A DNA stretch of 34,407 nt from Parcubacteria group bacterium GW2011_GWB1_40_14 (GTDB lineage Bacteria; Patescibacteriota; Minisyncoccia; Terrybacterales; GWB1-40-14), in NCBI GenBank assembly GCA_000996085.1, contig LBYG01000005.1, forward strand, positions 1-34,407. The letters run 5' to 3'. Within the stretch, counting starts at the first letter, position 1. Every line of letters begins with the position of its first letter. Below the pieces are notes generated by a model. That model searched no databases. It was not told the origin of the DNA and saw only the letters and a list, made by a program, of their open reading frames with translations. Of this stretch, positions 1 through 34,407 are shown piece by piece. A program made the position numbers and the translations under genes.

Positions 1-2
1 TT

Positions 3-80
3 GCATACATAAGGCTACTTGGAAAACTTGATGTGCTTAATATAGCTATTGCAAATCTTGCTGAAGACAATCAGAATTGA
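3..80 (+). CDS. C-terminal end of an unidentified protein (partial)
   Basis: An open frame enters from the left edge and ends at a TGA at 78-80, giving a 25-residue tail that ends in LAEDNQN. The tail is helical-looking with several Leu/Ile residues. A rho-independent terminator follows 24 bases later on the same strand, which supports this being the true 3' end of a plus-strand gene. Too little is present to name the protein. Confidence 0.55.
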   Translation, partial: AYIRLLGKLDVLNIAIANLAEDNQN

Positions 81-103
81 AATATACAATTACAAAAAAC
101 AAT

Positions 104-130
104 ATCCTGCTTTTAACGCAGGATTTTTTA
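104..130 (+). terminator. Rho-independent terminator of the left-edge gene
   Basis: The stem ATCCTGC / GCAGGAT with a 7-base loop is followed by a run of T. It lies just downstream of the stop at 78-80. Confidence 0.75.
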
Positions 131-180
131 TTTGTGCGTTAGATATGCCTGCCGGTAGGCAAGCTCCTAAAAACATAAAT

Positions 181-196
181 CTCGCCTAAAGGCGAG
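181..196 (-). terminator. Hairpin downstream of tRNA-Leu, probable terminator
   Basis: The perfect stem CTCGCC-TTTA-GGCGAG lies 17 bases past the tRNA 3' end on the minus strand. It is followed by a T-rich stretch (ATTTATGTTTTTA). Confidence 0.6.
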
Positions 197-213
197 ATAA
201 TATTTTCTAGTCG

Positions 214-297
214 TGCGCGGGAGAGGACTCGAACCTCCAAGGGATTGCTCCCATCAGCCCCTCAAGCTGACGCGTCTACCAGTTCCGCCACCCGCGC
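214..297 (-). tRNA. tRNA-Leu (anticodon GAG)
   Basis: Read on the minus strand, an 84-nt cloverleaf folds. The acceptor stem is GCGCGGG / CCCGCGC with discriminator A. The D-arm contains AACTGGTAGACGC, and the anticodon stem TCAGC/GCTGA encloses the loop TTGAGGG (anticodon GAG). A long class II variable arm (TGGGAGCAATCCCTT) and a T-arm with GGTTCGAGTCC follow. The long variable arm and discriminator A fit leucine. The bases after the discriminator are CGA, so CCA is not encoded and must be added by CCA nucleotidyltransferase. A terminator-like hairpin follows at 181-196. Confidence 0.95.
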
Positions 298-303
298 AAT
301 ATA

Positions 304-446
304 ACTAAATTCTAAATACTAAATCCGAAATTCGAAACAATACCTAAATATCAAATATTAATGCTCAAAACAGACGTTTTGGATGTTTTGCAAATTCGAA
401 TTTTAAATTTGTTTAGGATTTAGATATTCGATATTCGAATTTCCAA
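304..446. repeat. AT-rich imperfect inverted repeat built from TAAATCC/ATTCGAAT words
   Basis: The stretch is made of variants of the words ACTAAATCC, GAAATTCGAA and ATATTCGAAT. The left half (304-350) carries them in one orientation and the right half (400-440) largely as reverse complements (GGATTTAGATATTCG). The centre contains the GC-containing palindrome AGACGTTTTGGATGTTTTGC. No open frame crosses it. It separates tRNA-Leu from the end of the minus-strand genes. Boundaries are approximate. Confidence 0.45.
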
Positions 447-447
447 C

Positions 448-588
448 TTATGGATGTGATCCGGTCGGCCCTTGAAAGTCTTCGCCCGGAATACTTCCCG
501 GCGGCGGACCTTGATAATCAATAAATTCAAACTGCTCCTCTAAATACCCGCTTTCTTTTTTGCTATAGAAATAACTGTTTATCAACAT
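448..588 (-). CDS. Small protein with Gly/Pro-rich tail, overlapping the 3' end of the upstream gene
   Basis: A minus-strand frame ends at TAA (448-450). From the ATG at 588 it encodes 46 residues ending with a Gly/Pro-rich segment (GPPPGSIPGEDFQGPTGSHP). The frame stays open upstream to 639, and that extension encodes a basic start plus a strongly hydrophobic stretch (KRIFIIFAIFSAISTLL). This looks like a membrane anchor but has no standard start codon; the preceding in-frame triplet is TAA at 640-642. Either translation starts at ATG 588, or a frameshift joins this frame to the gene at 563-1204 near the A-rich stretch at 640-650, or a start codon has been lost. It overlaps the upstream gene by 26 bases. 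Product unknown. Confidence 0.4.
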   Translation of the reverse strand: MLINSYFYSKKESGYLEEQFEFIDYQGPPPGSIPGEDFQGPTGSHP

Positions 589-1204
589 CAGAAGGGTAGA
601 GATAGCTGAAAAAATAGCAAAAATAATGAAGATTCTCTTTTATTTTTTCTCGATATTCTATTACTATATCCTGCTTATCCTTTAGGATAAGATTTTCATA
701 CTCGGAAGACAACTGACCGTCCACGGTCATTATCAATTCATGAGTATCATCAACCATATAATCCATTATCTGTTGACTGTTAAATGTCTTCTTCCAGATA
801 GCAAAAAACTGACTAAGCGTAGCATCAAATTGAAAAGCGTTTTCAATATGTATGACTCCGTCATTATCATGAGTATGCAACGGCAAATGACAAGGAATGC
901 TACCTATATTTGTCGGTATGCTTTGTTCTTCCCCATTTATCTTAATGGTCAGATGCGGGTGAACATGATAGGTTTCGGCAGTGATACAGGTTGTCGTGGG
1001 ATCAAAATGACCCACCCCCATTTTATTATAAAAAAACCAACCCGCACCTATAACAACGGTTACAAAAAAGACTACCCCAAATATCCTCTGTCCCAAAATC
1101 TTTAATTTAGCCGGATCTGTAAAGCTATTTGGATTATTTTTGTCTTTTTGTTGTTTAGATTTTTCATACGCCTCTTTCGGCGAAATATTTTTATCTATGT
1201 TCAT
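563..1204 (-). CDS. Membrane-anchored protein with a His-rich extracytoplasmic domain
   Basis: This is a 213-residue protein. Residues 1-35 are hydrophilic and charged, followed by one transmembrane helix (about 40-60, IFGVVFFVTVVIGAGWFFY) and then an extracytoplasmic domain. That domain has a His cluster, YHVHPHLTI, then a segment with CHLPLHTHD and GVIHIE. I recognise this HxHxHL/LHTHDxxGxIHIE pattern from uncharacterised membrane proteins of CPR bacteria and archaea; metal binding is inference from the histidines. The last 27 residues are low in charge and may be read through from a neighbouring frame (see 448-588). The ATG lies one base past structured element copy 1, and no Shine-Dalgarno sequence is visible outside that element. 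Confidence 0.8.
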   Translation of the reverse strand: MNIDKNISPKEAYEKSKQQKDKNNPNSFTDPAKLKILGQRIFGVVFFVTVVIGAGWFFYNKMGVGHFDPTTTCITAETYHVHPHLTIKINGEEQSIPTNIGSIPCHLPLHTHDNDGVIHIENAFQFDATLSQFFAIWKKTFNSQQIMDYMVDDTHELIMTVDGQLSSEYENLILKDKQDIVIEYREKIKENLHYFCYFFSYLYPSDVDKQLFL

Positions 1205-1205
1205 A

Positions 1206-1335
1206 CCAGGTAGTAGAAATTCGACTATTTATTGGTAATTAACGAATTTCCGATTAAAAATAAACACTAGAAACTTTATATCTTAGTCGGATAGATTTGT
1301 TCGCTTATGCGAACAGTCGAATTTTCACTACCCGG
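1206..1335 (-). promoter_or_regulatory. Structured leader element, copy 1
   Basis: Read on the minus strand, the arms at 1335-1316 (CCGGGTAGTGAAAATTCGAC) and 1225-1206 (GTCGAATTTCTACTACCTGG) pair over 20 bp with one A-C mismatch. The TGTTCGC/GCGAACA hairpin with loop ATAA (1298-1315) sits directly against the 5' arm, and 72 nt of AT-rich interior follows. The A-to-G change in the 5' arm keeps a G-U pair. The element is bounded by TATG on both sides, and the 3' ATG is the start of the gene at 1204. A short reading frame starts at the 5' ATG (20 codons). Confidence 0.8.
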
Positions 1336-1489
1336 CATATATTAAAAAGTTATTACTTAGATTCTATATAATAGTACACTAAATATTATAAGATACAACA
1401 CGATACTCGGCTTTCTAAATTGCCTATTTCATATTTTTGTCTGCGGCACTAAAAACGCTCCTTTCATATAAAATTATAGCGCCATGGAA

Positions 1490-1517
1490 TTGACATAACA
1501 TTTAATAGGTTTATAAT
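1490..1517 (+). promoter_or_regulatory. Consensus sigma-70 type promoter for the gene at 1572
   Basis: TTGACA (1490-1495), a 16-bp spacer and TATAAT (1512-1517) match the vegetative consensus exactly in both boxes. The predicted start of transcription is about 1524, leaving a leader of roughly 48 nt. Confidence 0.8.
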
Positions 1518-1571
1518 ATAAGCACTGTACATTATGTACTGAATCTTGAAGTGAGGTTGAAATAGTAAAAA

Positions 1572-1886
1572 ATGATAAATCCTTCTGTCGACCAAGGAAC
1601 GGAAACCGCCAAGTTGCGCGATGCTGTTGAAAAGCTCTGGCTGGTTCCTGAAGCCCAGGAACACGACCAGACGCTGGAAGAACTTCGCGGAATGGCTACG
1701 GTGAAGCTGTTCTACAGGCTTCGCCAAAAAGGCTTCTCGAAAGAAGAGAGCAGCAACCTCGTAGCTCACATTATAGGAATCCAGCTGGATCCGGGCGGAC
1801 ACCGCATCAACTGGACCCTTAAGGAAGTGAACACGTTTCTATTCCTAAGGTTCCTCCATAGCGAACGGCACGTCGCTGTTGCGTAA
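1572..1886 (+). CDS. Conserved-looking hypothetical protein, 104 aa
   Basis: This is a soluble 104-residue protein with no signal or membrane segment, rich in charged helices (LRDAVEKLWLVPEAQEHDQ, VKLFYRLRQKGFSKEESSN). I do not recognise the family. It is flanked by a perfect-consensus promoter upstream and a strong bidirectional terminator downstream, so it is a monocistronic unit. Its base composition is clearly richer in GC than its neighbours, a feature shared with the plus-strand genes at 12921 and 14577. A GAGGT Shine-Dalgarno-like sequence lies about 15 bases before the ATG, longer than ideal, so the exact start is not certain. A regulatory role would be guesswork. Confidence 0.7.
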   Translation: MINPSVDQGTETAKLRDAVEKLWLVPEAQEHDQTLEELRGMATVKLFYRLRQKGFSKEESSNLVAHIIGIQLDPGGHRINWTLKEVNTFLFLRFLHSERHVAVA

Positions 1887-1892
1887 AAAAGA

Positions 1893-1925
1893 GACCCTTT
1901 AAGCTTTTGCTTAAAGGGTCTTTCC
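1893..1925. terminator. Bidirectional terminator between convergent genes
   Basis: The perfect 12-bp stem GACCCTTTAAGC / GCTTAAAGGGTC has a TTTT loop. It is flanked by A-rich sequence on the left and TTTCCTTGTTTT on the right. It can serve the plus-strand gene at 1572 and the minus-strand gene at 1931. Confidence 0.85.
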
Positions 1926-1930
1926 TTGTT

Positions 1931-2212
1931 TTATTTAAGTATTTCTACCGCCGCAACTCCTCCATTTTGTTGAAGTTTAATTAAAAAGATATCTAATATT
2001 TTTCCTCTAATACCGATAACTGTTCCTCGTGCGCTATCTTCTGCCGGCTGTTGTGTCGGCAACTCTTGTTTAAATCCATATTCCTCAAGCGCCGAAAGAA
2101 CGGGTATCTCGTTTTCTACGCTGCACCAAATAATGACCTGCCTTTCCTCTGCAGGCAAATCCGATGTGGCAGAAAAAACTGCTGCGCTATTGGTTTTAGG
2201 ATTCTTAGACAA
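1931..2212 (-). CDS. Hypothetical protein, 93 aa
   Basis: The start is TTG at 2212, supported by GGAG 10 bases upstream on the minus strand (AGAGGAGAAGATAAAAATTG). The protein has a Ser/Ala-rich N-terminus (residues 1-20), then a compact alpha/beta-looking part (RQVIIWCSVENEIPVLSALEEYGF), an acidic linker and a hydrophobic C-terminal half (TVIGIRGKILDIFLIKLQQ). There is no membrane helix or known motif that I can recognise. It is convergent with the 1572 gene and shares its terminator. Function unknown. Confidence 0.6.
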   Translation of the reverse strand: MSKNPKTNSAAVFSATSDLPAEERQVIIWCSVENEIPVLSALEEYGFKQELPTQQPAEDSARGTVIGIRGKILDIFLIKLQQNGGVAAVEILK

Positions 2213-2392
2213 TTTTTATCTTCTCCTCTCGCCAGGGTTTCTGCGTAAAATCATTTCATCTAGCATATCCTTTATACGCCTACCTCCGTATATTTTTAAA
2301 GAAACGCCGAATAATACGATACAAAATTATAATTTATTTGTCAAATTTCATGCGCTTCTATATATTGCGCCTGCTTATTAAAACGAAGTTAT

Positions 2393-2421
2393 AAATAAAA
2401 AGAACGGAAATAATTCCGTTC
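2393..2421 (-). terminator. Terminator of the zincin gene at 2449
   Basis: On the minus strand the stem GAACGGAA-TTAT-TTCCGTTC is followed by TTTTTATTT. It lies 28 bases after the stop of the protease gene. Confidence 0.75.
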
Positions 2422-2448
2422 ATAATTAAAAATTACTTTAATTATATA

Positions 2449-3318
2449 TTATCGACATTTTCCCGAAAGTCCCAAAAGGCCGTCTCTCGTTAATTCGGCA
2501 ACCACATTAGAATGCGCCCATAAATTCGAACCAAAAGATCTATAAGACATAAAGTCGCCATAGGGGTCGTGCGCCGTATCTTCATTATTCCAATTTTTTT
2601 CATCCAGCTGTCCAAGAATATTATGGCCTAATTCATGTGTTATCACTACTATGCTGAATTCATGATTACGAATAAGTGACTCTCCTGCCAAATAAAGCGT
2701 ATCGCCGGGAGCATCTCCTAAACCCGCAGCCTCATTTTTAGAAGCAAGCCAGCCTAAATTTTTTAATACTAAGCCGTACCTGAAAATACCGCATCGATCC
2801 GGAGAGAAAAATTCCTCGTCTTCATGCATGGCCATCATAGTTAACTGCGGATACATTTCCTGAGATTCATCCTCAAAGACCTGTCCGCCCCCGAAATAGA
2901 ATTCTAAAGATGCATCATCTATATGAAGACGAATTCCTTTTGTGCCGTCGGGATTGCAAAAGTCCAGATTGGCGTAAAAATCAACCGCGCCTTTCTTAAC
3001 TTCAGCGGGAACCAAATAACCCTCCTGGGTATCAAGTTCAAGGTATAAATCGGCATGATACGGATCGGGCCAGTTTAAGCTATTTGTACCGAATATTTTC
3101 GCATCGTGCGCTATTTCTACAACATCTTTAATCCCATCTCTATCTGAATCATCTTTTAGTCTATCGACAGATTGGCTGGAAACATCCGGTTCAAAAACTG
3201 CGCATTTATCAGTATCAAGGTTTAACTTATTATACGCAAATAAAAACGCTAACGTAGAAAAATAAATAACAACAAAGAGCAATGTCAGCAGTCGCCTGAT
3301 TCTCATCGTTGAAAGCAC
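2449..3318 (-). CDS. Membrane-anchored or secreted zinc metalloprotease (zincin fold)
   Basis: This 289-residue protein has an N-terminal signal-anchor (RRLLTLLFVVIYFSTLAFLFAY, residues about 8-29). An acidic stretch DSDRDGIKD (about 57-65) resembles a calcium-binding or thrombospondin-type-3 motif. The C-terminal domain contains HELGHNILGQLD followed 20 residues later by FMSY. HExxH gives the zinc ligands and catalytic Glu, and FMSY resembles a Met-turn, so a metzincin-like active site is likely. The spacing to the following Gly is one residue longer than classic HExxHxxGxxH/D. The GTG start at 3318 is preceded by AAAGG seven bases upstream, which favours it over the ATG four codons later. 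Substrate unknown. Confidence 0.8.
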   Translation of the reverse strand: MLSTMRIRRLLTLLFVVIYFSTLAFLFAYNKLNLDTDKCAVFEPDVSSQSVDRLKDDSDRDGIKDVVEIAHDAKIFGTNSLNWPDPYHADLYLELDTQEGYLVPAEVKKGAVDFYANLDFCNPDGTKGIRLHIDDASLEFYFGGGQVFEDESQEMYPQLTMMAMHEDEEFFSPDRCGIFRYGLVLKNLGWLASKNEAAGLGDAPGDTLYLAGESLIRNHEFSIVVITHELGHNILGQLDEKNWNNEDTAHDPYGDFMSYRSFGSNLWAHSNVVAELTRDGLLGLSGKCR

Positions 3319-3393
3319 CGGTAACCTTTGTCAAACAGCTTGCTTTCCTTATATCAAACCGTCCCTCATATGCCAATAGCGGTAAACGAATAA

Positions 3394-3422
3394 AAATTGC
3401 TTCGCATAAATTGAAGCAATTT
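3394..3422 (-). terminator. Hairpin after the PurD-like gene, possible terminator
   Basis: On the minus strand the 10-bp stem AAATTGCTTC / GAAGCAATTT is followed by TTATTC. It lies about 95 bases past the stop at 3518. The intervening stretch also holds a short stem AGTCG-TTTG-CGACT (3482-3495) and the GC palindrome CCGCCAGAGGCGG (3451-3463), so the exact termination point is uncertain. Confidence 0.5.
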
Positions 3423-3517
3423 ATAACAATTTTAATTTTTACTCTTTTATTTTTCCGCCAGAGGCGGATCCGCTTTTAATAAAGTCGCAAACGACTCTCG
3501 AATCAGTGGCGGATGAT

Positions 3518-4876
3518 TTAATATAGATATCCCCACGTTTGTAACTTATCACTTTCAGTCCCCCATCCCACACCAATATCAGTCCGATAAAACATGTTGG
3601 GTATCATTATATTTTGAATCCTTGAATAAACGAGCTTGCGCGCTTCTTCAACTGTTGTGCCTGAGCCGGTAACCACGAGCACGCATCCTGAAATCCCGGC
3701 AATGCGCCAAACACCATCGTCAGAAACTTTAATATCCTCAATATGAACCCCCTCCATATTTTGTTTTTTGAATAAAACCGCAACGTCCTTATAACTTTTA
3801 ACTGTTTCCGCGCTCGCCTCTTTATAAAAATAAGATGGCACCAAGATTCTAACTCCTATCTGAAAACCCTTTTTGGTTTTCAGCTCAAAACTCTCTCCGT
3901 GCGCCAAGCGATAAAGCCATTCACCTGCGGGCATAGTGATTCCCTCTTCCTGTATTTGAATAGTTGGATATCCAAAACGGGAAGTAAATTCCAACGGATA
4001 TATGCCCCTTCCATTAACTATACAATTCAAGTCTATATAACCGATATATTTTGATTCACGAAGTGCGGGCAACATTTTTTCAAGCGTGGAACGGAATAAA
4101 GTATTTGTTGCGCTCCAAAACATAAGCGTTCCCATTTCACCTGAAAAAGGTCCTATGTCGCCGGGGAAAACGCGTTTATGTTCAAAATTAACGTTTATCG
4201 GATAAATAAAGTCGTTACCGTTAAAAAAAGCGCCCACAGCAACCTCAACTCCGTTTATATATTTTTGCAGTTGAAATACCGGGGCCTTTTTCTGCCACGC
4301 AACTTTATTTTTCTCAAAAACTTCCAACAAATCTTTTCCATCTTCTTCCTCACCAAGGAATAACAATCCTTTCCCGGCTGATGGCGTATTGCCGCTTGGT
4401 TTAAATACATAACGATCGGGATTGTTACGGATAAATTCAAGTGCCTGATTATAATCTGTAAAATTCCAGCTGGGCAAAATACTTATATTATATTTTTTAA
4501 GTTCTGCCTGCCCAAATTCCCTATCTATCTCAAGTTTATCGGTATAAACACTGCCACCCACCACAAACTTGCCTTTTGCGCGTAATTTTTCGGCAGCCCC
4601 GCCAAAACCAACATCATCAAAAACAATAACGTCGGCCCAATCCTGATAGGCCTCCCAGGAATCAACTCGTTCAACAAAACCGGTATAAACATCTTCATCG
4701 CTTTTAGCTTTAATATAAGCTTTTACTTCGTGACCGTCTTTTTTGACTTGCCATGCCAAATCGCCGCTTAAACTTTCAAGCGACACAAATAAAAATTTCT
4801 TCGCGCTACCGGCAGGCGCCAAAACAACTTCTGAATTCTCTGCACTATTTTGTGATGAGTTCCCGTTATTTGCCAT
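3518..4876 (-). CDS. purD: PurD-like ATP-grasp ligase (phosphoribosylamine-glycine ligase family)
   Basis: This 452-residue ATP-grasp protein would carry out or resemble glycinamide ribonucleotide synthesis (phosphoribosylamine + glycine + ATP) in purine biosynthesis. Visible parts are an N-terminal Rossmann-like domain (KKFLFVSLESLSGDLAWQ), an ATP-grasp core with YVFKPSGNTPSAGKGLLFLG, a metal/ATP-site region (EVAVGAFFNG, IDLNCIVNGRGIYPLEFTSR) and a C-terminal GARS-like domain (ISGCVLVVTGSGTTVEEARK). An upstream in-frame start at 4921 is unlikely because the extra 15 codons would lie inside structured element copy 2; the ATG at 4876, one base past the stem, is preferred. CPR bacteria often lack full purine pathways, so a different amino-group substrate is possible. 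Confidence 0.8.
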   Translation of the reverse strand: MANNGNSSQNSAENSEVVLAPAGSAKKFLFVSLESLSGDLAWQVKKDGHEVKAYIKAKSDEDVYTGFVERVDSWEAYQDWADVIVFDDVGFGGAAEKLRAKGKFVVGGSVYTDKLEIDREFGQAELKKYNISILPSWNFTDYNQALEFIRNNPDRYVFKPSGNTPSAGKGLLFLGEEEDGKDLLEVFEKNKVAWQKKAPVFQLQKYINGVEVAVGAFFNGNDFIYPINVNFEHKRVFPGDIGPFSGEMGTLMFWSATNTLFRSTLEKMLPALRESKYIGYIDLNCIVNGRGIYPLEFTSRFGYPTIQIQEEGITMPAGEWLYRLAHGESFELKTKKGFQIGVRILVPSYFYKEASAETVKSYKDVAVLFKKQNMEGVHIEDIKVSDDGVWRIAGISGCVLVVTGSGTTVEEARKLVYSRIQNIMIPNMFYRTDIGVGWGTESDKLQTWGYLY

Positions 4877-4877
4877 A

Positions 4878-5005
4878 CCAAGTAGTAGAAATTCGACATT
4901 TAACTGCCCAATTCCTACCAATTTTATTAAAAAATATATTAGCTTTTAACCGGATGATGAAACGCTTTGTTCGCTCTAGCGAACAGTCAAATTTTCACTA
5001 CCTGG
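4878..5005 (-). promoter_or_regulatory. Structured leader element, copy 2
   Basis: On the minus strand the arms at 5005-4986 (CCAGGTAGTGAAAATTTGAC) and 4897-4878 (GTCGAATTTCTACTACTTGG) pair, with TGTTCGC-TAGA-GCGAACA (4968-4985) against the 5' arm and a 70-nt interior. Two C-to-U changes relative to other copies, one per arm, each leave a G-U pair. The 5' ATG is separated by only three bases from the stop codon of the upstream gene (5012). The 3' ATG starts the PurD-like gene. The frame from the 5' ATG stops after 10 codons. Confidence 0.8.
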
Positions 5006-5011
5006 CATAAA

Positions 5012-5938
5012 TTAAGGTTGCAAAATATCTTCACTTCTGCCGTTTATAGATATAACTACATTTTTAATAGTAGAAAACTGTTTAAGTGTTTGTTCTATCT
5101 CCGCTCTTATAACTGTAACGCGGCAGGATCCACCAACATTTACACCCAACATTTCATCAAAATCAGCAAAAGCCGTGCCATTATCTATCTTTAAACTTAT
5201 AAGCTTTGTTCCTTGGTTAATAGAAGTAAAAAAACCGTTATCTCCTTCATTTATAGTCGGACCCGCAAGCAGTTGTTTAAGGGCGGCTTTTGCAACTCCT
5301 GTGGTTTTTGGTATGCGACGATCTTGCGGATAAACCTTATCACAATTAAGAGATCCGGGATCCATCTTTCTGTTACCGAAAAAAACTTTGACATTGGTTG
5401 TCTCAACTTCAGCAAAAACAACCGGAACGATAACCTTATCTAACTCTTCACCGTCTTTGGGAGAATACCAAAATACCTCAACTGTTCCGCTTATTCCCTT
5501 TGGTTTCGGATACATCGTAGATATTTCAAAGGCGCCAAACTGTCCCATATCCGGACTAAGTGCTGTTGTGAAGTTTTCTACCAATAAAGAACCGTCTGCA
5601 TCTTTCAGGCGATAATTAACCGTACTTTCAAAAACACGCGCTTGGCCCTTAACGATCAGAGGCAAACCAACCTCATCATTGGCTTTTGGTTCACTTATTG
5701 TAATATTAACTTCTTTCGGCGGTGAAGCGGGTTGAGTTTCCGGCGAAGGCACCTGTTCTTCATTCGCAGTAGGAAGTACTGAAGATTGCGATTGATCGTC
5801 CTGTTTATAATAAAAAAATACTACGGCCAACAAAAGCAAAACCGCTGTTATTGAAAAAAATAATGTTATTTTATTATGTTTCACCCCGTTAAAAGTCTGG
5901 ATTATAGCTTTTATGCGTTGATAAAAGCGCTTCTCCAA
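5012..5938 (-). CDS. Membrane-anchored Gmad2 + GerMN domain protein
   Basis: This 308-residue protein has one N-terminal membrane helix (ITLFFSITAVLLLLAVVFFYY, about 24-44) and then a Pro/Ser/Gln-rich linker. A Gmad2 immunoglobulin-like domain follows (about 75-175; ITISEPKANDEVGLPLIVKGQARVFE). The C-terminal GerMN domain (about 180-305) contains VKVFFGNRK, a TTGVAKAALKQLLAGPT stretch and GTAFADFDEML. These domains are known from spore germination proteins but are widespread in non-sporulating CPR bacteria as surface proteins of unknown role. The TTG at 5938 gives the longest frame; a GTG at 5884 just before the membrane helix is an alternative start. The stop is three bases before element copy 2, so it probably shares a transcript with the PurD-like gene. 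Confidence 0.8.
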   Translation of the reverse strand: MEKRFYQRIKAIIQTFNGVKHNKITLFFSITAVLLLLAVVFFYYKQDDQSQSSVLPTANEEQVPSPETQPASPPKEVNITISEPKANDEVGLPLIVKGQARVFESTVNYRLKDADGSLLVENFTTALSPDMGQFGAFEISTMYPKPKGISGTVEVFWYSPKDGEELDKVIVPVVFAEVETTNVKVFFGNRKMDPGSLNCDKVYPQDRRIPKTTGVAKAALKQLLAGPTINEGDNGFFTSINQGTKLISLKIDNGTAFADFDEMLGVNVGGSCRVTVIRAEIEQTLKQFSTIKNVVISINGRSEDILQP

Positions 5939-5967
5939 ACTTTTGATTATTTCCCCGATATTGCATG

Positions 5968-5992
5968 CACAAAATTTAAATTAAATTTTGTG
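5968..5992. other. AT-rich perfect palindrome
   Basis: CACAAAATTTAA / TTAAATTTTGTG forms a 12-bp inverted repeat with almost no loop. It sits between the MGMT gene and the GerMN gene, close to the GerMN gene's 5' end on the minus strand. Function unknown; it could be a cruciform or an operator. Confidence 0.5.
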
Positions 5993-6031
5993 CGGAAGAC
6001 TTCTAACGGGGTTTCATTTTTAAAAAAGTTA

Positions 6032-6061
6032 TCCGCCATAGGCGGACCCGCCTTAGGCGGG
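6032..6061 (-). terminator. Double GC hairpin at the end of the MGMT gene
   Basis: Two adjacent palindromes, CCCGCC-TTA-GGCGGG (6047-6061) and TCCGCC-ATA-GGCGGA (6032-6046), overlap the stop codon region of the MGMT gene. On the minus strand they are followed by TAACTTTTTT, which makes the second one a good terminator. The CCGCC-N3-GGCGG palindrome also occurs at 3451-3463. Confidence 0.65.
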
Positions 6062-6316
6062 AAACTTTACGCCTTCAGCCAAAAGAAGGCGGAGCTTTTT
6101 GGCGGTATCACGATTATATCCTCCGGGTTTTCCGTCTGACCTTATTACCCTGTGGCAAGGAATATCCGAATCGTAATTTTTCTTTAAAATATTGCCGACC
6201 GCACGCCAAGCAGTAGGACGTCCGGCCAAATACGCAACTTGTTTATACGTACAAACTTGTCCTTTTGGTATGCAAGCTACAACATTATAAACTTTTGTCT
6301 GAAAATCTTGGTTCAT
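6053..6316 (-). CDS. Stand-alone MGMT/Ogt catalytic domain (alkylguanine-DNA alkyltransferase-like)
   Basis: This 87-residue protein consists only of the C-terminal DNA-binding/active-site domain of O6-methylguanine-DNA methyltransferases. It has the winged-helix part (GQVCTYKQVAYLAGRPTAWRAVGN) and the active-site motif IPCHRVI with its cysteine intact, then the GGYNRDTAKKLRLL helix. Alkyltransferase-like (ATL) proteins usually carry Trp at the Cys position, so this one could still accept an alkyl group, although it lacks the N-terminal domain of full-length enzymes. The start ATG overlaps the stop of the upstream SpoU gene (ATGA), so the two are translationally coupled. Its role is DNA alkylation repair or damage recognition. 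Confidence 0.88.
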   Translation of the reverse strand: MNQDFQTKVYNVVACIPKGQVCTYKQVAYLAGRPTAWRAVGNILKKNYDSDIPCHRVIRSDGKPGGYNRDTAKKLRLLLAEGVKFPA

Positions 6317-6807
6317 TGTTTTACTTTACTGATTTGCGCTAAATGAAAGGCTACGATACCAAACGCAACACTTACATTTAAAGATTCTTTTTTGCCGTGC
6401 ATAGGTATTTCCAATATCCGATCGGCTCTTTTTAAAATTGCCCGGGATAATCCTTTTATTTCGTTCCCGACAACAAGTACGATTTCTGACTTACCCACGT
6501 ATCGTGCATCTATATCGTAATAAGGAAGGGAGTTTCCTGCTTGTTCCACCGCGAAAATATTTATTCCTTTATTGGCTTTCTTCAGTTGGTCCAGTAATTT
6601 AACAGTTGAAGAGAATTTTTCCCATGCAATATATTTTTCGGCATTCAAGGAAACTTTAGCCAAAGCATGGTTGGGCCCGCCAAATCTATCAATGGGTGCC
6701 GGAGAATAACCGCAAAGATATATCTTTTTTATCCCTGCAGCATCTGCGGTACGGAAAATAGAGCCCACATTATGAACACTACGAATATTATGAAGGACGA
6801 CTATCAT
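6313..6807 (-). CDS. SpoU/TrmH-family RNA 2'-O-ribose methyltransferase
   Basis: This 164-residue SPOUT enzyme shows all three family motifs. Motif 1 is NIRSVHNVGSIFRTADAAG (residues 7-25, with the catalytic-type Asn and Arg), motif 2 is VLVVGNEIKGL (about 110-120) and motif 3 is IPMHGKKESLNVSVAFGI (about 134-151). The trefoil-knot AdoMet site is formed by motifs 2 and 3. There is no N-terminal RNA-binding domain, so it resembles TrmL-type minimal enzymes. A tRNA target such as the wobble ribose is possible but not shown by sequence. It overlaps the MGMT gene by 4 bases. No clear Shine-Dalgarno sequence precedes the ATG. Confidence 0.9.
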   Translation of the reverse strand: MIVVLHNIRSVHNVGSIFRTADAAGIKKIYLCGYSPAPIDRFGGPNHALAKVSLNAEKYIAWEKFSSTVKLLDQLKKANKGINIFAVEQAGNSLPYYDIDARYVGKSEIVLVVGNEIKGLSRAILKRADRILEIPMHGKKESLNVSVAFGIVAFHLAQISKVKQ

Positions 6808-6825
6808 GGATTCAATTTAACATTT

Positions 6826-6942
6826 CACCCTGAGCGGTTCGACCGTCCCGAGCTCACCGCCGAGGGGCTCAATGCCGAAGGACTCACCATAACCGGTTCG
6901 GCTGAACTCACCGTCGAAGACCTGAACTGGTCGACTGGGTCA
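6826..6942. repeat. Degenerate GC-rich repeat tract (GGTGAG...TCGAAC words)
   Basis: On the minus strand the word GGTGAG or TTGAG recurs about every 15-20 bases, alternating with CTTCGGC, CAGCCGAACC or GGTCGAAC. Composition is far more GC-rich than flanking DNA. Both strands are open in some frames, but the translations are simple repeats (ELTAEGLNAEGLTITG), so I do not call a gene. It lies between the FKBP and SpoU genes. Similar GTGAG/TCGAAC tracts are familiar from other environmental bacterial genomes. Confidence 0.55.
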
Positions 6943-7455
6943 TTCAACATTCAATAATTCAACCTCAAATATCAATGTTGAGTTGGCTGGTATCGCACCG
7001 CCGCCGGCTACTCTGTCGCCATAACCTAATTCTGCCGGTATGGTTAATTTCCTTTTACCGCCTTCTTTCATGCCTGGAATACCTTGTTCCCAACCTTGAA
7101 TTACCGAACCCGTACCAATAGTAAATGAAAATGGCTGGTTTCGGTCATAGGAACTATCAAATTTTGTTCCATCCGTGAGCGTGCCTACATAATTCACAGA
7201 AACCGTATCTCCGGCTTTGGCTTCGGCTCCCGTACCTACCACCAAATCTTCTGTCTTAAATTCTTCATTCGCTGCCGGGCTAACATGCTCCATATTCATA
7301 TCTTCTGGTTGTTCGCCTGATTGTTGTTGCTCCATATTTGTATTTTTATCTTTTAAAAATGAATTAACAAAATATAATCCCAACGACATAATTATACCTA
7401 TTACAACCAGGCCTATAATGAAGTTTAACGTATTTATTTTTTGGATCTGAGTCAT
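6940..7455 (-). CDS. Membrane-anchored FKBP-type peptidyl-prolyl isomerase
   Basis: This 171-residue protein has an N-terminal membrane anchor (FIIGLVVIGIIMSLGLYFV, about 12-30) and a Gln/Met-rich acidic linker. A complete C-terminal FKBP domain follows (about 68-171), with VNYVGTLTDGTKFDSSYDR, FTIGTGSVIQGWEQGIPGM, the LTIPAELGYGD segment and GAIPANSTLIFEVELL. The aromatic and hydrophobic active-site residues (Tyr, Phe, Asp, Trp, Tyr) are present, so it should catalyse prolyl isomerisation. The domain topology places it outside the membrane as a foldase. The start ATG at 7455 is one base past element copy 3. Confidence 0.92.
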   Translation of the reverse strand: MTQIQKINTLNFIIGLVVIGIIMSLGLYFVNSFLKDKNTNMEQQQSGEQPEDMNMEHVSPAANEEFKTEDLVVGTGAEAKAGDTVSVNYVGTLTDGTKFDSSYDRNQPFSFTIGTGSVIQGWEQGIPGMKEGGKRKLTIPAELGYGDRVAGGGAIPANSTLIFEVELLNVE

Positions 7456-7456
7456 A

Positions 7457-7590
7457 CCAGGTAGTAGAAATTCGACTTTTCAACGATGAAGATTATCGAA
7501 TTTCTGGTTAAAAATAGTTTAATTTTAATTAATATTTCTAGCCAGTGTAGCTTGTTCGCTTACGCGAACAGTCGAATTTTCACTACCTGG
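7457..7590 (-). promoter_or_regulatory. Structured leader element, copy 3
   Basis: The minus-strand arms at 7590-7571 (CCAGGTAGTGAAAATTCGAC) and 7476-7457 (GTCGAATTTCTACTACCTGG) match the most common form. The hairpin TGTTCGC-GTAA-GCGAACA (GNRA loop, 7553-7570) abuts the 5' arm, and the interior is 76 nt. TATG is present on both sides. The 3' ATG starts the FKBP gene. The frame from the 5' ATG is 22 codons. Confidence 0.8.
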
Positions 7591-7638
7591 CATATATTTA
7601 AAGATTAAAATTTAATATATTAAAATTCTATCACCAAG

Positions 7639-7875
7639 TCATATAATTTCAATAGTTTTTCGGCGAGAACGCGTTCCTCCGATTATTTTTATCCTGCCTA
7701 CTGATATATCCAAATATTCCGCAATAAGTCTAATTAGCGCATGATTGGCTTTGCCTCCAACCGGTGCCGCTTTAACAGAAACCATGAATTCATTTACGTT
7801 TATCTTCTTTACAAGATCTTTTTTTGCTCCTGTTTTTATTTTTACAAATATTCTCATCTTGTAATATATTAACAT
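7639..7875 (-). CDS. DUF167 (YggU) family protein
   Basis: This small basic protein (78 residues from the first ATG, 72 from the ATG at 7857) matches the DUF167/YggU family. It has MRIFVKIKTGAKKDLVKK at the N-terminus, FMVSVKAAPVGGKANHALIRLIAEYL in the middle and the C-terminal IIGGTRSRRKTIEI. The KAAPVxGKAN block is the family hallmark. The biochemical role is unknown. The ATG at 7857 matches the usual family start; neither start has a visible Shine-Dalgarno sequence. It lies directly downstream of the cupredoxin terminator and upstream of element copy 3. Confidence 0.88.
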   Translation of the reverse strand: MLIYYKMRIFVKIKTGAKKDLVKKINVNEFMVSVKAAPVGGKANHALIRLIAEYLDISVGRIKIIGGTRSRRKTIEII

Positions 7876-7881
7876 ACAAAC

Positions 7882-7910
7882 AAAAAATCCGCGTATATTC
7901 GCGGATTTTT
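7882..7910 (-). terminator. Terminator of the cupredoxin gene
   Basis: The stem ATCCGCG / CGCGGAT with a 6-base loop has A-runs on one side and T-runs on the other, so it can work on both strands. On the minus strand it follows the cupredoxin stop by 14 bases. Confidence 0.75.
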
Positions 7911-7923
7911 CATTTGCTTTAAT

Positions 7924-8469
7924 TTATTGAACTATGACTTTCCCTTTCATCCACGGATGTGGTTTACATAAATAATTGAATTCCCCGGAGGTATTAAATG
8001 TATGAGAAAATGATTCTCCGTTACCCAATAGAACGCTATCTAATTCTATTCCGGATTCGCTGGTAACCGTATGCCCGGCAGAATCATTATTTGTCCAAAC
8101 AACTGTTGTTCCCGGACTAATATGTAATTCTGCGGGCACATAAGCAAAATTAGATATGGAAACATTTACAGTTACCGTAGCCGGAGGCGTTGGCGGAGTT
8201 GGCGGTGACGTTGTTGTAGTAGGCGGAGGCGTAACAGTTGTTGGAGGGGGCGGTGGCGTAGGAGTTACGGAATCATCCATCATCTCCATATCAGAATCAG
8301 ACATATCGTCCATGTCTGTGGGCGTATCTTCATTTTGGTTTACCGAAGACGGATTTTGATCCGAAAAAGTATCGGGTTGTTTAACTGACGAAGCCCAAAT
8401 TATACCGACAACAACAAGCACAGCAGTAGCCGCAATTCCCACTAACATTAAAAGTTTATTTTTAGGCAT
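7924..8469 (-). CDS. Membrane-anchored type 1 copper protein (cupredoxin/plastocyanin-like)
   Basis: This 181-residue protein has an N-terminal membrane helix (LLMLVGIAATAVLVVVGIIW, about 6-25), an acidic Met-rich stretch (DMDDMSDSDMEMMDD, about 53-67) and a long Pro/Thr linker (about 69-99). A cupredoxin domain follows, with the copper ligand His in AGHTV and the C-terminal C-x-x-x-H-x-x-M type site YLCKPHPWMKG (Cys, His, Met). It should bind copper for electron transfer or copper handling outside the membrane. The Met/Asp stretch could also bind copper ions (inference). The start ATG is one base past the divergent element copy 4, and a terminator follows. Confidence 0.9.
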   Translation of the reverse strand: MPKNKLLMLVGIAATAVLVVVGIIWASSVKQPDTFSDQNPSSVNQNEDTPTDMDDMSDSDMEMMDDSVTPTPPPPPTTVTPPPTTTTSPPTPPTPPATVTVNVSISNFAYVPAELHISPGTTVVWTNNDSAGHTVTSESGIELDSVLLGNGESFSHTFNTSGEFNYLCKPHPWMKGKVIVQ

Positions 8470-8470
8470 A

Positions 8471-8612
8471 CCCAGTATATCAACTTCGACAAAAATAAAT
8501 TATTAAAATAGTAATTTAATTTCTCGAATTGATCAGATTTAACCCAGTAAATAAACATGAACATCTTCCGGGTTGTCGCTCAAGCGACAACAGTCAAAGT
8601 TGTATTTCTGGG
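8471..8612 (-). promoter_or_regulatory. Structured leader element, copy 4 (divergent arms)
   Basis: The architecture matches the other copies but the arm sequences differ. On the minus strand CCCAGAAATACAACTTTGAC (8612-8593) pairs with GTCGAAGTTGATATACTGGG (8490-8471) apart from a small internal loop. The inner hairpin is longer (GTTGTCGC-TTGA-GCGACAAC, 8572-8591) and the interior is 81 nt. Arm changes occur on both sides and keep pairing at the outer CCCAG/CTGGG and inner CAACTT/GAAGTTG blocks. TATG is present on both sides; the 3' ATG starts the cupredoxin gene. Confidence 0.75.
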
Positions 8613-8672
8613 CATATATTTATAGTTAATTATAATCTATCCTCTTCAATATTGAAAAGATAATATATTAAT

Positions 8673-9002
8673 TTACCTGTTATCCCCCTCGCTGGCAATA
8701 ACTCCCCTTTCACGCCTGGATTTTAACTTTTCTAGATTCATCTTGGCTATATCTTCAAGCTTTAATCCTAATTCCGTTGCAAGCTGCGCTATATACCACA
8801 AAACATCCCCTAATTCCTTTGCGATCTCTATCTTTTTATCTTCGCTCATTATGCCCTTATCGTTCCTTATGACTTTTTTTATTTTTTCGGCAACTTCACC
8901 TGCTTCACCGGTCAAACCCAACACCGGATAAATATAATTATTATCCTTATCGGGATATTCAGCGGTTTTACGAGATTCTTTTTGATATTCTTCAAATGTC
9001 AT
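8673..9002 (-). CDS. MazG-like nucleotide pyrophosphohydrolase
   Basis: This 109-residue all-alpha protein has the MazG-type metal-binding motif. LTGEAGEVAEKIKKVIR (about 29-45) supplies the ExxE part, and EIAKELGDVLWYIAQLATELG (about 58-78) supplies the ExxxD part. Single-domain enzymes of this type hydrolyse NTPs or dNTPs to monophosphate and pyrophosphate, usually for nucleotide-pool cleaning; the specific substrate cannot be read from sequence. Its ATG overlaps the stop of the upstream cupin gene by 4 bases (ATGA), so the two form an operon. Element copy 4 and the cupredoxin gene follow downstream on the same strand. Confidence 0.9.
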   Translation of the reverse strand: MTFEEYQKESRKTAEYPDKDNNYIYPVLGLTGEAGEVAEKIKKVIRNDKGIMSEDKKIEIAKELGDVLWYIAQLATELGLKLEDIAKMNLEKLKSRRERGVIASEGDNR

Positions 9003-9292
9003 ATTTTTTCAGACCAAAAAAAGTTGCACCCGTTATTGCCTACTATTGCTGAATGGTGGATGTTGCCGGGAATTAAAATCCTGTCACGCGGACCGCAATG
9101 GAACGTTTCATCCCCAACCTTAACGGTCATAGTGCCATCCAAAAAAACCAAAAGTTTCCTGGTTTCATGGCTGTGCGTTGGATATTCAAAGCCGGCAGGT
9201 ACCGAAAAATACATGGGGCTAAAACCTTCTTTTTTTATCTCGGCAAATATCTGGTCTTTATCCATTGTCCTATAAAATCCCCTCTGATACAT
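8999..9292 (-). CDS. Small cupin-domain protein
   Basis: This 97-residue single cupin barrel contains the first motif region PTHSHETRKLLVFLDGTMTV (His-x-His and a downstream Glu as likely metal ligands) and the second motif PGNIHHSAIVG with further His. Such minimal cupins can bind a metal and act as isomerases, dioxygenases or sensors; sequence does not decide. An internal ATG at 9265 is an alternative start, but the AGGA before it is too close to be convincing. It is the first gene of a two-gene unit with MazG. The 137-base gap upstream to the DUF2207 stop holds a small AGCCG-GAA-CGGCT hairpin and no gene. Confidence 0.82.
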   Translation of the reverse strand: MYQRGFYRTMDKDQIFAEIKKEGFSPMYFSVPAGFEYPTHSHETRKLLVFLDGTMTVKVGDETFHCGPRDRILIPGNIHHSAIVGNNGCNFFWSEKI

Positions 9293-9429
9293 AAAATTAT
9301 TCTATCACACATTAAATGATTTACCGCGAAGCTGTGAGCGTCATTAGGGCGAAGACCGATTTAGCCGGAACGGCTATATAAATGGAGGGGTCCCTGCAGA
9401 CGCGAACGGCTTTGAGGTAAATTAAAATC

Positions 9430-11238
9430 CTACCAACTGCCTCCTCCACCTCCGCCAAATCCGCCCCCGCTAAAACCTCCGCCTCCCCCTGAAGAGGACG
9501 GCGGCGGAGCAGAAAACGTAGAATTCATATCAGAAACCGTATCATTCATAAGAGACGTAAATGCTATAGCATTCCAGCCAGATATGGTTCCGCCTTGATA
9601 CCAGGATAGTGCGGGAATAGTTAAACTTTCAAACTGTTTTGCCCATTCTTTCTCAACTCCCAAAACCATCGCAAAAGGCAAAAACTTTTCGAATAATTCC
9701 GGAGTGCGTGTCGGAGGATTATGAAATTTTATACGGTCTTTTTCAGCCACAGAAAGATATTGTTTAAAACCGGCAATATGCTCATAAGCAAGACGGCCTT
9801 TTAACGAACGACACGGCATAAACCAACCAAATACTACGGCAATTAATCCGCTCAAAAACATGGCACCAACACCTGTCGCGTTTAAATCTTTGCCGATAAA
9901 AACCGTGAAAAAACCCAAAAGAACAACTAATGCTATTCCGGAAGCGATTGCTTTGAGGCGTGCTTTTTGAGGGTTTTGCGGAAAATAACTCTTAAGTACT
10001 AACGATTCATATAAGGCGCTATCTATTTCACTTATATGTTCATAAAATGCTCCGTCTTTAAGCTCTGAAACTTTTTTAGATGGCGATCCCGGAGTTAAGA
10101 TCCCCAGGGCGTCTAAAAGTTTTGTTTCCCAGTCATTGGGCGTGCGCGGAAATTCAGCAGAACGTATAAATTCCCAGTCTTTTTTTTGTTTAAACCCGAA
10201 CAATCCCTGCTCTTTTGTTTCTAAAAGTTTTATTTTAAGAAAACCTTCCATTGCAAGATTAATGACTCCGGCTCCCAGATCGCTGTTGTCCGAACTTTGG
10301 TCATATATAACCCCAACCTCAAGCGGTGAAAGTTTATCCGGCGCTTCATATTGCGGAACTATAGTATTTCTTCCTTTCGGATCCCGCCCGCGTTTCCACC
10401 AAAAAATACCGTAAACCAAAAAGTATAGTATCGGCAAAAACAAAATTGCGTTATCGCCTATAAACCAAAGAATATTCCGGGTCATTCCCGGCTCAACCAA
10501 AATTCCGCGCGGCCATTGAACCACGATTGTAAAACCTTCCCCCGGTAAAACGACCCCGCTGTCAGTACGGAAAACAATACCGGTTTTGGGGTCATAAACA
10601 GAACTGCAATCCTCTGTTTCGCTTCCATATATACCAACAAAACATGCGACCTTAAGTTTTTCTACAGCTACCTCTTCGGGAAGAACTACCCGCGCCTCAA
10701 CTCCCTTAATTTCAGCCAGCCATCTGTCTCCTGTTACATTCCAATATAATTCTACCTCGTCGTTTGGATTAAAAAGAATAGCCCGATTTACGGTATAAGT
10801 AATTATATATGTATGTTCTCCGCTGATTAGAACTTCTGCGTCGCCTATTTTTATCTGTATATCGTTATTTTCTTTACTAACCTTATAATCATAACCTGCG
10901 CCATTCTCATCTGTTACGGATAAAACTTTAAGACGCACAGAAAAATCATTCAAGTTTGTACTATAAGTTATGGGAATATCACGATATATTCCATGTTTCT
11001 GGTTTACACCAAAATCATATACAATTTGCTCGGTAACCTTTATTGAAGCATCCTCCTGAACAACAATAGTTGAAACAAAATTATTTATAACCTCATCATA
11101 CCCGGCAGAATCTGATTCCTGGGCATTTGCGTAATTTGATTCGGATATATCAAAAACCAAACCGAAATTAACGACAAAAGCAACAGCCAAAGCTGCTGCC
11201 GTCATTGATATTTTAGATAAACCTCGAATTAACAACAC
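9430..11238 (-). CDS. DUF2207 family membrane protein
   Basis: This 602-residue protein starts with a signal segment (residues about 10-33) and a large extracytoplasmic DUF2207 domain (about 45-250; ITEQIVYDFG-type strand, GIYRDIPITY, YWNVTGDRWL). A membrane helix follows (about 260-280; ILFLPILYFLVYGIFWWKRGRDP), then a cytoplasmic region, two more helices (about 430-475) and a Gly/Ser-rich tail ending FGGGGGGSW. The glycine tail and the GRDPKGRNTIVPQYEAP junction are typical of this family. Function is unknown; it is very common in CPR bacteria. The start is GTG at 11238 with weak AAAGG upstream. It follows the glycosylase gene by 12 bases, so the two form an operon. Confidence 0.92.
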   Translation of the reverse strand: MLLIRGLSKISMTAAALAVAFVVNFGLVFDISESNYANAQESDSAGYDEVINNFVSTIVVQEDASIKVTEQIVYDFGVNQKHGIYRDIPITYSTNLNDFSVRLKVLSVTDENGAGYDYKVSKENNDIQIKIGDAEVLISGEHTYIITYTVNRAILFNPNDEVELYWNVTGDRWLAEIKGVEARVVLPEEVAVEKLKVACFVGIYGSETEDCSSVYDPKTGIVFRTDSGVVLPGEGFTIVVQWPRGILVEPGMTRNILWFIGDNAILFLPILYFLVYGIFWWKRGRDPKGRNTIVPQYEAPDKLSPLEVGVIYDQSSDNSDLGAGVINLAMEGFLKIKLLETKEQGLFGFKQKKDWEFIRSAEFPRTPNDWETKLLDALGILTPGSPSKKVSELKDGAFYEHISEIDSALYESLVLKSYFPQNPQKARLKAIASGIALVVLLGFFTVFIGKDLNATGVGAMFLSGLIAVVFGWFMPCRSLKGRLAYEHIAGFKQYLSVAEKDRIKFHNPPTRTPELFEKFLPFAMVLGVEKEWAKQFESLTIPALSWYQGGTISGWNAIAFTSLMNDTVSDMNSTFSAPPPSSSGGGGGFSGGGFGGGGGGSW

Positions 11239-11250
11239 GCCTTTATTTTA

Positions 11251-11880
11251 TCACAAAGTCTTCTTTTTTGAGTCCAGACTGGCCCAAAGATATCGACACG
11301 CATATGTACGGTAAGGACGCCACCGCTCTGAAAGTTGAAGTGCTTTTTTGTGTTCCGGATGCTTTTTTAAACGATATGCTTTTTGTATCGCATTTTTAAG
11401 TCCCAGATCACCAAAAGAAAAAACATCTTCGCGTCCCATGGCAAACATAAGGAACATTTCTGCGGTCCATTGACCTATGCCCCTAACCTGCACCAATTGG
11501 CTTATTATTTCTTCATCAGACATTTTATTGAATTGCTTAAAATAAAGTTTTTTCTTTTCAACGGCTTCAGCCAAATTGCGTACATATGTTGCTTTCTGAA
11601 AAGACATGCCCACAGCGCGCATTCTGGCTTCTCTCACGCGTAATACCTGTTTTGGTCCGGGAAAATTTTTGGAAGGAAAAAGATTACGGAAACGTTTTAT
11701 TATCGTATCGGCTGCTTTCCCCGATAACTGTTGGCTTATGATTGATTCTACGAGAGCACGAAAATAATCTTTTTCGGGTTTAAAATTTGATAGTTCAACG
11801 CGGGAAATTATGCCGGCAAGTACCGGATCCGAATTGCTAAGATATTCTTCTGCTGTTTGTTGTTTTCTGTTTTTTGTCAT
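11251..11880 (-). CDS. AlkA-like DNA-3-methyladenine glycosylase (HhH-GPD superfamily)
   Basis: This 209-residue base-excision repair enzyme has an N-terminal helical part with VESIISQQLSGKAADTIIKR (about 48-67). The helix-hairpin-helix follows as LVQVRGIGQWTAEMFLMF (about 130-147), and the catalytic loop EDVFSFGDLGL has the conserved Asp that activates base removal. There are no Cys ligands for an Fe-S cluster, so it belongs to the AlkA/MAG side rather than EndoIII. It excises alkylated purines. The start ATG at 11880 is one base past element copy 5. Its gene is followed by DUF2207 in the same operon. Confidence 0.9.
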   Translation of the reverse strand: MTKNRKQQTAEEYLSNSDPVLAGIISRVELSNFKPEKDYFRALVESIISQQLSGKAADTIIKRFRNLFPSKNFPGPKQVLRVREARMRAVGMSFQKATYVRNLAEAVEKKKLYFKQFNKMSDEEIISQLVQVRGIGQWTAEMFLMFAMGREDVFSFGDLGLKNAIQKAYRLKKHPEHKKALQLSERWRPYRTYACRYLWASLDSKKKTL

Positions 11881-11881
11881 A

Positions 11882-12022
11882 CCAGGTAGTAGAAATTCGA
11901 CTAAATAAATCTAGTTAGATTTTAACTTTTACCTAAACTTTTCTTTGGTTCTAATCAACCGTTACCAAATAATTTTATCGCGTCGTTCCGCTTTGCGGAA
12001 CAGTCGAATTTTCACTACCTGG
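11882..12022 (-). promoter_or_regulatory. Structured leader element, copy 5
   Basis: The arms at 12022-12003 and 11901-11882 are identical to copy 3. The inner hairpin has changed on both sides, to GTTCCGC-AAA-GCGGAAC (11985-12001), a compensatory change compared with GTTCGC/GCGAAC. The 83-nt interior holds its own small hairpins (AAATCT-AACT-AGATTT and TTTGGT/ACCAAA). The element lies after the terminator of the upstream gene, so its own promoter must be near 12030-12060. The 3' ATG starts the glycosylase gene. Confidence 0.8.
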
Positions 12023-12066
12023 CATAAATCCAAACTATCAAAATAACTACTTGAACGCAAACCAAA

Positions 12067-12102
12067 TAAAAAATCCCGTCCGTTAACTAACGGAATCGGG
12101 AT
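12067..12102 (-). terminator. Terminator of the 12103 gene
   Basis: On the minus strand the stem has ATCCCG and CCGTTA blocks pairing with TAACGG and CGGGAT, and TTTTTTATTT follows. It begins immediately after the stop codon. Confidence 0.75.
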
Positions 12103-12780
12103 TTATTTTTCTTTTCTCGTGCCCATGAATTCTTTTACCCAATCGGGCAGATCCGGGATCTTGTCTTCCAATAAGCCATAAAGCATTGTTGGTTCTTCAT
12201 CGTTTGGCCAATTACACAAGGGTGCCGTGGTTTCAACCAACTGCAAACGCGTTACCAAAGCTTCATTTACACCGAAATAAAACTGCATTTTATCGCCGTA
12301 AAAAGAAAAGCTTATTTGCCCTAAAAACTGATACCAATCAAAACCCTCGCGCAAACCTGAAACATCAATTGAACCGTAAATTTTACCGCTTCCGATTATT
12401 TGATTTTTTTGCGGGTCAGTCGGAACATAAGAGTTTGCGCAAATAAGAAGTTTCTTTTCAGGATGCGCAGCGATTACGTTTGTTGGCGAAACAACGATAC
12501 CGTCCTCCCGCTCTTCAATACTTCTTTTGCTCTGAATGATCTTAAAACCAAGGTCAAATATGATTTTCAAAAAATCATTCCAGAAAATACCGGCATGCGT
12601 ATCGCCGATCTCAGCTAAAATAGCGCGCTTGCGCATTTTGTTCTGTTGCAAACAGGTAAAACCCAATTGGATTGTTTCCGCATCATCTGCGTATGATTTT
12701 CCGGTTATTTTTTCGGCTGTATCCAGAGAGTCAAACATCAAAGCTTTAAGGGCGCGTTGTCTAAGCTGTTCGTCGCTCAT
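12103..12780 (-). CDS. Hypothetical protein, 225 aa
   Basis: This is a soluble acidic protein with no signal peptide. An N-terminal helical part (EQLRQRALKALMFDSLDTAEKITG) precedes a mixed alpha/beta body with ILAEIGDTHAGIFWNDFLKIIFDLGFKII, VIAAHPEKKLLICANSY and GSGKIYGSIDVSGLREGFDWYQ. I do not recognise the family. AGGA six bases before the ATG supports the start. It has its own terminator, and the region upstream is divergent with the flavodoxin gene at 12921. The body reads as a conserved globular domain rather than a chance frame, but no function can be assigned. Confidence 0.75.
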   Translation of the reverse strand: MSDEQLRQRALKALMFDSLDTAEKITGKSYADDAETIQLGFTCLQQNKMRKRAILAEIGDTHAGIFWNDFLKIIFDLGFKIIQSKRSIEEREDGIVVSPTNVIAAHPEKKLLICANSYVPTDPQKNQIIGSGKIYGSIDVSGLREGFDWYQFLGQISFSFYGDKMQFYFGVNEALVTRLQLVETTAPLCNWPNDEEPTMLYGLLEDKIPDLPDWVKEFMGTRKEK

Positions 12781-12865
12781 CTCTTGTCCTATTTTTTAAG
12801 GAATTGTTATTATTTACTATAAAATATATTTACTAAATAGTCAAATAAAATATGCTGTTTCTTTG

Positions 12866-12893
12866 TTGACCGGTTAAAAACCTGTGTTAAACT
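12866..12893 (+). promoter_or_regulatory. Probable promoter of the flavodoxin gene
   Basis: TTGACC (12866-12871), a 16-bp spacer and TAAACT (12888-12893) form a near-consensus pair 28 bases upstream of the ATG at 12921. A GGAG Shine-Dalgarno sequence lies eight bases before that ATG. Confidence 0.55.
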
Positions 12894-12920
12894 TGTGGTA
12901 AAAGTACCGGAGCTTAAGCA

Positions 12921-13448
12921 ATGGCTCAAGAAAATGAAAATACGGCTGTTTTGATCTTATACGACAGCAAAAGCAAAATGGTACAAGTGCTTGCAAATTG
13001 CATAGCCAACGGTGTTCTCCAGGTTCCTGGCGCGCATCCTAAGATATGCTCTCTTAATAAAACCGAACCCTCAGCACTCCTTGAAGCTGATGCCCTGGCA
13101 GTAGGATGTCCCAACTTCAGCGGCATAACCGCGGAACTTAAAGGTTGGTTCGATAACACCGGACATCTTTGGGAAACCGGCGCATTTGCAGGAAAACCAG
13201 CATGCGCATTCACTACAAGCTGGTCCCGCTCTGCAGGAACCGAAGCGACCTTACTGCAAATTATGCACTTACTTTTAGCTAACGGCTGCTATATTGTGGG
13301 TCTTCCCTGGACCGATGCCATGAAAGAATCCGGCTCTTATTACGGCGCAACCGCTCACGGTAAGGTCACTCCACAGGACCGCGCTCAGGCACGCGCACTA
13401 GGCAAGCGCTTGGCGCAATTGGCCGTAACAATAAAACAAAATAAATAA
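12921..13448 (+). CDS. Flavodoxin-fold / WrbA-like NAD(P)H-quinone oxidoreductase
   Basis: This 175-residue flavodoxin-like protein binds FMN. It has an N-terminal strand and phosphate loop (VLILYDSKSKMVQVLANCIANGV), a middle segment ALAVGCPNFSGITAELKGWFDNTG, an FMN-facing loop (KPACAFTTSWSRSAGTEATLLQI) and the C-terminal GSYYGATAHGKVTPQDRAQARALGKRLA. The P-x-x-x-G and Gly-Ala-Thr segments resemble WrbA. A likely role is two-electron quinone reduction or oxidative-stress defence. GGAG before the ATG supports the start. It is monocistronic with its own promoter and terminator, and is more GC-rich than its minus-strand neighbours. Confidence 0.85.
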   Translation: MAQENENTAVLILYDSKSKMVQVLANCIANGVLQVPGAHPKICSLNKTEPSALLEADALAVGCPNFSGITAELKGWFDNTGHLWETGAFAGKPACAFTTSWSRSAGTEATLLQIMHLLLANGCYIVGLPWTDAMKESGSYYGATAHGKVTPQDRAQARALGKRLAQLAVTIKQNK

Positions 13449-13470
13449 TCCCGTTCAAACGGGATTTTTA
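13448..13470 (+). terminator. Terminator of the flavodoxin gene
   Basis: The stem ATCCCGT-TCAA-ACGGGAT is followed by TTTTTAATTT. It begins at the stop codon. Confidence 0.8.
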
Positions 13471-13496
13471 ATTTATTGTTTACATTAAAATAAAAG

Positions 13497-14435
13497 TTAA
13501 ATACCGCACTTTTCTTGAATGGCAGAAATATCGCTTTCAGAAAGTTTTTCGGTTAACCCTTCATTTAATTTATACATTATATCCGTGGGTTCTTCGGAAT
13601 GCTCAAGACCCAAAGCATGCCCCATCTCATGCGTTAAAACCCGGACAAGTTGGGCGCGGTCTTCAAACTGATAAATATTAATTTCCTGTCCGCCGATATC
13701 GCTTTTATATAAACCCTGCTGGAAAACCTCGCCACGCTCTCCGTTTATATTATTATAACGCGTAGCATCAAGATTAAGGGCTGAAGCCATCTGATTTATT
13801 ATTGAAACTAAAGCATTTATATCTTTGGCTAGTTCATTTAATTGCTCGGCTGTCTGATTTAATTTTTCAGCTAAGGCATCTAAAGCTTCTTTTTCCCGGT
13901 TCAGTTTTTCATATTCGCCTTTAGGCGCTCCACCCCGGCTATTCCAATATTCAACCAGCTCTTCATATGCTTTTTTGCGCTGATTAAAACTGCTTAAAGC
14001 TTGTTCGTATTGTGTTTTAAGGAAGTTATAAGAATTTTTCATGCTGTCGTATTGGCTGGAAAGCTTGTCATAGGTCACCTTATCAGTGCTTATGTTAATG
14101 CCCAATTTTTTTAAGCGTTCAGTAGCTTCCTGACGATAATCATAAATTAAATTTATTTTAAGATATCCGTCTTCCTTATACATAAAAAGTTCTTTGGCTA
14201 CAGGAGTTTCCCAAATCTTTTCAGCCTCACTCACCGCGGAAAGAAATTGCTGCTCGGTCAACCCAAACTCGGGACTAAATTCTTCCAACGCATACTCAAT
14301 AGGCGCTTTACACGGCAGATATCGCTGATTTAGAGAACGAAAAACCATCATAACCTTGTCGTTATAAAAATAAAAAACGCTTCCAAGGACCGCAACCAGA
14401 ACAATTAATTTAATTGAGGCAAAAATCTTACCCAT
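13497..14435 (-). CDS. Membrane-anchored matrixin-like metalloprotease with coiled coil
   Basis: This protein has about 312 residues. An N-terminal signal-anchor (FASIKLIVLVAVLGSVFYFY) is followed by a region with two cysteines and a long predicted coiled coil (about residues 105-215; heptad-like KLSSQYDSMKNSYNFLKTQ and LDALAEKLNQTAEQLNELAK). The C-terminal catalytic core is THEMGHALGLEHS then DIMY, the classic HExxHxxGxxH zinc site and Met-turn of M10 metzincins. No propeptide cysteine switch is evident. The coiled coil suggests oligomerisation or surface projection (inference). An upstream start at 14453 is possible, but MGKIFASIK at 14435 gives the more natural signal sequence. Convergent with the flavodoxin gene. 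Confidence 0.85.
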   Translation of the reverse strand: MGKIFASIKLIVLVAVLGSVFYFYNDKVMMVFRSLNQRYLPCKAPIEYALEEFSPEFGLTEQQFLSAVSEAEKIWETPVAKELFMYKEDGYLKINLIYDYRQEATERLKKLGINISTDKVTYDKLSSQYDSMKNSYNFLKTQYEQALSSFNQRKKAYEELVEYWNSRGGAPKGEYEKLNREKEALDALAEKLNQTAEQLNELAKDINALVSIINQMASALNLDATRYNNINGERGEVFQQGLYKSDIGGQEINIYQFEDRAQLVRVLTHEMGHALGLEHSEEPTDIMYKLNEGLTEKLSESDISAIQEKCGI

Positions 14436-14576
14436 AATAACCATTATACACAATGAAACTATTATTTTTAATTTCTAACACCGATATAAGATTTTATTGA
14501 CGGGTTATTGTCTATAACCTATCGTAAAGCCTAGATAAACCTTGATAATTTAATATACGTTCACAAAGGAGAACCG

Positions 14577-17153
14577 TTGGCAAGTAAAAACCCCTGGCGT
14601 CTTAGCCGGAATGTCATACCGTCCCGATACTTTATCAGCCTCACGCCTGATTTTGATGATTTCACCTTCCGAGGCTTATCTTATATTAAGGTAAATATTG
14701 AAGAGGCCACTTCGATTATAACTCTTCATGCTGCTGAGCTTGATATAACAAACGCTGAAGCTAACTTAGGCAATAAAACAAAAAACATTACGTATAACAA
14801 GAAACACCAGACGGTCTCTCTTGAATTCATTGACCAGTTACGCCCGGGAACCCGATGGCTGACCCTTGGATTCAAAGGTAAACTTAACGACAAAATGCAT
14901 GGTTTCTACCGTACATCCTACATGGTAAACGGTGAAAAGCGCTGGGGTGCGGCTACGCAGTTTGAAGCAACAGATGCGCGACGCGCTTTCCCTTGCTTTG
15001 ACGAGCCGGATATGAAGGCTATCTTTACTATCCAGATAATTGCGCCTTTGCATATGACGGTATTATCAAACATGCCGGCATACTCTATTCCTGTTTCACC
15101 AAATAAAATAAATAAAACAGTTGTATTCGAAGACACCGTACCGATGTCTACATACTTAGTTGCATTCGTTGTAGCAGAGCTTGAATATATTGAAGGTTTT
15201 ACCAGAGACAACAAACCGGTTCGCGTATGGGCTACGCCCGGCAAGAAAGAAATGTGCCGCTTCGCGCTTGAAGTTGCTCTTCATTCAATAAAATATTTTG
15301 AAAAATGGTTCGGCGTACCTTATGCTCTACCCAAACTTGATATGGTCGCCTTGCCTGATTTTGCTTCCGGCGCCATGGAAAACTGGGGACTCATAACGTA
15401 TCGCGAAACAGCTTTACTTATAGATGCAAAAAACTCTTCAGCTGCTATGCGCCAGCGAGTCGCAGAGGTCGTAGACCACGAACTTGCGCACCAATGGTTC
15501 GGTAACTTAGTTACTATGCGCTGGTGGACACATCTTTGGCTTAATGAAGGTTTTGCTTCATATGCGGGACCAAAAGCTGTTGATGCTCAATTTCCAAATT
15601 GGGATGTGTGGACGCAATATATAACAGAAGATTATTTCCCAGCACTTGGCGCAGACAGTTTGAACAATACCCACGCTATCGAAGTTTCTGTTAAAAATCC
15701 CGATGAGATCCGAGAGATCTTTGACGCGATAACTTACAGCAAGGGTTCAGTAATTAACCGCATGCTTGAATACTATTTAGGTATTGAGGCTTACAGCCGT
15801 GGTTTGAGTTTATATTTTGATAAATATAAATTCGGCAACGCTACAACAGATGATCTCTGGCAAGCCCTTGAAGAAGCTTCGGGTAAACCTGTCAGCGAAC
15901 TTATGGCGCGATATACTCGCCAAAAAGGATATCCTGTTGTAACAGCTTATCTTGATGATGAAAAAAACGAACTTCGGCTGGAACAGAAACGTTTCATTTT
16001 TGACGGCAGTAAAGATACCAAACACTCGCTTTGGCACATTCCCCTTTTAATGCAAACAGGTGAAAATGAAAACACGTTAAGCTATTACATGCGGGACCGA
16101 AAAGCTGTTGTGCAATTAAATTCCCGTGCATGTTCATGGCTTAAGATAAATCCGGGACAAAGCGGTTTCTATCGCGTTGCTTATTCGCCGGAAATGATAT
16201 CGCGCTTGGCAATAGCGGTTAGTGAAGGCGCTTTGCCGACAATTGATCGCATCGGTCTTCTCAATGATGCTTTCGCGCTCGCGCGAGCCGATTTTATAAA
16301 AACAAGAAGTGCTCTTGAGCTTCTTGAAGCTTACAAAAGCGAAGACAACTATAACGTTTGGCGTGAAATCGAACACGGCTTAAATCTCTCCGGCAAACTT
16401 ATCTCTGCTGACACATGCTCTTACCTGCAATTTAAATCGTTTGCGAGAGATTTTTTCAAACCAACAGCAGAACGCCTTGGTTGGGATAAGATCCCGGGTG
16501 AATCCTTTACGGATATTTTCTTGCGTTCGCTTGCAATTACTAACATGGGCAACTGGGGAGACCAAGATACAATCGATGAAGCCAGACGACATTTCAGCTC
16601 TTATGTTAACGGCGGAGAATTAGACCCGGATATCCGAAATGCTGTTTTCTTACTGGTTGCAAAGCATGGCGGCAATGAAGAATTCGAAAAGTTCATCAAG
16701 CTTTACGAGAACGCAACTTCGCCTGAAGAAAGCGTCAGAACTCTGAGAGCTTTGGGCTCATTCAATGACACCGTAATTCATGCCCGGGCGCTTGATATAG
16801 CGCTTAGTGAAAAAGTTCGTCCGCAGGATAAACTGCGCATGGTTTGGTATTCGAATAAAAAGACCCATACCTTAACGTGGGAATTCGTGAAAAATAACTG
16901 GGATGTTTTCCTGAAACTTTATGGCCACGGCGGCCTTGGCTTTATGAATGGTCTGATAGCTTTGCCTGCGGGATTCTCTACGCAGGAACAACTTGAAGAT
17001 GTTGAACGTTTTTTTGCAACACACGACGTGTCCGGAGCCGACCGCGCTGTTAAGCAGTGTCTTGAAAAAATTCGCTCCAATATTGCCTGGCGTGAACGAA
17101 GCTGTAATGAAGTTATTGAGTGGCTTGAAGAAAAATTCTCCTATAGAACATAG
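14577..17153 (+). CDS. M1 family aminopeptidase (APN/ERAP-like)
   Basis: This 858-residue zinc aminopeptidase removes N-terminal amino acids from peptides. The substrate-recognition motif GAMEN is at residues 265-269. The zinc site is HELAH (301-305) with the third ligand Glu at 324 in WLNEGF, exactly 18 residues after the second His. An N-terminal beta-saddle domain and a long C-terminal helical ERAP1-C-like domain are present, so it is full length. There is no signal peptide, so it is cytosolic. The TTG start is supported by AAAGGAG six bases upstream. It is monocistronic and ends in an unusual nested hairpin structure. Together with the M16 peptidase and the zincins it suggests peptide scavenging, which would suit a host-dependent lifestyle (inference). 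Confidence 0.95.
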   Translation: MASKNPWRLSRNVIPSRYFISLTPDFDDFTFRGLSYIKVNIEEATSIITLHAAELDITNAEANLGNKTKNITYNKKHQTVSLEFIDQLRPGTRWLTLGFKGKLNDKMHGFYRTSYMVNGEKRWGAATQFEATDARRAFPCFDEPDMKAIFTIQIIAPLHMTVLSNMPAYSIPVSPNKINKTVVFEDTVPMSTYLVAFVVAELEYIEGFTRDNKPVRVWATPGKKEMCRFALEVALHSIKYFEKWFGVPYALPKLDMVALPDFASGAMENWGLITYRETALLIDAKNSSAAMRQRVAEVVDHELAHQWFGNLVTMRWWTHLWLNEGFASYAGPKAVDAQFPNWDVWTQYITEDYFPALGADSLNNTHAIEVSVKNPDEIREIFDAITYSKGSVINRMLEYYLGIEAYSRGLSLYFDKYKFGNATTDDLWQALEEASGKPVSELMARYTRQKGYPVVTAYLDDEKNELRLEQKRFIFDGSKDTKHSLWHIPLLMQTGENENTLSYYMRDRKAVVQLNSRACSWLKINPGQSGFYRVAYSPEMISRLAIAVSEGALPTIDRIGLLNDAFALARADFIKTRSALELLEAYKSEDNYNVWREIEHGLNLSGKLISADTCSYLQFKSFARDFFKPTAERLGWDKIPGESFTDIFLRSLAITNMGNWGDQDTIDEARRHFSSYVNGGELDPDIRNAVFLLVAKHGGNEEFEKFIKLYENATSPEESVRTLRALGSFNDTVIHARALDIALSEKVRPQDKLRMVWYSNKKTHTLTWEFVKNNWDVFLKLYGHGGLGFMNGLIALPAGFSTQEQLEDVERFFATHDVSGADRAVKQCLEKIRSNIAWRERSCNEVIEWLEEKFSYRT

Positions 17154-17161
17154 ATTTAATG

Positions 17162-17277
17162 AAACCGTCCAGCTCTAATTTTTATTAAGAATTCTGGATG
17201 ATTTAAAAGCGTATTGATAAAACAATACGCTTATTTTTATATAATAATTTACTAAAATTAGGGCTGGACGGTTTTTT
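17162..17277 (+). terminator. Nested double hairpin after the M1 aminopeptidase
   Basis: An outer stem pairs 17162-17182 (AAACCGTCCAGC then CTAATTTT) with 17254-17274 (AAAATTAG then GCTGGACGGTTT) over about 20 bp with one mismatch. It encloses a perfect 10-bp hairpin, AAGCGTATTG-ATAAAA-CAATACGCTT (17207-17232). Each is followed by T-rich sequence (ATTTTTAT and TTTTTTCG), so both could terminate the aminopeptidase transcript. Confidence 0.75.
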
Positions 17278-17339
17278 CGTGCATTCATTGTGTGTTAATC
17301 TATATATAAACGAATATCCGTTTATTATTCTTATAAAAT

Positions 17340-17798
17340 ATGAGCATTCCTAAACCAATATTATCAGTTTTTACCAAAACCTTTCTGGTACGCTACTTTC
17401 TGTTCATTGTGCCGGTAACAATAATGATATTAATTTTGACCATTAGCTACGAAAGGATCATGCAAAAAAGCATCGCAGCTTTACCGCTTGAATATTCGCA
17501 ACAACTTACAAATGTGATCCGTGGGATACTCATGATCCACGCTTATGCCATTATCACGATCCTGTTTTTCTTTTTCTTTGTTGTGATCGGAACCCTAGTA
17601 AGTATCTGGTGGACATTTAGACCGACCCTTAAACTTTTGAAGGCTATGGATAACGTGGCAAGGGGTGACTTTTCCGTACGCTTACCTGAAGATTCAAAAG
17701 ATGAAATAGGACGCATTTTCAAACGTTTCAATGCAATGACCCAAGGACTTGAAGAAGCTGCAGTCAAAGGTTTTATGACCATTGCCTTGAAACCATAG
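17340..17798 (+). CDS. Orphan membrane HAMP-domain protein
   Basis: This 152-residue protein has two transmembrane helices (about 18-38, RYFLFIVPVTIMILILTIS, and about 68-92, YAIITILFFFFFVVIGTLVSIWW), a short extracytoplasmic loop, and a C-terminal HAMP domain (about 93-142; RPTLKLLKAMDNVARGDFSV, then DEIGRIFKRFNAMTQGLEE). HAMP domains normally relay signals to a kinase, cyclase or methyl-accepting domain, but the protein ends about ten residues after it and is followed by a terminator. It may be an adaptor that dimerises with other sensors, or a truncated sensor. No partner is adjacent. No Shine-Dalgarno sequence is visible before the ATG. Confidence 0.85.
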   Translation: MSIPKPILSVFTKTFLVRYFLFIVPVTIMILILTISYERIMQKSIAALPLEYSQQLTNVIRGILMIHAYAIITILFFFFFVVIGTLVSIWWTFRPTLKLLKAMDNVARGDFSVRLPEDSKDEIGRIFKRFNAMTQGLEEAAVKGFMTIALKP

Positions 17799-17821
17799 AA
17801 AAAATTATCGCGCGCAATATT

Positions 17822-17855
17822 AAAAATCCCCGCACTTTTTGTGCGGGGTTTTCTT
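17822..17855. terminator. Terminator between convergent HAMP and SdpI genes
   Basis: The stem CCCCGCAC / GTGCGGGG with a TTTTT loop is followed by TTTTCTT on the plus strand and by A/T-rich sequence on the minus strand. It can end both converging transcripts. Confidence 0.8.
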
Positions 17856-18504
17856 ATTGCAAAAATCTTTCTTTCCGAAAAAGAATATATGAATAAATTA
17901 TTAACCATACCAAAGATACCGCTAACGGAACGATCGCGACAACAAAAGCAAAATCCGCGGGAACCAATATTCCAAACATTGCGATGATACCGGAGACCTT
18001 AAATATCAATCCGCCTATTTTATGGGTTTTCTCCCAAACCATGTCTGAGGATATTGTCCAAGGCGTACGTATGCCAAAGAACCAATTGCGTTTTGTGCGG
18101 GGCAATATTGTGCCCATTATAAAGAACATCATCCCGAGCATAGGTGCGGCTGCGCGCGCAAAATTAAAACGTATACCCAAATTCCAGGCTAAAGATAATG
18201 CGTTAAAAAACATAAAAGTAAACACCATCAAGACAATAGATAAGTTGTATTCTTTACGGAATTTTTTAAAATTTTCACGGAATGGGTCAATATATGGCAC
18301 TATAACCAAAAACAAAAATACTATCGTGGCTATTGCCGGAAATAAAAACAACCCGATAAATTTATTTCCGTAACCGTCAACTTGTCCGGCGCCGTTCCAA
18401 TGAACGGCTATTTCCGAAGGCAGCATAGGATATACATAGATACTTGCGATAAAAGAAACGCCTATCAACACAAGACTTAAAATATATGCTATTGCTGTAG
18501 ACAT
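17854..18504 (-). CDS. SdpI family / DUF1648 membrane protein
   Basis: This 216-residue integral membrane protein has about six hydrophobic helices. The N-terminal DUF1648 motif is YPMLPSEIAVHWNGAGQVDGYG (about 26-47), written here in its recognisable parts PSEIAVHWN and GQVDGYG. The SdpI signature PRTKRNWFFGIRTPWT followed by VWEKTHKIGG lies at about 133-165. In Bacillus, SdpI gives immunity to the SdpC toxin and senses it; many homologues in other phyla have no Sdp toxin and no known role, and none is encoded here. It starts five bases after the NUDIX stop, so the two form an operon. Confidence 0.9.
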   Translation of the reverse strand: MSTAIAYILSLVLIGVSFIASIYVYPMLPSEIAVHWNGAGQVDGYGNKFIGLFLFPAIATIVFLFLVIVPYIDPFRENFKKFRKEYNLSIVLMVFTFMFFNALSLAWNLGIRFNFARAAAPMLGMMFFIMGTILPRTKRNWFFGIRTPWTISSDMVWEKTHKIGGLIFKVSGIIAMFGILVPADFAFVVAIVPLAVSLVWLIIYSYILFRKERFLQ

Positions 18505-18509
18505 AAAAA

Positions 18510-18968
18510 TTATATTTCTTTAATGGAATAATTAAGAATTGTATTATTATCTTTAAAATTAAACTCTCCTTCAAAATTCTTACCGGCCAAAAGCAGAGGC
18601 ATCCAATAGCGGTCATCTGGCCACATCGTATCATACGGAATATTATTTTTGTCGAACCATTGCGGTCTCATCTCTTCTGTTTCCAGGGGTTCACCTTCAA
18701 ATTTTTCAGAACTGAAAATATGCACTTCCTGCAATACATCCGGCTCTTCTTGCGAATGAAATGTTATTGTGCCGCGTTTATCTAACCCGTTTGCTGATAT
18801 ACCGCACTCTTCCTGAAGTTCACGCAAAGCCGCGCTTTCAACGCTTTCGCCTTGTCCAAGTTTTCCGCCAAAGCCATTCCATCGTCCCGCACCAAAACCC
18901 CGCTTTTTCATCCCCAAAAGCACGCGGTCGCCGTCATGAATTATGCATAAAGTAAGTATTTGTTTCAC
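18510..18968 (-). CDS. NUDIX hydrolase similar to MTH1 (8-oxo-dGTP diphosphatase type)
   Basis: This protein of about 152 residues has a complete Nudix box GKLGQGESVESAALRELQEE followed by CGI (the GX5EX7REUXEEXGU pattern). Around it are blocks strongly like animal MTH1 as I recall it: GFGAGRWNGFGGK before the box, and EEMRPQWFD, MWPDDRYWMPLLL and DNNTILNY after it. The WPDD block forms the base-recognition site in MTH1, so removal of oxidised purine nucleotides is a reasonable prediction. The longest frame starts at 19016, but the GTG at 18968 matches the usual MTH1 start (KQILTLCII) and has GGGGAA upstream. First gene of an operon with SdpI. Confidence 0.88.
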   Translation of the reverse strand: MKQILTLCIIHDGDRVLLGMKKRGFGAGRWNGFGGKLGQGESVESAALRELQEECGISANGLDKRGTITFHSQEEPDVLQEVHIFSSEKFEGEPLETEEMRPQWFDKNNIPYDTMWPDDRYWMPLLLAGKNFEGEFNFKDNNTILNYSIKEI

Positions 18969-19027
18969 AATAATATTATTCCCCAATTTAAGATTTTCGC
19001 AAATAGACAAGAACATTTCTTGCCCAA

Positions 19028-19057
19028 AACAAAAACCCCCCTTATAGGGGGGCTTTT
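19028..19057 (-). terminator. Terminator of the cold-shock gene
   Basis: On the minus strand GCCCCCC-TATAA-GGGGGG is followed by TTTTTG. It lies 14 bases after the cold-shock protein stop. Confidence 0.85.
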
Positions 19058-19070
19058 GGACTAAAAAAGA

Positions 19071-19268
19071 TTAGGAGCGCTGTACGTTTACAGCGTTCGG
19101 ACCTTTTGGAGAATTCTCAATTTCAAAAGTTACAGCGTCCCCTTCGCGAAGTTCGTTGTATTGAACTCCTACCAAAGAATTGCTGTGGAAAAAGACATCT
19201 TTTTCCTGCCCTTCTACAGTGATGAAGCCGAAACCTTTGTCAGTAAGTTTTTTGATTGTACCATTCAT
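19071..19268 (-). CDS. Cold-shock domain protein (CspA family)
   Basis: This 65-residue single cold-shock domain has the RNP1 motif KGFGFITV (residues 11-18) and the RNP2-like DVFFHSNSL (about 24-32), followed by LREGDAVTFEIE and the C-terminal GPNAVNVQ. It binds single-stranded RNA/DNA as an RNA chaperone. Length and layout are those of the family. It is monocistronic with a strong terminator and a long structured leader (19269 to about 19400), which is typical of cold-inducible csp genes, where the leader controls translation with temperature. Confidence 0.95.
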   Translation of the reverse strand: MNGTIKKLTDKGFGFITVEGQEKDVFFHSNSLVGVQYNELREGDAVTFEIENSPKGPNAVNVQRS

Positions 19269-19353
19269 GGTTTAAACTATTTTTAACTTGAATAAAATGC
19301 AAATGTAAGTATTTTTAAACTCGACACACTTTTTAAAACAAACTTCTTTGCTT

Positions 19354-19434
19354 ACCGTATACTTTTGGTACACGGTGCTACGATACGTTAGTACGCAACT
19401 TGAGAAGAATAACACACGACAACCTAAACGTCAA
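19354..19434 (-). promoter_or_regulatory. Promoter and structured 5' leader of the cold-shock gene
   Basis: On the minus strand TTGACG (19434-19429), a 16-bp spacer and TTATTC (19412-19407) form a plausible promoter, giving a leader of about 130 nt. The leader contains the hairpin ACCGTGTAC-CAAAA-GTATACGGT (19376-19354; 9 bp with one G-U). A role as a temperature-responsive leader is inference from cspA. Confidence 0.5.
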
Positions 19435-19464
19435 TACTAATCCGGATAGGTTTCCGCAGATATT

Positions 19465-19755
19465 TTAATCGGCGCTTTTAAACCGCATACTAGTTTCGTA
19501 ATCTGGAAAATATTGGTGCAGGGTCGGAAGGACAAATTGACCAAAAATAGATTCTTTGGGTTCGCGCGAAAGTAAATATTCAAAAGAATTTTTTATTAAT
19601 TCTTCAGGAGTTATTTTTCCCTGCGTGAGTTTCTTATAATAATCTTCCGCCACAGTAACTGAATGCTTGGTCTCGCCGATATCATCATGGACAGTTACCT
19701 TAAACGTCCATCCATATGGCGTAATTGTCTTATTATCTATAATTATCTCGATCAT
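19465..19755 (-). CDS. Hypothetical protein, 96 aa
   Basis: This soluble 96-residue protein starts with an amphipathic beta pattern (MIEIIIDNKTITPYGWTFKVTVHDD), then helices (VAEDYYKKLTQGKITPEELIKNSFEYLLSRE) and a C-terminal PTLHQYFPDYE. Beta strands followed by helices, and the ITPEELIKNSFEYL segment, suggest a small conserved domain, but I cannot name the family. The ATG has no obvious Shine-Dalgarno sequence. It lies between the csp leader and the divergent thioesterase gene and appears to be transcribed alone. Confidence 0.7.
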   Translation of the reverse strand: MIEIIIDNKTITPYGWTFKVTVHDDIGETKHSVTVAEDYYKKLTQGKITPEELIKNSFEYLLSREPKESIFGQFVLPTLHQYFPDYETSMRFKSAD

Positions 19756-19926
19756 ATTTAAAAATAATCTATATTCCTATATTTATATTTTAGCGCTTCT
19801 TATGTTTTTGTTAAGTTCCCAACCATTTTTCATATAGAATATTCCCTTAAGCATTGCGAACTGTTCTCTTGACACATTATATCAATTAGCGAGAATCAAG
19901 GTAACAGCTTTTTGAAAGGAACGGCG

Positions 19927-20406
19927 ATGACAAAGCCAAGGGCTTTCCAAGACTACTTTCCTCGCATGACATGTTTCGGGTGCGGTCCAAACAACCGTTC
20001 CGGACTTAAAATAAAAAGTTTTTGGACAGAAGACGGCTTAAATGTTATCTGTTCCTGGAAACCTAAAATAACTCATTCCTCGGGTATGCCAAATGTACTT
20101 CAAGGCGGCATCATTGCCACACTTATTGATTGCCATTCTATTTGGACAGCGATTGCCTATGATTATCGAGATGAAAACCGTTCCTTCGGCACTGAACCTA
20201 TGCCTGGATATGTAACCGGAACCTTTAATGAAATAAGACTTATGCGTCCGACCCCATTGGATGCAAAAATTGTTTTATGCGCGCGCGTTATAAACAAACT
20301 TAGGAAAAAAGCAATAATACATTGCGAACTATTTGCAGATGGGGTGCTATGCGCAAAAGGAGAAATTACCGCCATACGCCTTGAAGAAAGCCGCTATATA
20401 CGCTGA
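19927..20406 (+). CDS. Hotdog-fold thioesterase-like protein
   Basis: This 159-residue protein of the PaaI/hotdog superfamily would hydrolyse an acyl-CoA or similar thioester. The N-terminal CFGCGPNNRSGLKIKSFW is a recognisable lead-in of a thioesterase subfamily. The hotdog helix region is GMPNVLQGGIIATLIDCHSI (Gln-Gly-Gly and Asp positions fit the catalytic helix), followed by strands TGTFNEIRLMRPTPLD and KAIIHCELFADG. AAAGGA six bases before the ATG at 19927 decides against the in-frame TTG at 19912. TTGACA at 19869-19874 is a probable -35 box. Monocistronic, with a terminator after it. Substrate unknown. Confidence 0.85.
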   Translation: MTKPRAFQDYFPRMTCFGCGPNNRSGLKIKSFWTEDGLNVICSWKPKITHSSGMPNVLQGGIIATLIDCHSIWTAIAYDYRDENRSFGTEPMPGYVTGTFNEIRLMRPTPLDAKIVLCARVINKLRKKAIIHCELFADGVLCAKGEITAIRLEESRYIR

Positions 20407-20420
20407 TAAGTATACAAATT

Positions 20421-20450
20421 ACCGCTGGAAAATTCAGCGGTCTTTATTTT
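20421..20450 (+). terminator. Terminator of the thioesterase gene
   Basis: The stem ACCGCTG-GAAAATT-CAGCGGT is followed by CTTTATTTT, 14 bases after the stop. Confidence 0.75.
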
Positions 20451-20466
20451 AATATTTTATAAAATA

Positions 20467-20493
20467 TTAAAAACCGCATGATAATTCATGCGG
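20467..20493 (-). terminator. Terminator of the M16 peptidase gene
   Basis: On the minus strand CCGCATG-AATTAT-CATGCGG is followed by TTTTTAATATTTT, nine bases after the stop. Confidence 0.8.
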
Positions 20494-20502
20494 CTAAATA
20501 CT

Positions 20503-21792
20503 TTATGCAATAAGAGTTGTATGGAGAATATCTTGTATCGTCTCAACACTGCCGCCATAGGGGCCGACAATTGAAACCTTCCATCCGCCCGGAAGAAACA
20601 ACTTCTGCGCAATGCGCGTTACATCTTTTCGCGATACATTATCAGCATCGTGTATAGCATCAGTCGGTGTTACAGCTTTCCCGTAGGAAAGCTCTGAACC
20701 CACTAACCAGCCCAAAATTGTAGACACGTTGTCTGAAGACATCGCTAAATTTCCTGCACGGAAACTTTTTGCGCATTGCAGTTCATTGGCAGAAGGCGGC
20801 TCATCCATGAGTCTTCGGATCTCTAAAGCAATCGCCTGTATAGCTTCTTCGGTCTTTGTCGGAGAAACTCCTGCGCTACATACAAAAGCTCCAAAGTCAT
20901 GGCCGTTTCCGTAATCTGAAGTAACGCTGTAAGCAAGACCCTTGAGGGTTCTGACATTCTGAAACAGACGCGAGCTCATTCCGCTACCCAAAATGCCGTC
21001 AAGAACAATTGCGCTAGCCCGGTCATTTGAGTGAAAGGCAGGAGCTGAAACACCAAGCGTAATGATAGCTTGCGCAAAATCTTTCTGCTTAATAACAATT
21101 TCCGGATTGGCTGATGAAGAAATCGGCTCATCAGGAAAACCATAATAAGAACTTGTGCGCGGCAAACCGGAAAAATATTTTTCCGCAAGCGAATATGCAG
21201 ACTTAACATTTAGGTCGCCGCTGAAGGCAAGAACTGCTTCCCGCGCATTATACATTTCTTGACGAAAACGCACGAAATCCGGACGGGAAAACTTTTCCAG
21301 ATTTTCACGCGGTCCTACGATCGGGCGGCCAAGAGATGTGTCGCCATACATTAATTTATGCAATTCTTCCCAAGCGATGCTTGAAGGATCATCGGCACGT
21401 CTTGCCAATTCCTGTAAAACAGCTCCGCGTTCAGCATCAATGTCTTCTGTACGCAATTGCGCATTAAACAACATATCACTCAAAACATCCATCGCAACTT
21501 CAAATTTATTTACCGGTATGCCGATTACAAAATATACTTTATCGTAACCGGTGAAAGCGTTAAAATTCCCTCCAACGCCTTCGATCGCTCTTGATATGAT
21601 CTCTTGCGTGGGATAACGGATACCGCCACGGAAAAACATATGCTCAAGGAAATGCGCTATGCCGTTTGTCTCTGCGTTTTCACGACGAGCACCAGCACGC
21701 AAACCAAGGACTACATGGGAACTTAAAATGCCTTTCTGAGTCACAGCAAATGTACGAAGTCCATTCGAAAGGACCTTGCGCTGGATATCCAA
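20503..21792 (-). CDS. M16 family zinc peptidase (processing-peptidase-like)
   Basis: This protein has about 429 residues in two M16 halves. The inverted zinc motif HFLEH (HxxEH) sits near residue 47 from this start, with the distal Glu ligand region AERGAVLQELA about 80 residues later. The C-terminal half has the R/Y substrate pair region (GLAYSVTSDYG). Such single-chain bacterial M16 proteins degrade or process peptides and are related to mitochondrial processing peptidase. The TTG at 21792 has AAGGAG six bases upstream; the TTG at 21810 with AAGGA nine bases upstream is an alternative. There is no signal peptide. Element copy 6 lies just upstream but, unlike the others, does not end at this start codon. 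Confidence 0.9.
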   Translation of the reverse strand: MDIQRKVLSNGLRTFAVTQKGILSSHVVLGLRAGARRENAETNGIAHFLEHMFFRGGIRYPTQEIISRAIEGVGGNFNAFTGYDKVYFVIGIPVNKFEVAMDVLSDMLFNAQLRTEDIDAERGAVLQELARRADDPSSIAWEELHKLMYGDTSLGRPIVGPRENLEKFSRPDFVRFRQEMYNAREAVLAFSGDLNVKSAYSLAEKYFSGLPRTSSYYGFPDEPISSSANPEIVIKQKDFAQAIITLGVSAPAFHSNDRASAIVLDGILGSGMSSRLFQNVRTLKGLAYSVTSDYGNGHDFGAFVCSAGVSPTKTEEAIQAIALEIRRLMDEPPSANELQCAKSFRAGNLAMSSDNVSTILGWLVGSELSYGKAVTPTDAIHDADNVSRKDVTRIAQKLFLPGGWKVSIVGPYGGSVETIQDILHTTLIA

Positions 21793-21854
21793 AGCTAACT
21801 CCTTTTTCAAATAACGGTTTCCTTATTTAATACCATATTTCTAAATTTTTGCAA

Positions 21855-21987
21855 CCAGGTAGTAGAAATTCGACTATTAGATTAATAAATTTCTAGATTT
21901 ATTATATAAAGTATTTCTACTCATAACTAAATAAAAATATTCTTTATTGTTCCGCAACTGCAGAACGGTCGAATTTTCACTACCTGG
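21855..21987 (-). promoter_or_regulatory. Structured leader element, copy 6 (TTG-flanked)
   Basis: The minus-strand arms at 21987-21968 and 21874-21855 are identical to copy 3. The inner hairpin is GTTCTGC-AGTT-GCGGAAC (21949-21966) with one U-G pair, and the interior is 74 nt including AATAAAT/ATTTATT. In place of ATG the flanks are TTG on both sides. The element directly follows the ABC-F terminator and ends about 60 bases before the M16 peptidase start, which has its own Shine-Dalgarno sequence. A TTG-initiated frame of about 39 codons crosses the element. Confidence 0.8.
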
Positions 21988-21992
21988 CAAGC

Positions 21993-22020
21993 AAAATGCC
22001 CCGCTAAGCGAGGCATTTTA
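21993..22020 (-). terminator. Terminator of the ABC-F gene
   Basis: On the minus strand the AAATGCC / GGCATTT arms with an inner TCGC/GCGG pair are followed by a T-rich end. It lies about 20 bases after the ABC-F stop and immediately before element copy 6. Confidence 0.8.
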
Positions 22021-22041
22021 TTTTAACAATTTATCACAACA

Positions 22042-23496
22042 TTATTCCTCAAGATCAATGACTCTATCAATGCGTATCTTCTCAACAAATTCAGGCACGT
22101 GCGAAACCAATATCATTGCGCCTTCATACTTGTTAAGGGCTTCGGCAATGATCGGAATATGACGAAAATTCATATGGTTGGTCGGCTCATCCAATATCAA
22201 AAGTCCGGGCTTTTCAAATATAAGATGCGCAAATGCCACCAGTCCTTTTTGGCCTTCGGATAAATTCCCTATTTTAGTACGGATAACTTCGGAATTAATA
22301 AGAAAACCCGCGGCAACACTGCGCATATATTCTTCATCTTTATCGGGAGTAACTGAAATTAAAGATTGGTAAACCGTATCGTCAAAATTAAGAGTTGAAA
22401 AATCCTGCCGGTAATAACCTATCTTAACGTCTTTGCCCACGGTTATTCCTTTTGAACTTCGCCTGACAATGGATTCCAACAACGTGCTTTTACCTATGCC
22501 GTTTGGACCTTTAAGCAATAAATGGTCGCCTTTCCTCAATAAAATATTTGCTTCGCGGGTAGTCGGCTTATGCTTCTTGTTCATTGCGGTAAAAGAAGAA
22601 ATGGTTACGATTTCGCCTTGGAGGCCTTCTTGACGCGGAATAGTAAACGGACGGATGGCTTTGTCTTCTTTACGAACATCTACTTTTTCTTCTTCCATTT
22701 CCTCTGCTTTATCCCGCATGCGTTTGGCAAGAAGACGCATGCGTCCGCCCTTATCAGCAAAATAATTCGCTTTTTCTTTGTTCTCCTGTATTTTTTTGGC
22801 CAGTTGCGCGTTCTTCCGGTTTTCCCGCTCTATACGAGCCAAAATTTGCTCGGCAACATCAAAATAATTGCCGGTATATTGTTCTACTTTCCACGTATGA
22901 ACATCCAGATAAAGTACGCCGTCGGTGAACGCATTTAAAAATTCAGCGTCGTGGGAAATAACAATTACGGTTTTCTTATAATCAACCAAAAATTGTCTCA
23001 AATGCGCAATTCCTGCTTTATCCAGATTATTTGTCGGCTCATCCAGCAAAAGCAGATCGGGATTTTGAATAAGCGCGGAAGCAAGCAATAGCCGCGCTTG
23101 TTGGCCGCCGGAAAAAGTTTTTATAAGTTTGTCATGCGGCGCGTGCAAATTAACCACTTCAAGCACCTCATCTATTTTGGGGTCGATATTATATACTTTT
23201 TGCGCAAAGCATCTCTGGAAAAAATCTCTTACCGTAAGCTCAAACTCTTCGCGCAAAATAACCTGCCTGGCCATGGCGATAGTTAACCCATATCCTATAT
23301 TAACTTTACCCATATCCGATTTAAGTAAGCCGGCAATAAGCGCAAATATAGTGCTTTTACCCGCGCCATTTTGTCCCATAAGTGTTATTTTTCTTCCTTG
23401 ACGAATAGAAAAATCCACCTCATCTAAAATGGGGCGGGTCGGACTATATTCAAAAGATACCTGATCAAAAGAAACAATGCTTTCTGCTTTTGCCAT
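22042..23496 (-). CDS. ABC-F family ATPase
   Basis: This 484-residue protein has two tandem ABC ATPase domains and no membrane segments. Domain 1 has Walker A GQNGAGKST, signature FSGGQQARLL and Walker B LLLLDEPTNNLD. The charged inter-domain linker (about 225-290, KKIQENKEKANYFADKGGRM) contains the P-site tRNA-interaction helix typical of ABC-F proteins. Domain 2 has GPNGIGKST, signature LSEGQKGLV and LLILDEPTNHMN. ABC-F proteins act on the ribosome as translation factors (EttA, Uup, YbiT types) or as antibiotic-resistance factors; the linker here does not let me decide. The second domain has Asn instead of Asp after DEPTNHM. Own terminator downstream. Confidence 0.93.
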   Translation of the reverse strand: MAKAESIVSFDQVSFEYSPTRPILDEVDFSIRQGRKITLMGQNGAGKSTIFALIAGLLKSDMGKVNIGYGLTIAMARQVILREEFELTVRDFFQRCFAQKVYNIDPKIDEVLEVVNLHAPHDKLIKTFSGGQQARLLLASALIQNPDLLLLDEPTNNLDKAGIAHLRQFLVDYKKTVIVISHDAEFLNAFTDGVLYLDVHTWKVEQYTGNYFDVAEQILARIERENRKNAQLAKKIQENKEKANYFADKGGRMRLLAKRMRDKAEEMEEEKVDVRKEDKAIRPFTIPRQEGLQGEIVTISSFTAMNKKHKPTTREANILLRKGDHLLLKGPNGIGKSTLLESIVRRSSKGITVGKDVKIGYYRQDFSTLNFDDTVYQSLISVTPDKDEEYMRSVAAGFLINSEVIRTKIGNLSEGQKGLVAFAHLIFEKPGLLILDEPTNHMNFRHIPIIAEALNKYEGAMILVSHVPEFVEKIRIDRVIDLEE

Positions 23497-23556
23497 AGCT
23501 TTAAAGATACCTTTTTATTAGCTTTTTGCAAAGAAAACGGCTCTGTCGTTTTTTAT

Positions 23557-23585
23557 TTGACACGGCGCAGTTGGCTATATATAAA
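23557..23585 (+). promoter_or_regulatory. Strong sigma-70 type promoter for the 23625 gene
   Basis: TTGACA (23557-23562), exactly 17 bp, then TATAAA (23580-23585). It lies 39 bases upstream of the GTG start and in the divergent gap with the ABC-F gene. Confidence 0.75.
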
Positions 23586-23624
23586 ACATATAGATAAATA
23601 TGTACGTTGAAAAAGAGGCTCAAA

Positions 23625-23819
23625 GTGAAGCAACTGCTTACAGAAATTTTCTACGGCGCCGCATTTATAGTGATAGTTCTGTCAATTGTTCTTTCTGTCT
23701 TTTTGTGTCTTATAATCGGGCTCCTGCTGTTTAAGCTGTTGCTTCCAGTCTTCGTTATACTCCTGCTTTTGGCCTGCAAATTTCTCGGCAAGATCTTTCT
23801 CCTGTGGCTTGATTCTTAA
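23625..23819 (+). CDS. Small, very hydrophobic membrane protein, 64 aa
   Basis: The protein has two predicted membrane helices forming nearly its whole length (IFYGAAFIVIVLSIVLSVFL and LLFKLLLPVFVILLLLACKF) and ends LLWLDS. The GTG at 23625 is preceded by AGAGG six bases upstream, better than the in-frame TTG at 23607. A strong promoter upstream and a terminator downstream mark a separate, probably well-expressed transcript. The family is not recognised. Its size and composition would fit a small regulatory membrane peptide or a toxin-like peptide, but nothing decides this. Confidence 0.65.
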   Translation: MKQLLTEIFYGAAFIVIVLSIVLSVFLCLIIGLLLFKLLLPVFVILLLLACKFLGKIFLLWLDS

Positions 23820-23869
23820 ATATTCTCGTAAAAAATAACCGTCTTTATTCGACATGTCGCTTCCGTGAC

Positions 23870-23921
23870 AAAACAGGCGCATGCACAAAACAGGCGCATG
23901 CAACAAGCATGCGCCTTTTTC
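23870..23921 (+). terminator. Terminator with a tandemly duplicated left arm
   Basis: AGGCGCATGC-AACAA-GCATGCGCCT followed by TTTTTCTT (23892-23921) is a strong terminator. Its left arm is present twice as a direct 17-bp duplication, AAAACAGGCGCATGCAC at 23870-23886 and AAAACAGGCGCATGCAA at 23887-23903, so either copy could pair with the single right arm. Confidence 0.8.
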
Positions 23922-24013
23922 TTAACAAAAAATCCGGAACAATATTCTTATATTCTCAAGAATGTTGGAATATTATAATAATAAAAATTCGACTTTAAAC
24001 GTCATTTTCATTA

Positions 24014-24220
24014 TCAATCTTCAATTTCTTCATAGTTATCATAATCTGATTCCGCTTCAACTTCCTCTCTAGCGTCCTCATAACCTTCTTCATATACAGA
24101 CTCGTCTCTTCCTCTAACCAAACCTGCAAAAATTTCAAACAAGCCACTAATTACAAACCAAAACCAACTCCATTCAACAGGAGAAAAAAACACTAAAATA
24201 AAATAAAAAATAATAATCAC
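24014..24220 (-). CDS. Small membrane protein with acidic tail, 68 aa
   Basis: The GTG-initiated frame has a hydrophobic N-terminal half forming one or two membrane helices (IIIFYFILVFFSPVEWSWFW then FVISGLFEIFAGLV). A strongly acidic cytoplasmic-type tail follows (ESVYEEGYEDAREEVEAESD and YDNYEEIED). The sharp change from hydrophobic to acidic is unlike a chance frame in AT-rich DNA. No Shine-Dalgarno sequence or known family is visible. It lies between the 23921 terminator and the HEPN gene terminator, in the AT-rich accessory region. Confidence 0.5.
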   Translation of the reverse strand: MIIIFYFILVFFSPVEWSWFWFVISGLFEIFAGLVRGRDESVYEEGYEDAREEVEAESDYDNYEEIED

Positions 24221-24270
24221 AAAATTTAAGACTTTCTACCACAGTACATTTTTAAGGCAATTTTGACAAG

Positions 24271-24298
24271 AAAAAATACCGCTTCAGATGGTATTTTT
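24271..24298 (-). terminator. Terminator of the HEPN gene
   Basis: On the minus strand AAAAATACC / GGTATTTTT arms with a 9-base loop are followed by TTTTTTCTTG. It lies about 50 bases after the HEPN stop and ends the defence-like operon. Confidence 0.65.
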
Positions 24299-24349
24299 AT
24301 CACAAATTTTATTGGAATGCTTTGGGCTTACTAATTCGATTGTTCTAAT

Positions 24350-24940
24350 CTACCCAACCTGACTTAACCAATCCTGCAGATACATTATTATTCGTTGAAT
24401 ATCCCTTTCGCTTAAAACATTATTATGCGCAATTACATTTCGCGATTGTTCTAAATCATCTAATCTAGTTTTAATCCAATCTTGCGAGGGGAAAAGATCA
24501 TCAAAATAAATCCAGTTTTTAGTAATAATATCTGACATATCTCCAAAATCCGCATAAGAGATATCGTCTTTCGCACGAGGAGAATGCCATTTGTTTTTAT
24601 CATCTTTTTCCTGTCGTTCTTGGACTTTTTTTCGAGTCGGCTTGGAAACAAATTTTTTCCACCAATCGATTCCTCTTCTTTCACTTAACCTTTCCTTTAT
24701 AAGTTCTCGGACAGAATTTTCAAATGCAAAAAAGACGGTATAAATGCTGGACATCTTTATCGCATTTAACCTAATTTGAGAACTAAAGTCTTCGATAGAA
24801 ATCATTCCTTCTTTTTTACTATCCCCGTCATTGCCGATTATCGGAATTTGTTTAGATATAACTCCTATTTCTTCTAGAGCTTCAAGCTCATTATTTAAAA
24901 GCAATGCTTTAAATATAAAATTTTTGGTTTTTTCAATCAC
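24350..24940 (-). CDS. Swt1-type HEPN domain protein (candidate RNase effector)
   Basis: This 196-residue protein has a C-terminal HEPN domain. A helix with FFAFENSVRELIKERLSER (about 70-88) resembles the Swt1-family start. WKKFVSKPTRKK follows, then FDDLFPSQDWIKTRLDDLEQ and the HEPN signature R-x4-H in SRNVIAHN (R167, H172), which forms the composite RNase active site in HEPN dimers. HEPN proteins are frequent toxins or effectors in defence and toxin-antitoxin systems. The GTG start overlaps the DUF5343 stop by 4 bases (GTGA), so the two are co-translated. A role as an RNase effector is inference from the intact RxxxxH. Confidence 0.8.
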   Translation of the reverse strand: MIEKTKNFIFKALLLNNELEALEEIGVISKQIPIIGNDGDSKKEGMISIEDFSSQIRLNAIKMSSIYTVFFAFENSVRELIKERLSERRGIDWWKKFVSKPTRKKVQERQEKDDKNKWHSPRAKDDISYADFGDMSDIITKNWIYFDDLFPSQDWIKTRLDDLEQSRNVIAHNNVLSERDIQRIIMYLQDWLSQVG

Positions 24941-25521
24941 AATAAATGTTCTTTTAAGCTTTTAAAGATAGCATTATATACTGAAATATCTTTTGTTACG
25001 GGTAAGTGGATTTGAATATTATAATGAAATTCCGGAGATAAATCTTTTGCAGGACTTGGTTTGCTATCTTCTATATTATCTTCAGCTGGTGAAAATTTTT
25101 GTGAATTCTGAAAATCTGCCAAATTAGCCAAAGCTTTAAACGTTGTTGCCATTTTTCTTACAACCGCATCTCCCTTTCCAGTTTTGGTACCAAAAATTCC
25201 TGCTAACTTTTCGGCGCTTGCATTTTGCGCCTTTTCATCAGCAAGAAAGACGTCTTCGTATACACCGCGTAAAGAATTTCCTAATATTTTTTTAGCATCT
25301 GTTTTATTTTTATAAGCTCGATATTTTTCAGTAGGAACTCCGGTATTATCTAAAAAATCAATTCCTTTTAAAACGGAAATAAAAGCTCTATCGTTAGTAC
25401 CTTTAAAACCAATAGATTTTAAAAATTCTATAGTAAATCTTGGTGGAACGCCCGCGTTTTGAATAGCTTCCATCATTTGTGGAAGTCTACCTACAGAATT
25501 CATATATGCTTCGTTAATCAT
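24937..25521 (-). CDS. DUF5343 domain protein
   Basis: This 194-residue protein has an N-terminal DUF5343 domain (about 1-150), recognisable from VPPRFTIEFLKSIGFKGTND, AFISVLKGIDFLDNTGVPTEKYRAY and ILGNSLRGVYEDVF. The first half looks like a winged-helix fold. The C-terminal part after a Pro/Asp linker (EFHYNIQIHLPVTKDISVYN) resembles the tail often found in DUF5343 proteins, with an effector or sensor linked to it. It overlaps the HEPN gene by 4 bases, which suggests a paired function such as recognition or antitoxin module plus effector (inference). The 158-base gap upstream is AT-rich with no gene. Confidence 0.8.
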   Translation of the reverse strand: MINEAYMNSVGRLPQMMEAIQNAGVPPRFTIEFLKSIGFKGTNDRAFISVLKGIDFLDNTGVPTEKYRAYKNKTDAKKILGNSLRGVYEDVFLADEKAQNASAEKLAGIFGTKTGKGDAVVRKMATTFKALANLADFQNSQKFSPAEDNIEDSKPSPAKDLSPEFHYNIQIHLPVTKDISVYNAIFKSLKEHLL

Positions 25522-25679
25522 AATTATTTTCTTATTAGATTTATAAATCTTTTTTATACTTAACTTACTTTACCATACCTATTTAGTTAATTTTGATAAC
25601 AAAAAATGTTGCTTAATAGAACGTTTCATAAATTCTCTATAATTTATTTTATTTTTTCAGTATTAGAGTTTAATTAAAA

Positions 25680-26852
25680 TTAAAAATCGCACAATTTCTT
25701 GGCTTCTATAAAAATTAATTCGGCACGAGCTTTTAAAAATTTCTTATAATTATTACTCCAAATTGGAGAGTCATCACCGGTCATAATGAACTGTTGATTT
25801 GCAGAAGCGCGAAAACCCTCGTTAACGGATTGTAATTTTCTAAAATATTTTGATGGTGGAGTATTAGCAATAAGTAAATTAGTATTCTGAGAAACCCATG
25901 CAATATTACATACAGAATCAACAAGTAATTTATTATTACCTTTTAGCTTGGTTTTCAAATAATCTTTTGGAAAAATATGGTGTTTATCAACACTTTTAAT
26001 AGATCGCTTACGTTTTTTTATACCCTTGATTCTTAAATCGATATTTGAATGTAAATCCAAGGGTTTACGCGCCTGTAAAAGCCCTAACACGGCTTTTCCG
26101 GTTGCTGATCCAACCGGAGCTTCCATTAAACTATCAACTTGAAATTGTGCTCGGTTTAATCCTGGGATATAGGCCATATCCTTCGCGTTAATAAAATTAT
26201 TGAAATCTACTACCCCCATAGAAGCGGCCTCGCTACCATATCTATTATTAAAGCTTGATCTCCAAAACCATTGTTTTAAATAAATATTTTGTGCGGAAGA
26301 TATTTCTTCCCGTTTTTTTTTCATAAAATAAGCTGTCAAAGGAACAAGAAGCGGAGGATAGGGCAACAGCTTTAACGGTATATCTATATCGTCATTAATA
26401 AAAACCAATGCGTCAATATAAGCTTCTTCTGCTTTTTTATAATCTTTAATTAAATGTTCGGTTTTAAGTTTTTCTAATATATCTTTAGGATTATTATTAA
26501 TATCGTTATAAATAGCAATTGACCTGATAAGATTTTCTCCTGTGAAATCTTCTGCTGTAAAATTGCCGTCTTCTAAAATTTTTTGCGTGCCTTCAACACG
26601 ATCATATAAATCAAAAATTCCTGGAGCATAAGTTTTTGCTGAAATAAGATTCATTAAAGAAAGCGGTGTACCCTTGGCATTAAGATATTGAAAGGTTTTA
26701 CTTACTACATCTAAATCAACTCTCTCATCAAAAACAAGAAGCGGAACTTCATAATCCCTAAAAAGCACAAGCTTTTCTAAAATTAACTTATTAATAAGGT
26801 TATTCTTTGCGGCTTCTGCATAAAAGCGAGTGAATTTATCTTGCGAACCCAA
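25680..26852 (-). CDS. DUF262/HNH nuclease, C-terminal part (frameshifted)
   Basis: The frame encodes the middle and C-terminal part of a GmrSD-like protein. A helical middle region (FQYLNAKGTPLSLMNLISAK, written for DUF262 C-terminal conservation) is followed by a C-terminal DUF1524-type HNH nuclease with VDKHHIFPKDYL, then NIAWVSQNTNLLIANTPPS. The apparent TTG start at 26852 is not a natural start. The frame is open upstream to 26879 and continues the DUF262 protein of 26783-27280 if one A is added to the six-A run (minus strand) at 26875-26870. With that repair the protein would be about 533 residues. Expected activity is modification-dependent or defence-related DNA cleavage if translated in full. 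Confidence 0.8.
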   Translation of the reverse strand: MGSQDKFTRFYAEAAKNNLINKLILEKLVLFRDYEVPLLVFDERVDLDVVSKTFQYLNAKGTPLSLMNLISAKTYAPGIFDLYDRVEGTQKILEDGNFTAEDFTGENLIRSIAIYNDINNNPKDILEKLKTEHLIKDYKKAEEAYIDALVFINDDIDIPLKLLPYPPLLVPLTAYFMKKKREEISSAQNIYLKQWFWRSSFNNRYGSEAASMGVVDFNNFINAKDMAYIPGLNRAQFQVDSLMEAPVGSATGKAVLGLLQARKPLDLHSNIDLRIKGIKKRKRSIKSVDKHHIFPKDYLKTKLKGNNKLLVDSVCNIAWVSQNTNLLIANTPPSKYFRKLQSVNEGFRASANQQFIMTGDDSPIWSNNYKKFLKARAELIFIEAKKLCDF

Positions 26853-27280
26853 TTCACTTGCGGAGAAACTTTTTTCTTATCCGGACGTTTACCATAAAAA
26901 CATTCGTCATCAATACAGAAATAAATTTCATATTTACTTGAAATAGCTTCGGGAAGGTGCAAATTTTCTGGTCTTAATGCAAATAATAATGAGGTTAAAC
27001 GTTGTTGCCCATCTAAAACATATTTAGAATGTCTTCTGGGTTTTGCTTCAGGAGGAACAATATCACCAATAAAACGAAAAGCTTCACCTAATTGATCTGA
27101 ATCCCACAATAAAAAAACGCCTATAGGAATTTGATCATAAATACTGTTTAAAAGTTCAACGACTTGATTTTTTGTCCAAACAAAACTTCGTTGAAATCTT
27201 GGTAACACGAATTCTGCATCGTTAACTCCCTGCAATAAGTCAGAGATTCTTCTTGTTTCTGGTTTTAATAAACCCTTCAT
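26783..27280 (-). CDS. DUF262 domain, N-terminal part of a GmrSD-like protein (frameshifted)
   Basis: The protein begins with the family pattern LPRFQRSFVWTKNQVVELLN (about 26-45), then PIGVFLLW and the signature VLDGQQRLTSLLFAL (about 88-102). DUF262 is the ParB/Srx-like NTPase half of GmrSD type IV restriction enzymes. After residue about 135 (GKRPDKKK) the frame leaves the family and continues as unrelated sequence to a stop at 26783, while the proper continuation is in the -1 frame (25680-26852). A run of six A here, where seven would keep the frame, is the likely cause. It could be a real mutation, phase variation, programmed -1 slippage or a sequencing error. Confidence 0.8.
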   Translation of the reverse strand: MKGLLKPETRRISDLLQGVNDAEFVLPRFQRSFVWTKNQVVELLNSIYDQIPIGVFLLWDSDQLGEAFRFIGDIVPPEAKPRRHSKYVLDGQQRLTSLLFALRPENLHLPEAISSKYEIYFCIDDECFYGKRPDKKKVSPQVNWVRKINSLAFMQKPQRITLLIS

Positions 27281-27429
27281 AATAGTTAAATATTAATTAT
27301 TATAGTTCAAACTAACATCTCATTAATTTTATATAAACAAAAAATATTTGCTTTTTTGCTTTCTTCGAACATAACCTAATTTTCCCGCCCAAAAGCAATA
27401 GATTTCATTTATACATTATATATAAAAGA

Positions 27430-27480
27430 GATAAAGATAGTCTCAAGAAGAGATAAAGAAAGTCTTAAGAAAAGATAAAA
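27430..27480 (+). promoter_or_regulatory. Operator array upstream of the response regulator
   Basis: GATAAAGA occurs at 27430 and 27452 and as GATAAAA at 27474, an exact 22-bp period. AGTCTCAAGA and AGTCTTAAGA lie between the copies, giving alternating 11-bp half-sites as expected for OmpR/PhoB-type regulators. The array lies in the divergent gap between the DUF262 gene and the regulator and is probably autoregulatory. Confidence 0.65.
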
Positions 27481-27511
27481 TATGTTTACTTTACATTTAA
27501 GCTAATATATA

Positions 27512-28201
27512 GTGAAAATATCCAAAAAACCTATGCGCATACTGCTTGTTGAAGACGACATAAAAATACGCCGATTTATAAAAGCCGGTCTCGAGGCCGA
27601 GCTTTTTATCGTGGATGCCACGGATAATGGGGAGAAAGGTCTTTCTTTAGCTTCTTCTAACGATTATGACCTTATAATTTTAGATAATATGCTACCGGGC
27701 AAAAACGGTCTTGAGATCTGCAAAGAATTGAGACGCCAAGGTAAAATCACGCCCATACTAATGCTTTCGGTAAAGGCCGATACAAACACCAAAATTGAAC
27801 TCTTAAATAGCGGAGCAGATGACTACTTAAGCAAACCCTTTTCTTTTGAAGAACTGGTGGCAAGAGTAAGGGCCCTTTTACGTCGGCCAAAACAACTCAA
27901 TGACGAAGTTTTAACTATAGAGGACTTGGTAGTTGATTTCAAGAAAAACAACGCAAGACGCGGACAAAAAGAAATACATCTCACACAAAAAGAATTTGCT
28001 TTACTTGAATATTTGGTTAGAAACCGTGGCGTAGTGTTGTCACGCGGAATGATACTTGAACATGTATGGGATATGGAAGTAGACCCCTTCACAAATACAA
28101 TTGAATCCCATGTGTCTAACTTGCGTAAAAAAATAGATGCGGAGGGCACAAGAAGACTTATTCATACAGTAGTAGGGCGAGGATATAAAATTAACGCGTA
28201 A
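27512..28201 (+). CDS. OmpR/PhoB-family response regulator
   Basis: This 229-residue regulator has a receiver domain (about 8-125) with the acidic pair EDD (14-16), phosphoacceptor Asp58 in LIILDNMLPG and the conserved Lys in YLSKPFSFEEL. A winged-helix DNA-binding domain (about 130-229) follows, with ARRGQKEIHLTQKEFALLEY, and VVLSRGMILEHVWD, and VSNLRKKIDAE, and the ending TVVGRGYKI. The GTG at 27512 is the longest start; the ATG at 27533 is an alternative because TAATAT near 27503 may be the -10 box. The likely partner kinase is encoded at 30220, four genes downstream. Arrays of 22-bp repeats flank the gene on both sides. Confidence 0.95.
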   Translation: MKISKKPMRILLVEDDIKIRRFIKAGLEAELFIVDATDNGEKGLSLASSNDYDLIILDNMLPGKNGLEICKELRRQGKITPILMLSVKADTNTKIELLNSGADDYLSKPFSFEELVARVRALLRRPKQLNDEVLTIEDLVVDFKKNNARRGQKEIHLTQKEFALLEYLVRNRGVVLSRGMILEHVWDMEVDPFTNTIESHVSNLRKKIDAEGTRRLIHTVVGRGYKINA

Positions 28202-28222
28202 AAATCACAAAACTTATAGTTA

Positions 28223-28256
28223 AAACCGTTCCACAAACTTTCTGGGGCGGTTTTTG
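28223..28256 (+). terminator. Terminator of the response regulator
   Basis: AAAACCG plus TTCCA pairs with TGGGG plus CGGTTTT (12 bp with two G-U pairs), followed by TTTTTGTC. It separates the regulator from the downstream operon, which must have its own promoter. Confidence 0.75.
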
Positions 28257-28318
28257 TCTTTATCTTGTCTTGAGACTATCTTTATCTCTTCTTGAGACTA
28301 TCTTTATCTCCTTACAAT
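28257..28318 (+). promoter_or_regulatory. Inverted copy of the operator array, with promoter of the methyltransferase operon
   Basis: TCTTTATC occurs perfectly at 28257, 28279 and 28301, again with an exact 22-bp period, and TCTTGAGACTA lies at 28268 and 28290. It is the reverse complement of the array at 27430. TACAAT (28313-28318) is a likely -10 box, so the last repeats cover the -35 region, as for an activator-dependent or repressed promoter. Confidence 0.65.
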
Positions 28319-28353
28319 AGAATAAATAGGTGCTTAATGGTCAGGAGTTTCTG

Positions 28354-29037
28354 ATGGCCAAAAAAAGAAAATTCGCGGACGCGCGACAAGAGACCTTTGA
28401 AACAAGAAAAAAAATAGGCTTCCCTTCTTCTCCAAAAAAATGGAAAGACGCAAAAGCAAACTATTCCGAACATGAACTTGTAATAAACAACCACCCGGTC
28501 ATGGAAGACTGGGAAAGTGATTATATGCAAGTGCTTGCTTCTATCGCCTGTTCACAAGGTGGCAAGGTGCTTGAAATCGGCTTCGGAATGGGTATTTCAT
28601 CAGGCTATATACAGTCCCATGATATTGTTGAACACGTAATAATTGAGGCCAATAGCGACGTGTTTGATAAACTTATTGAATTTGCTAAAAGCGCTCCCGA
28701 AAAAGTAACACCGATATTTGGATTTTGGCAGAACGTTACCAAAGATCTGCCGGATGAAACGTTTGACGGCATCTTATTTGATACGTACCCTTTGCAGGAA
28801 AGTGAAGTGCATAAAAATCATTTTGATTTTTTTGTTGAAGCCTATCGTTTGCTGAAAAACGGCGGAATTCTTACCTATTATTCAGATGAAATAAATGATT
28901 TTTCTCCTGAACACAGGTTAGCGCTAGAGCGATCAGGTTTTAAAAACATCAATATGCAAATATGTGATGTTAACCCGCCAGCGGATTGCCTTTACTGGAA
29001 AAGCAAAACAATTGTAGCGCCGATAGTGAGGAAATAA
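28354..29037 (+). CDS. Guanidinoacetate N-methyltransferase-like SAM methyltransferase
   Basis: This 227-residue class I SAM methyltransferase resembles animal GAMT closely along its length, as I recall that sequence. Matching blocks are VMEDWESDYM (49-58), the SAM loop GGKVLEIGFGMGIS (69-82), EHVIIEAN (93-100), FDGILFDTYPL (137-147, with the acidic catalytic-type Asp143), RLLKNGGILTYY and the late NPPADCLYW. GAMT transfers a methyl group to the guanidino nitrogen of guanidinoacetate to make creatine; here the true substrate may be another guanidino compound. AGGAG six bases before ATG 28354 decides the start. It is the first gene of a tight operon with SpeD, whose start is one base after this stop. 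Confidence 0.85.
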   Translation: MAKKRKFADARQETFETRKKIGFPSSPKKWKDAKANYSEHELVINNHPVMEDWESDYMQVLASIACSQGGKVLEIGFGMGISSGYIQSHDIVEHVIIEANSDVFDKLIEFAKSAPEKVTPIFGFWQNVTKDLPDETFDGILFDTYPLQESEVHKNHFDFFVEAYRLLKNGGILTYYSDEINDFSPEHRLALERSGFKNINMQICDVNPPADCLYWKSKTIVAPIVRK

Positions 29038-29038
29038 G

Positions 29039-29479
29039 ATGGCTGCAAAAAAGACAAGAATCTATGGTTTGCACCTAATGATAGACGGCTATGATGCCGA
29101 TAAAGAAAAATTGGCAGATGTTTCATTGATCTATAAAACCCTTCTTGAAATGCCGGCACTAATAAATATGCAGCATGTTGGATTTCCGCATATCATCCAA
29201 TTTAAGGAAGCGGAAATTGCCGGTTTGTCTGGTTTCATATTCATTGTTGAGTCCCACATCAGCATACACACTTATTCAAACAAAGGTTTTATCAGTATGG
29301 ATGCTTATTCATGCAAAACTTTTGACCCCGACATACTTATTAAGCACATAAAAGAAACGTTTGGAGTCCAAACAATGGAAACAAATACCGTTGTGCGAGG
29401 AAAACGTTTCCCTATTAATTTTAGAGACCCCGCCGATAAGCACTTTGACAGCGAAACAAACAAAAGAGGCAACCGATGA
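29039..29479 (+). CDS. speD: SpeD-like pyruvoyl-dependent decarboxylase (S-adenosylmethionine decarboxylase family)
   Basis: This 146-residue proenzyme should self-cleave to form a pyruvoyl group. The cleavage motif is VESHISIHTY, with Ser72 becoming the pyruvoyl residue, His77 and Cys92 at +5 and +20, the same spacing as the catalytic Ser/His/Cys of the short bacterial class. The usual role is decarboxylation of S-adenosylmethionine for spermidine synthesis. Some bacterial SpeD homologues have been shown to act on L-arginine or L-ornithine instead, which would fit a guanidino-methyltransferase partner (inference). No spermidine synthase is present here. AGGA seven bases before the ATG supports the start; the 3' end overlaps the GNAT gene by 4 bases. 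Confidence 0.92.
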   Translation: MAAKKTRIYGLHLMIDGYDADKEKLADVSLIYKTLLEMPALINMQHVGFPHIIQFKEAEIAGLSGFIFIVESHISIHTYSNKGFISMDAYSCKTFDPDILIKHIKETFGVQTMETNTVVRGKRFPINFRDPADKHFDSETNKRGNR

Positions 29480-30207
29480 CAGAAGATGAGATACGCGTTA
29501 GAAGAGCACAAAAAAAAGATATACCGCAATTAATTAACATTGAACACATAATTTGGAAACCTCTGGGCACGCCCGTATTTGATTCAAGCTATTTTATAAC
29601 CTGGTTAAAAGTAAATCCTGAGGGATTTTTCGTTGCAGAATGCGACGGAATACTGGTGGGTTATACCTACGCACAAATATTTAATTTTGTTTTTGAGGAT
29701 ATTGAAAATTTTACATCTTTTGACGCAATAGCAGACCATGCATATACGACCAAAACACATAACCCTGCAGGAAATGCATTGTTTGGCGTAACCATAACTT
29801 CTACACGAAAAGGCGCGGGTAGAAAACTACACGAAGCCATCCTTAAATATGCACAAGACCTTAAAAAAGAATATTTCGTTGCAGCAACGCGCTTATCAGG
29901 ATTAAGCTCCTACATTAATATGCTTATAGCCTCCGGATATGATATTGAAATCACTACCGATTTAGAAAAAGAAGTGGCTTTGTGGTATGCGATAGAATGC
30001 ACTAAAATGCTTAATGGAAAGATTTGGGACGTTTGCGACACGCAACCCGATATAAAACTGCCCCAACCGGAAAAACCAGACAGCGTGATTGCCGCACATC
30101 TTTCGGTGAATAAAGAATTCGGTCTGGCGGCTCTATTGCCGGAATTCATGCAAGATCCACAAAGCAAAAATTATGCTATTTTAAACGTATATAAACTGTC
30201 ATACTAA
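29476..30207 (+). CDS. GNAT-family N-acetyltransferase-like protein
   Basis: This 243-residue protein has a GNAT core in its first about 165 residues. It starts RVRRAQKKDIPQLINIEHII (motif C/D type), continues with FFVAECDGILVGYTYAQIF, and has the acetyl-CoA loop GVTITSTRKGAGRKLHEAIL (motif A, R-x-G-x-G-R/K) and AATRLSGLSSYINMLIASGY. The C-terminal 75 residues are an extra region of unknown type. The context with SpeD and a guanidino methyltransferase suggests acetylation of a polyamine or related amine (inference). The ATG overlaps the SpeD stop (ATGA) and has AGAGG six bases upstream. Confidence 0.85.
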   Translation: MTEDEIRVRRAQKKDIPQLINIEHIIWKPLGTPVFDSSYFITWLKVNPEGFFVAECDGILVGYTYAQIFNFVFEDIENFTSFDAIADHAYTTKTHNPAGNALFGVTITSTRKGAGRKLHEAILKYAQDLKKEYFVAATRLSGLSSYINMLIASGYDIEITTDLEKEVALWYAIECTKMLNGKIWDVCDTQPDIKLPQPEKPDSVIAAHLSVNKEFGLAALLPEFMQDPQSKNYAILNVYKLSY

Positions 30208-30219
30208 AAATAAAATACT

Positions 30220-32205
30220 ATGTTCCTCTTTACTTATACAGCCGCAATATTAACGATAATTTTTATCGGTTTTGCGGCTTTTATTTTTAAGAAAAAACCT
30301 AAAGATCCCGTTGCTAAGTTACTATGCATCAATATGCTGGCCGATGGATTATGGATAGGCTCAAATGCCATGGCTGATATATCCACAACGCCAGGAACAT
30401 TAATTTTTTGGAGCGGCATGGCGCTCATTGGCGCAAGTTTTTTTGCCAGCACGTTCCTTTGTTTTGTAGATGCGTTTATTCACGAAAAAATACCTGCCAA
30501 AAGATCATTTTTTATATACCTCTTACCGTCTATCTTTTTTTCAGTATTCGCATTTTCAAAATATTCTATTGCCGATACCTTCTTCCCTCCAGGACTGCCG
30601 GCTCAGATAGCGCCAGGAACTTTATATAATATTTTCCCTTTGTTCCTTCTTATTACGCTTTTATATTGCGCTCTTCGTGTGGCCGTAACTTATAGAGGAT
30701 CCGGAAGCCAAAAAAGAAAACAAATAGTTTATATAGATACCGGCTTTATTATTGCCATACTGGGAGGAGTAATTTTTGATGCTATTTTACCTCTTAAAGG
30801 AGAATTCCGTTTCTATACTTTAGGACCTCAGTTTTCAATATTCCTGGCGATCTTTTCCGCATACGCCATATTAAAACACCAACTTTTGGATATTAAAATT
30901 GTTATCCAGAAAGGACTTATTTATACGATACTTTTAGGTGCTATTGTTTTCGTATATCTGACCCTAATCTTTGGATTAAATCTTGTGATTGGAGATATAA
31001 CCGGAATACGTGAGATAAGCGCGTTATTAACAATTATTTTGGGAATATTCAGCGTTCCGATAATTGATAAATATCTCAAAAAGATCACCAATCCGATATT
31101 TTTTAAAGATACCTATGATTACTCAGAAGCGATGCGGGACTTAAGTGAAATATTAAATAAAAATATTACCGTATCTGAAATAGCACAGAAAACATCGGAC
31201 AAATTAAAGGAAATATTTAAAAATCGCGCTGTAGAAATAATATTGTTATCTGAAGAAACCAGTTCTTCGCTCAGGGATAAACTAGCATCAAATGAAGGCT
31301 CAGAAAAACTGAGCATTCCCATTTTACTAGAGAATAAGCAATTAGCTTTTATGACCTTAGAGCAGAAGATATCGGGAGATCAATACACGAATGAAGATTT
31401 AAACCTACTCAAAACCTTTGCCAATCAGGCAGCTGTGGCCTTGCAAAAGGCGATATTTTTTGAGCAGATAAAAACGCATTCTGAAGACCTTGAGAAAAAA
31501 GTTGAGGAACGGACAACTCAAATAAAAATACTGCAACAGGATCAGAAGCAAATGATGATAGATATTGCACACGGCTTACAAAGCCCGTTAACAATAATTA
31601 TGGGACATTTAAATTTCCTTAAAAAAGAATTGCCGTACAACAAAGATATTGAAATATTTGAATATTCAATAGATGAGGTATCCAAACTGATCTATGATCT
31701 GCTTAAATTGGCTGCCCTTGAGGGAAGCATCGAAAATTACAGTTACAAACCTTTTAATCTTAGCGATGCCCTAAACGGACTTCTTGAATATTTTGACGTG
31801 GTCGCCCAAAGCAATGACATTAAATTGAACTACGACATAAAACCGGACATTACTATAGCCGGTGACAGACGCCAGATAGAAGAGTCTATTACAAACATAG
31901 TGAGCAATGCGATGAAATACATAAACAATGAAAACGATAAAGAAATATCCATATCTCTTACTAAAATAGATGATACGGCCGAATTAAAAATTAAAGATAC
32001 CGGCATAGGCATTGCGGCAAAAGATCTCCCGCATATATTTGAAAGATTTTACCGCGTACAAGACGAAATACATAAAAACATAAAGGGGGCGGGCCTTGGC
32101 TTAGCCATATCAAAGCGAATAATTGAAAAATTCAACGGTACGATAGAAGCAGAAAGCGAAGTGAACAAAGGAACTACTTTTACGATAAAATTTAAACTTA
32201 ATTAA
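30220..32205 (+). CDS. 7TM-GAF sensor histidine kinase
   Basis: This 661-residue kinase has an N-terminal seven-helix membrane region (about 1-225, the histidine kinase N-terminal 7TM type) and two further hydrophobic helices (about 238-290). A GAF domain follows (about 305-425, ending DLNLLKTFANQAAVALQK), then a short coiled coil, then HisKA with phosphoacceptor His451 in DIAHGLQSPLT. The C-terminal HATPase has the N box NIVSNAMKY, G1 DTGIGI, the F box FERFYRV and G2 GAGLGLAI. It should sense a membrane or small-molecule signal and phosphorylate the regulator at 27512. It is 12 bases after the GNAT gene, so the kinase is the last gene of the operon its regulator probably controls. Confidence 0.93.
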   Translation: MFLFTYTAAILTIIFIGFAAFIFKKKPKDPVAKLLCINMLADGLWIGSNAMADISTTPGTLIFWSGMALIGASFFASTFLCFVDAFIHEKIPAKRSFFIYLLPSIFFSVFAFSKYSIADTFFPPGLPAQIAPGTLYNIFPLFLLITLLYCALRVAVTYRGSGSQKRKQIVYIDTGFIIAILGGVIFDAILPLKGEFRFYTLGPQFSIFLAIFSAYAILKHQLLDIKIVIQKGLIYTILLGAIVFVYLTLIFGLNLVIGDITGIREISALLTIILGIFSVPIIDKYLKKITNPIFFKDTYDYSEAMRDLSEILNKNITVSEIAQKTSDKLKEIFKNRAVEIILLSEETSSSLRDKLASNEGSEKLSIPILLENKQLAFMTLEQKISGDQYTNEDLNLLKTFANQAAVALQKAIFFEQIKTHSEDLEKKVEERTTQIKILQQDQKQMMIDIAHGLQSPLTIIMGHLNFLKKELPYNKDIEIFEYSIDEVSKLIYDLLKLAALEGSIENYSYKPFNLSDALNGLLEYFDVVAQSNDIKLNYDIKPDITIAGDRRQIEESITNIVSNAMKYINNENDKEISISLTKIDDTAELKIKDTGIGIAAKDLPHIFERFYRVQDEIHKNIKGAGLGLAISKRIIEKFNGTIEAESEVNKGTTFTIKFKLN

Positions 32206-32240
32206 ACTAAGATTACGATAAATTATTTTGATCATCACAA

Positions 32241-32265
32241 AACCCCGCTTACGCGGGGTTTCCCT
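32241..32265 (+). terminator. Terminator of the kinase operon
   Basis: The stem AACCCCGC-TTAC-GCGGGGTT is followed by TCCCTTTATT, about 35 bases after the kinase stop. Confidence 0.8.
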
Positions 32266-32268
32266 TTA

Positions 32269-32330
32269 TTAATCTACTTGTATAACGTCCGTAAATACGG
32301 GTTTTTGTTCGCAATTTGAATAAGAAAGAA
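32269..32330 (-). pseudogene. 3' fragment of an antibiotic-biosynthesis-monooxygenase gene
   Basis: On the minus strand this encodes YSNCEQKPVFTDVIQVD and a stop, nearly identical to the last 17 residues of the intact gene at 34028 (YPNCEQKPVFIDVIQVD). DNA identity is about 90% over roughly 50 bp. Upstream of about 32330 the similarity ends and no start codon or domain remains. It is a duplicated, truncated copy lying in the same orientation as the intact gene. Confidence 0.8.
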
Positions 32331-32420
32331 TAAGACTGAGAACAAAAAACTATTAAATATAACTAAAATACAAATAAGCTGCAGACGCAATTGACCGCAA
32401 GGATAAACGCGCCTTTCTTT

Positions 32421-33245
32421 CTATTCAAGATCGCGCGGTGAGAACCCGAATTGATACTTGTCGCTTTCTTGCGCGTTTTCCGGGTACTCTAGCTCAAAAG
32501 AAATACTGCGATAATCAACTGCTCCAACCTCTCCGCAAACTTCTTGCTCAACCGCTTTAATCCCTCCCTGTTTCAAAAAAACGCTCGCGCACATCTGCTT
32601 GCTTTCTGTAATGTAATTAATAAAAACGCAGTCTCCTTGCGCGACAGGCGCGTTCTGTTCTTTCAGCGAACAATAAGTATGAGACTTTTCCCCGGTCTGT
32701 TCGATAAGCTCTGCGCTTTTTTGTTCAAGAGACTTTTCGGGTTCAGCTTTTTTAGGTTCAGTTAGCTCCTTTGGTCTTAAATCAAAGTATTCACTGTCCC
32801 GGCTGTAACAGGGCTCTTCGCTGAAATCCGCACTTTCCTGGATCAATAACGCGTGACATGCCTCATGGACCAAAGTCCGCTCCAATCCGACCATGCTTCC
32901 GTCTGTAGCATCCCGATCAATTATTATAATTCCCTTTACGGCAAGATTGCTTCTGTCCGGGGTATATGTCCCCCTGGCATCCGGTGAAACAAAAGGCACA
33001 AGCTGATTCTCAAATGACGTAATATGGATAGAAGACGCGCGCGTACAGATACGGTTATAGTCTTCCGGGGAGTACACACGGATATTTTGAAGCGCCGTTT
33101 TTATATTCTCCTCTCGCTCGTAATCGCCCCACCGAACAAACAGTCCTTGAATAGGAACACATTCAGAACGTGTAAGATTGAAATGATACACATATATTCC
33201 ACCAAGAACTATAAGAAAAAAGGTTATCAGTGCTTTTTTCGCCAT
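32421..33245 (-). CDS. Secreted or membrane-anchored HExxH protein (putative zinc peptidase)
   Basis: This 274-residue protein has a signal segment (ALITFFLIVLGGIYVYHF, about 5-22) and an extracytoplasmic domain with VHEACHALLIQ (about 126-136), an HExxH site like those of zinc peptidases. A nearby DSEYFDLRPKEL provides candidate third ligands. Seven cysteines occur across the mature part, suggesting disulfides outside the cell. A charged Lys/Glu linker (about 160-185) separates a C-terminal Cys-containing domain ending FSPRDLE. Family not recognised beyond HExxH, so catalytic activity is not certain. It is 15 bases downstream of the 33261 gene, in the same operon. Confidence 0.75.
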   Translation of the reverse strand: MAKKALITFFLIVLGGIYVYHFNLTRSECVPIQGLFVRWGDYEREENIKTALQNIRVYSPEDYNRICTRASSIHITSFENQLVPFVSPDARGTYTPDRSNLAVKGIIIIDRDATDGSMVGLERTLVHEACHALLIQESADFSEEPCYSRDSEYFDLRPKELTEPKKAEPEKSLEQKSAELIEQTGEKSHTYCSLKEQNAPVAQGDCVFINYITESKQMCASVFLKQGGIKAVEQEVCGEVGAVDYRSISFELEYPENAQESDKYQFGFSPRDLE

Positions 33246-33260
33246 GAAAAATTGGGTGAA

Positions 33261-33929
33261 TTATCGTGTAAATGATGCGCCAAGCACCGCAAGATCATTA
33301 TTAGAAAGCTTCTTCTCGCCGGCATATGCGACCCTGATCATAACGGGTCCAATGATAATGGTAACTCCCTGATAATACTGAAATCTCCCTGAGGTCTTTG
33401 TTTGTATGTCGCCGATATATATTTTTTTATCGCCCATTATCACGGGTTCTTTGCCGCCGATAAACTCGCTTATAGTTTGCTCGGTCACGGTGAGATACTC
33501 CTGCAGTCTATATTCATCAATAATGACACTATCGTCGTTGGCATGCGAAAAATAAGAATGAAATGACGTGATATTATTTTGTACTCCATGACTGATGCTT
33601 GTCGGACTGAGCGAAAAACCCTGCGGAATTTTTGTTGGTGTATAAGTCTCAAAAGAAAGTTCTTTCCCGCCTTCACGAATCAGATGCTGATCGTTCTCCG
33701 GAATCATGACCAAAAGCGTTCCTTCGTAAGTAGCCGGAGCGATAGTAGAAGCAGTATTTTCTGTTCCACCGTTATCTGTTGCCCCCGGAACATTCCGGCG
33801 CGACTGCTCTATAAGATCGCCTATGATAACTTCTCCTTCCTTCTTTTCAAACGGATTGTGCGTGACAAAAAATACCGCGGTACCAAGAACAACGATTACG
33901 AAGAAGATAATAAGAGAAACTTTTTTCAT
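33261..33929 (-). CDS. Membrane-anchored hypothetical protein, 222 aa
   Basis: The N-terminal membrane helix (KVSLIIFFVIVVLGTAVFFV, about 3-22) is followed by a low-complexity linker and a globular extracytoplasmic domain. That domain has FETYTPTKIPQGFSLSPTSI, then HSYFSHANDDSVIIDEYRLQ and a beta-rich end (GRFQYYQGVTIIIGPVMIRV). The TPTKIPQGFSLSP-then-IDEYRLQ order is similar to extracytoplasmic domains of anti-sigma-like or DUF4367-type proteins, but the match is weak. First gene of a two-gene unit with the HExxH protein. Function unknown. Confidence 0.75.
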   Translation of the reverse strand: MKKVSLIIFFVIVVLGTAVFFVTHNPFEKKEGEVIIGDLIEQSRRNVPGATDNGGTENTASTIAPATYEGTLLVMIPENDQHLIREGGKELSFETYTPTKIPQGFSLSPTSISHGVQNNITSFHSYFSHANDDSVIIDEYRLQEYLTVTEQTISEFIGGKEPVIMGDKKIYIGDIQTKTSGRFQYYQGVTIIIGPVMIRVAYAGEKKLSNNDLAVLGASFTR

Positions 33930-33993
33930 AACTTATTTTCTATTCATTAAAACCTATTTTTCATGATACCACGCTCAAATCCGGTTCGTAATC

Positions 33994-34019
33994 AAACAAA
34001 AAACCGCCTATGAGGCGGC
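33994..34019 (-). terminator. Terminator of the monooxygenase-like gene
   Basis: On the minus strand GCCGCCT-CAT-AGGCGGT is followed by TTTTTGTTTG, eight bases after the stop at 34028. Confidence 0.8.
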
Positions 34020-34027
34020 TTTAAAGA

Positions 34028-34315
34028 TCAATCTACTTGTATAACGTCTATAAACACCGGTTTTTGTTCGCAATTTGGATAGAGAATGTTCACAAATTTA
34101 TTTACATGCGCCGTGTTGCGGTGATATTTTTCTGCTTCTTCGTCTTTGAAACTCATAATATGTACGAACGAAACGCCGTCGGGTTCCTGAAAGGATTCGT
34201 AATATAACGTATCAGATTCGTGGTGTTTTACGGCGTTCACAAATTCACGGATTGCTTCCAGGCATTCATCCAGATGTTCTTTTTTGACTTTGAATTTCGC
34301 AATTTTATTGATCAT
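34028..34315 (-). CDS. Antibiotic biosynthesis monooxygenase (ABM/YgiN-like) domain protein
   Basis: This 95-residue ferredoxin-like ABM domain has INKIAKFKVKKEHLDECLEA at the N-terminus, then LYYESFQEPDGVSFVHIMSF (the family's typical E-x-x-x-D-P/G turn) and EAEKYHRNTAHVNKFV. Members are small dimeric proteins that oxidise quinols or aromatic compounds, or simply bind them; sequence alone does not give activity. A truncated copy of its 3' end lies at 32269-32330. Own terminator downstream; the region to the right edge (34316-34407) holds only AT-rich promoter-like sequence. Confidence 0.88.
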   Translation of the reverse strand: MINKIAKFKVKKEHLDECLEAIREFVNAVKHHESDTLYYESFQEPDGVSFVHIMSFKDEEAEKYHRNTAHVNKFVNILYPNCEQKPVFIDVIQVD

Positions 34316-34407
34316 ATATTATCTAATAAGGGCTATGTGGATATTGATTGACTTTTCATATCCAAACTAATATAATATAAATATCACTACGAAAAAGACC
34401 CTTATGC

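Follow-up and report, generated by a model that had tools for sequence, protein, structure and literature searches.

Several described systems resemble the repeats reported here. Integron attC sites and the ends of IS200/IS605 elements have imperfect inverted ends, a conserved asymmetry and a free interior, all of which recur in our elements, and IS200/IS605 is not known to make a target duplication. The intervening sequences of 23S rRNA have complementary ends, and MITEAba12 is reportedly an example of a bacterial MITE. According to the main text of a review (PMC10969869), bacterial MITEs are short, possess complementary ends and a short target duplication, occur in many copies and lack a gene, as do most of our elements. 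Here, however, the element of origin would encode a GIY-YIG nuclease rather than a DDE transposase and the insertions sit on start codons, and the terms 'start codon' and 'GIY-YIG' are absent from that main text. In rRNA genes of CPR bacteria, GIY-YIG proteins were described in insertions matching no intron class, while ORF-less insertions are mostly <200 bp (main text of PMC11270868). CPR hosts, GIY-YIG and short ORF-less insertions are thus common to both sets; that paper treats rRNA genes, and its main text contains neither 'inverted repeat' nor 'start codon', but the two sets are linked by L096, where a 23S rRNA gene harbours a GIY-YIG element whose ends are complementary. The same main text mentions that 23S intervening sequences are cut by RNase III, and such insertions are tolerated because the RNA is cut; our elements, in contrast, lie mostly before protein genes at start codons, and RNase III cutting would be hypothetical for them. 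GIY-YIG homing endonucleases have the same catalytic domain (PF01541) and a similarly selfish setting, but are described in the main text of PMC1564403 as copying sequence into a cognate allele, whereas our elements occupy varied sites with 4-nt duplications and have dedicated ends.

Compared with these systems, the repeats have the terminal inverted repeats, target-site duplications and empty orthologous sites of MITEs, and their varied, duplicated sites differ from the cognate allele without duplication that is expected of a homing endonuclease. No Rfam family matches the element, and in the window (the whole stretch of 34,407 nt analysed here) only a tRNA reaches the gathering score, with no match to a group I or group II intron model or to a known cis-regulatory RNA or riboswitch. 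The reading that we prefer, with a probability of roughly 0.6, is that the repeats are minimal GIY-YIG transposons together with their short derivatives, located mostly on tATG start codons between a duplicated 4-nt target, with a GIY-YIG protein of ~90 aa as the likely mover.

The first-pass annotation of the window described six elements of ~130 nt with complementary 20-nt ends, all on the minus strand, and the arms are indeed present at the stated positions and in this orientation (Table 1). Five copies have their arms in common and copy 4 carries different ones, also as described; 20-nt arm matches with at most 3 mismatches number 10, against 0 in 100 shuffles. The closing on a start codon applies to five of the six copies, copy 6 being followed by TTGC and an M16 gene that starts further on. 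Absent from that annotation was a direct repeat of 4 nt flanking the elements, which reads TATG/TATG in five of the six window copies.

Table 1. Elements of the window and the genes behind them (feature, position, strand, description)
Copy 1	1206..1335	-	130 nt; flanked by TATG (1336-1339 and 1202-1205); on the start ATG of ORF 563-1204
Copy 2	4878..5005	-	128 nt; both flanks TATG; on the start ATG of a GARS/PurD-like gene
Copy 3	7457..7590	-	134 nt; both flanks TATG; on the start ATG of an FKBP gene
Copy 4	8471..8612	-	142 nt; other arm family (CCCAGAAATACAAC..); both flanks TATG; on the start ATG of a cupredoxin gene
Copy 5	11882..12022	-	141 nt; both flanks TATG; on the start ATG of an HhH-GPD (AlkA-like) gene
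Copy 6	21855..21987	-	133 nt; flanks CTTG / TTGC, not exactly duplicated; located upstream of an M16 peptidase gene, off its start codon
Gene behind copy 1	563..1204	-	213 aa, without a Pfam hit at 0.001; start codon in the second TATG of copy 1
Gene behind copy 2	3518..4876	-	starts at the second TATG of copy 2; 452 aa; GARS_A, weakly GARS_C
Gene behind copy 3	6940..7455	-	starts at the second TATG of copy 3; FKBP_C
Gene behind copy 4	7924..8469	-	Copper-bind; start codon in the second TATG of copy 4
Gene behind copy 5	11251..11880	-	starts at the second TATG of copy 5; HhH-GPD
M16 peptidase gene	20503..21810	-	downstream of copy 6

Further copies, proposed to be sought with a covariance model, were found both in the source genome (G000), which is congeneric with a Ca. 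Terrybacteria genome, and in its relatives. At least 61 distinct places in the source genome match the model, with 150 of 831 first-look candidates scored, and the sister species G001 has 10. Our set of 55 source-genome copies leaves aside two truncated copies (L023) and five places checked separately, two of which have exact flanking repeats (CGGA and TATG). Short elements are patchily distributed, occurring in at least 55 of 285 genomes; the pattern is seen at 80 or more loci in named genomes, where 4 of 83 places were set aside for poor arms and 79 well-paired copies retained. Carriage by phages was considered and rejected: the short pattern has 0 matches in viral_contigs, and the 44 matches to a longer, looser pattern are about the number estimated for chance.

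The repeats are insertions made by a mobile element, because they show exact 4-nt duplications, empty orthologous starts, tandem insertions and nuclease-bearing copies with the same ends. An exact flanking repeat of 4 nt, and no longer, was observed in 45 of the 55 copies (38 of them TATG; the other duplicated 4-mers are TGTG, AATG, CTTG, AATA, TAAG, CATG and CACG) and in 58 of the 79 from named genomes; TTGA, CTTG and AAAA are also found among the duplications. No arm-like string precedes 28 of the 29 orthologous starts compared in the sister species, and 14 of these 28 empty orthologues align from residue 1 with an ATG in that genome. At its one occupied site the interior is 0.57 identical to the G000 copy of that gene and 0.78 to another G000 copy. 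Tandem elements on a single start codon occur at three loci. It had been argued that conserved ends with free interiors speak against a mobile unit, a view that the duplications, the 28 of 29 empty starts, the tandems and the nuclease copies do not support.

An ATG comes next in the sense direction after 47 of the 55 copies, and 42 of these open at least 60 codons; CATA was found at that position in 0 of 55. Among the exact TATG copies, 33 of 38 open at least 60 codons, whereas TATG outside coding sequence is a start codon in 129 of 344 cases (p = 5e-10). This preference may partly reflect selection, since 26 of 79 insertions in named genomes are off a start codon by the test used and 8 are antisense. 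More than half of the copies that precede an ATG (27 of 47) lie within 60 nt behind an ORF on the same strand. The genes carrying an element include rpmJ, rpmC, gyrB, serS and ftsA, which raises the question of how translation starts behind a stem of ~20 bp. The idea of an upstream frame conserved from the first ATG onwards was rejected, as the lengths range from 6 to 53 codons and the frames differ.

The proposed check of the fold gave a positive outcome: over 52 of the 55 copies (leaving out the two shortest and the nuclease copy) the paired ends and the inner hairpin co-vary, with 97.9% of cells paired and 13 of 26 pairs changed on both sides, a level reached by 0 of 500 shuffles that ignore relatedness. 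Apart from a GA/CT step, the remaining 18 positions of the 20-nt terminal inverted repeats are all Watson-Crick in 38 of 52 copies here and in 62 of 79 elsewhere. The A-C mismatch reported as constant is in reality this fixed GA/CT step (53 of 55 copies in the source genome and 79 of 79 elsewhere). The statement that G-U pairs arise solely on the minus-strand RNA fails. We counted 11 G.U against 6 A.C in the source genome (52 of 55 copies; the two whose 5' arm lacks one base and copy 4 of the window, with its different arms, were left out) and 9 against 10 in named genomes. Pairing of the ends is otherwise strict, and the two kinds of exception are about equally common overall (20 v 16). The sense RNA is thus not singled out, and its fold was dropped as the selected feature. 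The interiors, described as unrelated, are mostly so (mean pairwise identity 0.57 vs 0.54 for shuffled sequences), but nearest neighbours reach a median of 0.67 and a maximum of 0.86. No catalytic core is conserved outside the arms and hairpin. This GC-rich inner hairpin of the short copies was not seen in the nuclease copies read; short copies are therefore not plain internal deletions of nuclease copies.

Between ends like those of the short elements, copies of ~300 nt carry a gene for a GIY-YIG nuclease of ~90 aa (PF01541; 59.3 and 52.9 bits, cut-off 22.6). Across 14 nuclease sequences Y6, Y17, H31 and E51 are invariant and R27 nearly so; we take these five residues to be the catalytic positions. 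A search of 383 genomes from the class yielded 10 arm-bounded elements of ~300 nt, every one encoding GIY-YIG and one of them with an in-frame stop; the pattern gave 15 matches vs 12 for the reversed control, and the five of the 15 with poor arms were taken as chance. Short elements are present in 8 of 10 genomes with nuclease copies vs 47 of 275 others (Fisher, 4e-5). The short elements share their ends with GIY-YIG-coding elements, the putative movers. Strong flanking inverted repeats (score cut-off 15, controls set by HMM) accompany 30 of 97 small GIY-YIG ORFs vs 10 of 511 control ORFs; 67 of the 97 lack strong arms, and L113, L094, L325, L105 and L145 among the 30 resemble ordinary hairpins or repeats. 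Outside the class but within the phylum, L309 and L325 reach the cut-off of 15 in this HMM-based test, and 0 of 14 loci emerged from an earlier motif-based run.

The family of end sequences follows the nuclease lineage across hosts. Four arm families, sorted by eye, need 3 changes on the nuclease tree of 26 loci, which is the minimum, while shuffled assignments need 14.0 on average and 0 of 200 are as low. Of the loci over the cut-off, the tree left out those fitting no family (L309, L096, L086, L152, L085, L109, L113, L114, L094, L325, L105 and L145) as well as L345, which has an in-frame stop, and L144 (score 14.0) was added. Arm group D does not form a clade, and support is weak for most inner branches. 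Several arm-nuclease pairs can occur in one host, as seen in G009 with families A, B and C.

If the ~130-nt elements were ordinary MITEs of an unrelated transposase, the GIY-YIG genes would be passengers or separate homing genes between the ends. The MITE-like ends and 4-nt duplication agree with such an origin, as do the lack of strong arms at most small GIY-YIG ORFs and two element-bearing genomes, G001 and G020, in which no arm-matched nuclease copy was found (one GIY-YIG ORF of G001 is cut by a contig end). We nevertheless regard it as rather unlikely, given that GIY-YIG occurs in 10 of 10 arm-bounded elements of nuclease length (the length range in which A-family arms were searched) and that the arm family tracks the nuclease lineage even where a host has several pairs. 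Far less probable is a host cis-acting RNA element that controls many genes through translation or mRNA stability, the view put forward in the first-pass annotation. Such a function may exist as a side effect, but nothing here shows it; direct duplications that include TTGA, CTTG and AAAA, empty orthologous starts, tandem copies and the patchy distribution argue against it, and the strand test does not favour sense RNA, although the fold is conserved with co-variation, the TATG-flanked copies of G000 are sense-oriented (38 TATG, 0 CATA) and both tATG copies are kept around free interiors. A metabolite riboswitch, already judged unlikely in that annotation, was rejected, as the downstream genes have no common pathway and Rfam is silent.

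A different question is whether the insertion is removed or by-passed in RNA, by intron-like excision, by ribosome hopping between AUGs or through RNase III cleavage of the stem formed by the ends, which would leave interrupted genes functional. This would be compatible with GIY-YIG transposons and is not opposed to them. It is suggested by the five genes named above, the identical AUGs at both stem ends, the many copies close behind a same-strand ORF and the 23S rRNA element L096, but we consider it improbable as there is no conserved catalytic core outside the arms and hairpin and Rfam finds no intron in the window. Ribosome by-passing in particular was rejected, the matching AUGs being its one supporting point.

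Judging from these sequence patterns, the nuclease likely moves the elements, and transposition by GIY-YIG could proceed as follows. A lone GIY-YIG catalytic domain would recognise its own pair of ends and cut a tATG target with a 4-nt stagger, where the element enters; the ~130-nt copies, having no gene, would be moved in trans. By landing on a start codon and duplicating it, the element may use the promoter and start signals of the gene, while the interrupted gene would keep an ATG directly behind the element. Translation from this downstream ATG would most likely occur through re-initiation, or after an RNase III cut of the end stem that leaves a short leader. We tentatively suggest that these are possibly the smallest known self-moving DNA transposons: ~280-320 bp, with a ~90-aa GIY-YIG protein as sole enzyme, nuclease-matched ends and a start-codon landing that hands the gene a duplicate ATG, spread together with gene-free derivatives through a CPR class, in essential as well as rRNA genes. 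If the nuclease moves the element, a homing or repair nuclease domain would be a complete transposition enzyme in <100 residues; DNA transposition would thereby gain a new class of enzyme, one that is attractive as a small tool. The elements also offer an explanation for two kinds of insertion reported from rRNA genes of CPR bacteria, those with GIY-YIG and the short ORF-less ones, as well as for many small GIY-YIG genes of these genomes. A nuclease frame running on from the upstream target ATG is seen in four copies; among the 10 arm-bounded nuclease copies, 7 lack this continuity with the target ATG. Where a gene of at least 60 codons starts at the site, the nuclease gene runs in the direction of the interrupted gene in five of five cases.

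Six minus-strand elements of 128-142 nt with 20-nt complementary ends (arms) were confirmed in the window, five of them with common CCAGGTAGTGAAAATTCGAC-type arms, as the first-pass annotation had described. That annotation had also proposed a covariance model, searches of the whole genome and of related CPR genomes, and a test for covariation of the fold, and all of these gave positive results. The model, made from 52 copies, produced 111 matches in the window's own genome (944,541 bases), many places giving a hit on each strand, and at least 61 distinct element places are recognized there (150 of 831 first-look candidates scored). Both model helices are paired in 97.9% of cells, and both-sided changes occur in 13 of 26 pairs, a level reached in 0 of 500 shuffles, which ignore relatedness; in the short copies, the inner hairpin co-varies as well. 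A GA/CT step, fixed in 132 of 134 copies, tells the left end of the element from the right.

A pattern scan of the named genomes recovered at least 80 loci, with many CPR lineages among the matches listed, including Yanofsky-, Portnoy-, Jorgensen-, Harrison-, Doudna-, Terry-, Lipton-, Sungi- and Moranbacteria. Of the 83 places listed, 79 have 17 or more of the 20 arm positions paired, and exact flanking repeats are found in 58. In records under the labels Oscillospiraceae, Arenibacter and Tychonema the arms pair poorly (11-13 pairs). Well-paired copies are also present in two loci labelled Spirochaetia PowLak16_MAG37 (L180 and L227), by either transfer or misplaced contigs.

The first-pass annotation overlooked a direct 4-base repeat immediately outside the ends, which is exact in 45 of 55 copies of the window's genome and reads TATG in 38; flank identity falls off at the very next base. 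Seven other exact repeats occur (TGTG, AATG, CTTG, AATA, TAAG, CATG and CACG), and hence the element itself does not include the repeat. An ATG in the sense direction follows 47 of the 55 copies and in 42 of these opens a frame that is 60 or more codons long, and CATA in front of the element was seen in none of the 55. For the exact-TATG copies the proportion is 33 of 38, far above the 129 of 344 non-coding TATG sites that are start codons in the fetched sequence with elements cut out (p = 5e-10; simple ORF calling, stretches chosen around elements). Among the matches listed from named genomes, 79 copies comprise 45 at sense starts, 8 at antisense starts and 26 others, two of which (L155 and L160) sit in tandem at a start. 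The interrupted genes include rpmJ, rpmC, gyrB, serS, ftsA and mraZ, as well as those for IMP dehydrogenase-like and MurG-like proteins, trigger factor, ribosomal S6, GreA, iPGM and PilM. Because a same-strand reading frame ends no more than 60 nt ahead of 27 of the 47 copies, many probably lie inside operons. The 541-aa frame in L025 could be a fusion or a frame error.

Coordinates of individual features
Locus	Position	Strand	Feature
Window	8471-8612	minus	element with other arms
Window	6002-6011	plus	TCTAACGGGG, B-family element end sequence, one exact occurrence
L009	2057-2124		very short copy (68 nt), both arms and inner hairpin kept, exact TGTG duplication
L034	7040-7111	minus	very short copy (72 nt), both arms and inner hairpin kept
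L022	near 5049-5068		lone 3' arm right after GlyA-like frame (named by eye), stop codon overlapping arm
L023 (G000:C24:17300-23900)	3876 and 4549		two copies, identical ~95-nt 5' part, cut at same point
L025	359-1984	minus	541-aa frame: MurG match, then glutamate-tRNA ligase start
L096	1447-1753		GIY-YIG gene with complementary 17-nt ends, inside 23S rRNA gene

The elements form a mobile family, as shown by the 4-nt duplications and by empty sites in the sister species of the same genus, and both contradict the earlier argument that conserved ends with free interiors speak against a mobile unit. The query for the sister genome concatenated the starts of 34 interrupted genes, and no arm-like string precedes the start in 28 of the 29 orthologues compared. 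Of these 28, 14 align from residue 1 with ATG, the exact start being uncertain for the remainder, and near-matching empty sites were found at pgk and serS. In the sole occupied gene, the interior of the sister copy is closer to another copy from the window's genome (0.78) than to the copy at the same gene (0.57), so the two insertions look independent. Moreover, three named-genome loci carry tandem pairs of elements at a single start codon, the two being separated by TATG. A selected sense-RNA fold, in comparison, should give single changes favouring G.U over A.C. The first-pass annotation had reported G-U pairs only on the minus-strand RNA, but on more copies this fails: the counts are 11 versus 6 in the window's genome, 9 versus 10 in named genomes and 20 versus 16 combined (p = 0.6), and the sense-RNA fold as the selected feature is therefore rejected. 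Strict pairing with no bias toward either strand fits a requirement that the two ends match as DNA.

The interiors differ so much (identity 0.57 versus 0.54 shuffled) that the copies descend from old lineages, although the insertion sites are younger than the split of the two species. If each lineage had moved repeatedly, the divergent interiors and the intact duplications would both be explained; alternatively, the upstream tATG may have been kept by selection in place. Both cut copies in L023 lead directly into PilO-/PilP-like frames (named by position and eye) without the start of the sister species, and represent either real deletions or an assembly error. At the lone arm of L022, no 5' arm was found just upstream of the GlyA-like gene.

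Longer copies point to the enzyme. A 306-nt copy in the window's genome has the ends of the short copies and a TATG duplication, and encloses an 86-aa GIY-YIG protein (PF01541, 59.3 bits); a second nuclease copy there (L116) has arms resembling those of window element 8471-8612. Among fetched loci, strong terminal inverted repeats border 30 of 97 small GIY-YIG ORFs, being absent from the other 67, versus 10 of 511 other small ORFs. In the reverse direction, a scan of 383 genomes for arm-bounded elements of nuclease length gave 15 pattern matches. In ten of them 18 or more of the 20 arm positions pair, and every one of the ten encodes GIY-YIG, an in-frame stop interrupting one of the genes (the motif missed two, both recognized by eye and one also by HMM); the remaining five are such as chance would produce. 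The nuclease gene is co-directional with the flanking-ATG gene (at least 60 codons) in 5 of 5 cases, regardless of its direction relative to the arms, and its frame runs on without a break from the upstream target ATG in three of the ten (L342, L343 and L344) and in L139.

Arm-matched nuclease copies are present in 10 of 285 genomes, 8 of these belonging to the 55 genomes that have short elements (Fisher 4e-5; 1.7e-4 without the window's genome). In the sister species and in G020, short elements are present and no arm-matched nuclease copy was found. The ends were sorted by eye into four arm families (A-D), and 26 nuclease domains, trimmed of the tail encoded by the arm, were placed on a tree. 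The families require three changes on it, the minimum, versus a shuffled mean of 14.0 (0 of 200 shuffles as few). Families A, B and C are each set apart by a single branch (support 58/95, 90/98 and 100/99) and D is not; 15 of the 23 inner branches are weak. Host identity does not account for the link, since A, B and C occur together in one genome (G009) and B, C and D in another (G004). From these sequence comparisons, it is well supported that the ~90-aa nuclease is probably the element's enzyme. The C-family GIY-YIG elements L091, L101, L124, L135 and L146 have C-rich CAC-type ends, and L135 shows an apparent 7-nt duplication beside tRNA-like sequence (both by eye). With one mismatch, TCTAACGGGG is found twice in the window versus 1.29 expected by chance.

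Judged by titles and the starts of abstracts, our searches of open-access papers turned up no report of GIY-YIG elements with inverted ends, or of start-codon-targeting elements, in CPR. Passages of one paper describe insertions in CPR rRNA genes that contain GIY-YIG proteins without matching any intron, and many ORF-less ones below 200 bp (PMC11270868). The L096 element likewise places a GIY-YIG gene within an rRNA gene and, having complementary ends, suggests kinship with the insertions as described in those passages, which may be the same kind of element.
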